Shown here: positions 1 through 64,000 of the stretch, piece by piece
How positions within the stretch are numbered: the stretch's first letter is position 1
Layout of the letters: every line of letters starts with the position of its first letter
Source of the DNA: Mucilaginibacter rubeus
Lineage (GTDB): Bacteria; Bacteroidota; Bacteroidia; Sphingobacteriales; Sphingobacteriaceae
Direction: 5' to 3'
Length of the DNA stretch: 64,000 nucleotides
Assembly: GCF_014643835.1 (NCBI RefSeq)
Contig: NZ_BMKD01000001.1
Coordinates: forward strand, 1,550,001-1,614,000
Made by a program: the position numbers and the translations under genes
The notes under the pieces: generated by a model
What the model was told of the DNA's origin: nothing
The model's database searches: none
What the model saw: the letters and a program-made list of their open reading frames with translations, nothing else

Positions 1-30
1 ATAACACATCTGTTTATATTAAACCCCGCC

Positions 31-954
31 ATGGCTTTTATAGATTATTACAAAGTATTAGAGCTCGACAAAAATGCATCCGAAAAGGATATTAAAAATG
101 CTTACCGTAAACTGGCCCGCAAATATCACCCCGATCTTAACCCTAATGACGAAGATGCCCACAAAAAATTCCAGCAGCTAAACGAAGCAAATGAAGTATT
201 AAGTGACCCGGAAAAGCGAAAGAAGTACGACAAATATGGCGAAAACTGGCAGCATGGCGAAGCATACGAACAACAGGCGCGCCAACAGGCCGGTGCACAA
301 GGAGGTTTTGGTGGCTATGGGGGCTTTAACGGAGCCGAAGGATTTGGTAGCGCCGAAGGGTTTGGAAGTGACGATTTTTCAGATTTCTTTCAATCGATGT
401 TCGGCGGTGCAGGAGGCGCGCGTAGCGGCAGGCAGGCAAAATACCGCGGGCAGGACTATAACGCCTCGTTAAGTTTAAACCTTCGAGACGTTCTTGAAAC
501 ACATAAGCAAACGTTGACTGTCAATGGCAAAAACATCCGGATAACTATACCCGCAGGTATTGAAAACGGGCAAACTATCAAAATAGCCGGGCATGGCGCC
601 CCGGGTGTAAACGGCGGCCCCGCCGGAGATCTGTATATTCAGTTTAATGTTGCACCTGATGCAAATTTTAAGCGTGATGGTAATAATTTGTACACCACGT
701 TGAAACTTGACCTGTACACTGCAGTTTTAGGTGGAGAAATAACTGCCGATACATTAAACGGCAAAGTTAAAGTGAAAGTAAAACCTGAAACTCAAAACGG
801 CACTAAAGTAAAACTCAAAGGCAAAGGTATGCCCGTTTATAAAAAAGAGAATGAATTTGGCGATCTGTACCTGACCTATGATATCCAAACCCCTACCAAC
901 CTTACCGAAAAGCAGAAACAATTATTTGAAGAACTGGCAAAATCCTCAGCCTAA
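31..954 (+). CDS. cbpA: DnaJ/CbpA-type Hsp40 co-chaperone
   Basis: Predicted cytoplasmic J-domain co-chaperone that stimulates the ATPase of DnaK and hands it substrates. The J domain spans about residues 5-70 with the diagnostic HPD at 33-35. A glycine/phenylalanine-rich linker follows at about 85-130, then two C-terminal beta-sandwich substrate-binding domains (about 140-300). The four CxxCxGxG zinc-finger repeats of canonical DnaJ are absent, so this is a class II (CbpA/DnaJ2) protein, and 307 aa fits that class. The next gene, 12 bp downstream, encodes a CbpM-like modulator, which is the usual partner of CbpA. No Shine-Dalgarno is visible; the start was chosen because the J domain begins immediately after it. 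Confidence 0.93.
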
Positions 955-966
955 ATTAAAAACATT

Positions 967-1254
967 ATGAAAACAGCAGAATTAATAGCAGCAAACGATT
1001 TTTGTGTATATCATAATGTTGAATACACGTTCATCACATCTTTACATGAAGCAGGCCTGGTTGAGGTAACCACCATTAATGAAATCGTCTTCATTCCTCA
1101 AACTGAACTTCAAAAGCTGGAAAAACTGGTGAGCTTGTACGAATTGGATATTAACGTAGCCGGCATTGAAGCTATCTCCCATTTGCTTGACCGGGTTGAA
1201 AAATTACAGGAAGATATGCGGTATTTAAAAAACAGGTTGAGCTTATATGAATAA
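967..1254 (+). CDS. cbpM: CbpM-like chaperone modulator (MerR-like fold)
   Basis: A 95-aa protein directly downstream of the cbpA-like gene in the same orientation, so probably cotranscribed. Proteins of this family bind the J domain of CbpA and inhibit its co-chaperone activity. The sequence has the family layout: an N-terminal winged-helix-like part (about residues 1-60, with a segment resembling the MerR HTH) and a C-terminal amphipathic helix (about 65-95) with regularly spaced Leu, Ile and Arg likely to form a coiled coil. Assignment rests on size, layout and the cbpA neighbour. A small free-standing MerR-type regulator is the alternative. Confidence 0.8.
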   Translation: MKTAELIAANDFCVYHNVEYTFITSLHEAGLVEVTTINEIVFIPQTELQKLEKLVSLYELDINVAGIEAISHLLDRVEKLQEDMRYLKNRLSLYE

Positions 1255-1277
1255 GAAAGCTTTTTTTTCAGGAATGC

Positions 1278-2963
1278 TTAAACCAAATATTTATTCATCA
1301 TCCGCTCGCTTACAATATTTGCTTCATCGATAACAGGTTCTGGATATCCCATGGATTTGAGTATGGCGATTCCGTTAGTGTTTTTAAGCAGGCCCTGCTT
1401 CAGGATATAGTCAAATACCAGCATGCGCCCGTCTTTTGATTCTGAAAAGGAATATACAACAAAATCTTCGTCGAGCAGTTCGGCCAGTTCAAGGTCATGG
1501 GTTGATACAAAAACAAAATTTTGGTTAGCGGTAATGTACGAAAGCACAGACTTAGCCGCCGCTATACGTTCGATGGTATTGGTACCCCTGAAAATCTCAT
1601 CGATGATCACAAGGCTTTTTATATCCTCTTTCTGAGAACTGTTATCAATGATATCTAAAATAGCTAAGGCCTGTGCCTGAAAATAACTCTTGTGTTCATC
1701 AATGTTATCGCTGGTTTTGATGCTGGTTTGTATTTTGAGAAAAGGAGCCTTATAGGCCTTTGCACAACTTGTAAATATAGTTTGCGATAGCAGCGTATTT
1801 AATGCCAGCGCTTTAATAAATGTAGTTTTGCCAGACATGTTTGACCCTGTGATCAATGCGCCCCTGTCTGCATCAGTTGTATAAAGGGAGTTGGTTACAC
1901 AGTTAGCTACTAATGGGTGAAATAGTTCGGTAATCTCTATTTTGCCATCAACACCCGTAAACGCGGGTTTTGAATAAAAAGGAATACCGTCACGTATTGA
2001 TTGTATGGCTATCAGCGTATCGGCCCGGCCAATAAATTTATACACTTCTTTAATGTCCTCACGGTATTTACTTACTTGTTTTAATGATGATGTATAAGTA
2101 TTGGGCTCAATCACAAAAAGCAGTTTAAATAAATGGAAGGCTGCGTAAGCAATATCACTTTTACCATTCACGAAGCCGCTTTCTATATTTACAAACTTAA
2201 GTGCTCGTTTTAAACCTCGTAGGCTGGTAAGGGAACGCTTTACCTCGGGTACCTGACCAAATTTCCCACTTTTAACTAACGCCACTGCAACTTTATACAT
2301 TACCAGCAATTGCGGTAACGATTTGGTATACCCTGAAATAGCCTTGCGGTTGCTGAAGTAAATAACAATGTTGTACGCAAACAACAATAGCAAAAAGATA
2401 AAGCTAAAAATGTTAGGAATAACAATCAGCGATAATAACGCAGCCAGGATCAGAAAAGGTGAAACCTTTATATAAAAATTAATTACCGATGCAAATACCG
2501 GTTCATGTGCCCTGAGAAAAAGATCGGCTATAAAATAAGCATCGGGGTGGTTAAGTTTTGACAATTCCACTTCAAGCAATTCGCGGCCGGGTATATCCAT
2601 GTTAAGATCCTCAATATCATTGTCGAGGTCATGCAAAACATCAAGCTCGGTTGTAGAGCAATGTAATAAATTAAACAAGTATTGTTTACCAGGCTTACTG
2701 TTTGTTCTGTCGATATAATTGAAAACACTTATCAGGTCAAGGTCGTCGGCTGTTTGAGCCGAAAGCTTGTTTTTACTATCTTCCGAATCCAGGTAAATCT
2801 TTATTAAATCAAAGTTTCGGCGGGCGTTAACCGGTTTGCCCCACTTCTCCTGAATTTTTATCAGCTGCTTTTTTGCCCAGCGTAATTTATCATAATACGA
2901 CTTAATATAAAGCACTCCAATTACGATAAAGACAACTATCGCAGAAAAAACAAAGTAATACAT
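1278..2963 (-). CDS. MutS-family ATPase domain protein, membrane-anchored
   Basis: 561-aa protein with a C-terminal MutS ABC-type ATPase domain: Walker A (GSNMSGKTT, about 373-381), Walker B with the MutS signature (IIDEIFRGTNT, about 456-466) and the switch histidine in VSTHD (about 488-492). The mismatch-recognition domain of true MutS is missing. Instead there is an N-terminal hydrophobic helix (about 3-22) and a paired hydrophobic stretch at about 165-205, so the protein probably sits in the inner membrane with the ATPase in the cytoplasm. Such MutS-like membrane proteins are common in Bacteroidota but their role is unknown; a part in mismatch repair should not be assumed. It converges on cbpM with 23 bp between the stop codons. 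Confidence 0.85.
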   Translation of the reverse strand: MYYFVFSAIVVFIVIGVLYIKSYYDKLRWAKKQLIKIQEKWGKPVNARRNFDLIKIYLDSEDSKNKLSAQTADDLDLISVFNYIDRTNSKPGKQYLFNLLHCSTTELDVLHDLDNDIEDLNMDIPGRELLEVELSKLNHPDAYFIADLFLRAHEPVFASVINFYIKVSPFLILAALLSLIVIPNIFSFIFLLLLFAYNIVIYFSNRKAISGYTKSLPQLLVMYKVAVALVKSGKFGQVPEVKRSLTSLRGLKRALKFVNIESGFVNGKSDIAYAAFHLFKLLFVIEPNTYTSSLKQVSKYREDIKEVYKFIGRADTLIAIQSIRDGIPFYSKPAFTGVDGKIEITELFHPLVANCVTNSLYTTDADRGALITGSNMSGKTTFIKALALNTLLSQTIFTSCAKAYKAPFLKIQTSIKTSDNIDEHKSYFQAQALAILDIIDNSSQKEDIKSLVIIDEIFRGTNTIERIAAAKSVLSYITANQNFVFVSTHDLELAELLDEDFVVYSFSESKDGRMLVFDYILKQGLLKNTNGIAILKSMGYPEPVIDEANIVSERMMNKYLV

Positions 2964-3055
2964 ATCTAAAAATATAAAAATTTAATTAAACCAACTTATC
3001 TATCGCCAGTCATAATTATGTATTACAATTCAGGTATTAACTAAAATTTACGACC

Positions 3056-3337
3056 ATGAAATTTATCCGATTTTCAATAATAGCTTTTGTGATGATGTTT
3101 TCATTTCAATTTGCAAAAGCTCAAAGCATAAGTATCAGCGCGCATTTTGGCCGTCCTTATCATAGGGTAGTTTACACAAGTGGATATTACGAAGCACCTG
3201 TTTACTATGGCAGGGACGTTTATTATGACCGTCCTGTTTATTATGGTCGTCCGCGCTATTACGCAGCAAGATATTATGATGCGCCGGTATACTATCAAAG
3301 ACACTATCGTGTTCATCGTTATTGCAGGCACTGGTAA
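3056..3337 (+). CDS. Small secreted Tyr-rich repeat protein
   Basis: 93-aa protein, function unknown. Residues 1-22 form a clear Sec signal peptide (hydrophobic core IIAFVMMFSF, cleavage near AKA-QS). The mature part is dominated by tyrosine in short degenerate units such as PVYYGR and ARYYDAPVYY, with almost no hydrophobic core, and ends in a His/Arg-rich tail. Such composition suggests an extended surface or periplasmic peptide rather than an enzyme. A strong hairpin terminator starts 3 bp after the stop codon, so it is a monocistronic unit, which supports it being a real gene despite its low complexity. Confidence 0.7.
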   Translation: MKFIRFSIIAFVMMFSFQFAKAQSISISAHFGRPYHRVVYTSGYYEAPVYYGRDVYYDRPVYYGRPRYYAARYYDAPVYYQRHYRVHRYCRHW

Positions 3338-3340
3338 AAA

Positions 3341-3372
3341 AATAAAGCCTCCGGGTTGCCGGAGGCTTTATT
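3341..3372 (+). terminator. Intrinsic terminator after the Tyr-rich protein gene
   Basis: A perfect 14-bp stem (arms 3341-3354 and 3359-3372, core AAGCCTCCGG) closes a 4-base GTTG loop; its outer pairs are A/T-rich and supply the U-rich 3' side. It begins 3 bp past the upstream stop codon. The symmetric A/T flanks could let it work on both strands. Confidence 0.9.
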
Positions 3373-3508
3373 ATAATATGTAACTATGCCAGTATAAAAC
3401 GATCATATACATTAACCAATGCCATTTAGATGTACACAAAATTAGCCCCCGTTAAAAATGAGAGGTTTTAAGGGTTGTGTAAAAATACAGGCAGTTATTA
3501 CTCAAATA

Positions 3509-4285
3509 TTACTTGGTTCTATCCTTAAAAAAAGAATGTAATGCCCGTTGCGTAAATTCTGATAAAACCAGCTCACCACTTATAGCCGCACGTTGTTTAA
3601 GCAATTCATCCCAATCAGCAGTGCCTTCCCAAAGTACCTGTTTTAAGCCAGTAAGTGCTGCCGGGTTATATGAAGCTAATTTTTGAGTAAGCTCATATAC
3701 AGCCGCATCAAGACTAGGAGTATCTTCATAAACCTCATTATACAAGCCGTTTTGCTTTGCCCATTGGGCAGTTTGAAAATCTGACGCGCTGATAGTGAGC
3801 TGTGAAAATGCTGATAACCCTATTTTACGGATCACAGCGGGGGCTATCACAAAGGGGCCAATACCTATAGTAAGCTCACTTAACTTTATTGATGCCGCCT
3901 CGCTGGCCAGGCTATAATCGGCAGCGGCGGCAAGGCCAACCCCACCTCCAACTGTTTTACCCTGTACCCTCGCAATTATTATTTTAGGGCATTTGCGGCA
4001 GGCACTAATCACGTTAGAAAACCCTTCAAAAAATAACGCGCCGGTCTCCCTATCCTTAATTTGCAACAGCTCGTCAAAGCTTGCCCCCGCGCAAAAAGTA
4101 CGATCGCCCGTGCTTTTTAAAACAATGACTTTTGTTTCCGGATCATTACCGGCGCTGAATACCGCATCGGCAAGTTGTTTTAATAGCGCCGAGGGCAGGG
4201 AGTTTTGTGCCGGATGATAAAAACAAATGGTAGTTACACCATCAGGCTCATTTACAATGGATACATTTCCGTTTTCGGCAGGCAT
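3509..4285 (-). CDS. Enoyl-CoA hydratase/isomerase family protein
   Basis: 258-aa crotonase-fold protein, predicted to bind an acyl-CoA and stabilise the enolate in an oxyanion hole. The fold signatures are visible: the first oxyanion segment (CAGASFDEL, about 67-75) and the second (GKTVGGGVGLAAAADY, about 108-123), followed by the segment that usually carries a catalytic acid (SELTIGIGP, about 134-142). The Glu pattern differs from bona fide enoyl-CoA hydratases, so the exact reaction (hydration, isomerisation or a methylglutaconyl-CoA type step) cannot be assigned. It lies alone, between the terminator of the secreted-protein gene and the downstream end of the histidine-kinase operon. Confidence 0.85.
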   Translation of the reverse strand: MPAENGNVSIVNEPDGVTTICFYHPAQNSLPSALLKQLADAVFSAGNDPETKVIVLKSTGDRTFCAGASFDELLQIKDRETGALFFEGFSNVISACRKCPKIIIARVQGKTVGGGVGLAAAADYSLASEAASIKLSELTIGIGPFVIAPAVIRKIGLSAFSQLTISASDFQTAQWAKQNGLYNEVYEDTPSLDAAVYELTQKLASYNPAALTGLKQVLWEGTADWDELLKQRAAISGELVLSEFTQRALHSFFKDRTK

Positions 4286-4370
4286 ATTTTATTTTTTATA
4301 TCAGATGGTTTTCCAACCAATATCAGAAGTATTTATGTCAACTGCAATTTTGAGCCTAAAAAACAGTCAT

Positions 4371-6038
4371 TTACTTTTCAAGCAAGGGCAGCTCAAAATA
4401 AAAAGTAGCGCCTGCACCAAGCTCACTTTCTACCCCTATATCGCCGTTATGATTATTAATGATCTCAGCCGAGATATAAAGCCCCATACCAAGGCCGCTC
4501 GTCATAAATTTTTTATCTTCGACACGATAAAACCGCTCAAAAATATGCTCGATTTGCGCGGCAGACAATCCGATGCCAAAGTCTGTTACTGATACACGCA
4601 CCTTACCGTTTATATTCCGGGTTTCAATAATGATATTTTTATTCCCGGTTGAATATTTTACAGAGTTGTTAATGAAATTTACCAGTACCTGCTCCAGCCG
4701 GCCAGCATTTCCATCTATAAAAAAATCATTTTCCGATTTATTGATAAAATTAAATTCGGGATAAAGGTGGATAGCATTTTCTAAAGTTGACGCTACCAGT
4801 TCACGAAGGTTTACTTTCGCCATGGCATATTCAAGGCCTCCCGCATGAATTTTGCTTACATCAAGCAAATCGTTAACCAAACGCTGAAGCTTATTTAAAG
4901 CAGTGCCGGCCTTTTCAATATATTGTTTTACTATTGATGGTACTTCCTCCTTTTTATAGGCCAAAATAAGCTGTAAATAACCTTTCAGGCTGGTTAAAGG
5001 TGTTTTAAGTTCATGGCTGGCCACACCAATAAACTCATCCTTCAAATCAAGCTGCTTTTTCTGTTCCTCAATGTCGGTCGCGGTACCTACCCAAAAAAGG
5101 ATTTCCCCGTTATCATCTCTTAACGGCACTGCGCGGTTAAGGTGCCAGCGATAAGTATTATCCCAGCGGAGGTACCTGTTTTCCAATTCATAAACACTCC
5201 CGCTTTGCAAAGATTCGAGGTAAGCACTCATTGTTTTTTGCAGATCATCTGGGTGTACGATCTGTTGCCAGCCCCAGCCTGCTGTTTCACCATATCGCCT
5301 GCCCGTATAATCAAACCAGCGCTGATTATAAAAATCAACTTCGCCACCGGGCAAATTCGTCCAGGTCATTTGAGTAATGTTATTAGCCAGCAACTTAAAA
5401 TGTTCCCTGCTGATAAGCAAATCATTGGTACGCTCCCTCACAGTATCTTCCAGATCATTATTCAGCCTCTCGGCAATATTCTGGGCTTCTTCAAGCTGAT
5501 CATTTTTAATTTTCAGCTCCCATTCGGTTTCCTTTTGAGCAGTCAAATCGGTCAGGATCAAACTCAATGCCGTTCCTTCATCAAGGTCAAGCGTGGTAGA
5601 TGATAATAAACAGGGAGTCAGTTTACCATCCCGATTTGATAATAAAACCTCGCCCTTGCAATCGGCATTCCAGCCATCCCTGATTATCTGCTTATACTTC
5701 TCCACCGAAACTTCGGCAACAAAAGTGTTCAAATCCAGCCCGATCACTTTTTCCAAGGGTTCATTAACCATAGCCGCAAAGCTCGAATTGCTATATAATA
5801 TCGTACCATCGCTATTCAACGTAACAGCTCCCTCGTTCATTTTTTCAATGAAAACGCGGTAGGTTTGATCGGCCGTTTTCAACGTATAAAGCTGGTGGCC
5901 TTCATCATCTTTAACTATAAAAGCATCAACCTGACCATTACGAATAGCAGAAATGACGTCGGTAGCTTCTTCTAATTGATATCGAAGCTTATTGTTTTCC
6001 GCAAGCAACTGCTCATATGTAAGTTTGTCCGGCTCCAT
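4371..6038 (-). CDS. PAS-domain sensor histidine kinase of the kai operon
   Basis: 555-aa soluble hybrid-less histidine kinase. The order is an N-terminal helix (about 5-30), PAS 1 (about 55-165), a coiled coil (about 170-210), PAS 2 with a PAC segment (about 212-325), HisKA with phospho-acceptor His342 in ASHELKTP, and HATPase_c (N-box around 454-458, G1 DFGIG 486-490, G2 GLGMGL 515-520). No transmembrane helix or receiver domain is present, so it probably senses a cytoplasmic signal. It follows the second kaiB by 2 bp and is the last gene of the kaiC-kaiB-kaiB-kinase operon, which suggests that it passes on Kai output. A cognate response regulator is not adjacent on this strand; the receiver protein at 11889 is a candidate partner. 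Confidence 0.92.
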   Translation of the reverse strand: MEPDKLTYEQLLAENNKLRYQLEEATDVISAIRNGQVDAFIVKDDEGHQLYTLKTADQTYRVFIEKMNEGAVTLNSDGTILYSNSSFAAMVNEPLEKVIGLDLNTFVAEVSVEKYKQIIRDGWNADCKGEVLLSNRDGKLTPCLLSSTTLDLDEGTALSLILTDLTAQKETEWELKIKNDQLEEAQNIAERLNNDLEDTVRERTNDLLISREHFKLLANNITQMTWTNLPGGEVDFYNQRWFDYTGRRYGETAGWGWQQIVHPDDLQKTMSAYLESLQSGSVYELENRYLRWDNTYRWHLNRAVPLRDDNGEILFWVGTATDIEEQKKQLDLKDEFIGVASHELKTPLTSLKGYLQLILAYKKEEVPSIVKQYIEKAGTALNKLQRLVNDLLDVSKIHAGGLEYAMAKVNLRELVASTLENAIHLYPEFNFINKSENDFFIDGNAGRLEQVLVNFINNSVKYSTGNKNIIIETRNINGKVRVSVTDFGIGLSAAQIEHIFERFYRVEDKKFMTSGLGMGLYISAEIINNHNGDIGVESELGAGATFYFELPLLEK

Positions 6039-6040
6039 AA

Positions 6041-6358
6041 TTAGCTTTCTGTAAGTATTCCCAGCCCTTTTAAAACTTTGTCGGTGTTTGACATATCTCC
6101 GATAAGCTTACGTTCGACGCCGGGAGATTTTTTAATAAGTAAAGGCAATGCTATGATCTGTTCTTCCTTGGCAATGAGCGGTTGCTGATAGACATCAATT
6201 ATCTCGAGCTCGTAATTAGGCTTAAGGTACTGCTCACAAATAATTTTCAAGTTGGCTATTGCCCTGACAGAATTGGGCGATGCTCCAATTACAAATAAAC
6301 GCAATCGGAAAAATTGACTTTCTCCCTGATCTAAAGGCAACTGGTTTTGCTCGGTCAT
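6041..6358 (-). CDS. kaiB: KaiB-family protein (second copy, divergent)
   Basis: 105-aa thioredoxin-like KaiB-domain protein. The family's first strand (RLRLFVIG) is followed by a helix (SVRAIANLKIICEQYL), then IIDVYQQP and a C-terminal KLIGDMSN...LKGLGI that align well with KaiB. In cyanobacteria KaiB binds phosphorylated KaiC and resets the clock; outside cyanobacteria KaiB/KaiC pairs have been linked to stress signalling. Relative to the first copy it has an N-terminal extension and several substitutions (e.g. ALPLL in place of AIPTL), so the two are paralogs rather than a recent duplication. It lies 4 bp downstream of kaiB copy one and 2 bp upstream of the kinase. Confidence 0.9.
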   Translation of the reverse strand: MTEQNQLPLDQGESQFFRLRLFVIGASPNSVRAIANLKIICEQYLKPNYELEIIDVYQQPLIAKEEQIIALPLLIKKSPGVERKLIGDMSNTDKVLKGLGILTES

Positions 6359-6362
6359 CTAA

Positions 6363-6659
6363 CTATTTACTTACTGGTATTATATTCAATCCAACCAAAA
6401 CTTTTTCCTCGTTGCTCAAGTCGCCTATTATTTTGCGAATCGGTTCAGGTACTTTTCTTACCAGCGTGGGGATTGCAAATATTTGATCCCCTTCGGCCAG
6501 TTGAGGCTGCTGCAGCAAGTCAATTACTTCAATAACATACTGACCTTTCAAATGTTCTTCACAATATTTTTTTAGGTTGGTGAGCGCGGTAACTGATTTA
6601 GCAGTTTTGCCCGCTACATACAGCCTTAACTCATATTTTATAACTTCATCCAGTTCCAT
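6363..6659 (-). CDS. kaiB: KaiB-family protein (first copy)
   Basis: 98-aa canonical-length KaiB: strand LRLYVAGKT, helix [13 protein letters not shown], then [20 protein letters not shown] and the C-terminal KIIGDLSN...LVGLNI. It is predicted to bind the CI ring of the adjacent KaiC. Translational coupling is very tight: its ATG overlaps the kaiC stop codon in a TAATG arrangement. No KaiA gene is present, as is usual outside cyanobacteria, so an oscillator of the Synechococcus type should not be assumed. Confidence 0.93.
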
Positions 6660-8407
6660 TATTTTTTACTTTTTGATTTACTTTTAAGCGTATCCGCATT
6701 TCCGCGGCGGATATCGGTTATCTCCTGGCGGTTTCTTTCTATAATATTCTGTTTTAATTCTTCTTCCAGGTATATTTTATTTAATTCCTCCTCTGTCGAT
6801 TCAAATTCGGCCTGCAAGCTTGCAATTTTTGATTCAAGCATCATACGCCGACGCAATATCTCTTTATCTTTACGGGATATTGCGAATTCCCTCAATGCGA
6901 CGCCTGTTTTTTCTCTTAATTTTTGTGCTTCCCTGGCCGATCCTGTAAGCACTCCATCAGGGCCAAGATAAACATCAACCAGGCTTAACCCTTTATCGGT
7001 AATGGTAAACTCGCGTACCTGGTTTGAGTGGCTCATCCCACGCGATTTCATAATATATAACCCCCTGTTGCGTTCACCGTTCGATTCGATATCCCTTACA
7101 AGCAGCCAGGTATCAACTAATGATGAGACGCCTTCGTCGGTTTGTTCACTTACCACCGTATTTAAACTGAGGGCAGTAAACATAACCGTGATCTGTTCGT
7201 CCTGTAAAAAATCTATCAGCCTAATCAGCATCGATTTTACTTCACTTACCGAACCCACCGTAATGAGGTTTGTAATCGGGTCGAGGATCACCGCTGCGGG
7301 TTTAAATCTTTTAATAATCTTATAAATAGCAACGAGGTGCATTTCAAGACCGTAAAGCGTAGGACGCGAGGCATGAAATTCAAGTAAGCCATTGTCAATG
7401 TGTTTTTGCAGGTCGAGATTGATTGATTTCATATTGCGAAGGATCTGCTTAGGCGATTCCTCGAACGCAAAATAAAGGCACTTCTTTTTGTTATTGCAAA
7501 CCTCATTGGCAAAGCAGGCCGCAATACTTGTTTTGCCGGTGCCGGCCGTGCCCGAAACCAGGATACTGCTGCCCTGAAAAAAACCCTTGCCTCCAAACAT
7601 GCTGTCAAGGGAAGGTATCCCCGATGAAATTCGTTTTGATGATACTTCTTTTTCGAGAACTAAAGATGTTACCGGAAGCACGGAAATGCCATCTTCATCA
7701 ATTAAAAATGGATATTCGTTGGTACCATGCTGTGTACCACGATATTTTACCACGCGCAAACGACGGGTCGAGATCTGATTTACAACCCTGTGATCAAGCA
7801 GGATCACACAATCTGAAACATATTCTTCAAGCCCCTGCCGTGTCAATGACGAGCCGTCACCTTTTTCGCCGGTTATAATAGCAGTTACACCTTTTTCCTT
7901 TAAAAAAGTAAAAAGCCTTCTAAGCTCGGCCCTCAATATAATTTGGTTTGATAAACCCGAAAAAAGATTTTCCAGGGTATCCAGTACTACTCTTTTTGCC
8001 CCGATGCTGTCAATAGCAAAGCCCAAGCGGATAAACAAACCTTCCAGATCATATTCGCCTGTCTCCTCAATCTCGCTTCGGTCTATATGCACATGATCAA
8101 GTCTTAATTTTTTATCATCCTGGAGTTTAATTAAATCAAACCCAAGCGATGCTACGTTCGAAGCCAGTTCATCTGCCTTTTCTTCAAAAGCCATAAAAAC
8201 ACCGGGCTCATTAAACTCGGTAGCTCCCCTTACAATAAACTCAAGCGACATAAGAGTTTTACCGCAACCCGCTTCACCACATATCAGTGTTGGTCTTCCA
8301 TTAGGTAAACCACCGCCCGTTATTTCATCTAAACCGGTAATACCGGTAGGAGTTTTGGGCAATTGCTCAAACGTTATAAGCTGCTGTTTTTTATGCAATT
8401 TGGTCAT
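6659..8407 (-). CDS. kaiC: KaiC-like double-domain RecA-fold ATPase
   Basis: 582-aa KaiC homolog with both domains. CI has Walker A GEAGCGKT at 44-51 and the catalytic glutamate pair at 75-76 (FEE). CII has Walker A GTAGTGKT at 286-293 and Glu316/317. The phosphosite region of CII reads [11 protein letters not shown]: Thr423, Ser428 and Ser429 align with cyanobacterial T426, S431 and T432, so the dual phosphosite is Ser-Ser. A C-terminal coiled coil (about 491-560) and a Lys/Ser-rich tail replace the KaiA-binding tail. Predicted to form hexamers that hydrolyse ATP and autophosphorylate, with KaiB as partner. First gene of the operon with two kaiB genes and a PAS histidine kinase; the long divergent intergenic region upstream should contain its promoter. 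Confidence 0.94.
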
Positions 8408-8809
8408 AATAAATCCAATCTGTTTAAACTACCCGTATACCACAACCATCAAGTATACAGGATTTTGTTTTATTGGTATGGTAATAGTGATACTTATAAA
8501 ATTGTTTTGGCATAATTGATTTTGTGAAGTAAAAAAATCAAAAAACTTGGTGAAATTACTGTCCCAGATAAATCTCCCCATTATACAAACCTTTGAAACC
8601 TCATATCACCAAATTCTCTAAAAACAGAAGTAAACATTTATACAGGTATACCGTTTAAAAAACAAGGCATACGCTTCTGTAACCCGTTTTTATCAATAAT
8701 TGCAGTTATATTAATATAACTGCATACTCATTAATTGAAAGTTATGATGTATGAATTGAGATTTTGATCTTAATTATTATAGCCTATATTTATAAATATT
8801 ATTTATATA
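8408..8809. other. Divergent intergenic region between kaiC and multi-PAS kinase
   Basis: About 400 bp of A/T-rich DNA separating two divergent signalling units. I see no open reading frame of note and no strong hairpin. It should hold both promoters; the only candidate I can place is the one upstream of the plus-strand kinase, listed separately. No CRP/FNR-like RTGA-N6-TCAY site was found here, unlike the stress island further along. Confidence 0.5.
8764..8792 (+). promoter_or_regulatory. Candidate promoter of the multi-PAS kinase gene
   Basis: TTG at 8764-8766 and TATATTTA at 8785-8792, separated by 18 bp, resemble the Bacteroidota -33/-7 pair (TTG and TAnnTTTG) with one mismatch in the -7 element. 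It lies about 18 bp upstream of the kinase ATG, so the leader would be very short. In such A/T-rich DNA a chance match is possible. Confidence 0.35.
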
Positions 8810-11809
8810 ATGAATAACGACGCCGGCCTTCATCAACAATTAAGCGAAGATATTTTCCGTATGCTGATAAGGGAGTCTCCTACCCCGGTAGCATTATATA
8901 TTGGCGAAACAATGGAGATCAGGATTGCCAATAAAGCCATGATAGATATATGGGGGAAGGGCGATGATGTTATTGGGCATAAATATTTTGACCTACTGCC
9001 CGAATTCGAAGAGCCGGGCTTTCATGCAATATTATCAAATGTATACGATAACGGTACGGCTTATGAATGGAAAGAGCAAAGGGTTGATGTTATGGTTGAC
9101 GATAAACTTGAAGAATTTTACTTCAACTTTATTTTTAAACCATTACGGAACAATGATGGTAAAGTTTGGGGTGTGCTGAATACAGCTACAGATGTTACCG
9201 AACTGGTTAACACCCGCAAAAAGCTGGCTGAAACTGAACAGCGTGCTCAATTTGCCCTGCAAGCTGCCGAACTGGGTACCTGGGATTTAAACCCCAGATT
9301 AGAAACCGCAACATGGGATGACCGCTGTAAAGAGCTTTGCGGTTTTCGAAAAGATGATGAGATAAAGTATCATGATCTGTTGAAATTTGTCCACCCGGAA
9401 GATGAGCAACGCTTGCGAACAGCAGTAATGCAGGCTTATGATCCTGTAGGCAATGGTAATTATGATATAATCGTCCGCACTGTTGATGACACAGGACACT
9501 TGAAATACTGGATTCACCTGAAAGGTAAAGCGTATTTTAACGATAATCATGAGCCCATCCGCTTTGCAGGTACCGTACAGGATATAACCCGCGAAATATT
9601 AGATAAACAGGAACAACAAAAACTGATTGCGCTGATTGATAAAACAGCCGACGTGGTTGCAGTAGGCAGCATGGACGGTTCTGTAACCTATATCAATAAA
9701 ACGGCATACACTATATTAGGTATCGGGAGTACAAAGGAGGCTTTAAAACCCGGCGTTGAATATTTTGCAGATCATGAAGCAGACAAAGTAATTAATGAGA
9801 TAAACCCCGCTGTACAGCAGTACGGTAAGTGGGAAGGTGAAATGCACTACCGGCATTTTAAAACAGGAGAGAATATTCCGGTTTACGTTAACTGTTTCAG
9901 AATCGATGATCCGTTAAATGGCTTGCCTATTGGTATGGCATCCGTGGCCCGCGATCTGCGCCCCGAAAAAGCGGCAAGAAATGAGCAGTATAAATTATTG
10001 TCGCTTATTAACCATAGCTCAGATTTTGTAAGCCTATCCAACCTTGATGGTAATGTAACCTATGTAAATACCGCCGGGCGAAAAATGTTAGGTATAAAAG
10101 GTGCCAACGGGCACAGGAGGCACAACAGTGAATATTTAATGCCTGATGAGCTTGATAAGCTGAGGGACAAAGTAAATCCAATTTTAATGAAGCATGGTAA
10201 ATGGAGCGGTGAAGTACTTTACCGTCATTTCCAAACCGGCGAAGCCATACCTGTGTACGGTACCACCATGCTGGTTTATGACGCTGTAACCGGCTTGCCA
10301 CAAGGCCGGGCTTCAATTGCAAGGGATCTGCGAAGGGAAATTGCCGATAAAAAAGCCCTTACTGATAGTGAACGATTGCTTAAAAACATTACTAATGCAT
10401 CGCCAACAGTACTTTGGATGGCCGATGCTGAAGGTAATATCACTTACGTAAATCAAACCTGGGTTGATTGGACCGGCATTAAATATGAGGATAATATGGG
10501 CGCAGGATGGATCAACGCGCTTTTAGAAGAAGACAGAACCAGGGCTGCTGAAAAGTTCTTAACCGATTTAAATGCCCGCCGGTTCTATGAAGTTGATTTT
10601 AGGATCACACGCAGGGATGGTGAAATAAGATGGTGTATAGCCACCGGCAATCCGCAATACAATGAACAGGGGGAATTTACCGGGTACATAGGTGCTTGTA
10701 CTGATGTCACCGATAAAACACTTGCCGAAAGCGAAGTGAAATTACGTAACAGGGAATTGAATAACCAGATCAGGCAGTTTGAGTTTGTTACTGGTTTTAT
10801 GCCAGTGCAACTTTGGACGGCCCGCACGGATGGTCAGGTCGACTACTTCAATCAACGTGCTGTAGATTACTTTGGCGCCCAAGCAAATGAAATAGCAGCA
10901 TCCTGGCTCAATGCTATTCATCCCGATGATAGGGATGCTTGTGTTGAGGCTTGGAACTATGCAGTGAACACGGGTAATGTTTACCAATGTGAATTTAGAT
11001 TAAAAGATAAAGATCAAAACTACAAGTGGCATTTGTCCAGGGCTTTACCCTTTATCATTGACGGTAAGATCATTAAATGGTTTGGCACTAATACAGATAT
11101 TGATGAGCAGAAACAACTACAACGGCAAAAAGATGATTTTTTAGGTATTGCAAGTCATGAATTGAAAACCCCGGTTACCAGCATAAAAGCATATGCCCAG
11201 GTATTGGGTGCTATGCTTAGCAAAGAAGGCGAGCAAAAAAAAGCCGAAATGGTACTTAGGATGGATGCCCAGATTAACCGTCTTACCAACCTCATAGGCG
11301 ATCTCCTTGATGTTACCAAGATTAACTCGGGGAGGCTACAGTTTAATAAAACATGGTTCGATTTTAATGAAACACTACAGGAAACTGTTGAAGACCTGCA
11401 GCACACTACCCAAAAACATAAACTTATCCAAAACTTTACCCCAACAGGCCGTATCTATTCAGACAAAGATCGTGTAAGCCAGGTTATTACCAACCTTATT
11501 ACAAATGCTATCAAATATTCTCCGCATACCGATACCATCATCATCAGCACCCGCCGCGAAAACAATGAGGTGATTGTTTGTGTGCAGGATTTTGGCATCG
11601 GCATACCCGAAGACAAGAAGGACCGGGTGTTTGAGCAATTTTACCGGGTAAGCGGGAATAAGCAGCATACTTTCCCCGGTTTGGGGTTAGGATTATACAT
11701 CTCTTCAGAAATTATTAAGCGAGAAGGCGGCAGAATGTGGGTAAACAGCATTGAAGGCAAAGGGTCTACTTTTTGCTTTGCATTACCTGTAGATGATATC
11801 AACAGTTAA
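8810..11809 (+). CDS. Multi-PAS sensor histidine kinase (six PAS domains)
   Basis: 999-aa cytoplasmic sensor kinase with no transmembrane segment. Six PAS/PAC modules are visible at about 14-130, 147-262, 270-390, 396-515, 527-640 and 655-770, followed by HisKA with His783 in ASHELKTP and an HATPase_c domain (G1 DFGIGIP, G2 GLGLGLYIS). PAS 3 and 4 are clearly internal duplicates: both carry YGKWEGE/HGKWSGE and YRHFKTGENIPVY/YRHFQTGEAIPVY and a shared ARDLR ending. The last two PAS domains resemble those of the kinase in the kai operon, which suggests common ancestry. The gene is divergent from kaiC and followed by a single-domain receiver gene, its likely phosphotransfer partner. Confidence 0.93.
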   Translation: MNNDAGLHQQLSEDIFRMLIRESPTPVALYIGETMEIRIANKAMIDIWGKGDDVIGHKYFDLLPEFEEPGFHAILSNVYDNGTAYEWKEQRVDVMVDDKLEEFYFNFIFKPLRNNDGKVWGVLNTATDVTELVNTRKKLAETEQRAQFALQAAELGTWDLNPRLETATWDDRCKELCGFRKDDEIKYHDLLKFVHPEDEQRLRTAVMQAYDPVGNGNYDIIVRTVDDTGHLKYWIHLKGKAYFNDNHEPIRFAGTVQDITREILDKQEQQKLIALIDKTADVVAVGSMDGSVTYINKTAYTILGIGSTKEALKPGVEYFADHEADKVINEINPAVQQYGKWEGEMHYRHFKTGENIPVYVNCFRIDDPLNGLPIGMASVARDLRPEKAARNEQYKLLSLINHSSDFVSLSNLDGNVTYVNTAGRKMLGIKGANGHRRHNSEYLMPDELDKLRDKVNPILMKHGKWSGEVLYRHFQTGEAIPVYGTTMLVYDAVTGLPQGRASIARDLRREIADKKALTDSERLLKNITNASPTVLWMADAEGNITYVNQTWVDWTGIKYEDNMGAGWINALLEEDRTRAAEKFLTDLNARRFYEVDFRITRRDGEIRWCIATGNPQYNEQGEFTGYIGACTDVTDKTLAESEVKLRNRELNNQIRQFEFVTGFMPVQLWTARTDGQVDYFNQRAVDYFGAQANEIAASWLNAIHPDDRDACVEAWNYAVNTGNVYQCEFRLKDKDQNYKWHLSRALPFIIDGKIIKWFGTNTDIDEQKQLQRQKDDFLGIASHELKTPVTSIKAYAQVLGAMLSKEGEQKKAEMVLRMDAQINRLTNLIGDLLDVTKINSGRLQFNKTWFDFNETLQETVEDLQHTTQKHKLIQNFTPTGRIYSDKDRVSQVITNLITNAIKYSPHTDTIIISTRRENNEVIVCVQDFGIGIPEDKKDRVFEQFYRVSGNKQHTFPGLGLGLYISSEIIKREGGRMWVNSIEGKGSTFCFALPVDDINS

Positions 11810-11888
11810 TGATCTGTTGGATAGTTTACAATCAGGTAAATTTATCACAGCTAATTTCAGAGGGTTTAACCAAGCCCTTACGCCTAAA

Positions 11889-12260
11889 ATGGATACAAAG
11901 AACAAGAAAATCATGATTGCGGATGATGACCCCGGCATTGTAGATGCTGTGGAAATGCTGCTTGAATTTGAAGGCTATGAGGTAACGTCAACCGTAGATG
12001 GTACAACAGTACTTGATATGAAAGACGAACTCCCCGACTTGCTACTGTTAGATATCTGGATGAGCGGCGAAGACGGTCGCGATATCTGCAGGAAGCTAAA
12101 ACAAGACGAGCTAACCAAAGATATACCTGTTATCATGATATCGGCAAGTCGCGATATACGTGATTCTGCAATGATGGCCGGTGCAGACGACTTTTTAGCC
12201 AAGCCTTTTGACATGGATGATTTACTAAAAAAAGTGGCCTATTTTGTTCAAAAACCTTAA
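11889..12260 (+). CDS. Single-domain response regulator (CheY-like receiver)
   Basis: 123-aa receiver: acidic pair Asp12/Asp13 (IADDDP), phospho-acceptor Asp55 in LLLLDIWM, conserved Ser/Thr region (MISAS) and Lys in LAKPFD. There is no DNA-binding or enzymatic output domain, so it acts by protein contact or phosphorelay. An in-frame ATG lies at 11793, inside the kinase gene; I prefer 11889 because the receiver fold begins right after it and the upstream 32 residues look unlike the family. The gap from the kinase stop is then 79 bp. A GC-rich hairpin with a T run follows 60 bp after the stop. Confidence 0.9.
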   Translation: MDTKNKKIMIADDDPGIVDAVEMLLEFEGYEVTSTVDGTTVLDMKDELPDLLLLDIWMSGEDGRDICRKLKQDELTKDIPVIMISASRDIRDSAMMAGADDFLAKPFDMDDLLKKVAYFVQKP

Positions 12261-12294
12261 TAATAGACAACAAGCATCAATCAACTAAATAAAC

Positions 12295-12358
12295 ATTACC
12301 CCTCTTCGGAAAGAACCTTATGGCGGCCGTCTCACCCGGCCGCCGGTTTTTCCCGTTG
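12295..12358 (+). repeat. Hairpin element copy A, also an intrinsic terminator
   Basis: 64-bp element that begins ATTACCCCTCT and ends CCCGTTG. It contains a perfect 8-bp stem (GGCGGCCG at 12322-12329, CGGCCGCC at 12337-12344) with a 7-base loop and a following GGTTTTT, so it is a good terminator for the kinase/receiver unit. A related element (copy B) lies about 50 bp downstream and shares the whole layout, not just the stem. Confidence 0.75.
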
Positions 12359-12406
12359 CTTAAGTATCCCTTTAAAATTAATATAAAACTGACATGCTAA
12401 AATGCT

Positions 12407-12471
12407 ATTACGCCTCTCCGGGATAAGTCCTCGCGATGGCCGTTTTATCCGGTCGCCGATTCATCCAGTTG
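12407..12471 (+). repeat. Hairpin element copy B
   Basis: 65-bp relative of the element at 12295-12358. Both start ATTACnCCTCT and end CnGTTG, and the centre has a hairpin in which GATGGCCG pairs with CGGTCGCC (7 of 8 positions, counting G-U pairs) around a 7-base loop. Several differences from copy A are compensated by base pairing or G-U pairs, suggesting that the RNA fold is conserved. It lacks the T run of copy A, so termination is unlikely here. It lies 72 bp upstream of the next start codon. Confidence 0.55.
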
Positions 12472-12543
12472 TATTTTATGGCATGTAGTTAAACTGGTCA
12501 TTTCACTGGTCAACCTAACTAAAATATAAAAACATTAACCCAT

Positions 12544-13050
12544 ATGATACGTTATTTATTAAAACAAAACAATAACGCCATGGGAGTTTTACAGCACGTA
12601 CAACATCAGATCTCGGCACTGAACGATCTGATCAAGATAAATAACGACCGGATAGCCGGATATCACAAGGCTACCGAAGCAACAGATGAAACCGGATTGA
12701 ATTTACTTTTTAATGAATATATTGATCAAAGCAAAAATTACGTTAGTGAAATACGCGATTACATTCATGTATTAGGAGGAGATCCAGCAGACGGTACTAC
12801 CCTCGCGGGGAAATTTTATCACGCCTGGATGGATGTAAAATCGGTTTTTGTTAGTAAAGACAGCCGCTCGATACTTTCGGATTGCGAATATGGCGAAGAT
12901 ATAGCAAAAAAAGCTTATCGCGCCGCGCTTGACGATAAAGAGTTGATATGGGAAGATGAGCAGGTTGTAACCCTGCTTAATAACCATTTAGAAGGTTTAA
13001 AAAAAGCGCATGATACCATTAAATCGTTAAGAGATACGGTTAATGCCTGA
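12544..13050 (+). CDS. PA2169-family four-helix-bundle protein (DUF2383)
   Basis: 168-aa all-helical protein. It has the ferritin-like layout typical of the PA2169/DUF2383 family: helix 1 (VQHQISALNDLIKINNDRIAGY), helix 2 (NEYIDQSKNYVSEIRDYI), a GGDPADGTTLAGKFYHAWMD turn, then two more helices with KAYRAAL and LEGLKKAHDTIKSL. Members are associated with stress responses, but no biochemical function is established. The likely start is 12544 (ATG); a second ATG 12 codons in is also possible. The leader carries the twin hairpin elements. Confidence 0.8.
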   Translation: MIRYLLKQNNNAMGVLQHVQHQISALNDLIKINNDRIAGYHKATEATDETGLNLLFNEYIDQSKNYVSEIRDYIHVLGGDPADGTTLAGKFYHAWMDVKSVFVSKDSRSILSDCEYGEDIAKKAYRAALDDKELIWEDEQVVTLLNNHLEGLKKAHDTIKSLRDTVNA

Positions 13051-13075
13051 TCATAATTTTTGTTATATTGAGCAA

Positions 13076-13354
13076 ATGAACAATTCAAATCAATCATTTT
13101 TTTCGGCATGCCGCATACCTGGTCAATACGCTAAGGTTGCCTGCACACAGGATAAGGTAATTTATACGCTTTCGCAATTAAAGCAGGCCACAGTTGCTGA
13201 TATAGCGTTGAAGTTAAGGGAGTATGAACCAACGGTAAATACTTTCACACATGAGAAAAACACAATTGAAGTGCTTGACTATTTGTTTGCCCGCGGTTTG
13301 GTAAAGATCACCAAACAAAACGGCGAGTTAAACTACAACCTGGTTAAGGCTTAA
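13076..13354 (+). CDS. Small winged-helix-like protein, unknown function
   Basis: 92-aa protein. Residues 20-92 (VIYTLSQLKQATVADIALKL, then VLDYLFARGLVKI and a short beta-hairpin) look like a winged-helix fold: helices followed by a G/L-V-K-I-T strand and a Q-N-G-E-L-N-Y wing. It could be a small DNA-binding or protein-interaction module. Another in-frame ATG at 13043 overlaps the upstream gene by 8 bp; 13076 gives a 25-bp gap and is preferred. It probably shares a transcript with the DUF2383 gene. Confidence 0.6.
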   Translation: MNNSNQSFFSACRIPGQYAKVACTQDKVIYTLSQLKQATVADIALKLREYEPTVNTFTHEKNTIEVLDYLFARGLVKITKQNGELNYNLVKA

Positions 13355-13379
13355 GCAGGCTGTAGTTTAATGCATTTTA

Positions 13380-13769
13380 TTACATACCTGGCGCAAGTGG
13401 TTTGGCCGAAACTACGCTGTCAACTACAAAAACGCTCACCCCTCTCCATGGCAGCGTGTGCAGGTATTCTTTATAGTGAAGTTCTAAAAATGAGCCAGCG
13501 TTGCTGCTCAGTTCTTTTGCTACTTTTTCGTCGGTTACCGAAAATATAAATTCATTTGAGCCAATTGTGCCCCCTGTAACCTGTGTGCGGAGCCCGCTTT
13601 GAATTAACCTGCCTTCATAAGTTTTAAATACGTAACCTTTCTTTACAAAATAGTTCATAGTACCGGCTTTGGTTCCCTCGCCAAAAACAAAATAATATCG
13701 ATAGTAAAAAAAGCCTACTATAATCAGTAGTAATATAAGGGTGATAATAACCTTAGTTTTTGTTTTCAT
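13380..13769 (-). CDS. Conserved small membrane-anchored protein
   Basis: 129-aa protein of unknown function. Residues 6-26 are a single N-terminal hydrophobic helix (VIITLILLLIIVGFFYY). It is flanked by lysines on the N-terminal side, giving an N-in orientation with the rest in the periplasm. The soluble part has a beta-rich pattern with KTYEGRLIQSG and EFIFSVTD. Similar proteins recur in Bacteroidota; no catalytic motif is visible. The 3' end lies 26 bp from the convergent winged-helix gene. Confidence 0.65.
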   Translation of the reverse strand: MKTKTKVIITLILLLIIVGFFYYRYYFVFGEGTKAGTMNYFVKKGYVFKTYEGRLIQSGLRTQVTGGTIGSNEFIFSVTDEKVAKELSSNAGSFLELHYKEYLHTLPWRGVSVFVVDSVVSAKPLAPGM

Positions 13770-13844
13770 CGGAGATTTTATTTGCTAACTAAGCTACAAA
13801 AACTTAGCAGGTAAGCAAACATTTATATCATGACAATGGCCTGT

Positions 13845-14639
13845 TTAGTTTGCCGGCTTCTCTCCTTCTTTGATTTTCGTGAGGGTCACTTTTTTAAAAG
13901 ACTCCACTAAGAAGGTAACCAAACCGCTTAGGCTAAAAGGTGGATCATTGGTAGTTAGCGTAAGTTTGTCCTTATTGTTTTCAAAATCGATATCCAGGTA
14001 ATAATTAGGTGCATCTGTAACCTGGCTACCCTGTTTCCAATCGTACATCTTTTTTAGTTCGCTCCGTTTTAGCCAATAGTTGAGGCTATCAAGTTGCTGG
14101 TTAGTAAGCTTCCCGGCATAATCTCCCTTATAGGGATCTGCAAACTCGCCGCCTTTTAATCGATAAGTGCCATCTGCCCAAATATTGATCAGTAATTGAG
14201 GGCAATTGCCATAACAGGTTGAGGAGAGGAAACGAAGTTTTGAAAATTTGATCCCGTTATCGAAACTGGCCTTATAATTTTTAAACTGTAAGGGAGGGCG
14301 ACCAGCTAATTTTATAGCATTATCATTAACAGCTTTGATAGTCAATTTTTTGCCATCAAAATAGTTGATGATAAACTTAGAAACATCAATATGCTGTTGT
14401 TTAAAATTATCTGCACTGGTAGTATATGTATCAATTATTTTAAGCGTATCATGCTCTATTTTGTATTTGTTTTCGTGTTTCTTATATCCATCCAAATTAA
14501 AATAAACCTTGCCGCTATTAAAATAAAGATAACCGAGGTCTTCGGTAATCCATTGTTCCGACTCAACAGTTGCATGCTGGCCCGATACTGTGCCACATAG
14601 GATAGTTAGCAATAAAACAAGCAGGGATACGCTTTTCAT
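13845..14639 (-). CDS. Secreted DUF6438-type protein
   Basis: 264-aa protein with a signal peptide (residues 1-20, LLVLLLTILCGTVSG) and a C-terminal segment with the features of the DUF6438 family: LRFLSSTCYGNCPQLLINI at about 131-149, then DGTYRLKGG and a conserved DAPNYYLDI near 205. The CYGNCP pair could form a disulfide or bind a ligand. Function unknown. It starts 11 bp after the HAD phosphatase stop on the same strand, so cotranscription is likely. Confidence 0.65.
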   Translation of the reverse strand: MKSVSLLVLLLTILCGTVSGQHATVESEQWITEDLGYLYFNSGKVYFNLDGYKKHENKYKIEHDTLKIIDTYTTSADNFKQQHIDVSKFIINYFDGKKLTIKAVNDNAIKLAGRPPLQFKNYKASFDNGIKFSKLRFLSSTCYGNCPQLLINIWADGTYRLKGGEFADPYKGDYAGKLTNQQLDSLNYWLKRSELKKMYDWKQGSQVTDAPNYYLDIDFENNKDKLTLTTNDPPFSLSGLVTFLVESFKKVTLTKIKEGEKPAN

Positions 14640-14650
14640 TTAAATTTAAC

Positions 14651-15283
14651 TTACAAACTCAAATAATATTGGGTAAGGGATTCAAAATCGTCAAACTTAT
14701 GATCATAGTCATCCGTATTACCAAAGCCGTAACTAACAAACACAAATGGTATACCGGCAAGGCGCGTTTGTTCAGCATCGCCATTAGTATCGCCTATGTA
14801 AACCGGGTTCTGCAAATTGTGTTTATTCATGAGCAGATGCATATTGTGGTTTTTAGGCATCTGGTTGGTGCCATAAGCCATACTATCTGTAATAACTTCA
14901 TTAATGCCTGCCCATGTTAAAAACAACGGAATAATACCAACAGCACAGTTACTTAATACAAATAATTTGTATTTGCCTGCCAATTGTTCCAGGCCTTTAG
15001 TAACTCCTTTATACATAATACCACCGCTGGTTGGTAATATTTCGCGCCTTACCTGGTTTACCGCATTGTAGATCTCCATCCCCTTTTCCTCATCAAATTC
15101 GGGCAGCATTACCCGTGTAAGCTTTTTACCATCCATACCTATCACGTGCAGCAGTTCATCTCGTTTAATAGTCCTTTGAATATCAAGCTTTTGAAATATC
15201 AGGTTCCATGATTCGGCGTAGGTATCAACGGCATCCCAAAGGGTTCCGTCCATATCAAAAATGAGGCTATCGGGTTTCTGCAT
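14651..15283 (-). CDS. HAD-superfamily hydrolase, phosphoglycolate-phosphatase-like
   Basis: 210-aa HAD enzyme. Motif I is FDMDGTLWD (9-17, nucleophile Asp10), motif II VLSNC (about 114-118), and motif IV IGDTNGDAEQTRLAG (about 163-177) supplies the Mg-binding aspartates. A helical cap domain lies at about 20-85, as in subfamily I phosphoglycolate or beta-phosphoglucomutase-type phosphatases. Predicted to remove phosphate from a small metabolite; the substrate cannot be read from sequence. First gene of a minus-strand pair with the DUF6438 protein. Confidence 0.85.
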   Translation of the reverse strand: MQKPDSLIFDMDGTLWDAVDTYAESWNLIFQKLDIQRTIKRDELLHVIGMDGKKLTRVMLPEFDEEKGMEIYNAVNQVRREILPTSGGIMYKGVTKGLEQLAGKYKLFVLSNCAVGIIPLFLTWAGINEVITDSMAYGTNQMPKNHNMHLLMNKHNLQNPVYIGDTNGDAEQTRLAGIPFVFVSYGFGNTDDYDHKFDDFESLTQYYLSL

Positions 15284-15384
15284 TAGCTAAAAGTATGTTT
15301 TTCGCTAAGATGAAAAATTAACGGCAATTAATGTTCATGTTTTCTTCATTATTAATCCTCACCTTAGCATTGTGATAAGGTTAA

Positions 15385-15452
15385 CGCGGGTCGGCTTAGC
15401 AGGAGGCTGAGCCCGCAAAGAACCCCCGCCTCTCGGCGGGGGTTTCTTTTTA
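15385..15452 (+). ncRNA. Candidate small RNA: two hairpins, second is a terminator
   Basis: Hairpin 1 pairs GCGGG/CCCGC and, beyond a 4-base bulge, CTTAGC/GCTGAG around an AGGAG loop (about 15386-15416). Hairpin 2 is a perfect 10-bp stem (15421-15430 with 15435-15444, TCTC loop) followed by TCTTTTT. No plus-strand gene ends nearby, the closest being 2 kb upstream, so the terminator probably belongs to its own short transcript. I could not place a convincing promoter. Confidence 0.4.
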
Positions 15453-15464
15453 TACAGGTGGCTT

Positions 15465-15556
15465 TAAAGTCGTAAGTCCTAAGTTCAAAGTCTTAAGTCG
15501 TCACGATAATGGTTTATAATCCTCCAAGTTAAGACCTGGGGCCTCAAGACTTCTGA
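15465..15556. repeat. Low-complexity AAGTC/GACTT repeat tract
   Basis: About 90 bp made of degenerate copies of AAGTC and its complement: GTCGTAAGTCCTAAGTTC, AGTCTTAAGTCGTC, then the inverted forms GTTAAGACCT and CAAGACTTCTGAC. It ends at the stop codon of the metallo-beta-lactamase-fold gene. Similar tracts occur between genes in related genomes as far as I recall; there is no coding potential. Confidence 0.45.
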
Positions 15557-16216
15557 CTAAATACTTATCCCGTCCCCTACTTTATAAATTTCATGAAACT
15601 TGATTCCTTGCTTGTCAAAATGTTTTTTGTACGCGGCGTAACGCTGAAGTATGAAAAAATCTTTAGCAAACCCGTCGTGCACAGGCAAAATTTGCTTAGG
15701 ATGCAGCTCATCGGCAAAGGCCGAAATTGTTGGTTCATTGGCAAATGGAGCCATCGAAACCATGATCAGCAACTCGATACCTTTAAAATTCAAAAGCTTC
15801 TCTTCCATCGAATCAACGGGGTGCAATACTTTGTTATTGATTAGGAAGCCCGTCATTTGAGGTAGCGGATTATCCATGATAAGTTCGTGCCTCACCGGGA
15901 AAGCCTGGAGTTTAAATGGCCCGGCTTTATGAGTTCCCTCTTCAAGCAATGTATATTTAAAATTGATTTTCTCCAGCTCCTTTCCTACCTGCGAATTAGT
16001 GACAACCGCTGCGCCGCTTAACTCTACAATACTTTTTAAGATATCTATATCGAAATGATCGGGGTGGATATGGGTGATCACAATAGTTTTTACATCAACA
16101 AACAATTGTGGTGTAACCAAACCTTCGGCAAATGAAAACTTTCCGGGGTCAAACAAGAGCTGATAGCCGTCTAATTCAAAAAGCAGGCATGAATGAAGGT
16201 ATTTTGATATTTTCAT
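15557..16216 (-). CDS. Metallo-beta-lactamase-fold hydrolase (UlaG-like)
   Basis: 219-aa MBL-fold protein with the metal motif THIHPDHFD at about 50-58 and a late histidine in LPVHDGFAKD (about 177-186). The opening segment (MKISKYLHSCLLFELDGYQLLFDPG) matches the L-ascorbate-6-phosphate lactonase/YcjG-type branch that lacks the usual second-sphere motif. Predicted di-metal hydrolase of unknown substrate in the cytoplasm. It stands alone, downstream of PhoH on the same strand with a 170-bp gap that shows no clear terminator. Confidence 0.8.
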   Translation of the reverse strand: MKISKYLHSCLLFELDGYQLLFDPGKFSFAEGLVTPQLFVDVKTIVITHIHPDHFDIDILKSIVELSGAAVVTNSQVGKELEKINFKYTLLEEGTHKAGPFKLQAFPVRHELIMDNPLPQMTGFLINNKVLHPVDSMEEKLLNFKGIELLIMVSMAPFANEPTISAFADELHPKQILPVHDGFAKDFFILQRYAAYKKHFDKQGIKFHEIYKVGDGISI

Positions 16217-16386
16217 AAGCGCGTAGGTTTATTTCCTAAAGATACACAGGAAAGACTTATGAAGTTTTAAAAAGTTGATCCCGATTGAAAAGCGGATATC
16301 ACGCTCGGTGTTTGGACTCCAGGAATTTAGGGAGCGAATTATAAAAGCGCAAAGCCTTACTAAGTTAAAACGTTGCAAGTCTGGCT

Positions 16387-17727
16387 TTACAACAACTCCG
16401 TTGCCAAATTGGCCAGTTCGCTCCTCTCCCCTTTTTGCAGGGTGATGTGAGCATAAAGCGGATGCCCTTTCGCTTTATCTATTAAATACGACAGTCCGTT
16501 ACTTTCAGCATCGAGATATGGGGTATCTATCTGATAAATATCACCAGTAAATACAAATTTGCTGTTTTCACCGGCCCTGGATATGATAGTTTTCACTTCG
16601 TGCGGGGTTAGATTCTGCGCTTCGTCAACAATAAAGAAAATTTTACTAAGCGTGCGCCCGCGAATAAAAGCCAGTGGAGCTATCGAGATTTTATCATTAT
16701 TGACTAACTCATCAATTTTGGCCTGCATTTTTTCGTCGTCACCGAACTGATCCTTTATAAATTTTAGGTTATCCCATATTGGGGCCATATAAGGATCAAT
16801 CTTTGATTTAATATCGCCAGGCAAAAAGCCTATGTCTTTATTGCTTAAAGGAACAATAGGGCGGGTAACAAAGATTTGACGATAATATTTGCGTTGCTCA
16901 AGTGCGCTGGCCAAAGCTAATAGCGTTTTACCCGTGCCGGCGTTTCCTTGTATAGTTACTAATTTTATATCCGGGTGCAATAACGCATGAATAGCAAAAG
17001 ACTGCTCGATATTACGAGGGTGAATATTTAAAACAGGTTGCTCGGTAACTTTTTCAAGCTGCTTAGTTTGTGAATTGTAAAAACCTACAGTATCGCCTTT
17101 TTTTCCTTTTAATACATAAAAGTGATTGTTGGTGTACGAACCTATCTTTAAATTTTCGGCCGGTAAATTTTCATTTTTATTCAGGGTGGTGATCAGTTTT
17201 TCCGTCACCTTATCTACATCGGTTTTACCTGTATAAAGCTCCTCCAGGTTTTTGATCTTGCCCGTTTCATAATCTTCGGCATGCAGGTTAAGGGCTTTGG
17301 CTTTGAGGCGAAGGCAAATATCTTTTGATACCAACACTACCTTTTTGCCAGGATTTTCTTCCTGTAAGCCAAGGGCCGCGTTGAGGATACGGTGATCCGT
17401 TTTATCTGAACCAAAAATCTGCTCGGCATCCTGGCCGGTAGTTTTAGTATCCATTGCAACTTTAAAGCTGCCTTTAGTTTTACCGTTAAGCGGGATCCAT
17501 TCGTTGATCAGTCCATTGTGCGACAGGTCATCCATCAACCGGATAAAGCTTCGGGCCTCAAAATTACGGGTATCATTACCGTTCTTTTTATTATCGAGCT
17601 CCTCCAATACCTGGATGGGTATGGCAACATCGTGCTCCTGAAAGTTTTGAAATGCGTTGTGATCATACAGGATCACAGAAGTATCTAAAACAAATATTTT
17701 CTTCTGGTTACGCTGACCGTCCTTCAT
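16387..17727 (-). CDS. PIN-PhoH fusion ATPase (YlaK/PhoH2 type)
   Basis: 446-aa two-domain protein. The N-terminal PIN domain (about 8-140) begins KIFVLDTSVILYD, with Asp15 as first metal ligand and later acids in the same fold. The C-terminal PhoH helicase-like ATPase (about 235-440) has Walker A GNAGTGKTLLA (about 261-271), Walker B FFIVDEAQN (about 370-378) and the sensor TGDIYQID. Family members act as RNA-dependent ATPases/ribonucleases. The length is normal for PhoH2. A structured candidate RNA ends about 60 bp upstream of the start codon on the same strand. Confidence 0.92.
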   Translation of the reverse strand: MKDGQRNQKKIFVLDTSVILYDHNAFQNFQEHDVAIPIQVLEELDNKKNGNDTRNFEARSFIRLMDDLSHNGLINEWIPLNGKTKGSFKVAMDTKTTGQDAEQIFGSDKTDHRILNAALGLQEENPGKKVVLVSKDICLRLKAKALNLHAEDYETGKIKNLEELYTGKTDVDKVTEKLITTLNKNENLPAENLKIGSYTNNHFYVLKGKKGDTVGFYNSQTKQLEKVTEQPVLNIHPRNIEQSFAIHALLHPDIKLVTIQGNAGTGKTLLALASALEQRKYYRQIFVTRPIVPLSNKDIGFLPGDIKSKIDPYMAPIWDNLKFIKDQFGDDEKMQAKIDELVNNDKISIAPLAFIRGRTLSKIFFIVDEAQNLTPHEVKTIISRAGENSKFVFTGDIYQIDTPYLDAESNGLSYLIDKAKGHPLYAHITLQKGERSELANLATELL

Positions 17728-17789
17728 ATCCGCCTAAAATAACGATTTTAAGGCTTGAAGAAAAATTTCTCCTCAAACAAAAAACCTGC

Positions 17790-17834
17790 AAAAGCGAAAA
17801 CGGGAGTCATCTCTTGCGATTTGAACTCCCGTTT
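17790..17834 (-). terminator. Terminator at the end of the candidate RNA
   Basis: Perfect 10-bp stem AAACGGGAGT/ACTCCCGTTT around a 17-base loop, with T-rich sequence on its minus-strand 3' side. It separates the candidate RNA from the PhoH coding sequence about 60 bp downstream. Confidence 0.7.
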
Positions 17835-18126
17835 CCAAACTGTTGTTTAACCGTAGTTGCCCAACAGCATCAAGTTTTGTGTATCTCTTACCGACATGAT
17901 CTTCGTCCGTTGCTCTCACGAGCGGTCGACTATTTTCAATGTCACCGGTTTCTGTTGTTTCCCTCCGTAGAGTTCTTCTTCTTAATTCCGGTACCTCCTT
18001 TAATTGCTTTCTTTTTTCAAAAGACTTTCGCCTTCTTCATTTTTTCTTGCAACTCAGGGACTTCCCTTGATCTTTAGTTCCCCCGAAGGTTCACCCGATT
18101 CAATTTCTGTTTTCCTGAAAGGCTGT
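17790..18126 (-). ncRNA. Candidate structured RNA of unknown class
   Basis: About 335 nt between the radical-SAM pair and PhoH with no open frame of note but strong RNA features on the minus strand. There is a C(UUCG)G tetraloop hairpin, GGGA/UCCC, a GCUC-GUGA-GAGC hairpin with a GNRA loop, a CUGUUG/CAACAG stem, and a terminal 10-bp stem (arms 17798-17807 and 17825-17834) followed by TTTTCGCTTTT. Upstream, TACTTTG (18127-18133) with TTG 18 bp further up resembles a promoter. I searched mentally for RNase P, tmRNA, SRP and 6S signatures and found none. Exact ends are estimates. Confidence 0.5.
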
Positions 18127-18379
18127 CAAAGTACGTCGTTCTTGATGATTTCAATATCGGGACATTACCGTGATTTGGCAAATATTTTTGATTGTTTTTA
18201 TTAACAGGTTATTAACAATAAACCAACACTTATCAACATTAAATTCCAATCCTTCTCAAGTATAAATCAAGGTAATTAACTGAAATACAGGCTACATTAT
18301 TAACATTGCCCTTTATTAACAAAATGCATGAAAAACCATTTGTATCGAAAAAGGAAAAACGCGTAAAATCATAAAAACG

Positions 18380-19138
18380 TTAAATTTTCTCTGTTAAATG
18401 CCGCCAATATCGCCTCGGAATATGACGCACATGAAGCCTGGTATTTTTGCGTGAAGCGATGTTTATGCTATTAAAATAATTCTTCCAAAGGTCTTGATAG
18501 ACACCTTCATCCTCGCTATAAGCCGCAATTACATTAACCGGTTTACTTAACTCATCAAAATTCATTTCGATGAATTGCGTGTCATGAAGATCGTAGTACA
18601 GCCCATAATTTCTTTTAATATCATAGATCATCCATTTTTGATCGGTATAGCGGCTTTTAAAATGCTTAATCAACAATGGCAATACATTAAAATCAGGTTC
18701 GATGGCAGCATAAAAAGTACCATCATTTAGTTTTTGAAACCTAACAAAAGCTTCCATCCTGTGTTTTTCGCGCCGCACCATCTTTAAAATCTCCGATAGT
18801 CGCATCACATATCTATTCCCGTAATCTTCTTCAATATTTTGGTCGCTGTCAAAAACATGGCGGATAAAACCCAGCACATTGCAGTCTTCGCCGGCAATTT
18901 CGGCCATGTGACTAATGTAAAGGCGCTGCACCCCGGCAGCTGAAAGTTTTTTCCGCAATCCCTTTAATACCCGGCCGGCGCGCGCCTCGTCAGTAACAAT
19001 AGGAATTACCTCTTCAAACAACGCACAGCTGCGCCACTCCCCTTTCAATAACTTTACAGGATAGAGTTTACGTTCGTAAATCTCGAACACGGCTGTAAGC
19101 AAGCCTTCAAACGATCCGTCATAAACCAGCGTGTTCAT
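18380..19138 (-). CDS. DUF4130 DNA-metabolism protein (TIGR03915-like)
   Basis: 252-aa protein of the family usually encoded next to a radical-SAM DNA modification/repair protein. The start (MNTLVYDGSFEGLLTAVFEIYE) and the DUF4130 segment (about 90-235, with RLSEILKMVRREKHRMEAFVRF and the ending RHIPRRYW) are characteristic. Paired proteins sometimes occur with a family-4 uracil-DNA glycosylase domain; here that domain is absent. No enzyme activity is established; involvement in DNA repair is inferred from the partner. Its start lies 1 bp after the radical-SAM stop codon, so the two are translationally linked. Confidence 0.88.
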   Translation of the reverse strand: MNTLVYDGSFEGLLTAVFEIYERKLYPVKLLKGEWRSCALFEEVIPIVTDEARAGRVLKGLRKKLSAAGVQRLYISHMAEIAGEDCNVLGFIRHVFDSDQNIEEDYGNRYVMRLSEILKMVRREKHRMEAFVRFQKLNDGTFYAAIEPDFNVLPLLIKHFKSRYTDQKWMIYDIKRNYGLYYDLHDTQFIEMNFDELSKPVNVIAAYSEDEGVYQDLWKNYFNSINIASRKNTRLHVRHIPRRYWRHLTEKI

Positions 19139-19139
19139 A

Positions 19140-20396
19140 TTAAAACAAGTTAAGTTGGGTTTGTGTATTTTTAATGTACTTGCTTTGCGATTGGGCCATA
19201 ATAAACTGTTTGATATTTTGGCCTGTTAAATCGCGCCGTTCAAATTCATTGCTTTTGCAGGTAATAAAGTACCGCGCGCGGTTAATGGCCACTCCTATTT
19301 TTTTTAGCTGTTCCCAGCCCAGCCCGGCAAATTTACGTGCAGCCACAATTTTTTGTGCCGATAACAAACCGATACCTGGCACCCGGAGGATCAGCTGCAA
19401 ATCAGCCTTATTGATATCAACAGGAAAAGCCTGCATATTGCGGATTGCCCAGCTGAGTTTGGGATCAATATCCAGATCAAGTAACGGGTTTTGATTATTG
19501 ACGATCTCGTTTACATGGAAACCATAAAAACGCATGAGCCAGTCGGCCTGATAAAGACGATTTTCGCGCACCAGTGGCACCGCGGTATTCAAAGCAGGCA
19601 GGCGTCGGTCGGCCAATACAGGTACATAACCCGAATAATACACCCGTTTCAAGTTAAAATTTCTATAGAAATAATTAGCCGATTGCAGCACCTGCTGATC
19701 GCTCTCAGGCGTGGCGCCAACAATTACCTGGGTACTTTGCCCTGCAGGTGCAAACATGGGGGCGTTTTTGAAAAGCTTTTTCTCTTCTGTGTTCCGGATG
19801 ATCTCCCGGCTCAAAAAATGCATCGGGTCAATCATGTCCTGCCGGTTTTTATCAGGTGCAAGCAGTTTTAATCCGGCTTCTGTAGGCATTTCTAAATTCA
19901 CACTGAGCCTGTCGGCATATAACCCGGCCTCCTGCATCAGCTCCGCACTTACACCGGGAATGGATTTTAAGTGAATGTATCCGTTAAAGTTATGCTCAGT
20001 TCGGAGTTTTTTAGCTACGTGCACTAATCGCTCCATGGTATAATCAGCATTTTTAAAAATACCAGAGCTTAAAAACAAGCCTTCAATGTAATTGCGGCGA
20101 TAAAAGTTAATGGTAAGGTCAACTACTTCCTGTACCGTGAACGCGGCCCGTTTGATATCATTATTCTTCCGCGACACGCAATAAGCGCAATCAAAAATAC
20201 AATGATTAGTAAGCAGGATCTTCAATAACGAAACACAACGCCCATCTTCCGTATAACTATGGCAAATTCCGTTACTGGCATTTCCCAAACCCTTGTCCTT
20301 ATTTTTCCTGTTACTTCCGCTCGACGCACATGATACATCATATTTAGCCGCGTCGGCCAAAATATTAAGCTTTTCCGTTATCCTCCCTACATTCAT
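19140..20396 (-). CDS. Radical-SAM DNA modification/repair protein (TIGR03916-like)
   Basis: 418-aa radical-SAM enzyme. The 4Fe-4S site is CIFDCAYC (C-x3-C-x2-C) near residue 70; SAM-binding glycine-rich strands follow, e.g. LFLSSGIF. The C-terminus has a helix-hairpin-helix DNA-binding module (ILRVPGIGLLSAQKIVAARK, about residues 335-354). This combination, plus the DUF4130 partner, marks the putative DNA modification/repair family. Substrate unknown. The open frame also permits a TTG start at 20426, but the ATG at 20396 (MNVGRITEKL) fits the family start. Confidence 0.9.
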   Translation of the reverse strand: MNVGRITEKLNILADAAKYDVSCASSGSNRKNKDKGLGNASNGICHSYTEDGRCVSLLKILLTNHCIFDCAYCVSRKNNDIKRAAFTVQEVVDLTINFYRRNYIEGLFLSSGIFKNADYTMERLVHVAKKLRTEHNFNGYIHLKSIPGVSAELMQEAGLYADRLSVNLEMPTEAGLKLLAPDKNRQDMIDPMHFLSREIIRNTEEKKLFKNAPMFAPAGQSTQVIVGATPESDQQVLQSANYFYRNFNLKRVYYSGYVPVLADRRLPALNTAVPLVRENRLYQADWLMRFYGFHVNEIVNNQNPLLDLDIDPKLSWAIRNMQAFPVDINKADLQLILRVPGIGLLSAQKIVAARKFAGLGWEQLKKIGVAINRARYFITCKSNEFERRDLTGQNIKQFIMAQSQSKYIKNTQTQLNLF

Positions 20397-20431
20397 ATCA
20401 GCCAAAAATACTAATATTTTTAGCAATTAAT

Positions 20432-20635
20432 TCAAATTGCGGGATAAATAAATGGGAAGGCTATTTTTTTGCTGTATGCCTCAACAACTTTTTCCTTCAC
20501 GGCATTGATACCGCTTTTAGCACTATTGTTCATATTTAGTTCCAACACTGCGTGAGCATCTATAGCGAAAACTGGAACCGCCTGTACATTGTTGCGCAAT
20601 TCAATATTTTTTTTAAAAAAGCTCCGCAGCGACAC
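20432..20635 (-). CDS. Possible small ORF, unknown
   Basis: 67-codon open frame immediately upstream of the radical-SAM gene on the same strand. It starts with GTG and lacks any recognisable ribosome site. The composition is protein-like (AVPVFAIDAHAVLEL, then AVKEKVVEAY), yet no family is recognised. It could be the remnant of a larger gene, or chance. Reported because it would lie in the radical-SAM operon if real. Confidence 0.3.
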   Translation of the reverse strand: MSLRSFFKKNIELRNNVQAVPVFAIDAHAVLELNMNNSAKSGINAVKEKVVEAYSKKIAFPFIYPAI

Positions 20636-20864
20636 AGATAAGCCAGATCAAGCGTTTTGGAGGCAATCAACGCAACAAACTTTAATGTATTTGCAACAAG
20701 CGCAAAGCACTTTCAATGAACTCATAGTGTGCAATGTTCGAACCAATTAGTACATTGACCGGATTCACTAAAAATTATTTTCAATTCAAATCAACAAAAT
20801 AAACACTATAGAAATTCATGACCGATGTTTATACAGAGAGAGTCAATAATATCTATCGTTAATA

Positions 20865-20899
20865 CAAAAAAAGCGCTCCGTATCTCACCCCGGAGCGCT
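20865..20899 (-). terminator. Intrinsic terminator, minus strand
   Basis: Perfect 9-bp stem AGCGCTCCG/CGGAGCGCT (20872-20880, 20891-20899) with a 10-base loop, followed on the minus strand by a run of seven T. It ends transcription coming from the 21-kb side; the nearest annotated gene upstream stops 350 bp away, which suggests an extra small transcript in between. Confidence 0.85.
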
Positions 20900-20948
20900 A
20901 TTCAATGTTCCTACAAACACTGTTCAACTAAACTCAGATCTCTACAAT

Positions 20949-21044
20949 CTAAGATTCATACTGTTCAATAACGTATGCTATAAAAGCAAGTGTACAGAAA
21001 ACAGGGGCAATAATCGCCCATATATCATAATATTTACAATTCAA
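20949..21044 (-). CDS. Possible micro-protein with one membrane helix
   Basis: 31-codon frame with a TTG start. The product has a polar N-terminus (NCKYYD), a 19-residue hydrophobic helix (IWAIIAPVFCTLAFIAYVI) and an acidic tail (EQYES). That is a typical single-pass micro-protein layout, like the small subunits of respiratory oxidases, but no family is recognised. It lies 50 bp before a strong terminator. The absence of ATG or GTG and of a ribosome site keeps confidence low. Confidence 0.3.
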   Translation of the reverse strand: MNCKYYDIWAIIAPVFCTLAFIAYVIEQYES

Positions 21045-21246
21045 CAGAAAAATAAATTTGAAATTCAAACAAAAATCAACTCCGACTTATTTTTTCACAA
21101 CAAATACTACTATTTCTTATATGAAACATGACAATATCAATCAACAGAATGGTATTTAATATAACATCATAAGCATAGTTTCGATGTAAGCTCATACGGA
21201 AACAAGCAGTTGCAGGCAACTCGAAAAAAGAAAACTAGGGAGTTAT

Positions 21247-21843
21247 TTAGCAGTTAGCCTTGGGCGGCTGTTTGGGTGTTTTTATAGAGCGGGTGGTTTC
21301 AAACTCAAAACTGTACGCATCAGCTGATGTAAGCTTTGTTTCAAAAACCCTGAAATCAATGGATTGAAATGACTGGGCAATCAATACATCTGCAAAGGAG
21401 ATGCCTACATAAGGTACATGTTCTTTTTGAGGTACGGGTATACCTTTTACCGGCGCTGCATGCAATACATTATCCGCATTAAAACGCGTTTCCGCATAAG
21501 TAGGGATACATTTTAAGTATAATTTCTTACTTGTAACCCGCATTTGTATGTAATTATATGCCTGCTCTCCAAACTGGATCTGCCCCCTTATATTCTCATA
21601 ATGCTTCCAGTCATGAATGCCCGGAAGGTTTACAGGGATAGCTATTTCTTTCAGATCGTGAATATCATACAAGCCTTTTGATGCCTGCTCATTATAAAAA
21701 TTCTCCGTCCGCCATGACAGATATTGATGCATAATCAGCGATCCGCCCGAACCATAGGTGTGCACGATCAACAATAATATGGCAACAAGTTTCTTCAAAG
21801 GCAGTATAGTTTGATATCTGTAAATATAGAAAACCTGCAACAT
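21247..21843 (-). CDS. Hypothetical exported protein
   Basis: 198-aa protein of unknown function. A hydrophobic segment at about 17-28 (KLVAILLLIVHTYG) looks like a signal peptide or anchor. The rest is a soluble domain with a conserved-looking region IAIPVNLPGIHDWKHYENIRGQI, and a C-terminal tail rich in Lys/Pro. Similar short exported proteins occur in Bacteroidota; no catalytic motif is visible. The next gene upstream is 80 bp away on the same strand. Confidence 0.6.
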   Translation of the reverse strand: MLQVFYIYRYQTILPLKKLVAILLLIVHTYGSGGSLIMHQYLSWRTENFYNEQASKGLYDIHDLKEIAIPVNLPGIHDWKHYENIRGQIQFGEQAYNYIQMRVTSKKLYLKCIPTYAETRFNADNVLHAAPVKGIPVPQKEHVPYVGISFADVLIAQSFQSIDFRVFETKLTSADAYSFEFETTRSIKTPKQPPKANC

Positions 21844-21925
21844 TTATGCAACAATTCACAAAACTATTTATTAAATTATTACAGGTATTTTTAAACAAAA
21901 ACACTCTTTTGTCTATTATTAAAAT

Positions 21926-23470
21926 TTATATCTTCAGCTTTCCCGTATTGGTTAGCAAAATAAATGGCGCAACCGGATTCCATCCCGGCTTAACCCCCTG
22001 CTGATTAATAAAACCCGTAGAATAATTACCGAGCAGGATATCCGGTTTGCCATCTTTATTAAAATCGCCCACATCCATGCAGATCCATCGCCCTTCATGC
22101 TCAATCGGTAAATTATGCGGCATAAAATGCAGCGGACTGTCTTGCTCAAAATACGTAAAGCCTTCTGCAGGGTTATTTTTCAAATCTGAAAAAAAGGCGA
22201 TCACCGCAATATCCTGCAAGCCATCTCCATTGAAATCAGTCGCTACTGCTTTTGTAGCACCGTTAACCGGGAAGAAATAAGCCTTTTTGTATTTAAAATC
22301 ACCCTGATTCAGGAAAATGTAAACACCATGAAACGGTTTCAACACACGGGAATAATCGCTGTTATCACCACTTGTATACAGGATATCCAGCTTTCCGTCT
22401 CTATTGAAATCAACCAGCTGAAAACTGCTCGACCCGTAAAATGGCGGAAACCGCAACAAATTGCGTGTTGTAAAACCACCTTTGTGATCATTCAGAAACA
22501 ACCAGATCCCTTCGTCGGCCTGGGCAAACAAGCAGGCTACATCCGGCCATCCGTCATGATCAAAATCTCCTGTTACTGCCTGCTCAGCTCCTGGTATTGA
22601 GCTAACAACATGCTTTTCAAATTTTTTATCGGGTAGCTGCTTGTATAAATACAAGCCTCCTGTGTTATGGCCAAACCCGCATATTACAAAATCATTCAAT
22701 CCATCTTTGTCAAAATCGGCGGTTAATGATTGAACAGGTCGAGGCAAACCGTTTGTTATTTCTTCATCCTGCCAGGTCCCATTGTCATTGAATGTAATAT
22801 CAGTCAAAAAGCCGTTGAACACATCAACTGCATCCATCGATCCGATAAAAGTAAACAAGCCATGTTCTTTGCCCGTTGCATCTTTTGCAAAACGGGCATC
22901 AACAGCAGGCGAGCTATACCGGTGCGCCGAAAGCTGAACCAGTTTATCAGACCATTGGTAGATACTGCTGCTGTTACGGTCGCTGGTATAAACCTTGCGC
23001 CCAATAGTATCAAAGACAATCATTGTGGTTGTGGCATCGAGGGGTTTGTAACCGCTGGGCTTTTCCAAACTAAAAACACCCCAATCTTTAACCGGCTTAA
23101 CAGGTTGCTGTGCCGGCTTAAGTGCCTTCGGTGCCGATTTGCTATAATAATCTACTATTTTCAGCCACTCATCATATGACAAAGCCGATTTTGCTGATGG
23201 GTTGTTCACATACTGATCATCATCATAAACCTGTATCCCAAGCCGGGGCGCCATTACAGGCAATACATGTTTAACCCATGTTTCTTTATCAAGAAATTGC
23301 GCTTCCGGATACTCATGACAACTTTTGCAGTATTTTAATGATAGCGACTTACCATCGTTTTTTGCCAGGTCGCCCTCGGCTGCCGGCTCTCCGCAGCTAA
23401 ACTGCATAAAGCATACTACAGCACCAATCAAAAATACACAAAACGATAACCGGCGTTTTCTCAGATCCAT
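21926..23470 (-). CDS. FG-GAP/VCBS repeat lipoprotein with cytochrome-like heme motif
   Basis: 514-aa exported lipoprotein: signal peptide with lipobox ending FMQFSC (about 21-26). A CxxCH heme-binding motif follows (YCKSCHEYP, about 48-56) in a short cytochrome-c-like segment, and then a beta-propeller made of FG-GAP repeats. At least five calcium-loop units of the form DxDxDGxxD are visible: DFDKDGLND, DFDHDGWPD, DFNRDGKLD, DFNGDGLQD and DFNKDGKPD. Such proteins are thought to bind ligands or partners at the cell surface; the heme motif hints at electron transfer. It lies about 95 bp downstream of the SusC/SusD pair and might be read with it, though a weak hairpin intervenes. Confidence 0.82.
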   Translation of the reverse strand: MDLRKRRLSFCVFLIGAVVCFMQFSCGEPAAEGDLAKNDGKSLSLKYCKSCHEYPEAQFLDKETWVKHVLPVMAPRLGIQVYDDDQYVNNPSAKSALSYDEWLKIVDYYSKSAPKALKPAQQPVKPVKDWGVFSLEKPSGYKPLDATTTMIVFDTIGRKVYTSDRNSSSIYQWSDKLVQLSAHRYSSPAVDARFAKDATGKEHGLFTFIGSMDAVDVFNGFLTDITFNDNGTWQDEEITNGLPRPVQSLTADFDKDGLNDFVICGFGHNTGGLYLYKQLPDKKFEKHVVSSIPGAEQAVTGDFDHDGWPDVACLFAQADEGIWLFLNDHKGGFTTRNLLRFPPFYGSSSFQLVDFNRDGKLDILYTSGDNSDYSRVLKPFHGVYIFLNQGDFKYKKAYFFPVNGATKAVATDFNGDGLQDIAVIAFFSDLKNNPAEGFTYFEQDSPLHFMPHNLPIEHEGRWICMDVGDFNKDGKPDILLGNYSTGFINQQGVKPGWNPVAPFILLTNTGKLKI

Positions 23471-23501
23471 TTAAGCTTGCTTATACCTTACCACAATATT
23501 A

Positions 23502-23540
23502 AAATACAAGAAAGAGGCAGCAACAAGCACCACCTCTTTC
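23502..23540 (-). terminator. Possible weak terminator after susD
   Basis: 8-bp stem GAAAGAGG/CCTCTTTC (23510-23517, 23533-23540) with a 15-base loop and a T-rich minus-strand 3' side (TTGTATTTT). It lies 25 bp past the susD stop. The long loop makes readthrough into the FG-GAP gene likely. Confidence 0.4.
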
Positions 23541-23564
23541 TCGCTAAAAACAGAATGATTGAAA

Positions 23565-25346
23565 TTAATATTTAGGATTTTGCTTTAAAATAGAAGTTCC
23601 ACCTATTTTTTCAAGATCTATCTGAGCTTGCGGTATCGGATAAACCTCGTTTTTTCCAGTTGTAAAATGAGCACCTGTAACATCGGTAATCACTTTACCA
23701 TCAAAAGCAAAGTATACTCCCAAAGCTGCTTGTGCTATCCCCCAGCGCGAAAGGTCAAAGAAACGATGTCCTTCCATGGCCAGTTCCAGCTTACGCTCAA
23801 AATAGATTGCTTTTAAAGCGACATCCTTACCTGTAAAAAAGCCCGCAGGATATTGACTTACTACATAGTTAGCCGCCGGGGTGGTGGTATAACCGCCCAT
23901 AGGATTCGCCGCATCTTTATAAGTGTATACAAAACTGGCTGGGTTAGCCGCACGTGCACGCACCTTGTTTACATAACTTAAACCCAAATCACCTGTTCCT
24001 AATTGTGCTTTTGCTTCGGCAGCCATCAGCAGCACATCTGCAAAACGGATTACGTTAACCTGGTTTGCATTGCCCGGGGCCCATGAATGGCTGTCGGCAT
24101 ATGTGCCCTTGGTAGCCTGGTAATAAACGTTCTTTTTAGGCGAATACGGACCTGCCGAACTTTGTTCACGGATCCAGTTCATACCCGGATGGTTACCCCA
24201 ATCAAGATAAGGGATACCACGACGACCAACAGTCCAATCCAAACGCGGATCAAGGTTACCGGCATCCAGTGTAAATGATTTATCTGATGCAATGTTCATA
24301 TCATTTGCAACCGGATGTGAATTATAATCGTCAAGATATGGCAAACCGGCGGCGTTAGTCCTGAATGAGTTAGCAAGATCTAAAGTAGGCTGAAAAAATC
24401 CGCAGCAACCGAACGGGCTGTTGTACGGATAATTCAACATATCACCATTGTTGGCCTCACCAATGGTATTGGTACCATCATTTGCCGCTTGCTGGATAGC
24501 AAACACCGTTTCCTTGTTGTTTTTGGTAGCAGCGTTGAAGTTATCAAAATAATTATCAGTTAATCCGTACGCTACGCCCTGCGAGTTAGTACCCCCGCTG
24601 ATCACCTCGGTAAATATCTTATCGGCATTGGTATAATCTTTTTGATACAGATACGTTTTCGCTAGGTACGCACCTGCTGCCCATTTATTTACACGTCCCT
24701 TTTGTGCTTGCGTGCCGGGTAAATTAGCATAAGCATATTTAAAATCATCAACTATTTTAGGCCAGATATCTTTGTCGTTAGGTTGTACATAGTTGGTTGT
24801 CGTTTCGTCAATATAGGGCACATTGGCAAACATCTTTTTCAAATCAAAATAGTAATGCGCGCGCAAAAAACGAGCCTGGGCTATAATATTGGTTTTATCG
24901 GCATCAGCAATCCCGCTCGCTCCCGCAGCTGCCTTTAACACGTTGTTGGCGCGGCTTATACCCTCGTAATCGGCCTTCCATTTACTGTTTAAAAATCCAT
25001 TACTGGCATCAACAGTGAAAGTAGCAATGGAGTTAATAGCCGGCTGATCGATACCAGAACTGCCTTTATGCGCATCGCCTCCGGCAACGCTGCCGTAAAT
25101 CCAGTTATCCGGCGATACCTCCCAGGCACTACCACCACCTAAACCGGCATTATTTCCGTTACCTCCCTGCCCGTCAAGTGCAGAATAAGCTCCTATCAGC
25201 AACCCGTCAACGCCGGCTTTTGTAGTAATTTGCGCTGAGCTAAGCGCCCCAATGGCTGGCTGATCGAGATACGCCTTTTTACATGAACCCTGTAAAATAC
25301 CAGCGGCAATTAATGCTAATACTGATACACGTTGTATATTTTTCAT
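23565..25346 (-). CDS. SusD/RagB-like nutrient-binding outer-membrane lipoprotein
   Basis: 593-aa lipoprotein with signal peptide and lipobox ILQGSC (about 18-23). The SusD fold shows its TPR-like helices, for example NIIAQARFLRAHYYFDLKKMF (about 152-172), and the C-terminal signature FFDLSRWG. SusD proteins form the lid over a SusC barrel and bind the incoming glycan or peptide. The length is slightly above average. It lies 14 bp downstream of its SusC partner. No glycosidase or sulfatase is nearby, so the substrate cannot be inferred from neighbours. Confidence 0.92.
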   Translation of the reverse strand: MKNIQRVSVLALIAAGILQGSCKKAYLDQPAIGALSSAQITTKAGVDGLLIGAYSALDGQGGNGNNAGLGGGSAWEVSPDNWIYGSVAGGDAHKGSSGIDQPAINSIATFTVDASNGFLNSKWKADYEGISRANNVLKAAAGASGIADADKTNIIAQARFLRAHYYFDLKKMFANVPYIDETTTNYVQPNDKDIWPKIVDDFKYAYANLPGTQAQKGRVNKWAAGAYLAKTYLYQKDYTNADKIFTEVISGGTNSQGVAYGLTDNYFDNFNAATKNNKETVFAIQQAANDGTNTIGEANNGDMLNYPYNSPFGCCGFFQPTLDLANSFRTNAAGLPYLDDYNSHPVANDMNIASDKSFTLDAGNLDPRLDWTVGRRGIPYLDWGNHPGMNWIREQSSAGPYSPKKNVYYQATKGTYADSHSWAPGNANQVNVIRFADVLLMAAEAKAQLGTGDLGLSYVNKVRARAANPASFVYTYKDAANPMGGYTTTPAANYVVSQYPAGFFTGKDVALKAIYFERKLELAMEGHRFFDLSRWGIAQAALGVYFAFDGKVITDVTGAHFTTGKNEVYPIPQAQIDLEKIGGTSILKQNPKY

Positions 25347-25360
25347 AATGATTTCTCTAT

Positions 25361-28300
25361 TTAAAATTTAGCCTGAACACCTAATAAATATGTACGATTT
25401 GGAGAATAGTTACCACGGTCAACACCAAAGTTTGTGCTGCTGTTGGTGTTGCTGGTGGTACCTCCGCCAACAATCTCCGGGTCAACTCCCGAGTATTTAG
25501 TTATGGTAATTAGATTTGCGCCTGATAAGTATACACGCAAGCTGCTCAAACCAATTGATTTGATGATTTTAGGAGCAAACTTGTAGCCTATTTGCATGTT
25601 TTTCAGTCTCAGGTATGAGCCGTTCTCAACATAAAAAGAGTTAGGAACCGTGTTGGTGCTAAATGAGCCATCAATTTCCTGGATAGGAGCCTTGGCATTG
25701 GTGTTTGACGGTGTCCAAGAATCATATAAAGCATTTTTGCTTTTTGCACCGGCAAAGTTGGCATAAAAATCTGTCCACCACCTCACGTCATTCCAGATCT
25801 TGTTGCCGTATGATCCGTACCAGAACATATTAAGATCGAAGTTTTTATAGCTAAAATCAAGGTTTAAGCCACCTGTGAATTTAGGATTAGGATTACCCAA
25901 TAAGGTACGATCGTCGGCAGTAATTTTTCCGTCACCGTTTATATCTGCGTATTTGAAACGGCCAACTGCGGCATCGTTCTGATAAGTTCCGCCAGCAGCC
26001 GTATTTGCGGCGTCAATTTCAGCTTTCGAATCCCAGAAACCGTCAGTTTTATAACCAAAGAAACCGCCAACCGGGCCACCTACGCTGTTTCTAATAATCG
26101 AGCTGCCATTAAATCGGCCAGAGTTTTGCTCAAAGTAGGTTTGTCCGAGAGTTACTTGCTTAATAACGTTGTGATAAGTTGTAAACGTTAAGGCGGCATT
26201 CATTTTCAGATCGTGGGTTATATTGGTGTGGGTACCAATTGTAATATCCAAACCGGTATTATTCATTGCACCTACGTTGCTGTACGGTGCAGTTGCCGAA
26301 CCGGCAGTACCAGGAAGTGCAGGATTAAATAACAGATCGGTGATGATCTTTTTATAATAATCGGCAGAGATGTCCAACTTTTGACCAAAGAATGAACCAT
26401 CAAAACCAACGTTGAAGTTTTTATCTTTTTCCCATTTAGCATCAGGGTTACCTATGCGGTTTTGAGCGAAACCGGCAACCGTACTTGTAGAGGTACCATT
26501 AATATCGTAGTAGGAGTTTGTTTTGTTACTGCCAAATGTAGTAAACGCATTTGCAGGGTCAACGTTGATCTGGTTACCCATAATACCATAACCACCCCTG
26601 ATCTTCAAATCGTTAATCCATGATACACCTTTCAGAAAATCCTCCTGCGATATACGCCAGCCCGCACTAACGGCCGGGAACCATCCATACTGGAAAGACT
26701 TGAACCTGGAAGAACCGTCACGACGGATAGTAGCATTCAACAGATATTTGTCGGCAAAAGTGTAATCCAAACGGGCAAGCAGTGAAAATATCTTATCGCG
26801 TGTTAATGTGCTGTAAGCAGTTGGTGTACCGGTACCTGTAGATATGGTGGTATAATCCTTATCAAATGTAAAGTAACCGGTATTGGTTGCGCCTAAGGTT
26901 TCGTACCTATTTTTATAAGCTTCGGTACCTGCCAATACTTTGATATCATGTTTCCCAATTGTTTGGTGATAAGTTAAAGTATTTGTCCAGGTATAGTTAT
27001 ATCCGTTAAATGAGTTTTCCGAATATGAATTGGTCGAGTTGTTTTCAGAGTTCTCATATTCCGGGAAGGTAAAGCTATGATTATAGTCTGAATAATACTC
27101 ACCACCAAACTGCGTGCGTAAAGTGAAGTACCTCAGGAAATCCACCTCGGCAAACGCATTGCCAAAAAGCCTGTTAAATGCACCGTAGTTATTTTTAGTA
27201 CGATCCATAATGGCTACCGGGTTACGTGCATTACCTAAGTTGGCAGTATTTGAACCCGCGTAGTTGCCTTTGATGTCATAAACCGGAATAATAGGCTGCT
27301 CGCGGAATGACATGCCGATAGCCGACCCCTCATCATTTTCGTTGATCAGCGGGTTTTCGGTTAATGAATATGACAAGTTCTCACCTATCCTGATATGTTT
27401 GGATACGTTGTAGCTTGTATTAGCCCTTACGGTGTAACGCTTATCGTAGGTATTTTTCAAGGTACCCTTTTGGTTAAAGTAATTCAATGAAAACAAATAA
27501 GTAGCGGCATCAGTGCTTCCGCTCATAGCCAGGTTATGGCTTTGAATCGGCGCCGATTTAAATATCTTGTGGTACCAATCAGTACCGCCCTTGTTTGCTC
27601 TTGTAATACGATAAAAACCTGACGCATCGCCTGATGTATAAAATGGGTTTACATTGTATTTAGCTGGATCAACAGCCGGGTCACCATCATGAACTCCAGC
27701 CGGGCCTACGCCACCTGCACTGATATAATCAGGCAAAACATCACCATTAGCGCCGTAAAGGTTGCTGCTAAGGTCAACAGGAATACTTTTAAGTGCTGCG
27801 GTATTTTTTATAGCCAGGGCTCTTAATTGCATCATCTCGGTTGGATTGAGCAAATGGAACACATTACCGCCTTTCGGCACCTGTGTACCATAGTAGGCAT
27901 CGTACGAAACGTTGGTTTTTCCGTTACCTTTTTTGGTAGTGATTACGATTACACCGTTTGACGCCCTTGCACCGTAAATAGATGCCGAGCTCGCATCCTT
28001 AAGTACCTGCATGCTTGCCACGTCATTGGGGTTAATATCGCTTACGTTGGTTGTTGGTACACCGTCAACCACGTAAAGCGGCTGGTTATTGCCAAACGTG
28101 TTAGCACCACGGATTTTTACAGAAGGATTTTCACCCGGTTGCCCTGAAGCGATAACGGTAACACCGGCCGCCTGGCCTTGCAGCTGGCTTTCAACCGATG
28201 AAACCGGCTGACGGGTCAGTGCAGCAACGTCGACAACGGCTACAGCACCCACCAGGTCTTTTTTACGTTGTGAGCCGTAACCTGTAACCACCACTTCATT

Positions 28301-28621
28301 AAGTGCATTGCTGCCCGCAGTAAGCGTTATCCTTAAATTAGGATCGGTCCCTACGGTAACTTCTGTTGTTTGATATCCAATATAAGATATCACTAATACA
28401 TTGCCTGGTTTTAAGCTGAGTGTAAACTCGCCATTAACATCGGTCACCGCACCTGTCGTTGATCCTTTGAGCCTGATAGAAGCACCAACAACCGGCTGCT
28501 TGTCATCGCTGCCGATAACCTTTCCTTTGTACTTTGTTTGGGCCATAACTACCACCGAGGATATCAGGCAGCACAACAGTACAGCCAGAAACCTCCCTCT
28601 GAGAAGTAAATTTTTAAGCAT
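25361..28621 (-). CDS. SusC/RagA-type TonB-dependent transporter
   Basis: 1086-aa outer-membrane transporter. The order is signal peptide (1-27, ending VMAQ), carboxypeptidase-regulatory-like domain (about 32-105), TonB-box/plug region starting EVVVTGYGSQ, the diagnostic SusC segment DASSASIYGARASNGVIVI (about 210-228) and a C-terminal beta-barrel ending in an aromatic residue (QAKF). With its SusD it imports an unknown oligomer using TonB energy. There is no STN domain, so unlike the second SusC it probably does not signal to an anti-sigma factor. A 1.2-kb non-coding region precedes it. Confidence 0.93.
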   Translation of the reverse strand: MLKNLLLRGRFLAVLLCCLISSVVVMAQTKYKGKVIGSDDKQPVVGASIRLKGSTTGAVTDVNGEFTLSLKPGNVLVISYIGYQTTEVTVGTDPNLRITLTAGSNALNEVVVTGYGSQRKKDLVGAVAVVDVAALTRQPVSSVESQLQGQAAGVTVIASGQPGENPSVKIRGANTFGNNQPLYVVDGVPTTNVSDINPNDVASMQVLKDASSASIYGARASNGVIVITTKKGNGKTNVSYDAYYGTQVPKGGNVFHLLNPTEMMQLRALAIKNTAALKSIPVDLSSNLYGANGDVLPDYISAGGVGPAGVHDGDPAVDPAKYNVNPFYTSGDASGFYRITRANKGGTDWYHKIFKSAPIQSHNLAMSGSTDAATYLFSLNYFNQKGTLKNTYDKRYTVRANTSYNVSKHIRIGENLSYSLTENPLINENDEGSAIGMSFREQPIIPVYDIKGNYAGSNTANLGNARNPVAIMDRTKNNYGAFNRLFGNAFAEVDFLRYFTLRTQFGGEYYSDYNHSFTFPEYENSENNSTNSYSENSFNGYNYTWTNTLTYHQTIGKHDIKVLAGTEAYKNRYETLGATNTGYFTFDKDYTTISTGTGTPTAYSTLTRDKIFSLLARLDYTFADKYLLNATIRRDGSSRFKSFQYGWFPAVSAGWRISQEDFLKGVSWINDLKIRGGYGIMGNQINVDPANAFTTFGSNKTNSYYDINGTSTSTVAGFAQNRIGNPDAKWEKDKNFNVGFDGSFFGQKLDISADYYKKIITDLLFNPALPGTAGSATAPYSNVGAMNNTGLDITIGTHTNITHDLKMNAALTFTTYHNVIKQVTLGQTYFEQNSGRFNGSSIIRNSVGGPVGGFFGYKTDGFWDSKAEIDAANTAAGGTYQNDAAVGRFKYADINGDGKITADDRTLLGNPNPKFTGGLNLDFSYKNFDLNMFWYGSYGNKIWNDVRWWTDFYANFAGAKSKNALYDSWTPSNTNAKAPIQEIDGSFSTNTVPNSFYVENGSYLRLKNMQIGYKFAPKIIKSIGLSSLRVYLSGANLITITKYSGVDPEIVGGGTTSNTNSSTNFGVDRGNYSPNRTYLLGVQAKF

Positions 28622-29792
28622 GATTTTAATTTAATTTAGTTAATATATTTGATTAAGAACATAGCCCAAAAAGCTGAAATACAGCAACTTGGTTTCGGCA
28701 GTGGTAGAGGCAGCGCCTGGGATTTTTTTAGTTTTTGGCTTAAAGCAATGGTAGAGACATTGCTGCGAAATAAATACTTACTCCGGCAAATACAACGTTA
28801 CAGGCTATCGTGTAGGACAAAGCCATATAACAACCAAAAAACAAATGCGATACTGATTATTGTGTAGGCAATAACAGTTTTAAATTTTAATCAAATGGAA
28901 ATCATTGCTCCGTGACTGAATGTGAGATAAGCCTTGCGGCAGTAGCACGAAAAATGAAATTCATTCATCTAACACGTAAGGAAAAAATGCCTTCTATCAT
29001 ATGGTTGCCTCGGATTGAATGTGAGATAAGCCTTGCGGCCGTAATCCAAAAACTAACAATGATCAAAACATTTACTATCCTTTCAAAGTACTAAAAACTT
29101 AATTTTTACTGGTGATAAAATAGTATTAAATAAGGTTATTTATAGTGTTGGTTTATTTCTGTTTGATTAAATCTAAAATAGGCATAGTGTACAATTTGCA
29201 CAAATCACTTTTTAGTTTTACGAATTAAATATTAAACAAAGCATAATATTATCAATAATGAAAGCAAACTATTGTTTTAAAAAAACATTTCGGCAAAACT
29301 GCCACTTTTATTAAAAATCGATTTTTACCTGTATTTTTTACATTAATCATATATCGGGATAATATGCGATAAAAAAAGAGTGTTTTTTATAAACCCAGCT
29401 GTTTGTTAAAAATAAAAACATAACATCAGCTGAATTTAATGTTAAAATAGCATTACATAGACCTGCAGATAAATTTCAAATTTTTCTGTTAGATATAAGA
29501 TATGGCACTTTGCGCCCAGTCGGGGATTAAAAAAATAAAATGATATAAAAGAGTCTCCTATTTTGCTAAAAGATGACATGGCATCGTTTGTATTATTTAC
29601 TTAAATCGGTAAAACATAGGAGGACACGATCCATTCAATGCACGATGCCACTTTCAAACCGGGCCATGACCGCTCAAACTGGCCATTTGGTTTCCTCGTG
29701 GAAGAATGATATTAAACTTGATATAGCAACTGCACAGTTTATTTTACAGACCCTACAATTCAAAATTCTGTCTTTTATCATCCAAAATCAAC
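28622..29792. other. 1.17-kb non-coding region upstream of susC
   Basis: No convincing gene. It contains a direct repeat of 24 bp (listed separately) and an imperfect hairpin at 29656-29693 (AAACC-G-GGCCA pairing with TGGCC-ATTT-GGTTT). Between 29.1 and 29.6 kb the DNA is very A/T-rich. The short plus-strand frames (around 28.9 and 29.6 kb) lack family resemblance and are probably chance. It likely holds the promoter and control sites of the susC operon. Confidence 0.5.
28917..29039. repeat. 24-bp direct repeat, two copies 99 bp apart
   Basis: The sequence TGAATGTGAGATAAGCCTTG followed by CGGC occurs at 28917-28940 and again at 29016-29039, identical in both. Start-to-start spacing is 99 bp. 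It lies about 300-400 bp upstream of the SusC start codon. The intervening sequence is not repeated. Confidence 0.8.
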
Positions 29793-31526
29793 CTAATTAC
29801 CCACTTTAGTATTATAAATGGCAGTTACTATAAATTGATTTACTGCGACGGCTGGTATCGTAATTGTGCTTGTTCTGCTCAATCTTGCTATATTAATGCC
29901 CAAAAACTTTCCGGTGATATCAAATACGGCCCCTCCGCACTCCCACGGTTTTATTCTTGCATCATGAACAAATACATTCCCAAATCCATCTTTTCGAATG
30001 CTTTTCCCCCCTATGAAGTGGTCGGCCGGATGATTGGTAATTTTTTGGGGTGGATATTTTAGGGCGACTTTTTTTATTAACTTTTCTCCCTTATGATTGA
30101 TTGTCATTAAAGTAGTATCGCCGGCGCGGAATTTTAGAAGGGCTTTAAACATATCCAGTTCGTCATTTACAGTTTTGTCATCAATTGCTAAAAGCTCATC
30201 GCCGGTTGTTAGTCCGGCAGCCTCAGCCGCGCTGTTGGGCTGAATAAAAGTAAATAATAACGCCTGTCCCTTTTGCCGGGCAACAGCTCCCAAATAGCCG
30301 TAACTGGTTTTTTTTGGCAAGCTTACGCCAACGCTTCCCAAAACACTACTACAATACGGAGAATCAGCGCGAAGAGAAATCAAAAAACTACCCAAATCGT
30401 TATCACTAAGTGTATCTGCCAATAACATTCCAAGCCTGATACCTTCCTTCCCTAACTTTGAAACGGGCAATAATATCGCAAGGTCATTAATTCTGTCTCG
30501 TCTGATAATATTTGCCTTAATAGTCTTGCCGCCCGATAATGTGATAAAAGGATCCTCGCCAATCATTGAGCTTTTAGTCAAAACGACATCTGAATTTTTG
30601 AAAGCAGCTTTTACATTGATATTATCTAAAGAAAAAATAGTCCCTGCTATAGTCTGTTCCTTACCATCAATAACACTCTTAATATTTACACAAGTTGTTT
30701 TAAAACGCTTGTCCACACTTTTAAAATACTTATCTGGATTTTCAGCTACCGGAAAATCATTGGCCGGCCGATTTTTTGAAATCACGTTTGTATCCAAAGG
30801 CAGGGAAGTATAATTCTCTAAACGGGTTAGTGCTGTATAATATTTACGATAGGTATCTACGGGGATTTCATAATTAATATCCTCCGACCGTTCGATGCCG
30901 CTATGGATTCCGATCAAACGACCAGACAGATCAAACAGGGGGCCGCCTGAATCTCCCGGCTCCATCACGCAAGTTGATTCCATAAAACCATACCTGTTAT
31001 TTAAATTGGTGATATGTCCAAACCTTACATCAGGTTTGCGTTGTTCCATGCTTTCCGGGTAAGCTATGCTAATACATGGCTGGTTGATTTTGACATCTGA
31101 ATACCAGCCCATTTCGACAAACGGCCAATCCCCTTTTGGGATTATTTTGAGCATGGCTGCATCCGGCAGCATAAATATTGGGGGAATAGTAATACGGCCC
31201 AAACCACGGGCCAGGCACACTTTCCCATCGGGGAACATTACCTGGTAGGTTTTGCCGGGCATTACCACATGTGCTGCGCTTAAGATCTCTCCTCCTTTCG
31301 AGACTACAACACCACTAAACTGCGCACTCATCCGGCTATACTGTAAAGTATCATATTCCCACATCAATACACTGGCAGCATAACCTTTTTTTATCGCAGT
31401 TTTTATATTATCCTGTAGTTGCGTAGCTCCGGGCTTTTGTATCCGCTTATCAACATTTTGCGCATTAATAGCCTGCAGGTTCCATAAGCACTGCAGGAAA
31501 AAAAATAATAAAAACCGTTTTGTCAT
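29793..31526 (-). CDS. Secreted trypsin-like protease with PDZ and degenerate second domain
   Basis: 577-aa exported protein (signal peptide 1-22, ending INAQ). The first trypsin-like domain has a full triad: His86 in SAAHVV, Asp122 in PDAAML and Ser193 in PGDSGGP. A second trypsin-like unit begins at about 290. It keeps Asp348 (NDLAIL), but the His position is Ser320 (TKSSMI) and the Ser position is Cys530 (PWECGGAV). A PDZ domain (about 405-490, LLFTFIQPNSAAEAAGL and TTGDELLAID) is inserted between the Asp and Cys parts of that second fold. Predicted periplasmic or surface protease of DegP-like ancestry; the second unit is probably regulatory. It stands as a single gene between the SusCD region and the redox locus. 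Confidence 0.85.
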   Translation of the reverse strand: MTKRFLLFFFLQCLWNLQAINAQNVDKRIQKPGATQLQDNIKTAIKKGYAASVLMWEYDTLQYSRMSAQFSGVVVSKGGEILSAAHVVMPGKTYQVMFPDGKVCLARGLGRITIPPIFMLPDAAMLKIIPKGDWPFVEMGWYSDVKINQPCISIAYPESMEQRKPDVRFGHITNLNNRYGFMESTCVMEPGDSGGPLFDLSGRLIGIHSGIERSEDINYEIPVDTYRKYYTALTRLENYTSLPLDTNVISKNRPANDFPVAENPDKYFKSVDKRFKTTCVNIKSVIDGKEQTIAGTIFSLDNINVKAAFKNSDVVLTKSSMIGEDPFITLSGGKTIKANIIRRDRINDLAILLPVSKLGKEGIRLGMLLADTLSDNDLGSFLISLRADSPYCSSVLGSVGVSLPKKTSYGYLGAVARQKGQALLFTFIQPNSAAEAAGLTTGDELLAIDDKTVNDELDMFKALLKFRAGDTTLMTINHKGEKLIKKVALKYPPQKITNHPADHFIGGKSIRKDGFGNVFVHDARIKPWECGGAVFDITGKFLGINIARLSRTSTITIPAVAVNQFIVTAIYNTKVGN

Positions 31527-31585
31527 TATACATTATAATTGAACCGTAGCGTTGTCCAAACGCTGCTGTTTAGGGTACCTGCCGA

Positions 31586-31617
31586 TGTAAAAAGAGCCGG
31601 TATTAAAACCGGCTCTC
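31586..31617 (-). terminator. Intrinsic terminator closing the ECF-SusCD-redox operon
   Basis: 9-bp stem AGAGCCGGT/ACCGGCTCT (31593-31601, 31608-31616) with a 6-base loop; on the minus strand it is followed by TTTTTACATC. It lies 80 bp past the stop of the last gene (TlpA-like), fitting the end of a long polycistronic unit. Confidence 0.85.
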
Positions 31618-31697
31618 CGGAAATTAAACTAAAACTGATGGAAAACGTCCTACAGGGACTGTCTTTACGATAGCCAGTGCTATCATTTTATAATTTC

Positions 31698-32255
31698 TTA
31701 ACTGTTAAAGATCTTTTTGAGCTGTATATCGATATCAGAGGAAGTGGGATTTATTAAAATCACATTCCCCTCAGCATCCAGTACAATTGCAAAGGGTACC
31801 GACTGGATACCTAAAGCATTCGTCATCACTGATGCATCTTTACCCTCCTCATATTTATCTATTCCCTGTTGCCAGGGCATTGCTTCTTTAAGCATGGCGT
31901 TTTTCCAGGCCTTACTGTTCTGGTCGATCGAAACGCTAACTATCTCAAATCCTTTAGCGCGGTATTGTTTATATAACTCCTTAAGGTGCGGAATAGCCGC
32001 CCTGCAGGGCATACACCATGAAGCCCAGAAGTCAACCAATACAACTTTACCTTTAACCGATGACAATTTGATGGATTTACCACCGGCAGTTTGTAACTCA
32101 AAAGCCGGCAATGGTTTTCCAACTAATAAATTTTGACTTGCTGTAACAGTATCCCGCTTCTCTAATGATGAAGCTTTTACATCCGCCTTCCATCCGATGC
32201 TTAGGGCAAGCATTACCGGTGTTATCAACAGCAACTTTTTAAAGTTTATTTTCAT
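31698..32255 (-). CDS. TlpA-like thioredoxin-fold protein (periplasmic)
   Basis: 185-aa periplasmic thiol-disulfide oxidoreductase. Signal sequence at 1-29 (LLLITPVMLALSIGWKADVKA). The redoxin domain starts at about 45 (LLVGKPLPAFELQ), and the active site WASWCMPCR (about 77-85) holds the CxxC pair. The cis-Pro segment is SVPFAIVLD. Predicted to keep cysteines of exported proteins reduced or to serve cytochrome/SusCD-linked maturation. Last gene of the operon, 9 bp downstream of the DsbD-alpha-type protein. Confidence 0.9.
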   Translation of the reverse strand: MKINFKKLLLITPVMLALSIGWKADVKASSLEKRDTVTASQNLLVGKPLPAFELQTAGGKSIKLSSVKGKVVLVDFWASWCMPCRAAIPHLKELYKQYRAKGFEIVSVSIDQNSKAWKNAMLKEAMPWQQGIDKYEEGKDASVMTNALGIQSVPFAIVLDAEGNVILINPTSSDIDIQLKKIFNS

Positions 32256-32264
32256 TTAGCCTGA

Positions 32265-34145
32265 CTATAAAACCTGTAATTCAATTACCTTTCTTTTAGG
32301 CGGAAAACATTTGTTGTTATCACAAACCTGGTAATAAAGCCCGCATTTGACTACCATGCCAGTCTTTAATGAAGCCGCACTTATCTCGGTTTTAAATGTT
32401 GCTATGCCCTCCCAAACAAACATGCCTTCGCCGCCGATAAATGGCACACCTGCCGATGCCTGCCACTCGCCGCTTGTTACACCTTTGGGTAACTCAATAA
32501 TAGGTTGTGTGGTAATAAAAGGGCTGTCCTTAGGTACATAGGCGTAAATATGCCAGCCTTGCAAAATCTCAGCCTTAACAACTACCTGTTTTTTCCCGTT
32601 TGCTTCATCAATCAACATGGCGCTCACTGTCACCGGATCGGTACGGGTTGGTACTGTTGCCGCATTTGCAGTTTTAATGTCGCCGGTTGATGCGGGTGTT
32701 ATTGCCGCCGTTTCTGTTTTATAGGTATTCACCATAAATTTAAACCCTCCGGCTTCGGTATAATAAAGGTTGGATTTGTTTTTGGTTAACCAAATGCGCC
32801 ATTCTTTGGCAGATGTGAATTTTTCGGTGGTATATCTTTCCAATACCCTTTGGGCCAGGGCAGGCTCCTCTCCTTTCTCAAGCATATTGATACATTTTTC
32901 AAGCAGCTCAATTTTGCGGTTGGAGATCCCCAGTTTTTTTGCATCCTCATCAACCTGTAACGAGTAAGCATCAACCGGATAAAAATACTCGAGGTTATCC
33001 CGATAGTACTTATGATAGGCCTCTACGTTAGTACCAAAAGCATCATACATGCCGCTGCCAGTCCAGCTTTTAAGATATTCATCAAAACTTTGTACATCAT
33101 CCGATACCGGCATCTTTAAAAACGCCTCGTTACCTTTACCAATACCCTCGCCTTTGGCTTTACGATCTTTAAGTTCCTGCTGCATTTTTAGCAGGCGGGC
33201 GTTACCCTCTTTCCGGGCTATCAGCGTTTTTTGATATAGAGCTTTATCACTGCGGTAAATCATTTCATTTACCCACTCACGGTTTTCAATTTGTACTTTT
33301 TTCATGATGGGCGCCTGGTGATCAAACTTTTTGATGTAGCAAACTGTGTTCACAAATACATCTTTAGCTTCATCGGTCATATGATTTGGCGAAGCAGAAA
33401 AGCCCCACATAAAATAATTACCCTGACGGCCTAACGCTACTGCTTCAGCATTTTTTAAGCAAACACCGCCGCTTATAGCTTCGGCATCCGGCGAATCATT
33501 AAATCCCTCGCCATGCGCCACCATGCCGATAATGTATTTATCCTTAGCTGCAGGATCTTCTTTGATCACCTTCCACATAGGCAGTTCCTTCGGGGTAGTT
33601 GCTCCCTGAAAGCCGTTAAAAAAAGAACCCGGCGTAGGCCTGTTAACTAAAGTTAACTTCACTTTTACAGGTGTATTAAATATGGCATGACTGGTTTTGA
33701 TGTTCAGCGCATCGTCTTCCAAACACTGACAATACCAATCAAACTTAAGTCCTATCGGCATGCCCACATCGGGAGCCAGCTGATGCATCAAAATAATAGG
33801 CCTGTCAAAATTGGCAGGTAATTTTATCGGACCCGCATCGGCAATTGTTACGTCGACATTGGCAGACATCGAAGCATCGTAATCCCTCACATCCACAACT
33901 TCAACTTTGTCAAAGCGCGTTTCTAAAAAAGCCTTAAAATCGGCCATACGGGTTTTCCAGGCCTCATCTACCGCGCCCGCGGCTGTGCTATAGTAAGTAA
34001 TATGTTCGGGCTTAGGTTTTGCCGGATCATATCCTACATATAAAACATGAAGTGCTATTTTGCCCGCTCCGTGTTTTATGACGTTACCCAAAGAGGCTAC
34101 GCTAAACATAACACAAAGCAGAAAAGCCAAAATGATCTTTTTCAT
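32265..34145 (-). CDS. Secreted protein with C-terminal DsbD-alpha-like domain
   Basis: 626-aa exported protein (signal peptide 1-20). The N-terminal two thirds (about 28-500) is an unfamiliar domain with a ThuA/flavodoxin-like start (KIALHVLYVGYDPAKPK) and a helical centre. The C-terminal 120 residues resemble the DsbD N-terminal (alpha) domain: QGWHIYAYVP, then GLYYQVCDNNKCFPP with three cysteines in the last 25 residues. In DsbD this domain passes electrons to periplasmic thioredoxin-like proteins. Here there is no membrane domain, so it probably exchanges electrons with the TlpA-like neighbours on both sides. It lies between them, with 6- to 9-bp gaps. Confidence 0.75.
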   Translation of the reverse strand: MKKIILAFLLCVMFSVASLGNVIKHGAGKIALHVLYVGYDPAKPKPEHITYYSTAAGAVDEAWKTRMADFKAFLETRFDKVEVVDVRDYDASMSANVDVTIADAGPIKLPANFDRPIILMHQLAPDVGMPIGLKFDWYCQCLEDDALNIKTSHAIFNTPVKVKLTLVNRPTPGSFFNGFQGATTPKELPMWKVIKEDPAAKDKYIIGMVAHGEGFNDSPDAEAISGGVCLKNAEAVALGRQGNYFMWGFSASPNHMTDEAKDVFVNTVCYIKKFDHQAPIMKKVQIENREWVNEMIYRSDKALYQKTLIARKEGNARLLKMQQELKDRKAKGEGIGKGNEAFLKMPVSDDVQSFDEYLKSWTGSGMYDAFGTNVEAYHKYYRDNLEYFYPVDAYSLQVDEDAKKLGISNRKIELLEKCINMLEKGEEPALAQRVLERYTTEKFTSAKEWRIWLTKNKSNLYYTEAGGFKFMVNTYKTETAAITPASTGDIKTANAATVPTRTDPVTVSAMLIDEANGKKQVVVKAEILQGWHIYAYVPKDSPFITTQPIIELPKGVTSGEWQASAGVPFIGGEGMFVWEGIATFKTEISAASLKTGMVVKCGLYYQVCDNNKCFPPKRKVIELQVL

Positions 34146-34151
34146 ACCTGC

Positions 34152-35276
34152 TTAATTAAAAAGTTCGGCAAGTTTATGATTGAGGTCTTCCCCGCGCAGA
34201 TTTGTGCTAATAAGTTTGCCGTCGCGGTCTACCAGGAATGTAGCAGGTATAGCCGAAACGCCATAAAGACGGGCAACGCTGTTGTTGTTGCCATTCAAGT
34301 CGCTAACCTGCGGCCATGTCATACCCTCCTGTTGCAGAGCTTTCAGCCATTTGTCACGGCTGCTGTCAAGCGATACCGAAAGGATTTCGAACCCTTTATC
34401 CTTGTACATTTTATACTGACTTAACAGATTTGGGATTTCCTGACGACAAGGTGAACACCAACTTGCCCAAAAATCGACCAAAACGATTTTGCCTTTATAG
34501 TCGGCTAACGATAAGCGTTTGCCGGCAGGGTTGACCTGAGTAAAAACCGGCGCCGGGCCACCTATTTTTAAACGGTAATGTGCATCAATAAATTCTTTGA
34601 TAGTTTTACCATTATCAGTTGCCTGGATTGCCGGACTGAAAGTTTTGAACACCTGTTCGGCTACTGTAACCGTTTTTTCATTAGATGCAGTGCCGAACAG
34701 CGCTACCGGTGCAAAGAACGAATCGGGGTGCGTTTTGGCAAAATCGAGATTTTTGCGCTGAAAATCGGCAATCATTTTATAGTGATGGCGGGCAACCGAA
34801 TTGGTAAATGCGGTATCATTCACCAACTCGGGCGCTGCCGCAATTTCAGCATTAGAAATATGATCGATGTCCCATGGCATCGGTCCTACAGCTTTCACAT
34901 AAGCCGAATATTCATCATATGTTTTGGATCCGCTCATCTGGGCGTTTGCCAGGGAATCTTTAGAAACTATATTAAGCGTTTCATTAGAAAAATTAAAGTA
35001 GAGAATATCGCCGCCATGGGTGGCAATTTCCCGGCCGGCGCCTTTATGATCAAGTGCAAGGCGTACAGAACTGTATGGGTTCATCCTACCTGTGAAATGA
35101 AAAGCGCCGTTAACTAATGTGGTCGAATCTTCATGCCCCTTGCCGCCTGTCATAAAGCTTAAATAAACTTTCTGACCGTTTAGATTGCCAATCTGCCCAT
35201 TAATAGCGAACTGGTTAGTTTGACCGGCGGCGTTCAACGCAGCCATGCTCAAAATTAAGTTTAGTAGTTTTTTCAT
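34152..35276 (-). CDS. TlpA-family protein with DUF4369 N-terminal domain
   Basis: 374-aa exported thioredoxin-fold protein. The signal peptide (1-19) is followed by a DUF4369-type beta domain (about 22-120, QFAINGQIGNLNGQKVYLSF), a helical linker, then a redoxin domain with active site FWASWCSPCR (about 270-279) and cis-Pro segment AIPATFLVD. This DUF4369-redoxin arrangement is typical of Bacteroidota loci that include SusC/SusD or cytochromes. The first of three redox genes in the operon, 148 bp downstream of the PKD-like lipoprotein. Confidence 0.9.
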   Translation of the reverse strand: MKKLLNLILSMAALNAAGQTNQFAINGQIGNLNGQKVYLSFMTGGKGHEDSTTLVNGAFHFTGRMNPYSSVRLALDHKGAGREIATHGGDILYFNFSNETLNIVSKDSLANAQMSGSKTYDEYSAYVKAVGPMPWDIDHISNAEIAAAPELVNDTAFTNSVARHHYKMIADFQRKNLDFAKTHPDSFFAPVALFGTASNEKTVTVAEQVFKTFSPAIQATDNGKTIKEFIDAHYRLKIGGPAPVFTQVNPAGKRLSLADYKGKIVLVDFWASWCSPCRQEIPNLLSQYKMYKDKGFEILSVSLDSSRDKWLKALQQEGMTWPQVSDLNGNNNSVARLYGVSAIPATFLVDRDGKLISTNLRGEDLNHKLAELFN

Positions 35277-35424
35277 TTCTTTATATGTTATACATCGAGT
35301 CGACAGGTTACGTTATACTTTTCAAGGATGAAACGCTCTTGTTAATGTCATGACTGCGGCCAACAACACAAAAATCATTCATGCTGTTGGTTAATCTTTT
35401 ATATGGTTTTGATTAGTTAGTTTT

Positions 35425-36861
35425 TTATCTGCTCACGATGTCAATCGGTTCGCCCGGTATACCGGTTATTGTTTTGGTGATATTACCGGTTTTAGAAACA
35501 CTTACGTCAAGCGTATAAACTGCCCCATCTGCGCCAACAGTAAGGGTGTTGTCATCCAAACTGATCTTCATCATGGATACCTTTTTACCGCCAAAGTCTG
35601 CGTCGAGCTGTCTTATATCTTCATTAATTGGGTTATAGCGGTAAATTTTCCCTTTTGATGAAAAATAAAACACATTTAAGCTATTCACCACCCATTTGGT
35701 ATTATCATCAATTAAGGCGCTGCCTTTGAATGTGCGTTTGCCCAGCCCTTTAAATGTCCGGTCGTCGCCCATAGGGTAGCTAAAACTTAGTTCGGTTATG
35801 GTACCTGTCGCTGTTTTAAAGAAAGCATAGGAAGGGCCACCTTCTGTAGGTTTCATGAACAACAAATTATCGTATCCTACATTTTTAGGGTCAAAGCCAG
35901 TGCTTGCGGTATCAATCTGGTAATTGGTGCCAGAGTAAGTACCATCGGCCCCGAAGGTAATAAAGGCTTTTCCTTTAAGATTGTAACCGATAAAAAACGA
36001 GCTTCCATGTGTAAAATATTTAGACATGGTGTAATCACCGCCCTGTTCGTTGGCAAATTTGCCGTAGTCATCAGCAAATGGCGCTGTTGAGGATACACCT
36101 ACATATAGCTTAGCATTGATAACTCCCGTTGGCACTGTCCCCATTTGTACAGGGCCTAAAAATGGCTCCAGGTAACCTGTATTGATAACAGCCGGCGGCG
36201 AGAAGAATTGCGCTGCAAAATCTGTTCGTTTTAATAAGGTGCTGGCGTCAAGCACCACTCCGCTTTTATTAGGATCGTTGCTTAGCACCCAATATTCCTC
36301 TTTGGTATTGGGTTGATAAGGCAGTGGTTTTGAATAGTACAACTGAACCGGATTGATAGGCAAATCGCCTTTATTAAGTGATTTATAAATATCGCCCAAC
36401 ACTGTTTTATCCGGTTTTACGAACGATAATTTGGTAACCCCATTATCGTTACTCAACACCAAAATACCTGCCGAAAACTGCGTCGTACCTGTAATTTTGA
36501 AAGGGAACGTATAAAATAATCCATTCCGTTTGTCGGTAATGGTGAGTTTACATGCGCGGTCGCCGGGGCCTAAATTGTAGACCATTTTCAAAGGGTAGCC
36601 TTTGAAAACTGCTTCCCGGAGTTCTTCTTGTACGGTGATGTGCCATTCAAAATCAAGATCCTTTAAGGGATCCGCACCGGCCAAAGTAACCTTGGGGTTT
36701 ATGGTGAGCGTATCGCCGAGCAGGGCTGCAAATGTGGCGTTATTAATGCCGGTAACTACCGGCTCTGAAGGTGGCGAGTATACATAATTGCCGAGGTCTT
36801 TTTTACATGAAGTATAAAATACCGTTATGAGCGCCAATATAGCTATCGATTTAAATTTCAT
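35425..36861 (-). CDS. PKD-like family lipoprotein
   Basis: 478-aa exported lipoprotein with lipobox FYTSC (about 15-19) followed by KKDLGNYVY, the start typical of the PKD-like family found beside SusC/SusD and DUF4843 proteins. One PKD-like beta domain (about 45-120) contains DLDFEWHITV, then a long seven-blade-like beta-rich region. Probably surface exposed and involved in ligand capture or handover with the SusCD complex. It lies 11 bp downstream of the DUF4843 gene. Confidence 0.85.
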   Translation of the reverse strand: MKFKSIAILALITVFYTSCKKDLGNYVYSPPSEPVVTGINNATFAALLGDTLTINPKVTLAGADPLKDLDFEWHITVQEELREAVFKGYPLKMVYNLGPGDRACKLTITDKRNGLFYTFPFKITGTTQFSAGILVLSNDNGVTKLSFVKPDKTVLGDIYKSLNKGDLPINPVQLYYSKPLPYQPNTKEEYWVLSNDPNKSGVVLDASTLLKRTDFAAQFFSPPAVINTGYLEPFLGPVQMGTVPTGVINAKLYVGVSSTAPFADDYGKFANEQGGDYTMSKYFTHGSSFFIGYNLKGKAFITFGADGTYSGTNYQIDTASTGFDPKNVGYDNLLFMKPTEGGPSYAFFKTATGTITELSFSYPMGDDRTFKGLGKRTFKGSALIDDNTKWVVNSLNVFYFSSKGKIYRYNPINEDIRQLDADFGGKKVSMMKISLDDNTLTVGADGAVYTLDVSVSKTGNITKTITGIPGEPIDIVSR

Positions 36862-36872
36862 GACCTAAGTGT

Positions 36873-37727
36873 TTAATTGATAATAACCTGCTGACCATTT
36901 TCATCAACAAAAAAGTACTTGCCTGCCTGCGCATAATACTTGAGGTAAAACTTCTTACCGGGCGAAGAAGAACTATAAAAATCATAATCGTTGCTTCCAT
37001 CGGCCCTTTTGGTAAGTATGTAGCCTTTTTCGGGATATCGCGCTACCCAGGCAAAAGGGTCATTAATAAAGGTCCTCACGTTATCTATATAATACAGCGT
37101 ACGCGGGATCTGGAGATAAGCATTAGGTTTTGACATATCAACCAGATCGGTAGTACCCGAAGAGATCAGGAACAATTGGTGTTTTATCCTGCTGTAAGGG
37201 CCCAGATTACCCATCCAGTAAATCCACCAGGCCGGTTGCTCCAGACGCGACGAATAAAGGATAGACCTCATCCTCAACGCTACAGGCAATGACGAATTAA
37301 AATCCTGACCACCCGAAACAAGAATGGTAAGCACAACCGATTTATTTGCAAGTTCTGGGTCGGTATTTTTGATGATGACAGGTACCTTTACTGTGCCCGA
37401 ATCAGCAGGCATAGTGTACGAGGGCTTAAGCGCTTCATAGTGCAAACCGGCTTTGGCCGTGGTAGCGGTGTCAACTACGGATATCGCAAACCTTCTTTCG
37501 GTTTTTGACCTTTGCCCCGAAATGATCACCGGTACCCAAATGGTATCCTGCGCCAGGGTTGGATTATAGGCGAAAGAATATGTTAATACCGACGTATCCT
37601 GGTTGCCGTCTTTATCCTTATAATTCAGATAAATATTATCCCTGGAGCCGTATGTAAGTAATTGGTCTTTTTTGCAACCGAAAAGAGCTGCAAAGACCAC
37701 TAAAACAAAAAATATATTTCTTTTCAT
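36873..37727 (-). CDS. DUF4843-domain lipoprotein
   Basis: 284-aa lipoprotein: signal peptide with lipobox ALFGC (about 14-18) then KKDQ. DUF4843 fold is indicated by YLNYKDKDGNQDT, DTIWVPVIISG and an AGLHYEAL segment. Found almost always between susD and a PKD-like gene in this type of locus; function unknown. The open frame extends upstream to 37823, into susD, but that extension is not hydrophobic and the signal peptide starts at 37727 (or two codons earlier at 37733). Confidence 0.85.
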   Translation of the reverse strand: MKRNIFFVLVVFAALFGCKKDQLLTYGSRDNIYLNYKDKDGNQDTSVLTYSFAYNPTLAQDTIWVPVIISGQRSKTERRFAISVVDTATTAKAGLHYEALKPSYTMPADSGTVKVPVIIKNTDPELANKSVVLTILVSGGQDFNSSLPVALRMRSILYSSRLEQPAWWIYWMGNLGPYSRIKHQLFLISSGTTDLVDMSKPNAYLQIPRTLYYIDNVRTFINDPFAWVARYPEKGYILTKRADGSNDYDFYSSSSPGKKFYLKYYAQAGKYFFVDENGQQVIIN

Positions 37728-37746
37728 TGTCATAAATGGTATGAGA

Positions 37747-39240
37747 TCAATTATTGTAAGCCGTTTCGTCGTCGGGGATCGGGAACACGTATATGCTGTT
37801 TGATGCCGGATAGATCTGGCCACTGGCCGCCACTATATCAAGGTTTAAGCGTTTATACATGTAAAATATCTGGCTCTCGCCGTAAAACTCTTTACGGGCT
37901 TCTTTAACCAGCTCATGCATAAAAGCTGATTTGCCCAAAGTATTCGGCAATAAATCGATAATGCCCCTATGGGTACGTACTGTATTTAAATACTCAATGG
38001 CTTTTGTTGGGTTACTATCATAGCTTGCTTCAGCTGCTATATAGTAGGCCTCAGTTAAGCGAAAAGACGGCGCCATTAACGGGTGCAGGTTTACCTGCGG
38101 CGAACTGTTAACCAAATATTTAACCAGGTAACTACGGTTTGGGGTTACATCTGTAGCTGTAAAAAACCATTCTCTGTAGCGCCAGTCCTCGGCACCAACA
38201 GTGCTTTTTTCATAGATATTATCTAACTGCAACGGTGTTGGCTGATATTGAGCAGTATTTGTGGCACTGAATAACGTAACAAGCGCGTTGTTATCGTTGG
38301 CATGTGGTGCATACCAGCCAAATACCAGCTCGTTATAAAACACCCTGTCTTTTTGCTCAACGTTGTTGTTAAAGGCATCATCTTTTTGAGTCCAGGGGAA
38401 TTTATTAGCAGTTATTACATCATTGGCGTTGGAGAGTGCATTCTGGTAGTCATTTTCATACAGGTAAATCCTTGCAAGTTCGCCGCATACGGCATAATAA
38501 TTAAGCCTGTGCCTGCGGTTTTGCAAAAACAGGGTATTACTTGTGGTTTCTGTTTGTTTGCGGCCTGTATAACCGCCGGGATAGGTTTTGTTGGGATATC
38601 CAACTATGTAGCCTGGAGAAAGAATGGGATCAGTTGTACTTAGCAACGCACGTGCATTACGCAGATCAGCTATAGCGTTGTTAATTACCTCAGCTACTGA
38701 TGAAAACGGTGTACTTTTAATACTAACATTGGTTACATATGGGATGCCTTTGGCGTTCGGATTGGATTTATACGAAGCCGCGAACATGCGCAAAAGATCA
38801 AAATGCAGGTATGCGCGAAGGGCGAGCGCTTCGCCTTTAATGATGGCATAGTTGTTACCCGAAAACACAGCCTTTTGTTTATCTATCACCTGTAATATTT
38901 CATTACAATTACCGATGGCGTTATAAACCGCCGACCAGATCTGGCTGTTTTTATCCTTTAAAATGCTTTGGCTGTACTGAAAAGAAGCGATCTTTTGAAA
39001 ATCAGTATTCGAAAACGAATAGTTCTGCGCCATGATATCCAGGTTGCTAAACGTGAGGTTGCCACCGTACATATCTGCTTTGGTACACCTGGTGTAAACA
39101 CCATTCAACGCCTCCTCAAAACCATCTTCAGTGGTAAACAGTTGCTCTTTGGTTACATCAGATTCCGGCTGTACATCCAAAAACTTTTTGCATGAGGTAA
39201 ATACCAGCAACGGGATTATAAAAATTAAATATCTCTTCAT
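37747..39240 (-). CDS. SusD/RagB-like lipoprotein (sigma/FecR-linked locus)
   Basis: 497-aa lipoprotein, lipobox LVFTSC (about 12-17) followed by KKFLDVQPE, the classical SusD start. The helical core includes GEALALRAYLHFDLLRMFA (about 132-150), a near match to the SusD TPR signature. It should cap the adjacent SusC barrel and bind its substrate. The 3' end lies 19 bp from the DUF4843 start, and the gene follows susC by 9 bp. Confidence 0.92.
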   Translation of the reverse strand: MKRYLIFIIPLLVFTSCKKFLDVQPESDVTKEQLFTTEDGFEEALNGVYTRCTKADMYGGNLTFSNLDIMAQNYSFSNTDFQKIASFQYSQSILKDKNSQIWSAVYNAIGNCNEILQVIDKQKAVFSGNNYAIIKGEALALRAYLHFDLLRMFAASYKSNPNAKGIPYVTNVSIKSTPFSSVAEVINNAIADLRNARALLSTTDPILSPGYIVGYPNKTYPGGYTGRKQTETTSNTLFLQNRRHRLNYYAVCGELARIYLYENDYQNALSNANDVITANKFPWTQKDDAFNNNVEQKDRVFYNELVFGWYAPHANDNNALVTLFSATNTAQYQPTPLQLDNIYEKSTVGAEDWRYREWFFTATDVTPNRSYLVKYLVNSSPQVNLHPLMAPSFRLTEAYYIAAEASYDSNPTKAIEYLNTVRTHRGIIDLLPNTLGKSAFMHELVKEARKEFYGESQIFYMYKRLNLDIVAASGQIYPASNSIYVFPIPDDETAYNN

Positions 39241-39249
39241 GGTTATGTG

Positions 39250-42200
39250 TTAAAATGAACCCAATAATGAAAATGTTAAGCTGCGGGCAAAGGGATAATA
39301 GATCCCACGCTCTGCCTGGATAGTTGAAGTCCTGAAAACATCGTTTGCTGTGGCTGCCAGCCTCAAATTTTGAAGCCCCAAACGACGAATAGCGTTTGGC
39401 TTAAAATCATATGACAAGTAAAGCGACTGCAGCTCTATCAGGTTATCTTTTTGTACAAATCGCGATGACACATAAGTATCGGTTAGGTCAGTAATATTTT
39501 TGAAAAATGTGCGATCGCCGGGCTGTTTCCACCTCTGCTCCAGCACGCGGCTATCAACATTAAAACGGGGATCAGCATTTTCAACCCTGTCGATAAGCGT
39601 TTGGTTAAAGGCTTGCCCACCAAAACGGTAATGGAAGCTAAAGCTCAGCATAAACCTTTTGTATGATACCGTACTACCAAAAAAGCCCTCGGCCTTTGGC
39701 GTGGTATTGCCCACGTCCTGTACATCCTTAACATCCCACACATAGGTTAGGGTACCATCTTTTTTCACCAGGATCTCTTTGCCGTTTTCAGGATCAATAC
39801 CCAATGACCTCACAGCGTAAATGGTATTCAGTGATTTACCTTCAACATACCGCGTTAGCGGGGTTGAAAAAGCGTTGTTATCCTTATTGGTCTGGAAGTT
39901 ATCTATGTTATTATTGAAGGCTTTAAGCGCATCAGATATGCTCACTATTTTGTTAACGTTATGAGCAAGGTTACCGGTCAGGTTAATGTTCCAGTTGGAT
40001 GTATGGAAAACCTGGGCTACGAGGTAAAGCTCATAGCCTTTGTTTGACATGTCACCAAGGTTATCTTTATAAGTTGTAAAACCTGTTGACGGCGCAAGAT
40101 TGATATCAGTAATTAACCCTTTGGTAAGTTTGTAATAGTATCTTGGCGATATAACTATCCTATCTTTAAACAACCCAATGTCCATACCCACATCAGAGGT
40201 ACGGGTTTTTTGCCATTCCAGGTTGCTATTGCCGTAGCCCAGGATGGTAGCGCCGATACCGGTTGAATACCAGTTTTGTGTATCATATGAATAAATTGAG
40301 CGCGACTGGTATGCCGGGAAGCTGATAGAACCAAGCGTTGCGATACTGCCTTTAAGGCGCAGCTGGCTTATTACTTTTGAGCCCTGAAAAAAGCCTTCCT
40401 TATGAATATTCCAGCCAATCCCAAGGGATCCGAAAGGAGCATAACGCCTGTCGGCCCCGAAAGCCGATGAACCATCAACCCTTACCGATGCATCTAACAG
40501 ATATTTGTTTTGGAACGCATAGTTGCCAGAAAAGAAAGCACCTGCCGTTCTTGACTTGGTAACATCTCCGTAAGGGCCTGAATTTTCTTTGTAAATACGT
40601 GCAAAGCCAATATTGGTAAACCTGTCGTTTGAAAAACCCTGGGCCGAAAATGATTTAACATCGGCCTTTGAAGCCAAAATATTAGCACCTAACACAAGGT
40701 TGAAATAATGATCGCCCAACTGCTTGTTATAACTGATAGTTACGTTTCCGTCAAGGTTAAGACTGGCATTTGTTCCGTAATCATAAGTCCCCCTGTTGTT
40801 CAGCCTATCAGACGCGTAGTTGTAAAAAACACTACTTAAGGGCGATACATAATTATCAGATGTTGAATTGGTTTTGTTTACGCTCATTAACGCCCTTAAC
40901 CTCAGGCTTTTTGTCATCTTATAATCAGCAGAGAACGACTCCAGTATTTCTGTATATGCCGCTTTATTAAAACTGCTCAGGCTGGCTTCATATAAAGGGT
41001 TAAACACATTTTCGGTAACATATTGATCAGTTCCTGAACGGCCGGTGTTTACACGCCAGTTGGCCAGTTCCTGTACCAATCTGCCTGTACTGTCCCTTAT
41101 CGGGAAATATGGGTTGGCATTTACATAGGTCGAAAAATCGCCGTAAGGAGAATTGGCCTGGTTAACCTGTGTAATGGTCAGATCATTCCTGATAATAAGC
41201 TTTGAGCTTGGATTATAGGTAAAATCAATCCCGCCGCTATAACGCGTATTGTCAGAACCCTTCATAACCCCCGGTTGTGTCTGGTATCGCAAGTCGATAC
41301 CATACCTGAACGATTGATCGCCTCCCTGCGCGTAAACCGAATGCTTCTGCTGATAGGCGTTTCTTAAAGGCTGCGACAACCAATAAGTATTAACACCGCT
41401 CGCCACATTTTTTAAGCGCGTGAACAACTGGGCGTCAAGCTCGTCCTGTTTAGTATCACCGCTGGTAGATGTCTGTGTGTCATATAAACCCACAAGCTGC
41501 TCATAGGCCACTTTTTGTTTAGCATTAAGCACGTGATAGTCGGACAGATCCGGGCCGTTGAAGGTAAGCTCGTAATTGTATGATAACTGCAGTTTCCCGG
41601 CAACAGGCGCTTTGGTAGTGATCACCATTACACCGTTGGCTGCCCTTGAACCGTAAACCGCAGTAGCCGCACCATCTTTCAATAAGGTAACCGATTCTAT
41701 CCGGTTAATATCCAGGTCAACTACTTTTTGAAGCGATACTTCAAAGCCATCAAGGATAAAGGCCGGCAGGTTATAATTGCTTGAAAGGTTATTGCGGTCA
41801 AGTATTTTATCATTGATGGAAGGGATAGCCGTGGCGCCCCTTACGTTTATCTTTGGCAGCTTGTTTGGATCCGAACCGATAAAGTTATTATCAAGTACTT
41901 TAAACGACGGATCAAACGAGGCTATACTTTTGATCACGTTTTGCGGGTTATTACGCTTCAAATCTGCACCGCTTACCGTGATGGCATTACCGGTATAATT
42001 ATCTTTTTTAATAACCTGGTAACCGGTTACCACTATGTCTTTAATGTTATTAATATCAGGCAAAAGCCTCACTACAATCGATTGCCCTGCTACCACCTTA
42101 ACTTCTGCGGATTTGTAGCCCATAAACGAGAATATTAATGTTTGCCCTGCATCCGCCTGTACATTAAACTCCCCTTTATCATTGGTTTGGCCTATTACTC

Positions 42201-42684
42201 CCCTGCCGCCTTTAATGGCAATGTTTACACCGGGCAAAGTGGTTTTACTCACCGAATCCAGAACACGGCCACTCACCGGAATTTTGCTCATCGGCGCAGC
42301 CAGTTCCGGCCGCGGTTCGGGTATTTTATTTTGGATTACGATGGTTTTAGATACAATGGTAAAACTCAGATCAAAATCTTTAAGACACGTGTTAAGCACA
42401 TCAACAAGCGGCGCGTCATGAAAATTGGCATCAACTGTTTTGCCTTTTATATTTACTTTTTCGCTGTAAAAAAACAAATAGCCTGTTTGTTGTTTTATAT
42501 CCTTAAAAACCGATTCGAGGCTTTTATTTTTACCGGATATGGTTACCGTTTGAGAATAACTTGCAGCCGATAAGTGCAACACGCCAACAAGCAACAGTAT
42601 AGTGGTGAGTTTCAATACTAATAAGAATTTGCACTTTACCCCCCGCATTGCGCATACGGCGTTGTAAAGAAAAGTTAATTTCAT
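39250..42684 (-). CDS. SusC-like transporter with STN signalling domain
   Basis: 1144-aa outer-membrane transporter. After an extended N-terminus with a signal segment (about 20-45) it has an STN (secretin/TonB N-terminal) domain at about 48-120 (SLESVFKDIKQQTGYLFFYS). Then comes a carboxypeptidase-regulatory-like domain (about 135-215), a plug with DGAATAVYGSRAANGVMVI, and a barrel ending in FSLLGSF. STN domains contact FecR-type anti-sigma factors in the periplasm, so substrate binding is expected to activate the ECF sigma encoded upstream. A hairpin lies between fecR and this gene, so it probably has its own promoter. Confidence 0.93.
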   Translation of the reverse strand: MKLTFLYNAVCAMRGVKCKFLLVLKLTTILLLVGVLHLSAASYSQTVTISGKNKSLESVFKDIKQQTGYLFFYSEKVNIKGKTVDANFHDAPLVDVLNTCLKDFDLSFTIVSKTIVIQNKIPEPRPELAAPMSKIPVSGRVLDSVSKTTLPGVNIAIKGGRGVIGQTNDKGEFNVQADAGQTLIFSFMGYKSAEVKVVAGQSIVVRLLPDINNIKDIVVTGYQVIKKDNYTGNAITVSGADLKRNNPQNVIKSIASFDPSFKVLDNNFIGSDPNKLPKINVRGATAIPSINDKILDRNNLSSNYNLPAFILDGFEVSLQKVVDLDINRIESVTLLKDGAATAVYGSRAANGVMVITTKAPVAGKLQLSYNYELTFNGPDLSDYHVLNAKQKVAYEQLVGLYDTQTSTSGDTKQDELDAQLFTRLKNVASGVNTYWLSQPLRNAYQQKHSVYAQGGDQSFRYGIDLRYQTQPGVMKGSDNTRYSGGIDFTYNPSSKLIIRNDLTITQVNQANSPYGDFSTYVNANPYFPIRDSTGRLVQELANWRVNTGRSGTDQYVTENVFNPLYEASLSSFNKAAYTEILESFSADYKMTKSLRLRALMSVNKTNSTSDNYVSPLSSVFYNYASDRLNNRGTYDYGTNASLNLDGNVTISYNKQLGDHYFNLVLGANILASKADVKSFSAQGFSNDRFTNIGFARIYKENSGPYGDVTKSRTAGAFFSGNYAFQNKYLLDASVRVDGSSAFGADRRYAPFGSLGIGWNIHKEGFFQGSKVISQLRLKGSIATLGSISFPAYQSRSIYSYDTQNWYSTGIGATILGYGNSNLEWQKTRTSDVGMDIGLFKDRIVISPRYYYKLTKGLITDINLAPSTGFTTYKDNLGDMSNKGYELYLVAQVFHTSNWNINLTGNLAHNVNKIVSISDALKAFNNNIDNFQTNKDNNAFSTPLTRYVEGKSLNTIYAVRSLGIDPENGKEILVKKDGTLTYVWDVKDVQDVGNTTPKAEGFFGSTVSYKRFMLSFSFHYRFGGQAFNQTLIDRVENADPRFNVDSRVLEQRWKQPGDRTFFKNITDLTDTYVSSRFVQKDNLIELQSLYLSYDFKPNAIRRLGLQNLRLAATANDVFRTSTIQAERGIYYPFARSLTFSLLGSF

Positions 42685-42756
42685 ATTTTTGAATAAGATT
42701 GGGTTAATAAAATGCAGCCCAGGGCTTCGACATCTTGTGCTGCCTGACCTATTTTA

Positions 42757-42784
42757 AACCGGAAGCGGTGAGAGGCTTCCGGTT
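42757..42784 (-). terminator. Hairpin between fecR and susC
   Basis: 10-bp stem AACCGGAAGC/GCTTCCGGTT (42757-42766, 42775-42784) with an 8-base loop. The plus-strand side carries ATTTTT, the minus-strand side TTTAAAAT, so termination could occur in either direction. It probably separates the sigma/FecR transcript from the susC transcript. Confidence 0.55.
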
Positions 42785-42906
42785 AATTTTTGGTCTGTTG
42801 ATATGAGATTGGTCTGAGATTTATCGTACTTGTTTATCCATTAAGTTTTGTTTTAGTGATTAGCATTTAGTTTTGTTAGTTGTTAGTATAAAGTTTAAGT
42901 TAAATA

Positions 42907-44073
42907 TCATTTACCGTAGGACACCTTCACTGTTTTGCCCTCCACCGAAAATTTCATGTTGTTAAGTTCCAGGATTCTAAAAACGTCGGTCAGTTTACTG
43001 CTCCTTGAAATTTCACCGAAAAATTTCTCCGTTGGCATATCGCCTTCATAAACCACATCAATATCATACCAGCGGCTTACCTGGCGCATAACCTCGCGGA
43101 TATCCTCATCTGCAAATGAGAATACCCCGTTTTTCCAGGCAACTTCTTTGTCAAGGTTCACTTGTTGTTTACTGATGGTACCGTTACCTGTACGGCCTAT
43201 TACCGCCTGCTCACCGGGAACAATAAGTATTGAGTTTGTTGCCGATGTTACCTTTACCGAACCTTCCAACAGTGTGGTTTTAACCAAAGCTTCATCGCCG
43301 TAAGCATTGACATTAAAATGCGTACCGAGCACCTCAATAGTTTGCAATGCCGATTTAACCCTGAATGGCATTGCTTTATTTTTTGTTACTTCAAAGTAGC
43401 CTTCGCCATTGAGCGTTACCTCACGTTCCGCTCCCTTAAACACGGTTGGATAAGTTATTGACGATGCCGCGTTAAGCCACACGTTAGTGCCGTCGGGCAG
43501 GATGACCTTGTACTGCCCGCCGTTAGGTGTGGTAACCGTGTTTTGAACAGCTTGATTTTGCCCGTTTGCGTCGGCCTGGTAAACGATCTGCCCATCGGCC
43601 GTTTTGGTGATTTTCACCCCGGCCTGTTTAGCTATTTGCCCGTTGGCAGCATCATCAAGCGATATGGTTGTGCCATTGGCCAAAGTAAGCGTAGCCTTGT
43701 TGGTACCAGGTACTATACCTTTGTAAGAGTTTGCGGCCAAATTATCGGCCTTATACCGGTTACGAATAAAAAAGTAAGCACCAACCGAAAGAAACAACAG
43801 AATTGAGGCGGCCACGGCATATCTGGTCCAACCCGATCTTAAAGGCATGGTAACCGGCTTTTTTTCGTATTGCGCTATCCTCTCATCAACCTTTGCTTTA
43901 ATGGCATCTTTCAGATACAGGTAGTCGGCCTCATTTTCATCGGTAATGAGGTCATCGTTCAAATCAAACAGGTTATAGTACGATTCCAGGAATTTAATTT
44001 CTTCCTGAGTAGCCTCACTACGCCTGTATTTTGTTAGTATCTGTATAAAATATTGCTTGTTCGCCTCGTCCAT
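42907..44073 (-). CDS. FecR-type anti-sigma factor
   Basis: 388-aa inner-membrane regulator. The cytoplasmic N-terminus (1-80) binds the sigma factor; the membrane helix is at about 86-106 (YAVAASILLFLSVGAYFFI). The periplasmic FecR domain spans about 170-265 (LPDGTNVWLNAASSITYP, then FNVNAYGDE), and a DUF4974-type C-terminal domain about 315-388. Signal from the STN-SusC partner is thought to relieve sigma inhibition, often through proteolysis of FecR. Directly downstream of the sigma gene with a 177-bp gap. Confidence 0.93.
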   Translation of the reverse strand: MDEANKQYFIQILTKYRRSEATQEEIKFLESYYNLFDLNDDLITDENEADYLYLKDAIKAKVDERIAQYEKKPVTMPLRSGWTRYAVAASILLFLSVGAYFFIRNRYKADNLAANSYKGIVPGTNKATLTLANGTTISLDDAANGQIAKQAGVKITKTADGQIVYQADANGQNQAVQNTVTTPNGGQYKVILPDGTNVWLNAASSITYPTVFKGAEREVTLNGEGYFEVTKNKAMPFRVKSALQTIEVLGTHFNVNAYGDEALVKTTLLEGSVKVTSATNSILIVPGEQAVIGRTGNGTISKQQVNLDKEVAWKNGVFSFADEDIREVMRQVSRWYDIDVVYEGDMPTEKFFGEISRSSKLTDVFRILELNNMKFSVEGKTVKVSYGK

Positions 44074-44235
44074 TTACATCCTTTATATATACATGAGTCC
44101 GCAAAATGAAAATAGCCCATGTTAATTGAAAATATTTTTAATGTTTTATTTAAAAATAATGCAGGTTTAAAATCAAAATGATAAAATATCATCAACCAAT
44201 CATCATAATTGATAAAAATAGGGCATCTTCATTAA

Positions 44236-44268
44236 AGAAAAAACGTTTTATCAACCTTGTTGATAAAA
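44236..44268 (-). terminator. Hairpin overlapping the end of the sigma gene
   Basis: Perfect 10-bp stem TTTTATCAAC/GTTGATAAAA (44246-44255, 44259-44268) with a 3-base loop, followed on the minus strand by CGTTTTTT. The sigma stop codon lies inside it. It may attenuate transcription from the sigma gene into fecR or be a true terminator. Confidence 0.6.
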
Positions 44269-44829
44269 ATAAAGCAATACATGAAGTAAGAAAAGTGATT
44301 TACGAAGTGTTGCAAGGGCCTTCCCCATTTGGTTACGAACAGTTTTGGGGGAGATTTCCAGTTGATCGGCAATTTGCTGGCTTGAGAGGCCTTCATAAAA
44401 GCGCAAATTGAATATGATACGCTGTTGAGCTGGTAACGTATCAATAAGCTCATTAAAAGCTTTCAAAAATTCATCATGAAGCACATTAGCATCGGCGCGG
44501 CCAAGATGGCTTTCAATTTCATGGACTGTATCGGGCAAGGCCGCATAGCGCGATTCCTTTTCCATATATTTAAAAACGCCATTGCGAGCGGCAATCAATA
44601 AATAAGCCGGCAGGTTTTCAATCGGCGACTTTGACGCACGCATCCATAACTGCACAAATACGTCCTGAGCAATATCCTGAGCGCGTTCAATATCGTTAAC
44701 CCGTTTGTATGCTGCGTTATAAACCTGTTTCCAATATTTGGTATATAATACATCAAAGGCAGGTTTGCTACCTTCACTAATGAGTTTCAGAAGTTTGGCA
44801 TCGTCGGCTGACAAGTCAAGAGGGGCCAT
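44251..44829 (-). CDS. ECF RNA polymerase sigma factor
   Basis: 192-aa extracytoplasmic-function sigma factor. Region 2 (about 23-92) includes YTKYWKQVYNAAYK and AQDIAQDVFVQLW; region 4 (about 130-180) is a helix-turn-helix (LSSQQIADQLEISPKTVRNQ). This is the Bacteroidetes SusC-linked FecI type. Expected to transcribe the STN-SusC operon when released from FecR. Its gene end overlaps a hairpin, so expression of FecR relative to sigma may be tuned at this point. Confidence 0.93.
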   Translation of the reverse strand: MAPLDLSADDAKLLKLISEGSKPAFDVLYTKYWKQVYNAAYKRVNDIERAQDIAQDVFVQLWMRASKSPIENLPAYLLIAARNGVFKYMEKESRYAALPDTVHEIESHLGRADANVLHDEFLKAFNELIDTLPAQQRIIFNLRFYEGLSSQQIADQLEISPKTVRNQMGKALATLRKSLFLLHVLLYFYQQG

Positions 44830-45286
44830 GCGTTATTTTAATTTCCTATATTGATCAGGTTAATTACACAAACATCATGGTGTTTTAATGCTCATTGTAT
44901 ATGTGTCAAATCCAAATATAGAAATTATCTGGCAAAATAAAATCTTATAAACGGGTTTAACCCCGATGGCAGAGAATTATCAGCTTAGCATGGCAAGAAA
45001 ACTCCGATTTCCGTTAGTATGATGGTCTCTTCCCTATTATTGTAATTTTCCATGAGCCAAACCATTACAATCAGGAAAGGGCAAACCAGCATCCTACTGC
45101 CCCTGCTATTGTTTTCCTCATTTTTTACAGTTGCAAAACGGCAAAATGGACCGTATTGGTTACACCGTTATACATTTGTGCATAAATGCCCCTACAGAAT
45201 AAGTTTAAGGCTTAATGGCTTAACAGAATCCCAGTACAATATATCCTATAACATTTACTACATTTATACTTAAGTTATCAAAATCT

Positions 45287-45646
45287 ATGGATCTTATTAT
45301 CAAAGTACTCATCGGCCTGGTAGCCTTTATCCATTGTTATATATTATGGTTGGAAATGTTTGCCTGGACAACCCGTGGCCCCAAGGCATTCAACAAATCA
45401 TTGCAGGAACTGGAAAACAGCAAAGTTTTAGCGGCTAACCAGGGTTTATACAACGGATTTTTAGCAGCAGGTCTGATTTGGACATTCTTTATCAGCAACG
45501 CACAATGGCATAACTATGTGGCCCTGTTTTTCCTGAGTTGTGTGGCCGTAGCTGGCATTTACGGGGCACTTACAGTAACCAAAAAGATCTTCTATATACA
45601 GGCCGTACCTGCATCACTGGTCATTTTATTGATCCTGATGAGGTAG
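45287..45646 (+). CDS. DUF1304 family membrane protein
   Basis: 119-aa integral membrane protein with four predicted helices (about 3-25, 50-66, 74-92, 98-116). The start (LIGLVAFIHCYILWLEMFAW) and the FNKS/NQGLYNGFLAAGLIW segment are typical of DUF1304. Function unknown. It is alone, with its 3' end about 220 bp from the convergent phosphorylase gene. Confidence 0.85.
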   Translation: MDLIIKVLIGLVAFIHCYILWLEMFAWTTRGPKAFNKSLQELENSKVLAANQGLYNGFLAAGLIWTFFISNAQWHNYVALFFLSCVAVAGIYGALTVTKKIFYIQAVPASLVILLILMR

Positions 45647-45868
45647 GCGCATTTATCAACCCACGCGATCTTTTATGTGGGTCGAAATGGAAAAAACTAT
45701 CAAGGGATTGGTCATGCTATAGCCGGTTACAACAAACAATTCACGGTTTCGATTGCTGCCTGGATAAAAACCAACAACGTGTCGAACTTACGACCAAGCG
45801 TGGCATCGCCCCCGAGGTTTGTGAACCGGCTGCTCAAAAGGTTATGGGAAGTAGCGAAGAAGCCCACA

Positions 45869-47536
45869 TTAACAAATATTAGTACCGTTGATAGTATAAA
45901 GCTGTTTATAATACTCATTTGCCATCCGGTTACTGTCAAAGAGAGGGAATATATCCTGCATGCTGCGCCTAATTATTTCAACCCATTTATCCGGATGATC
46001 GTAATACAGGGGAATGACTGTTTTTTGCAGCAAATTGTACAAGTTATGCGCATCGGTTTCATCCTGTTGAAATTTATGCTCACTAATTTCAGTATTAGGT
46101 ATAACAAAACCGTTCACTCCATCCACAACAAATTCCGGAAACCAGCCATCAGGAATCGAAACATTAACACATCCGTTCATTGCCGCCGACATCCCGCTCG
46201 TACCTGAAGCTTCGTGGGTCAGCCGCGGCGTGTTGAGCCAGACGTCTGCCCCTTGTTTAAGTAATCGTGATAAACGCAATTCATAACCGACTAAAATCGC
46301 GCAGTTTGGGTAATCCTTACATAAGTTTACGATCTTATTAAAACTGGCTATCGCATCATAATCCATTGGATAAGGCTTTCCTGCCCATATCATTTGGATC
46401 GGCATTTTATTGTTAGTTAGAAGTTGGTGAAAAAAGTCCATATCATGCAATAGCAATTCCGGCCTTTTGTACCCGGCAAACCTTTTCGCAAAAACAATGG
46501 TGAGCACTTCAGGATCGAGGAGAACACCACATTGGTCCGCTACCTCGTCAAAAAGTGCACGTTTACCTGCCTTTTTCCTTTCCACCAGCTTTTGCATCTG
46601 ATTAGTTTCCAATGCCGCATACATTTCCTTGTCTGCCCAATAAGAATAGCTCTGGGCGTTGGTTATAGAAGTAAGTTCACAAATGCCGTTATTTCCATTC
46701 CATATTCCCTGTAGCGTGTTTAAATGCATTTTTGACACAGCATTGGCTTTGCCGGAGAACCTAAACGCAGTTAAGGTATGATCCATAACGTCGCCCTGAC
46801 AACCCGCTATTTCCTTCACTTCATCTATTGGAATATCCCCCCAAAACCCCATTTTATTAAGCAGGAACAAATCAGACCGTTGGTTGCCGCCAGGCTCGGG
46901 TGTATGGTTAGTGAAAACCAGTCTTCTTTTTACTTCCTCAACGGACTTATATTTTTTATATAAATAAAATGCGATGGGTAAGGCATGCGATTCGTTCAGA
47001 TGATAAATATCTGGTTGGAAATTGATTGCTTCTAATAAGCGTGCCCCGCCTTCACCCAACAATATCGCAGCAGCAGTCCCCGTTTCAGGATTACTGTCAT
47101 AAAGCTTATGTGAAATGGTTTTAGCCAAATAATCATTCTCCGGCAGATCTGTTGTCAGGAAAAACAGAGGAGCCGTTTTAAAAATTTCAGGCTTCAGGTA
47201 AAACGCGGTAACCCAAACATCGTGGCCGGATACCTTAATAGTAAATTTAATGCCGGTATCAATGAGGAAGTGATATATTTTTTCCTGGAAGAGTACCTCC
47301 ATGGTTTCATCACCCTTTCTTCCCTGGTTATAATAACCATATTTCCACAAGATTCCGATACCTATAACGTTCTGCCTGAGTTCATAGGCGCTCCTCATAA
47401 AAGAGCCTGCAAGATAGCCGAGGCCACCTGAGTAGGTTTTAAGGGGCTGATGGACGGCATATTCCATGCAAAGATAAGCGACCGGCATTTTGTATTCCGG
47501 GTTTATTGGGTAAGGATGCTGAAAGGAGAAGCTCAT
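45869..47536 (-). CDS. glgP: Short GT35 alpha-glucan phosphorylase-like protein
   Basis: 555-aa member of the short (about 550-850 aa) alpha-glucan phosphorylase family. Typical segments are TFSGGLGYLAG-like KTYSGGLGYLAGS near 17-29, LTAFRFSGKANAVSKMH (about 251-267), FAKRFAGYKRPELLL (about 351-365) and HEASGTSGMSAAMNG (about 440-454). The last motif normally carries the PLP-binding lysine (M-K); here it is Ser450. The enzyme may thus lack classical phosphorolysis or use another mechanism. Family role: releases glucose-1-phosphate from glycogen or maltodextrin in the cytoplasm. Its promoter region has a CRP/FNR-like site spaced like those of the stress island at 57-63 kb. Confidence 0.82.
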   Translation of the reverse strand: MSFSFQHPYPINPEYKMPVAYLCMEYAVHQPLKTYSGGLGYLAGSFMRSAYELRQNVIGIGILWKYGYYNQGRKGDETMEVLFQEKIYHFLIDTGIKFTIKVSGHDVWVTAFYLKPEIFKTAPLFFLTTDLPENDYLAKTISHKLYDSNPETGTAAAILLGEGGARLLEAINFQPDIYHLNESHALPIAFYLYKKYKSVEEVKRRLVFTNHTPEPGGNQRSDLFLLNKMGFWGDIPIDEVKEIAGCQGDVMDHTLTAFRFSGKANAVSKMHLNTLQGIWNGNNGICELTSITNAQSYSYWADKEMYAALETNQMQKLVERKKAGKRALFDEVADQCGVLLDPEVLTIVFAKRFAGYKRPELLLHDMDFFHQLLTNNKMPIQMIWAGKPYPMDYDAIASFNKIVNLCKDYPNCAILVGYELRLSRLLKQGADVWLNTPRLTHEASGTSGMSAAMNGCVNVSIPDGWFPEFVVDGVNGFVIPNTEISEHKFQQDETDAHNLYNLLQKTVIPLYYDHPDKWVEIIRRSMQDIFPLFDSNRMANEYYKQLYTINGTNIC

Positions 47537-48044
47537 ATGATTTAAAAAAAAGACCCGTAGCTATTTTAAAGCTGACGAGTATATTAGTATTATAGACTAT
47601 TTTGATTTCTGTTTTTCACAAGTTGTGATGAATGTTTTTTCAAATGTTGGTGTTTATCTGCTAACCGGGAATGACACGGATCAGGGTATTATATGACAGT
47701 ACGCACAAAACACTCAAATTCAAACGATGGATTAAGAGCCAAATTTGAAACCGGCCCGCAATTGACTTTAATAAGTGACCTCACTCCTACATACTTTAAA
47801 ACAGAAAACCGCTTTTAATATTTCCGTTTACAAAATTCTTTCACAATGATACCCTTTCCGTGTAAGTACTTTCGTCATTCCCGTGTTTTCCAGTCTGAAT
47901 ATGAAAAAAGGACCAAATGCGGCTGCGAAGACCTTCGGGAGCTCATTTTGAGCCTATCGCGCATATTAATAAATGATTAAAACTTAATAATCATATGATC
48001 TGCGTCAAAAACGATTGTTTATTAATTGTTACTTTTGTATAGTT
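47537..48044. other. Intergenic region between glgP and the efflux operon
   Basis: About 500 bp separating divergent units. It holds the candidate CRP/FNR-type promoter of the phosphorylase gene (listed) and, nearer the efflux operon, a 7-bp inverted repeat ATGATTA/TAATCAT (47973-47979, 47988-47994) and an exact TACTTTTG (48030-48037) that fits TAnnTTTG. No gene is apparent. Confidence 0.5.
47641..47684 (-). promoter_or_regulatory. Candidate CRP/FNR-type promoter of glgP-like gene
   Basis: On the minus strand CTGATCCGTGTCAT (47671-47684) has one mismatch to RTGA-N6-TCAY, followed after exactly 22 bp by AACATTTG (47641-47648), a one-mismatch -7 element. The spacing equals that of the promoters in the stress island. 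Confidence 0.5.
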
Positions 48045-48428
48045 TTGAAAAAGTTCACGGCCATATTGCTTTTAACAACCTTCCTGTTCTCAACAACTGA
48101 ACTCCACCAGTTGCTGAAATTGCCTGTGGTTTTTGAACACTTTGCCGAACACCGGAAGGAAAACAAGAGCATTTCATTCCTGCAATTTCTGGACATGCAT
48201 TACATGCATGGCAGCCCGAGGGATAAAGACTACAGCGAGGATATGAAGCTGCCCTTCAAAACAGCAGATAATTGCACAGCGACGATATCACCCGTGCTGG
48301 TTCCTCAATTATTCCAGCCACTCGTCCCTCCCCTGGTATTCTCAACGAAAACGAAGTTACATGCCTTCGATCAGTCGTTTAACCACTCAACTTATTTATC
48401 CAGCATTTGGCAGCCGCCAAAATCCTAA
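48045..48428 (+). CDS. Small exported protein of the metal-efflux operon
   Basis: 127-aa protein with a signal peptide (KKFTAILLLTTFLFSTTE) beginning at a TTG codon; the only other start is an upstream TTG at 48015, whose extension breaks the signal peptide pattern. The mature part has EHFAEHRKENKSISFLQFLDMHYMHG and a KDKDYSEDMKLPF segment that is His- and acid-rich. Such proteins precede CzcA/CusA genes in many Bacteroidota and may bind the exported metal; this is inferred from position and composition only. No catalytic motif. Confidence 0.7.
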   Translation: MKKFTAILLLTTFLFSTTELHQLLKLPVVFEHFAEHRKENKSISFLQFLDMHYMHGSPRDKDYSEDMKLPFKTADNCTATISPVLVPQLFQPLVPPLVFSTKTKLHAFDQSFNHSTYLSSIWQPPKS

Positions 48429-48521
48429 TTAGCAGTCATTTCTATGTTATTTACAGCGCTTAGCCTGGCTATTCCTGCTATGCGCTGCTTTTTGAATTGC
48501 TAATTTTCAAGATCTTATTTT

Positions 48522-51500
48522 ATGTTAAATCATATTATCGCTTTTTCCGTGCGGAATAAGCTGATCATAGGGCTTTTTATTATCGCCCTTATTGGCTATG
48601 GCAGCTATCAGTTTACCAGGCTGCCCATTGATGCCGTACCCGATATTACCAACAACCAGGTACAGGTTATTACCATCGCCCCATCATTCGGAGCTACAGA
48701 TATCGAACGTTTGGTCACCTACCCTATAGAGCAGGCGAACAGCAATATCTCGGGCTTAAAAGAGATCCGAAGTTTTTCCAGGTTTGGCCTGTCGCTGGTT
48801 ACCATTGTTTTTGACGACGCTACAGATGTTTACTGGGCGAGACAGCAGGTTGCCGAACGTTTGCAAAAAGTGCAAAGCCAGATACCCGCCGGTATCGGCA
48901 CACCCGAGTTGGGCCCGGTAAGCACCGGGCTGGGCGAAATTTACCAATACGTAGTGCGCCCCAAAAAGGGCTATGCCGGTAGGTATAACGAAACCGAGCT
49001 CCGTACGATACAGGACTGGATAGTTCGCCGCCAGTTACTCGGCGTCAAAGGTGTAGCCGAAGTGAGCAGCTTTGGCGGGAAGCTTAAACAGTATTCTATT
49101 GAAGTTGATCCTAATAAACTGCTTTCCCATAATATTACCATAACCGATGTTTTTAAGGCCCTGGAAAGTAACAACCAGAACACCGGCGGCGCTTATATTG
49201 AAAAAGGCCCGACGGTGGTATATATCCGTAGCCAGGGGCTGATCGGCAATATGGAAGATATCAATAATACGGTAATTAAAAATACTGCCGATGGCTCGCC
49301 GCTTTTTATTAAAGACGTGGCTGACGTTAAAATAGGCTATGCTACCCGTTATGGTGCGATGTGCTATAACGACGAAGGCGAAGTTGCGGGAGCGGTTGTC
49401 ATGATGCTGAAAGGTGCCAACAGCAGCGAGGTGATTAAAAACGTAAAGGAACGTATAGCACAAATCCAGAAAACTATGCCAGAAGGCGTTGAGATTGAAC
49501 CTTTCCTGGACCGTACCAAAATGGTGAACAACGCTATCGGTACTGTGGAGCGCAACCTGCTGGAGGGGGCACTCATTGTGGTATTTGTACTGGTATTATT
49601 TCTTGGCAATTTCAGGGCAGGTTTACTCGTTGCCTCTGTGATTCCGTTGTCAATGCTGTTTGCCATTATTATGATGAACCTTTTTGGCGTAAGCGGTAAC
49701 CTGATGAGCCTTGGTGCGCTTGATTTCGGTTTAATTGTAGATGGCGCCGTAATTATTGTAGAAGCCGTAATGCATACCCTTAGCCATAGCAAACATTTTA
49801 CATTAACTGACAAGATTGGGCAGAAAGAAATGGATCAGGAGGTGAACAGTTCTGCCAGCAAAATGATGAATAGCGCTGTTTTTGGCCAGATAATTATATT
49901 GGTAGTATATCTGCCGATCTTCACTTTGCAGGGAATCGAGGGTAAAATGTTTAAGCCTATGGCGCAAACCGTAGCGTTTGCGCTGTTGGGCGCTTTTATT
50001 TTATCACTCACTTACATCCCTATGATGAGCGCCGTCTTCCTGAGTAAGAAGATCAAGCACAAGCCCAATTTTTCGGATAGGTTAATGGCGAAGGTTGAAA
50101 GAATATATCAAAAAACATTAAGCGGGGTAATTGCATTTCCCAAAGCTGCATTATTAACTATTATCGGTCTGTTTATATTTTCAGCCTATATTTTAACCAC
50201 ACTGGGCGGTGAGTTTATACCTGCACTGGAAGAAGGTGATTTTGCGGTTGATACGCGGGTGCTAACCGGCAGTAGCCTGAATACTACTATTACCAATACC
50301 CAAAAGGCCGCCCACATCTTAAAAAGCCAATTCCCCGAAGTTGAAAAGGTGGTGACCAAAATAGGCAGCGGCGAAGTTCCGACCGATCCTATGCCGATGG
50401 ATGCAAGCGATATGATGGTGATCCTAAAACCCAAGAACGAGTGGACATCGGCTAAAACCTTTAATGAATTAGCTGAAAAAATGGGTAAGGCCTTACAAGC
50501 GGTTCCGGGTGTTACCGCAGGCTTTCAGTACCCGGTTCAGATGCGTTTTAACGAACTGATGACCGGCGCGCGTCAGGACGTGGTTTGTAAAATATTCGGC
50601 GAAGACCTGGATACCCTCGCTGCTTATGCGAATAAACTGGGTAAGATCATCAATACGGTTGACGGCGCTAAAAACCTCTTTGTGGAAGCAGTTGCCGGCA
50701 TGCCACAGATTATCATTAATTATAACCGCAATGCCATAGCACAATACAACCTCAATATCGCCGATATTAACAAGGTGGTTAACACAGCACTTGCCGGGCA
50801 AAGCACCGGAACCCTGTTTGAAGGTGAAAAGCGCTTTGAAGTAGTGGTCAGGATAAGCAGCGAGCAAAAAAAAGACTTGAAGGATATTCAAAACTTGCTC
50901 ATCCCGACACCGAGGGGTACACAGATCCCTTTATATCAATTGGCCGATGTACAAATAAAAGACGGCCCCAACCAGATACAGCGCGAAGATGCCAAACGCC
51001 GTATCGTGGTTGGCTTTAATGTGCGCGGCCGGGACGTACAAACAATCGTAAACGAGCTGCAGGCCAAGGTAGATAGGCAACTTAAATTCCCGGCCGGCTA
51101 TTATGTAACCTATGGTGGTGCTTTTGAAAACCTGAATGCTGCCAAACAGCGCCTGATGATAGCCGTGCCGGTTTCGTTGCTGCTTATTTTCTTACTACTC
51201 TATTTTGCTTTCAACTCCATTAAGCAGGGATTATTGATTTACTCCGCCATTCCGTTGTCAGCTATCGGGGGCATCCTGTTCCTCGCTTTGCGCGGTATGC
51301 CTTTCAGCATCAGCGCAGGTGTTGGCTTTATCGCTCTGTTTGGCGTGGCAGTGCTAAACGGCATTGTATTGATATCGGAATTTAACCAGTTAAAAAAAGA
51401 AGGTATGACCAATTTGAAACATATTGTGTTATCAGGCACCAAGGTAAGGCTAAGGCCGGTACTCATGACCGCATTTGTGGCTTCCCTGGGTTTCTTTCCG

Positions 51501-52874
51501 ATGGCTGTCAGTAACGGTGCCGGTGCCGAAGTACAAAGGCCCTTAGCTACGGTAGTAATAGGTGGCTTGCTGATCGCGACTTTCCTCACCTTGTTTGTGT
51601 TGCCCGTTTTGTATATCATGTTTGAAAAAGGCTTTAAAACAGTGTTATCGAAAAAAACGGCCACTTTGTTTTCCATTGCTTTGCTGACTGTATTAAGCCA
51701 ACCCTCGGGGGCGCAAACGCCCATCACCCTTAAAGCCGCTATAGATACTGCTTTAAAAAACAACTTACAAGTTAAACATGAACAGTTAAAGTCGAAGTAT
51801 CAGCAGGTACTGATCGGCACATCAGCCAATATTTCGCAGGCTACGCTGTTTGGGGAGGTTGGGCAAATCAACAGCAGCTACAACGATACGAAATTCGGTA
51901 TTTCCCAGTCTTTCAGCTTTCCAACTGTCTATAGCAGGCAAAAAGAACTTTTGCAAGAAGACTGGAAAAACAGCATACTGAATATCGCGGTAAATGAGGT
52001 GCTGTTAAAAAAGCAGGTTAGCCAGGTTTTTAACACCCTGGTATATTTGGAAAACAAGCGAATGTTACTACAGCATGCCGATAGCCTGTATTTGAGCTTT
52101 TATAAAAAAGCCGAGTTGCGGCTGGCCAAAGGCGAAGCCAATATCCTGGAGAAAACAAGTGCTGAAACATTATTGGGACAGGTGCAGATGCAGCTAAGCC
52201 AGTTAAAAGAAGATGTGGCCATCATACAACTGCAATTCCAGTTGTTGCTTAATTCTACAGAGCCCTTAACCCCAGACAGATCCGACTATAAATTGGCCGT
52301 TACATTGGCTTCAGATATTTTGACCTTGAAAAATCACCCGGTAATAAAACTAATAGCTCAGCAGCAGCAAATTGCAGACGCTGCTATCCGCATGGAAAAG
52401 AGCAAGCTTTTGCCTGATCTGGCCATAGGATATAACAATACCAGCATCAAGGGTATTGGTGCTGATAATAAGCTTTACAATGGCTCAAACCGGTTTAATT
52501 CAGTGCAATTGGGTATCGGCATACCTATTTTTGCCGGGGCGCAAAAGGCGCGGATCAACAGCGCGAGAGTAAACAAACAGATAGCCGAAAGTAGTTATGC
52601 TATGGAACTTCAAAGCATGACAACGGCTTATCAATCTGCCGTTTTTCAATACCACAAGTACCTGCAAACGGTTCAGTATTTTGAAAGCAAGCCGTTAAAA
52701 AATGCCGCTTTAATAACCGTTACCGCCAACCAGCAAATTGCCGCCGGAAACATCAACTACCTGGAATGGACACAACTGATTAACCAGGCCACTACAATTA
52801 AAAATGATTACCTGGATGCTGTTCGCAACCTTAACGAGGCCATCATTCAACTCAACTATTTTTCAAACAACTAA
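48522..52874 (+). CDS. CzcA/CusA-type RND efflux pump fused to a TolC-like channel
   Basis: 1450-aa fusion. Residues 1-1035 are a heavy-metal-efflux RND transporter: first membrane helix at about 13-30, charged motif DFGLIVDGAVIIVEAV in TM4 (about 402-417), two periplasmic loops and a final TM bundle ending FVLPVLYIMFEKGF. From about 1042 the chain continues with a hydrophobic signal-peptide-like segment (ATLFSIALLTVLSQPSGAQ), then a TolC/CzcC-type outer-membrane factor (about 1068-1450, ITLKAAIDTALKNN start, long coiled coils, FAGAQKARINSARV). Proton-driven export of cations such as Cu, Ag, Co, Zn or Cd is the family role. The adaptor gene follows 4 bp downstream. Confidence 0.92.
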   Translation: MLNHIIAFSVRNKLIIGLFIIALIGYGSYQFTRLPIDAVPDITNNQVQVITIAPSFGATDIERLVTYPIEQANSNISGLKEIRSFSRFGLSLVTIVFDDATDVYWARQQVAERLQKVQSQIPAGIGTPELGPVSTGLGEIYQYVVRPKKGYAGRYNETELRTIQDWIVRRQLLGVKGVAEVSSFGGKLKQYSIEVDPNKLLSHNITITDVFKALESNNQNTGGAYIEKGPTVVYIRSQGLIGNMEDINNTVIKNTADGSPLFIKDVADVKIGYATRYGAMCYNDEGEVAGAVVMMLKGANSSEVIKNVKERIAQIQKTMPEGVEIEPFLDRTKMVNNAIGTVERNLLEGALIVVFVLVLFLGNFRAGLLVASVIPLSMLFAIIMMNLFGVSGNLMSLGALDFGLIVDGAVIIVEAVMHTLSHSKHFTLTDKIGQKEMDQEVNSSASKMMNSAVFGQIIILVVYLPIFTLQGIEGKMFKPMAQTVAFALLGAFILSLTYIPMMSAVFLSKKIKHKPNFSDRLMAKVERIYQKTLSGVIAFPKAALLTIIGLFIFSAYILTTLGGEFIPALEEGDFAVDTRVLTGSSLNTTITNTQKAAHILKSQFPEVEKVVTKIGSGEVPTDPMPMDASDMMVILKPKNEWTSAKTFNELAEKMGKALQAVPGVTAGFQYPVQMRFNELMTGARQDVVCKIFGEDLDTLAAYANKLGKIINTVDGAKNLFVEAVAGMPQIIINYNRNAIAQYNLNIADINKVVNTALAGQSTGTLFEGEKRFEVVVRISSEQKKDLKDIQNLLIPTPRGTQIPLYQLADVQIKDGPNQIQREDAKRRIVVGFNVRGRDVQTIVNELQAKVDRQLKFPAGYYVTYGGAFENLNAAKQRLMIAVPVSLLLIFLLLYFAFNSIKQGLLIYSAIPLSAIGGILFLALRGMPFSISAGVGFIALFGVAVLNGIVLISEFNQLKKEGMTNLKHIVLSGTKVRLRPVLMTAFVASLGFFPMAVSNGAGAEVQRPLATVVIGGLLIATFLTLFVLPVLYIMFEKGFKTVLSKKTATLFSIALLTVLSQPSGAQTPITLKAAIDTALKNNLQVKHEQLKSKYQQVLIGTSANISQATLFGEVGQINSSYNDTKFGISQSFSFPTVYSRQKELLQEDWKNSILNIAVNEVLLKKQVSQVFNTLVYLENKRMLLQHADSLYLSFYKKAELRLAKGEANILEKTSAETLLGQVQMQLSQLKEDVAIIQLQFQLLLNSTEPLTPDRSDYKLAVTLASDILTLKNHPVIKLIAQQQQIADAAIRMEKSKLLPDLAIGYNNTSIKGIGADNKLYNGSNRFNSVQLGIGIPIFAGAQKARINSARVNKQIAESSYAMELQSMTTAYQSAVFQYHKYLQTVQYFESKPLKNAALITVTANQQIAAGNINYLEWTQLINQATTIKNDYLDAVRNLNEAIIQLNYFSNN

Positions 52875-52878
52875 AAAT

Positions 52879-54018
52879 ATGATCATGAAATCCATTATAT
52901 ATCTATCAGTCATTATTATCCTGCTATCTGCCTGCGGCGAAAAAAAACCGGCAACAGATAATACAGATAAAGCAGAGAATACTAACATCGTAACCCTGAC
53001 GGATGCGCAGCTAAAAAATGCATCGATACTTACAGGCAAGATTGAGCAAAGGGAAATATCATCTGTGTTAAAACTCAATGGAAAAATCGATGTTCCGCCG
53101 CAAAATATGGTTTCCATTAGTGTCCCCCTTGGTGGGTATTTAAAATCAACCAAGTTGTTGCCGGGCATGCATGTGAATAAGGGTGAAGCCATAGCGATGA
53201 TAGAGGACCAGCAATATATCCAGTTACAACAGGATTATCTTACAGCAAAGGCCCGGATAGGATACCTGGAAAATGAATATAACCGCCAAAAAGACCTTAA
53301 CCAAAGCAAAGCGAGCAGTGACAAGGTTTTTCAGCAAGCCGAGGCCGAATACCGCAGCCAGCAAGTTTTAATTAGTTCATTAGCTGAGAAATTACAACTC
53401 ATTGGTATCAACGTACGAACTATCAGCGCCTCAAAAATATCCAGGAGCGTCAATATATACTCTCCTATCACCGGCTTTGTATCTAAAGTAAATGTCAATA
53501 TCGGCAAATACGTATCCCCAACGGAGGTGCTCTTCGAGTTAGTAAACCCAACAGATATCCACCTGGCGCTAAAAGTATATGAGAAGGATCTGGATAAATT
53601 ATATATCGGTCAAAAACTGGTGGCCTATACCAACAACCAACCGGCAAAAAAACACGAAGCCGAGATATTACTGATTGGCCGTGATCTTTCTGCCGACAGG
53701 AACGCAGACGTGCATTGCCATTTTGAAACCTATGATAAAACACTGGTTCCGGGTACTTATATGAATGCAGAAGTACAAGTAAAAAATACTAAGGCATATG
53801 CCATAGCTAACGAAGCCATTGTTCAGTTTGAAGGTAAACAGTATATCTATAAAGTTATCGGGAACCGACAGTTTGAGATGACCGAGGTTAATATAGGCGA
53901 AAGTGAAAACGGCTTTACAGAAATACTATTGCCCACAAAGGTTATGACCGCGAACGCTGTTTTTGTAACCAAAGGTGCGTATTCATTATTAATGATGATG
54001 AAGAATAAGGCGGAATAA
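52879..54018 (+). CDS. RND efflux periplasmic adaptor (CzcB/CusB-like)
   Basis: 379-aa membrane-fusion protein and lipoprotein: lipobox ILLSAC near residues 13-18, then a biotinyl-lipoyl-like/barrel-sandwich domain (VSISVPLGGYL, INIYSPITGFVSKV-type halves), a helical hairpin (about 110-165, KARIGYLENEYNRQKDLNQSKAS) and a membrane-proximal beta domain. It links the RND pump to its outer-membrane channel. A second in-frame ATG at 52885 is equally plausible; the reading frame extends upstream into the pump gene but has no start of its own. Only 4 bp separate it from the pump. Confidence 0.92.
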   Translation: MIMKSIIYLSVIIILLSACGEKKPATDNTDKAENTNIVTLTDAQLKNASILTGKIEQREISSVLKLNGKIDVPPQNMVSISVPLGGYLKSTKLLPGMHVNKGEAIAMIEDQQYIQLQQDYLTAKARIGYLENEYNRQKDLNQSKASSDKVFQQAEAEYRSQQVLISSLAEKLQLIGINVRTISASKISRSVNIYSPITGFVSKVNVNIGKYVSPTEVLFELVNPTDIHLALKVYEKDLDKLYIGQKLVAYTNNQPAKKHEAEILLIGRDLSADRNADVHCHFETYDKTLVPGTYMNAEVQVKNTKAYAIANEAIVQFEGKQYIYKVIGNRQFEMTEVNIGESENGFTEILLPTKVMTANAVFVTKGAYSLLMMMKNKAE

Positions 54019-54052
54019 AATTAAATAGCGTTTAAACTAAGGCCTGTCAAAT

Positions 54053-54436
54053 ATGAAAACTAATATCACGATGAAATTAGTCATCTCAGTAGTCACCATC
54101 ACTATATTATCATCATGCGAAAAAGCTATTGTATATAATGGGAATGTTACTATTACGGTACAATACAACCAACAACCTGTGCCGGATATTCCTGTTTATT
54201 ACTATGTCGGGATACCTGAAAAAGACAACTCAGGCAACATTAGATATCAAGGAATGCAGCTTTCCGCTATTGATGGAAGTGCAACTTTTAGCCAATTACC
54301 CCCCGGGCAATATCACTTTACTGCATCTGGTTTTTTGAAGCCTGCCCAAAAAACGGTAGCAGCAGACACTGATGTCACAGTAAGAAAGCGTTACCGGGAC
54401 GAAAGTAATTATCAGATACTACTCCCCCTTCGTTAA
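54053..54436 (+). CDS. Small lipoprotein with a Cna-B/carboxypeptidase-regulatory-like fold
   Basis: 127-aa exported lipoprotein (lipobox LSSC near 20-23, then EKAIVYNG). The mature part shows the beta-sandwich pattern of transthyretin-like modules: VTITVQYNQQPVPDIPVYYY (about 32-51), then SATFSQLPPGQYHFTASGF (about 76-94). Function unknown; it is the last gene of the efflux operon, 34 bp after the adaptor, and might bind ligand or protein at the outer membrane. A strong terminator follows 11 bp after its stop. Confidence 0.75.
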   Translation: MKTNITMKLVISVVTITILSSCEKAIVYNGNVTITVQYNQQPVPDIPVYYYVGIPEKDNSGNIRYQGMQLSAIDGSATFSQLPPGQYHFTASGFLKPAQKTVAADTDVTVRKRYRDESNYQILLPLR

Positions 54437-54447
54437 ATTAAAGTCCG

Positions 54448-54481
54448 GAAACAGAAAATGCCTGTTGGCATTTTCTGTTTC
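54448..54481 (+). terminator. Terminator of the efflux operon
   Basis: Perfect 15-bp stem GAAACAGAAAATGCC paired with its complement (54448-54462, 54467-54481) around a 4-base TGTT loop. A/T-rich lower part; it could work on both strands and so also insulate the phosphoketolase gene that faces it. Confidence 0.85.
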
Positions 54482-54679
54482 ACCCGGCCCCGTTGTCGTA
54501 ATAGGATAAATTGCTAAGTACTGCAGGTCGGTTTTTGCAGTGTGGCTTTTGGGGTACAGGGAATTACATTATGTCCAGATCTGCATATTTATTGAATCAG
54601 GATCCGCAATAAACCCCTGGTTATCATAGTGATTAGATTAAGCATACGTGCAACTTCTGGCCTTCGAAAATTTCACCTT

Positions 54680-57067
54680 TCAAGCTTTCCACCGCCAATT
54701 TCTGATTTCGGGCATATCCTCACCATTAACATTGATGTATTGTTTGTGCTCAACCAATTTGTCCATTAGGTTTTGTTTGAGATATAAGCCTTTACTGCCC
54801 AAATGCGGCAATCGATCGATTACGTCCATTACGAGATGAAACCTATCCATTTCGTTAAGCACGGTCATGTCAAAGGATGTCGTTATTGTGCCTTCTTCTT
54901 TGTAACCTCTTACATGAATATTGTTATTATTGGTCCTATTATAAGTAAGCCTGTGAATAAGCCATGGATAGCCATGAAAAGCGAAGATCACGGGTTTATT
55001 GACAGTAAAAAGTGCATCAAAATCATGGTCGTTCAAGCCATGTGGATGGCTGGATTGCCTTTCCAGCTTTAGCAAGTCGACAACGTTTACAACCCTTATC
55101 TTTAAATCAGGAAAATGTTCACGTAATATGGATACAGCAGCCAGCGTTTCTAATGTAGGCACATCACCGCAGCAGGCCATCACAATATCTGGCTCACAGT
55201 CCTGATCATTACTTGCCCAGTCCCATACCCCAATGCCTCTTGAACAATGAACCACAGCCTCATCCATACTTAACCATTGAGGAGAAGGGTGCTTCCCTGC
55301 TACCATAACATTTACATAATGTTTGCTACCCAGGCAATGAGCCATAACCGACAAAAGGCAGTTAGAATCCGGCGGCAAATAAACCCTCACAATTTCTGAT
55401 TTCTTATTAATGACGTGATCAATGAATCCCGGATCCTGATGGGTAAAACCATTATGGTCCTGGCGCCAAACGGTTGAAGTAAGCAGAATATTCAGGGATG
55501 CTATCTTTCTCCGCCATGGTATCTCCCGCGTCATTTTCAACCATTTGGCGTGCTGGTTAAACATCGAATCGACGATATGTATAAATGCCTCATAACAATT
55601 GAATAGCCCGTGCCTGCCGGTTAGCAAATACCCTTCGAGCCAACCTTCGCACTGATGTTCGCTGAGCATCTCCATTACCCTCCCCTCTGGGGCAAGGTAT
55701 TCATCATTTACATTAATATCAGCGTTCCACTGACGGCTGGTAGTTTCAAAAATTGCCTCTAACTTATTTGAGACAGTCTCATCGGGACCAAAAACTCTGA
55801 AATTTTGAGGATTAAGAGATATTACATCCCGTAAGAAACGACCGGTGACGTGCACATCACCTTCGCCTGTGATACCCGGATGATCAACATTAACTGCATA
55901 TTTCTGAAAATCAGGAAGCACCAACTCTCTAAGCAAAAGCCCCCCATTTGTGTGCGCATTTGCTCCCATCCTTCGATTGCCTTTTGGTGCTATTTCCGCA
56001 ATTTCCTTCTTTAAGCAACCGTTAGTATCGAATAACTCTCCGGGCCGGTAACTCTTCATCCAGCTTTCGAGCATTTGCAAATGACTCTCCGGGCTTGACC
56101 CGGAAACGGTAAGCGGTATTTGATGAGAGCGAAATGTGCCCTCTATCTGCTTTCCATCAACAACCTTTGGCCCGGTCCATCCTTTTGGTGAATTTAATAT
56201 GATCATTGGCCATTTTGGTCGCTCCTGCCCTGGATGCTCTATGGCATTGTATTTTATTTGCTTTAGAAAGTGTACTGCTTGCTCTAAGGCCGCAGCCATA
56301 GCCTGGTGCATAATTGCAGGGTCCGAACCTTCGACAAATAAAGGAAAGTAGCCATAACCATGAAATAATTGTTCGAGCTCGATGTGGGGAATGCGGGCCA
56401 AAACCGTTGGATTTGAAATCTTATAGCCGTTCAAATGCAAAATTGGTAATACAGCGCCATCGGTAATCGGGTTCAGGAACTTATTAGAATGCCAGGCAGT
56501 TGCCAGCGGACCGGTTTCGGCTTCTCCATCGCCCACAACACAAGCAGCAATGAGGTCCGGATTATCCAGCACAGCGCCAAATGCATGGCTTAACGAGTAT
56601 CCAAGTTCGCCCCCTTCATGCATTGACCCCGGTGTTTGGGGCGAGGCGTGACTGGATACACCACCTGGAAATGAGAACCGTTTAAACAAATTTTTCATAC
56701 CCGCGCGGTCCTGGCTAACTTCCGGATAAACTTCGCTGTAGGTTCCTTCCAGGTATGTACCTGCTGCTACGGCAGGTCCGCCGTGCCCGGGTCCTGAAAT
56801 GTAAAGCATATTTAAATCATATCTGTTAATGATCCGGTTAAGGTGAGTATAAATAAAATTCTGCCCGGGGGTGGTACCCCAGTGGCCTAACTGCATTTTC
56901 TTGAGATGTTCTATTTTTAATGGCTCTTCCAAAAGCGGATTATCGCAAAGATAAAGCTGGCCAACAGACAAATAATTAGCTGCGCGCCAATAAGCATCTA
57001 ATTTCTCCAAACATTCACCGGTTAACGGCGCGTTATCGATTGATGTGATATCAGTTATCATTGTCAT
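54680..57067 (-). CDS. xfp: Xylulose-5-phosphate/fructose-6-phosphate phosphoketolase
   Basis: 795-aa TPP-dependent enzyme that splits xylulose-5-P or fructose-6-P with phosphate into acetyl phosphate plus an aldose phosphate. Family motifs: [19 protein letters not shown] (about 94-112), the TPP-binding [14 protein letters not shown] (about 179-192) and [11 protein letters not shown] (about 549-559). The length fits the family. Acetyl phosphate would give ATP via acetate kinase; no ackA lies in the window. It is a single gene with a CRP/FNR-type promoter element about 200 bp upstream, linking it to the stress genes beyond. Confidence 0.95.
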
Positions 57068-57231
57068 TTTAATTGCTTTAAATAATTTTAAATGCGGTTT
57101 ATTTCATTCACGATCCACACCATCATCAGTTCCTCATCAGTTGGTATTATATAGACGTTAACCCCTGAATCATTTGCAGATATATTCTTATTTTGGTCAG
57201 ATTTCATTATTCACTGATTTGACATTATCAA

Positions 57232-57275
57232 CAAATATCGAATGACTGGGATTCTCAAAACATGACCGCCATCAC
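57232..57275 (-). promoter_or_regulatory. Candidate CRP/FNR-type promoter of xfp
   Basis: Minus strand GTGATGGCGGTCAT (57262-57275), a perfect RTGA-N6-TCAY site, then a 22-bp gap and GATATTTG (57232-57239), a one-mismatch -7 element. Same geometry as at hsp20 and the usp genes. A predicted leader of about 160 nt follows. Confidence 0.6.
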
Positions 57276-57301
57276 TAATTCCGATGAGTAACAGCATTTA
57301 G

Positions 57302-57886
57302 TTAACCTTTGGATTTACCCGAAGAAAGACTGATGATATGTCTAACCTTAAAAGAAATAACCACTCTGAAAATACCTGCTCCCAAAAACGCCATTCCAGT
57401 CCATACGATCAGGTTAGCGATACCAAAAGCAGGATAAGCAAGAATGCCAACTGAAAAGAAAATGATAACCAAGCTATTAAACATGATCCAGCCCCAACTC
57501 CCGATACCGTAAGCACGCATATCAAGCGCGCTTCCTATACCCATTATGCCTCTTACAAGCAACCAAAATCCAACAATAATCGGAAGCAACATCATGGTTA
57601 TTGTTGGGTAGGTAAACAAATAACTACCTATAGCTAAATCAATCAACCCGCTTGCCAGCAGCCACCCCCAGCGCTCAATATGCCGGATACTTATCATTGC
57701 AAAAACAGTTTCAAAAAGGCCGGTCATCATCATTCCTGCGGCAAACGTAATACTAAGTGAAAGATACGACTGCAGCGGCGATAGAATCACCCAAAACCCA
57801 AGAACACAAAGCAGGATACCAGATAACAGCATCAATATCCAATATCTGGACGGGACAATTACCCTGTTATAAACTACAGCTTCCAT
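57302..57886 (-). CDS. HdeD-like DUF308 membrane protein
   Basis: 194-aa membrane protein with six hydrophobic helices, e.g. YWILMLLSGILLCVLGFWVI and LLPIIVGFWLLVRGIMGIG. DUF308 repeats are visible as pairs of helices with GxxL/VRGIxGI-type turns. HdeD proteins are linked to acid resistance in enterobacteria, but the molecular role is not established. The reading frame runs upstream to 57955; the ATG at 57886 (MEAVVYNR) gives a normal cytoplasmic N-terminus. It follows hsp20 with a 78-bp gap, so it may be cotranscribed with it. Confidence 0.85.
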   Translation of the reverse strand: MEAVVYNRVIVPSRYWILMLLSGILLCVLGFWVILSPLQSYLSLSITFAAGMMMTGLFETVFAMISIRHIERWGWLLASGLIDLAIGSYLFTYPTITMMLLPIIVGFWLLVRGIMGIGSALDMRAYGIGSWGWIMFNSLVIIFFSVGILAYPAFGIANLIVWTGMAFLGAGIFRVVISFKVRHIISLSSGKSKG

Positions 57887-57964
57887 AGTTTGATATTTTT
57901 TGCGGCGTTTGATCAAAGAAGAAGTTGCACCTGTACAATCAAAGTACAGGCGCAACGCGGTTGA

Positions 57965-58396
57965 TCAGTCAATGTTAATTTTCTTTTTCTCTGCAACAGC
58001 AGGGGTTGTTTTACGAATATCAATAGTCAGCAACCCGTTCTTGTAATTTGCTTGAATGTGGTCATTATCCACATCTCCGGGTAAGTTGAAGCTTCGGGTA
58101 AAGGAACTGCTTGAAAATTCTTTGCGGGTGTAATTCTCTTTTTCCTCATTATGTTCCTCGCTGGTTTCGGCACTGATAGTCAGCAAACCATTTTCAATAC
58201 CGATATTGAAATCATCTTTCTTGAAACCCGGGGCGGCAACTTCAAGTTCATAATTCTCTTTCTTATCACGGATGTTTACCGCCGGCAATAGCTCCCGATT
58301 GAAGAAAGGATGATTAAAGAAATTGTCGTTGTTCCAGAAATCCTCCATCATTGAACGCAATGAGGGGATGTTGTTTGATTTTACTAATGTTGACAT
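57965..58396 (-). CDS. Hsp20/alpha-crystallin small heat-shock protein
   Basis: 143-aa small heat-shock protein. The alpha-crystallin domain (about 42-130) shows ELEVAAPGFKKDDFNI, the conserved FTRSFNLPGDVDNDHIQANY and the signature KNGLLTIDI (A-x-x-x-N-G-L); the short N-terminus has the family's FFNHPFFNREL. It holds unfolding proteins as an ATP-independent oligomer. First gene of a likely pair with hdeD; a CRP/FNR-type promoter lies 63 bp upstream. Confidence 0.95.
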   Translation of the reverse strand: MSTLVKSNNIPSLRSMMEDFWNNDNFFNHPFFNRELLPAVNIRDKKENYELEVAAPGFKKDDFNIGIENGLLTISAETSEEHNEEKENYTRKEFSSSSFTRSFNLPGDVDNDHIQANYKNGLLTIDIRKTTPAVAEKKKINID

Positions 58397-58422
58397 AGCG
58401 TTGTATATTTAAGTTTATGGAT

Positions 58423-58466
58423 CAAAATTCGGAATGGATTATTCAACCGCACATGACCGTGCTCAC
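58423..58466 (-). promoter_or_regulatory. Candidate CRP/FNR-type promoter of hsp20
   Basis: Minus strand GTGAGCACGGTCAT (58453-58466), a perfect RTGA-N6-TCAY site, 22-bp gap, GAATTTTG (58423-58430), one mismatch to TAnnTTTG. Overlapping its upstream edge is an 8-bp inverted repeat GCTCACAA/TTGTGAGC (58461-58468, 58479-58486). Confidence 0.65.
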
Positions 58467-58537
58467 AAAGAGCTATGATTGTGAGCATTAAATGCAAGGC
58501 TGCGTTTAACCATTCATGTTTAAAGTCAAATTCAGTC

Positions 58538-58581
58538 ATGATCATGGTCATTTATAATGAGGACTGAGATGTGAATATTTG
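58538..58581 (+). promoter_or_regulatory. Candidate CRP/FNR-type promoter of uspA
   Basis: ATGATCATGGTCAT (58538-58551), a perfect RTGA-N6-TCAY site, 22-bp gap, AATATTTG (58574-58581), one mismatch to TAnnTTTG. The start codon lies 39 bp after the -7 element. Confidence 0.65.
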
Positions 58582-58620
58582 TGTAATCAAATCAGTTACT
58601 TAAAAATTCAATCCATTATC

Positions 58621-59481
58621 ATGAAAACTATCCTCGCACTCACCGATTTTTCCGATAATTCATCAAACGCTGCAAATTTGGCTGTACTACTGGCAGGTAA
58701 ATTGCATGCCAACGTACTTTTGTATCATAACTATGAAACCATAGCGGTAGCGTCCACTTTTTCTGGAGGTCCCTACGTAGACGAAGAGTTTTTTTTAGCC
58801 ACTGCCGAAATAAAGAAAAAACTTGATCATCAATTAAACACACTGCAATACATTGCAGATGGGATTGATAAAACCGAACGAAAGCCAACACTTAAAGGCT
58901 TAAGCGGTGACGGTAACCTGAAAGATAATCTCAAACAAATACTTGATGAAAACCAAATTGTGTTTATAACGATGGGGGCCCCATCAGGTACCTCTATCGA
59001 ACACTTGTTTTTCGGCAGCGAAACCAATAAAATAATTCAACATACACAACGCCCGGTGTTGGTTGTACCAGCCAGTACCAGTGTTACCGATATTAAAAAG
59101 GTGGTATTCGCTACTACCTTCGATGAAGCGGATATAGCGCCACTCCATTTCTTAATTGGCCTGGGAAAGATCTTTAAGTTCAGTATTGAAGTGGTACATG
59201 TAAACCAGCCAGTAAAAGATAAGAAACAGCAAATTGAAAAGGAAGGAGCTTTCCAAAAACATATTGCCAAATTCGGGTACGACGATATTTCGTTTAAGGA
59301 CCTCGGAGGCCGCGAAGTTGCGGACCGGCTACACCGTCATTGCGCTGAAGAAAAACCTGATCTCCTCGCGGTAGTTCATCACCAACATTCTTTTTTCAGG
59401 CGCTATTTTGAACATAGCACTACCAAAGAAGCTCTTAGCGACCTAAAATTGCCGCTGTTCATTTTCCCGACTATTATTTAA
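58621..59481 (+). CDS. Tandem-domain universal stress protein
   Basis: 286-aa UspA-family protein with two Usp domains (about 1-145 and 150-286). Domain 1 starts MKTILALTDFSDNSSNAA and has the nucleotide-binding loop MGAPSGTSIEHLFFGS; domain 2 is more divergent, ending in FRRYFEHSTTKEALS. Such proteins bind ATP/AMP and promote survival of starvation, redox or oxygen stress; the mechanism is poorly known. The open frame extends to 58579, but 58621 is preferred as the fold begins there. It is divergent from hsp20 and shares the CRP/FNR-type control. Confidence 0.9.
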   Translation: MKTILALTDFSDNSSNAANLAVLLAGKLHANVLLYHNYETIAVASTFSGGPYVDEEFFLATAEIKKKLDHQLNTLQYIADGIDKTERKPTLKGLSGDGNLKDNLKQILDENQIVFITMGAPSGTSIEHLFFGSETNKIIQHTQRPVLVVPASTSVTDIKKVVFATTFDEADIAPLHFLIGLGKIFKFSIEVVHVNQPVKDKKQQIEKEGAFQKHIAKFGYDDISFKDLGGREVADRLHRHCAEEKPDLLAVVHHQHSFFRRYFEHSTTKEALSDLKLPLFIFPTII

Positions 59482-59504
59482 ACCCGGTTCAATTTATTAA
59501 AAGC

Positions 59505-59546
59505 GGTCCATTCAAAAATGGGTACAATCCATACTTTGAATGGACC
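59505..59546 (+). terminator. Hairpin after uspA
   Basis: Perfect 12-bp stem GGTCCATTCAAA/TTTGAATGGACC (59505-59516, 59535-59546) with a second inner stem ATGG/CCAT in the 18-base loop. It starts 23 bp after the uspA stop; no strong T run, so efficiency is uncertain. Confidence 0.55.
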
Positions 59547-59571
59547 ATTAATATCAGTTACATGAAGCGGT

Positions 59572-59740
59572 TTATTCAACCGGAAATTTCATTTCGAAAA
59601 AGGCGCCATCTCTAAGGCTTGTATCCAAACAATTCGTCAGCAGCTGGATTGGCATAAATGATCTGTCCGGTTTTATCAATTATAATAATACCATCTATCA
59701 CATGATGTATAACAACTTTTAGGAAATTCAGATCATTCAT
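59572..59740 (-). pseudogene. Remnant of a PAS sensor kinase gene
   Basis: From 59740 the minus strand encodes a PAS-domain beginning (NDLNFLKVVIHHVIDGIIII, then DKTGQIIYANPAADELFGYKP) followed at once by a stop. In the next frame the sequence continues LRDGAFFEMKFPVE and a stop, resembling the last residues of a histidine kinase ATPase domain. So most of the gene appears to have been deleted, leaving the two ends joined with a frameshift. It lies 29 bp downstream of the LOG gene, probably an old last gene of that operon. Confidence 0.6.
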
Positions 59741-59768
59741 ATTGATAGCGATATTGATAATAAAACTA

Positions 59769-60500
59769 TTAAATGCGTTCCAAAAGCCACTTTATAGGAG
59801 TGATCGGCTTTGCGGGCTTTAGCCCAAACGTTTTGATGCACTTTTCGGAAATTAAACTAACGGCTTCTTCTATATCATCAGTTATCAAATACAACTTCAT
59901 ATCACCAGGCCCTATTGTTCCATTAGCCTTCATGAGATCGATATGTTCAACAAGTTTGCAATAGTATTCTTTACCGAAAATAACCACCGGGAAGTCTTTT
60001 ATCTTGTGTGTTTGGATCAGGGTTAGCGCTTCAAAATATTCGTCCATTGTACCGTATCCCCCAGGCATAACAACAAAGGCAAAAGAGTATTTGACCAATA
60101 ACACCTTCCTTACAAAAAAATGTTTCATGTAAACCCATTTATCGAGGTATTGGTTAGGCTTCTGCTCTACAGGAAGCTGGATATTACAGGCAACAGACCG
60201 GCCGCCAACATCCTTAGCTCCCCTATTAGCCGCTTCCATAAGTCCAGGCCCTCCCCCTGTCATAATTGTAAAACCAAGCTTCGCAAATTCGGCAGCAGCT
60301 TTCCGGGTCAGTTCATAATAAGGATGGTTTTCCTTAAATCTGGCCGAACCAAATACCGTAATGCAGGGGCCAATAAAATGTAATGCACGGAATCCTTTTA
60401 TAAATTCCCACATTGTTTCGAACGTAAAACGTAGCTCCTTAAATCGCGAATGGGGGCCCTCCAGGAATGCGATCTCAGATTTATTGCTCTCTTTAGACAT
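59769..60500 (-). CDS. LOG-family protein (cytokinin-nucleotide phosphoribohydrolase-like)
   Basis: 243-aa Rossmann-fold protein of the LOG/TIGR00730 family. The two diagnostic motifs are GGGPGLMEAANRGA (about 83-96) and PGGYGTMDEYFE (about 146-157). Members cleave nucleoside 5'-monophosphates such as cytokinin precursors into base plus ribose phosphate; the physiological substrate in free-living bacteria is unclear. A GTG three bases earlier is possible; the ATG at 60500 is preferred. It is preceded by a truncated UspA gene and followed by a kinase remnant. Confidence 0.88.
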   Translation of the reverse strand: MSKESNKSEIAFLEGPHSRFKELRFTFETMWEFIKGFRALHFIGPCITVFGSARFKENHPYYELTRKAAAEFAKLGFTIMTGGGPGLMEAANRGAKDVGGRSVACNIQLPVEQKPNQYLDKWVYMKHFFVRKVLLVKYSFAFVVMPGGYGTMDEYFEALTLIQTHKIKDFPVVIFGKEYYCKLVEHIDLMKANGTIGPGDMKLYLITDDIEEAVSLISEKCIKTFGLKPAKPITPIKWLLERI

Positions 60501-60506
60501 CACTAA

Positions 60507-60620
60507 TTATAATTGGCATAATATTACGCCTGCCCTTATATTTTGAGCAATATTTACAGCATAACTTGCCGCATTTTTTGCCTGCGCCGAAAAATCTGTT
60601 GGAACTAAAATCGTTTTCAT
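60507..60620 (-). pseudogene. Truncated UspA gene
   Basis: 37-codon frame, MKTILVPTDFSAQAKNAASY then AVNIAQNIRAGVILCQL, ending in a stop. It is an unmistakable N-terminal beta-alpha-beta segment of a UspA domain (normal length about 140 per domain). No continuation is present, since the LOG gene starts 7 bp downstream. A deletion probably removed the rest. Expression as a short peptide is possible but function is doubtful. Confidence 0.75.
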
Positions 60621-60648
60621 AATTTTTCAAAATCATAATAAAAACCGC

Positions 60649-62013
60649 TCACTTTGTTTTATTGACGGGTTTAAGGCCATAAAGCTCATTTTCGACCTTG
60701 TTGTCAAGGTTATATATGTCTTCATATTTTACAATCTGGCCATCCACAATAGCAGTAGTGATATAAGTAATCTTGATTGGGACAGGCTTTTTAAGTTGAA
60801 AAACTTTAATTTCCCGATCCATCAGGGCCCGGTGCATGGATTTTATGTCTGTTTTATTTCCGGCTGTTGCTAATAACAATTTGGCAAGTTCTTCTCCCCG
60901 CTCAATTCTTATCGCCCCGTTACTCGTCGCTCTTTTTTGCTTCCTGAATAAATTCTTATCAGATAAACCCAACAACTCTATACCTGCCTTATTGCCGGGC
61001 ATGAAATATATATAATTGCCATTTTTTTGATTGCCTGTTTTTTGTTTAGGAAACAGATTATACGGAATCATTTTGTCTCTCTGATTAGTTTTGGGATTTA
61101 CAGCGCCTGTTCCGGTAGCAAAATCTGTAAGCGTACTTACCATTAAGGGTGTTGGTGTAGCAGCAGCCCCTACCACTATTTTGAAATTAAACGTTGTATC
61201 CGGCAGGACTAATTTTAATGTATAAGTTGGAATATTAATCTGGATATAAGTACTATCGTTTATTTCGGCCCACCGTAACCGCTCCATATTCACAGCAATT
61301 TTTCTCACATCGGCTTCCGGCGTTTCATAGCAGTCTCCCTCATAAAGCCCTTTAATCAAATGTAACTGATGTTGAAATATTGCGTACTCTTTGTTTAAAG
61401 GTTGCACTTTTACTACTGCATCCATAAAAGCAGGTAATTTGAGCGCATTAGTTAATATTTCTTCGCTGTTAAAGCCGTTAATGGTTGCCCTATCAATTTT
61501 CGCAGGCGGATAATATGGGTTCAGTTTGCCGAAATGCAGGTTATTCATAAAAGCGAGCATAGCGTCGGTGAGGAATATCTCAAACCGGGCCTTTTGCTTG
61601 TTGTTTACTTTACCGGGTTGTTCGAGTATGGTGTGCAAGGTGGTATACTGCAGCTCTTTAGGATGATAATCTTCGTGCCTTAAACCAAATTGCAACACAC
61701 AATCAATCAGGAGCATGGCAGCCCATGTTTTATTTTGATCTTTTTGTTCCACTGTCCATACCGGAGCAAAAGCCCGTTTTTCGTAAAACCGCTTAGCTGA
61801 AACTGGAAAATACAAGCCATTATTCAATGCCTTATCATTTAATTGCCCGGCGATCTGTGCTGTGATCGAAGTATCAGTTGTATTGCGAATAATGTTTTTT
61901 CCTGGTGCATAGCTTTTTGACAAGGCTCCTGCCGGCATAAAAAAAATGCACAAAACAAACAGCCAAATAAGGGTTTGTTTACTGGCGGCAAAGCTTATTT
62001 CAACTATTTTCAT
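60649..62013 (-). CDS. L,D-transpeptidase-like protein with lost catalytic residues
   Basis: 454-aa exported protein of the YcbB-type L,D-transpeptidase family: N-terminal signal/anchor (about 12-30), scaffold domain (about 55-235) and a YkuD-type domain (about 245-400). The conserved scaffold segment MERLRWAEINDSTYIQINIP (243-262) fits. The catalytic motif, normally S-H-G-C-I-R, reads SNGAIRI at 364-370: His is Asn365 and the nucleophile Cys is Ala367. It is therefore unlikely to cross-link peptidoglycan and may be a binding or scaffolding relative. The gene precedes the truncated uspA and LOG genes; its promoter has the CRP/FNR-type site. Confidence 0.82.
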   Translation of the reverse strand: MKIVEISFAASKQTLIWLFVLCIFFMPAGALSKSYAPGKNIIRNTTDTSITAQIAGQLNDKALNNGLYFPVSAKRFYEKRAFAPVWTVEQKDQNKTWAAMLLIDCVLQFGLRHEDYHPKELQYTTLHTILEQPGKVNNKQKARFEIFLTDAMLAFMNNLHFGKLNPYYPPAKIDRATINGFNSEEILTNALKLPAFMDAVVKVQPLNKEYAIFQHQLHLIKGLYEGDCYETPEADVRKIAVNMERLRWAEINDSTYIQINIPTYTLKLVLPDTTFNFKIVVGAAATPTPLMVSTLTDFATGTGAVNPKTNQRDKMIPYNLFPKQKTGNQKNGNYIYFMPGNKAGIELLGLSDKNLFRKQKRATSNGAIRIERGEELAKLLLATAGNKTDIKSMHRALMDREIKVFQLKKPVPIKITYITTAIVDGQIVKYEDIYNLDNKVENELYGLKPVNKTK

Positions 62014-62031
62014 AATTTCTTTTTTATGACG

Positions 62032-62075
62032 TAAAAATGCAATGCCTGGTAGGTTAAATTAGTGACGACGGTCAT
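62032..62075 (-). promoter_or_regulatory. Candidate CRP/FNR-type promoter of the transpeptidase-like gene
   Basis: Minus strand ATGACCGTCGTCAC (62062-62075), a perfect RTGA-N6-TCAY site, 22-bp gap, CATTTTTA (62032-62039), two mismatches to TAnnTTTG. The weakest -7 element of the set, but in the same register. Confidence 0.5.
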
Positions 62076-62122
62076 TTATCCAACTGATCCTGAACACTCA
62101 AAACAGTTTCAACTTTGTAAAC

Positions 62123-62941
62123 TCAATATGGAAAGACAAGCACCGGGATGCCTACTTGCACAGGAACGGAAATATCGCTCCCCTCGGTTCTCAACTGCTC
62201 ACAATGAAATCGGTGATGTACAACCGCCAGCAGATCGGCATGCATATTATGTATCATAACATCAACAGCCCGTGACATATCACGTTCTTTTGTATTACTA
62301 AAAAACAGCCTCTCATAGCCGATTTTTTTACTTATCTCGTCGCTAAAGAGTGTTAGCGCGTAATTTTGTTCCAAATGGGGCAAACCCTTTGCCGAAATAT
62401 GAGCGAGTAACAGATCTGCCTGAAAGGCCTGGGCCAAAGAAGCAAGATGTTTCAAAACATTTAACCGGCAATATCGTAAATCAGCTGTGTAAACCAAGCG
62501 CTCAAAACCACCATCAAATTTCACAGGAACAAGCATCACCGGGCAAGATATCCGGTTTAAAACCGCCTGCACCTTAACGTCCCGATTAAATGGTGCCGAT
62601 TCCGGCAACCCTTTTATAACCATCCAAACGCAATTTTTATTGATGTAAGCAATCAATTGCGCTTCCGTATCACTTGACACTTCAAGTTCTTCAATTAGCG
62701 GCATATGTTCACCTTCTTTTAAGGACAAATTGGCCGGTTGGCCCCGTAACGGACCGGGTATGTAACCATCAGCGGCAACGTACCCCGCCAATTGCAATGC
62801 TTTAGAAAACGATGGTTGTTTTACCGCATATATCCGGGCCAAAACTAAATTAGCTCCAATGCGCTTTGCTATGTTGAAGGCAAGATGCGTGGCATTTGTA
62901 GCAGACGCAGAACCATCGTCAATTACCAGGATCGTTTTCAT
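62123..62941 (-). CDS. Tandem universal stress protein
   Basis: 272-aa UspA-type protein with two domains (about 1-135 and 140-272). The first begins MKTILVIDDGSASATNATHL; the second contains ERLVYTADLRYCRLN and a C-terminal HNMHADLLAVVHHRFH, both typical strands/helices of the fold. Nucleotide-binding glycines are less clear than in the neighbouring uspA, so ligand binding is uncertain. It is a single gene with a divergent 3'-side neighbour and the strongest FNR-type site of the window upstream. Confidence 0.88.
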   Translation of the reverse strand: MKTILVIDDGSASATNATHLAFNIAKRIGANLVLARIYAVKQPSFSKALQLAGYVAADGYIPGPLRGQPANLSLKEGEHMPLIEELEVSSDTEAQLIAYINKNCVWMVIKGLPESAPFNRDVKVQAVLNRISCPVMLVPVKFDGGFERLVYTADLRYCRLNVLKHLASLAQAFQADLLLAHISAKGLPHLEQNYALTLFSDEISKKIGYERLFFSNTKERDMSRAVDVMIHNMHADLLAVVHHRFHCEQLRTEGSDISVPVQVGIPVLVFPY

Positions 62942-62978
62942 AGGCTGTGTTTTCAGGTTAATAATTGAAGTACGATAG

Positions 62979-63022
62979 CAAAATTAGGCATAGGCTCATT
63001 TTATCCACTTGATGTAAATCAA
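62979..63022 (-). promoter_or_regulatory. FNR-type promoter of the usp gene at 62123-62941
   Basis: TTGATGTAAATCAA (63009-63022) is a perfect FNR consensus (TTGAT-N4-ATCAA), followed on the minus strand after 22 bp by TAATTTTG (62979-62986), an exact TAnnTTTG. A second site, GTGATTTTCCTCAT (63031-63044), lies with its centre 22 bp further upstream, two helical turns away. Confidence 0.7.
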
Positions 63023-63236
63023 CGATTTACGTGATTTTCCTCATACATTTTGCAGGCCTTATAAAACGACTTTTTCATGGTAGCCCTTGAAATGGCTAAA
63101 AACATTAATATTCCGTTGCTGATATTAAATGCGAAATAGAATTTAACATGCACATAACTGTATATGGGTATAATATCATCTTAAGCTACGATAGCGATTT
63201 GCAGACAGCTATTACTATGTACGTCGGACAAAGAGG

Positions 63237-64000
63237 TTATTTAATTTTTTTATAAAACCATCTCTTGGCAAGTTCAGCCGATAGAATATATGCAGTAACA
63301 GTTGCAAGCATCAACATATAGTATTTCCAGGATAGTGGTACGAAACCAAATATTGACGCCAATGGCGAATATGGAATCATTAACACCAATAGCAATATTG
63401 CGATGGTAGTTATCGATAGATATCTGCCGGGAAGGCTTTTAAAGAATGACAGTCGGGTACGTACTATCAAAACAATTAAAACTGCAGAAACCACCGATTC
63501 GGTGAACCACCCTGTTTGAAAAACTCTTTGATTAGCATGCAAAATAAAAATGAGCACGGCAAATGTTAAATAATCAAAAACGGAACTCAATAAACCGAAA
63601 ACGATCATAAATCGTTTAATAAAACCGAGGTTCCACCGTTGCGGCGTTTTAAGATTAATATCATCAACCTTGTCTGAAGATATGGTCATTTCAGGAAAAT
63701 CGGTCAACAGGTTGGTAAGCAATATCTGCTTTGGCAACAAAGGCAAAAAGGGCAAAAATAACGATGCACCGGCCATACTAAACATATTACCAAAATTTGC
63801 ACTGGTAGCCATAAAAATATACTTCATGGTATTTGTAAATGTTTTACGGCCTTCTATAATCCCGTCACATAATACATTTAGGTCCTGATCTAACAAAACG
63901 ATATCAGCCGCCTCTTTTGCAACGTCAACCGCCGAATTTACTGATATACCCACATCGGCCGTGTGCAGTGCCGGCGCGTCATTAATACCATCTCCCATAA
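63237..64000 (-). CDS. P-type cation ATPase, C-terminal part (MgtA-like), cut by window edge
   Basis: The last 253 residues of a P-type ATPase; the 5' part lies beyond the window. The hinge motif GDGINDAPAL is at its start, then the VGISVN region and six C-terminal membrane helices (e.g. LTFAVLIFILHA and VLIVLIVRTRL). The layout matches Mg-type (P3B, MgtA) transporters, also compatible with P2 calcium types; the metal cannot be fixed from this part. Neighbour genes suggest that it belongs to the stress island, but its promoter is outside the window. Confidence 0.85.
   Translation of the reverse strand, partial: MGDGINDAPALHTADVGISVNSAVDVAKEAADIVLLDQDLNVLCDGIIEGRKTFTNTMKYIFMATSANFGNMFSMAGASLFLPFLPLLPKQILLTNLLTDFPEMTISSDKVDDINLKTPQRWNLGFIKRFMIVFGLLSSVFDYLTFAVLIFILHANQRVFQTGWFTESVVSAVLIVLIVRTRLSFFKSLPGRYLSITTIAILLLVLMIPYSPLASIFGFVPLSWKYYMLMLATVTAYILSAELAKRWFYKKIK

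Follow-up and report, generated by a model that had tools for sequence, protein, structure and literature searches.

Six promoters in the 64,000-nucleotide stretch of Mucilaginibacter rubeus DNA analyzed here (hereafter the window) share an operator of two Crp/Fnr-type dyads placed 22 bp apart and followed, after another 22 bp, by a -7 box. We think it likely that they form one regulon of a Crp/Fnr activator, the best candidate being REC-Crp, a response regulator that would work with a FixL-like kinase under low oxygen. In many Bacteroidota the same switch also surrounds a gene pair that probably senses oxygen, so it is probably part of a low-oxygen response that has received little study.

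Tandem operators in the window

A sequence-only reading of the window had described six 14-bp dyads, each followed after exactly 22 bp by a -7 element, as marks of one regulon of the Crp/Fnr type, built on class II geometry. Every 14-mer and every 8-mer is present exactly as given, and the 22-bp spacing holds at 6/6 promoters (Table 1). For the usp promoter the letters given had been those of the + strand; the - strand reading, TTGATTTACATCAA, faces usp and has TAATTTTG 22 bp past it. The consensus proposed at that time, RTGA-N6-TCAY, is exact at four of the six proximal sites (xfp, hsp20, uspA, and transpeptidase-like) and not at the phosphorylase site, which has one mismatch, or at the last usp site, which has T/A flanks; the core TGA-N6-TCA is matched by all six. 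RTGA-N6-TCAY is also matched exactly at 63031-63044, by the distal dyad of the last usp promoter. The suggestion that such a density of RTGA-N6-TCAY sites is hard to explain by chance was borne out, with 9 in the window compared to 3.1 in shuffles and none of 100 shuffles reaching 9.

At 6/6 promoters, a second dyad with at least five of the six core letters lies exactly 22 bp upstream of the proximal dyad, and none was found in the six promoters at any other offset from 14 to 60. The single dyad was consequently replaced as the operator unit by a 36-bp tandem, of which the dyad originally noted is the proximal half, while the Crp/Fnr type of the dyad and its class II position were retained. 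The window contains 6 copies of the composite of tandem, 22 bp, and -7 box, all of them intergenic, vs. a mean of 0.15 and a largest value of 2 in 20 first-order Markov sequences.

In class II activation by FNR or ANR the dyad is centered at -41.5. In the promoters studied here 29.5 bp separate the center of the proximal dyad from the -7 box, and because work on F. psychrophilum (PMC9723704) places the Bacteroidetes TAnnTTTG box at -12 to -5, the tandem centers are predicted at -41.5 and -63.5, the first of these being the class II position. No -33 box was evident in these promoters.

Table 1. Elements of the six promoters and the genes behind them, in window coordinates.
Feature	Position	Strand	Sequence	Remarks
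Phosphorylase promoter, proximal dyad	47671..47684	-	CTGATCCGTGTCAT	
Phosphorylase promoter, distal dyad	47693..47706	-	GTGCGTACTGTCAT	5/6 core letters, 22 bp upstream
Phosphorylase promoter, -7 box	47641..47648	-	AACATTTG	
Glycogen-phosphorylase-like gene	45869..47536	-		555 aa; PF00343
xfp promoter, proximal dyad	57262..57275	-	GTGATGGCGGTCAT	
xfp promoter, distal dyad	57284..57297	-	ATGCTGTTACTCAT	5/6
xfp promoter, -7 box	57232..57239	-	GATATTTG	
Phosphoketolase gene xfp	54680..57067	-		795 aa; PF09364, PF03894, PF09363
hsp20 promoter, proximal dyad	58453..58466	-	GTGAGCACGGTCAT	
hsp20 promoter, distal dyad	58475..58488	-	ATGCTCACAATCAT	5/6
hsp20 promoter, -7 box	58423..58430	-	GAATTTTG	
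hsp20	57965..58396	-		143 aa; PF00011
uspA promoter, proximal dyad	58538..58551	+	ATGATCATGGTCAT	
uspA promoter, distal dyad	58516..58529	+	ATGTTTAAAGTCAA	5/6
uspA promoter, -7 box	58574..58581	+	AATATTTG	
Universal stress protein gene uspA	58621..59481	+		286 aa; PF00582
Transpeptidase-like promoter, proximal dyad	62062..62075	-	ATGACCGTCGTCAC	
Transpeptidase-like promoter, distal dyad	62084..62097	-	GTGTTCAGGATCAG	5/6
Transpeptidase-like promoter, -7 box	62032..62039	-	CATTTTTA	weak, 4/6
L,D-transpeptidase-like gene	60649..62013	-		454 aa; scaffold domain PF20142 only
usp promoter, proximal dyad	63009..63022	-	TTGATTTACATCAA	
usp promoter, distal dyad	63031..63044	-	ATGAGGAAAATCAC	6/6
usp promoter, -7 box	62979..62986	-	TAATTTTG	6/6
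Universal stress protein gene usp	62123..62941	-		272 aa; PF00582

Tandem sites and REC-Crp across Bacteroidota

Counts in relatives strongly support the regulon and its class II geometry. In the closest relative among the genomes compared (G001), the compound pattern of site, 22 bp, and -7 box was found 13 times vs. 2 for the reversed control, and a scan of spacings from 15 to 45 gave peaks at 22 (13) and 44 (12) with a mean of 2.1 elsewhere. Within the G001 island (C27:368-453 kb), 15 dyads stand 22 bp before a -7 box, compared to a mean of 1.4 per spacing, and all 24 composite matches in the 200 kb around it are intergenic and inside the island, vs. 0.8 in 6 Markov sequences. The sequence-only reading had placed the regulator gene outside the window, in agreement with the annotated 40-64 kb part; a 14-kb stretch of G001 carrying one REC-Crp copy (443219-444265) corresponds to window point 54657-54674 and is absent there.

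The exact tandem followed by TTTG occurs 93 times in 32 of 296 Bacteroidota genomes, and the control pattern gave 0 matches in the same genomes. REC-Crp is encoded in 43 of them (46 matches minus the receiver-only G142, G349, and G353), and the exact tandem is present in 27 of these 43 vs. 5 of the 253 without REC-Crp (P = 3e-22); 16 of the 43 have none. For the single-dyad compound pattern the difference at family level is modest (0.79/Mb with REC-Crp vs. 0.56/Mb without).

At the 80 REC-Crp loci, two dyads lie within 80 bp of each other in 118 intergenic pairs, and 70 of these show the 22-bp spacing, vs. 2 of 11 in coding DNA; distances from dyad to -7 box peak at 22 (119) and 44 (121), compared to a mean of 10. 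When 82 promoters were scanned, other tandem offsets left 0-8 and other -7 spacings 5-21. There are 125 tandem promoters, distributed over 61/80 loci, with none within the analyzed flanks at the remaining 19; the adjacent kinase is served by 23 of them, REC-Crp by 2, and D-lactate dehydrogenase by 23, and stress genes are preceded by tandem sites as well. Conservation of the sites before distant homologues of two window genes was weak, at 7/30 for xfp (30 of 34 matches) and 2/30 for phosphorylase (30 of 42 matches), in 1.5-kb flanks that are often too short to include the operon promoter.

The candidate regulator, its kinase, and the proposed signal

REC-Crp is a response regulator of ~350 aa in which a receiver (PF00072) is joined to a cNMP-like domain (PF00027) and a helix-turn-helix of Crp/Fnr type (PF13545), the latter two scoring over cut-off, and the best solved match of its Crp half is FNR. 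Receiver residues Asp53 (the expected phospho-acceptor), Thr83, and Lys105 are kept in 80/80 proteins, as are Glu315 and Arg319 of the recognition helix, which we take to be the readers of TGA half-sites. The helix was dropped as a unique fingerprint of REC-Crp because, by eye, Glu and Arg are also present in the recognition helix of three further Crp/Fnr proteins from G001 and position 318 is split between Ser (40/80) and Ile (40/80). FNR proper holds its [4Fe-4S] cluster with four cysteines; no such set was seen in the 80 REC-Crp proteins, none of which has more than three cysteines after residue 120 and 63 of which have 0 or 1. Nor was the LuxR-type helix-turn-helix of FixJ found, the output being cNMP plus HTH_Crp. 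The position that presumably matches the cAMP-phosphate Arg in the phosphate-binding cassette of CRP is Glu or Asp in 74/80.

A histidine kinase is encoded within 250 bp upstream of REC-Crp at 74/80 loci. Among solved structures, the kinase on contig C21 of G001 matches FixL best (E = 9e-33), and its PAS domain has a His and an Arg that align with FixL, a pair we assume to be the haem-PAS residues. Both are kept in 52/74 adjacent kinases by residue alignment; a first haem-PAS motif filter, which retained 34/74, was too strict. Kinase and REC-Crp are described here as a probable oxygen-sensing pair, and gene content favors a low-oxygen role for the six-promoter regulon. As oxygen falls, the PAS kinase would phosphorylate the receiver of REC-Crp, which would then occupy both dyads of the tandem cooperatively, as a pair of adjacent dimers; the proximal dimer would contact RNA polymerase in class II fashion, and expression would be switched on for the REC-Crp operon, for D-lactate dehydrogenase, for cbb3-linked genes, and for the window stress island. 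We infer these steps, including the binding itself and the use of REC-Crp rather than a plain Crp/Fnr protein in the window's organism, from sequence. As to the full proposal, i.e., a low-oxygen/energy-stress regulon run in many Bacteroidota by a FixJ-like plus FixK-like fusion through phosphorylation-gated cooperative loading of the 22-bp tandem, with the window island as one output, we regard the chances as even.

A possible though less probable alternative is that the sites are real and respond to energy, starvation, or redox stress perceived by non-haem PAS kinases, with oxygen as one input in some lineages. The FixL His/Arg pair is lacking in 22/74 adjacent kinases, and oxygen is therefore not necessarily the signal in every case; the window targets (Usp, Hsp20, phosphoketolase, and phosphorylase) belong to general stress and energy functions. 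However, the G001 C21 kinase, whose PAS is closest to FixL, lies in an operon with REC-Crp near genes for a fused cbb3 subunit (COX1 + FixO) and FixG, and the cbb3 oxidase of F. psychrophilum is induced under oxygen limitation (PMC9723704).

It is rather unlikely that the same regulon and tandem are run by a plain Crp/Fnr protein responding to oxygen, redox, or a nucleotide, with REC-Crp as one of several users. Five genomes, three class-mates and two more distant ones, have the tandem without REC-Crp, and the receiver was accordingly dropped as a requirement for it; since four of the five have plain Crp/Fnr cousins matching the Crp half (E ~1e-40 to 1e-46; three in the class), the receiver is unnecessary for tandem use. 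The fifth has a weaker plain cousin (3e-29), and several plain Crp/Fnr proteins occur in G001, one (C27:355421) ~13 kb from the island. Nevertheless, within the class only 3/30 genomes without REC-Crp carry the exact tandem vs. 27/43 with it (P = 7e-6), even though a Crp/Fnr-like match, partial in one case, exists in 29 of the 30, and 23/74 adjacent kinase genes are preceded by tandem sites. That the six sites are unrelated products of chance or promoter composition has a negligible probability: the TGA-N6-TCA motif is short and CATTTTTA makes a weak -7 box, but the distal dyads share one offset, and the shuffles, the Markov sequences, the 296-genome control, and the offset and spacing scan of 82 promoters refute it.

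Relation to known systems

The preferred candidate, REC-Crp with a FixL-like kinase, resembles FixL-FixJ-FixK, in which a haem-PAS kinase, a receiver protein, and a Crp/Fnr activator without an iron-sulfur cluster control targets that include cco oxidase and haem genes in Rhizobiales and Caulobacterales (PMC4999443). The likeness, on our side read from sequence, extends to the haem-PAS-like kinase, the receiver, the Crp/Fnr output, and the cbb3 oxidase genes. It differs in that REC-Crp joins receiver and Crp/Fnr parts (REC-cNMP-HTH_Crp) with no separate FixJ at the loci, and in its 22-bp tandem operators, different -7 box, and stress-island targets; it is best read as doing the work of FixJ and FixK within a single protein, not as FixJ itself. 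With FNR/ANR the system shares the TGA-N6-TCA dyad at -41.5 and the recognition-helix Glu and Arg, whereas it adds the dyad at -63.5 and an N-terminal receiver and is without the FNR-like cysteine set. As proposed here, two Crp-family dimers occupy one promoter in class III promoters of E. coli CRP; promoters of the window type differ in their fixed 22-bp offset and are probably not cAMP-dependent. MalR-type regulators of Bacteroides, to which homologues from Flavobacteriales, Saprospiraceae, and Ignavibacteria bins have been loosely assigned, likewise belong to the Crp/Fnr family of Bacteroidota and have a carbon-source role, but in the excerpts of their description have no receiver domain or kinase partner, unlike REC-Crp (PMC8510549).

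Among the matches listed from the open full-text literature (preprints and subscription papers lie outside it), no paper described a FixL-like kinase partnered by a response regulator of Crp/Fnr type in Bacteroidota, and oxygen control in the aerobic members of this phylum is apparently little worked out. If the proposal is true, the 36-bp operator and the two-gene operon would make a low-oxygen regulon predictable from sequence in many genera, and REC-Crp would be a natural case in which the FixJ and FixK steps are compressed into one protein.

Tandem dyads at six promoters of the window

The sequence-only reading described six promoters that each hold a CRP/FNR-type dyad followed by a -7-like element, and all twelve elements were found letter for letter, with the reported spacing of 22 bp in every case. 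The number of exact RTGA-N6-TCAY sites, given as five, has to be corrected to four of the six promoter dyads; the core TGA-N6-TCA is matched by all six. Across the 64-kb window RTGA-N6-TCAY occurs 9 times compared with 3.1 expected, a count that 0 of 100 shuffles reached. Genes downstream of the sites encode a glycogen-phosphorylase-like protein, phosphoketolase, Hsp20, two universal stress proteins (Usp) and an L,D-transpeptidase-like protein.

A distal dyad lies exactly 22 bp upstream of each proximal dyad (core letters 5/6 in five, 6/6 in one), and no further such dyads were found in these six promoters at other offsets from 14 to 60. Since this distance is fixed in all six, the unit comprises a 36-bp tandem and, 22 bp further on, a -7 box (TAnnTTTG). 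A scan of the window for this composite gave six hits, all at these promoters; 20 Markov sequences averaged 0.15. The earlier observation is real, and bigger than first described.

A Flavobacterium psychrophilum transcription-start map places TAnnTTTG at -12 to -5 (PMC9723704); measured on this scale, the predicted dyad centres are -41.5 and -63.5. TTG seldom occurs at the expected -33 box position in 82 tandem promoters taken from named loci, which fits an activator-dependent promoter, although the conserved dyad itself restricts sequence there. Altering the tandem offset left 0 to 8 of these 82 promoters, and altering the -7 spacing left 5 to 21.

Active L,D-transpeptidases carry an SHGC-R motif. 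The window's transpeptidase-like protein reads SNGAIR at this position and may therefore be catalytically dead; its Pfam match is to a scaffold domain only.

The island in the nearest relative

A comparable island is present on contig C27 of G001, the nearest relative genome compared, at roughly 368-453 kb. Named by eye from translations, its products include many Usp proteins, Hsp20, BON proteins, phosphorylase, and phosphoketolase with acetate kinase. The island also encodes cation ATPases, an alcohol dehydrogenase and a dikinase-type PEP-utilising protein, for each of which one example was checked. Across its 85 kb, a -7 box follows at 22 bp for 15 dyads (mean per spacing 1.4) and at 44 bp for 10, the latter being the distal dyads. 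All 24 composites in 200 kb of G001 are intergenic and within the island (0.8 in 6 Markov sequences); genome-wide, RTGA-N6-TCAY precedes a -7 box 13 times at spacing 22 and 12 times at 44 (mean 2.1).

Window positions 40-64 kb align with this region in blocks of 92-98% identity, and G001 has extra sequence, mostly stress-regulon genes, at six places. The genes for acetate kinase, two Usp proteins and a PAS kinase are either interrupted or missing in the window, which has the look of an eroded version of the island. Between the xfp promoter and xfp, where G001 has a whole acetate kinase gene, lies a 39-codon frame that by eye resembles a remnant of that gene; the window phosphoketolase would thus retain its promoter without the partner gene.

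Coordinates of features in the window and in G001
Feature	Position	Strand	Extra G001 sequence
Extra G001 sequence	window 47894		~0.8-1.1 kb
Extra G001 sequence, with one REC-Crp copy	window 54657-54674		14 kb
Extra G001 sequence	window 57198		~0.8-1.1 kb
Extra G001 sequence	window 59623		~0.8-1.1 kb
Extra G001 sequence	window 60514		~0.8-1.1 kb
Extra G001 sequence	window 63060		~0.8-1.1 kb
39-codon frame	window 57088-57207	-	
Transpeptidase-like protein	window 60649-62013	-	
REC-Crp copies in island	C27:373468 and 443219		
Conserved ~590-aa protein	C21:164849-166624		

A candidate regulator and the adjacent kinase

G001 encodes four proteins of ~350 aa that align end to end (REC-Crp, the predicted tandem-site regulator); the copy on contig C21 combines a receiver, a cNMP-like domain and a Crp-type helix-turn-helix. 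Two of the four lie inside the island, and because the 14-kb stretch with one of them is absent from the window, the regulator is expected elsewhere in the genome of the window's organism. The C21 and C28 copies are each directly preceded by a PAS histidine kinase. Tandem dyads precede the C21 kinase gene, whose neighbourhood includes a D-2-hydroxyacid dehydrogenase, a radical-SAM protein (hemN-like by eye), a metal ATPase, a Usp gene, a fused cbb3 subunit gene (COX1 + FixO) and FixG. Near the cbb3 genes is a conserved ~590-aa protein that matches no Pfam family at 1e-8; in 6 named loci, relatives of this protein stand behind tandem-dyad promoters (by eye).

A named-genome scan yielded at least 588 stretches and at least 573 relatives, and the best 80 loci were analysed. 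These carry Bacteroidota names (Mucilaginibacter, Pedobacter, Dyadobacter, Flavobacterium, Emticicia and Pontibacter among them) except for one uncultured bacterium and one record labelled Alphaproteobacteria, a 3-kb contig (L107) that carries a kinase and a REC-Crp 49% identical to the query and may be a misbinned piece of Bacteroidota DNA. REC-Crp has a kinase gene no more than 250 bp upstream in 74/80 loci. The 80 loci hold 118 pairs of intergenic dyads no more than 80 bp apart, 70 of them with the 22-bp offset, and dyads precede -7 boxes 119 times at 22 and 121 times at 44 (mean 10). The 125 tandem promoters are spread over 61 loci, with none in the flanks examined of the other 19; they drive the adjacent kinase (23), REC-Crp itself (2) and, with names given by eye, D-lactate dehydrogenase (23), a Usp cluster (13), then Hsp20, BON and others.

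Association across Bacteroidota and proposed mechanism

The exact tandem with TTTG occurs 93 times in 32/296 Bacteroidota genomes, and the reversed control pattern has 0 matches in the 296. After removal of three receiver-only matches, REC-Crp is present in 43 genomes, of which 27 also have the exact tandem and 16 do not (Fisher P 3e-22); within the class it is found in 27/43 with REC-Crp versus 3/30 without (P 7e-6), and both P values overstate the association because species are not independent. The Crp half is matched in 29 of the 30 class-mates lacking REC-Crp (one partially), and the three with tandems hold the top-scoring matches, so the DNA-binding clade counts for more than the receiver as such. 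A nearby tandem was found for only 7/30 xfp and 2/30 phosphorylase homologues, low counts that are partly due to short flanks; they weigh against the proposed system, as do the 16 REC-Crp genomes and 19 named loci where no tandem was seen and the 22 of 74 adjacent kinases that lack the haem residues. The family survey gave single-dyad densities per Mb of 0.79 with REC-Crp (control 0.14) and 0.56 without (control 0.13); since the pattern exceeds control even without REC-Crp, similar single sites probably serve other Crp/Fnr regulators too.

FNR is the closest solved protein to the Crp half, which, unlike FNR, lacks the four-cysteine set in all 80 REC-Crp proteins. The C21 kinase PAS is most similar, among solved proteins, to FixL, and the histidine and arginine of the FixL haem pocket are aligned in it. 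Both are kept in 52/74 adjacent kinases and missing in 22. Five kinase operons have tandem dyads upstream, with the haem residues present in two (L083, L098) and absent in three (L086, L090, L092), which suggests that different signals feed one operator. From sequence we infer binding, phosphorylation, oxygen as the signal, and activation; the system would follow the logic of FixL-FixJ-FixK, differing from it in that the final two steps, those of FixJ and FixK, would be merged in one protein.
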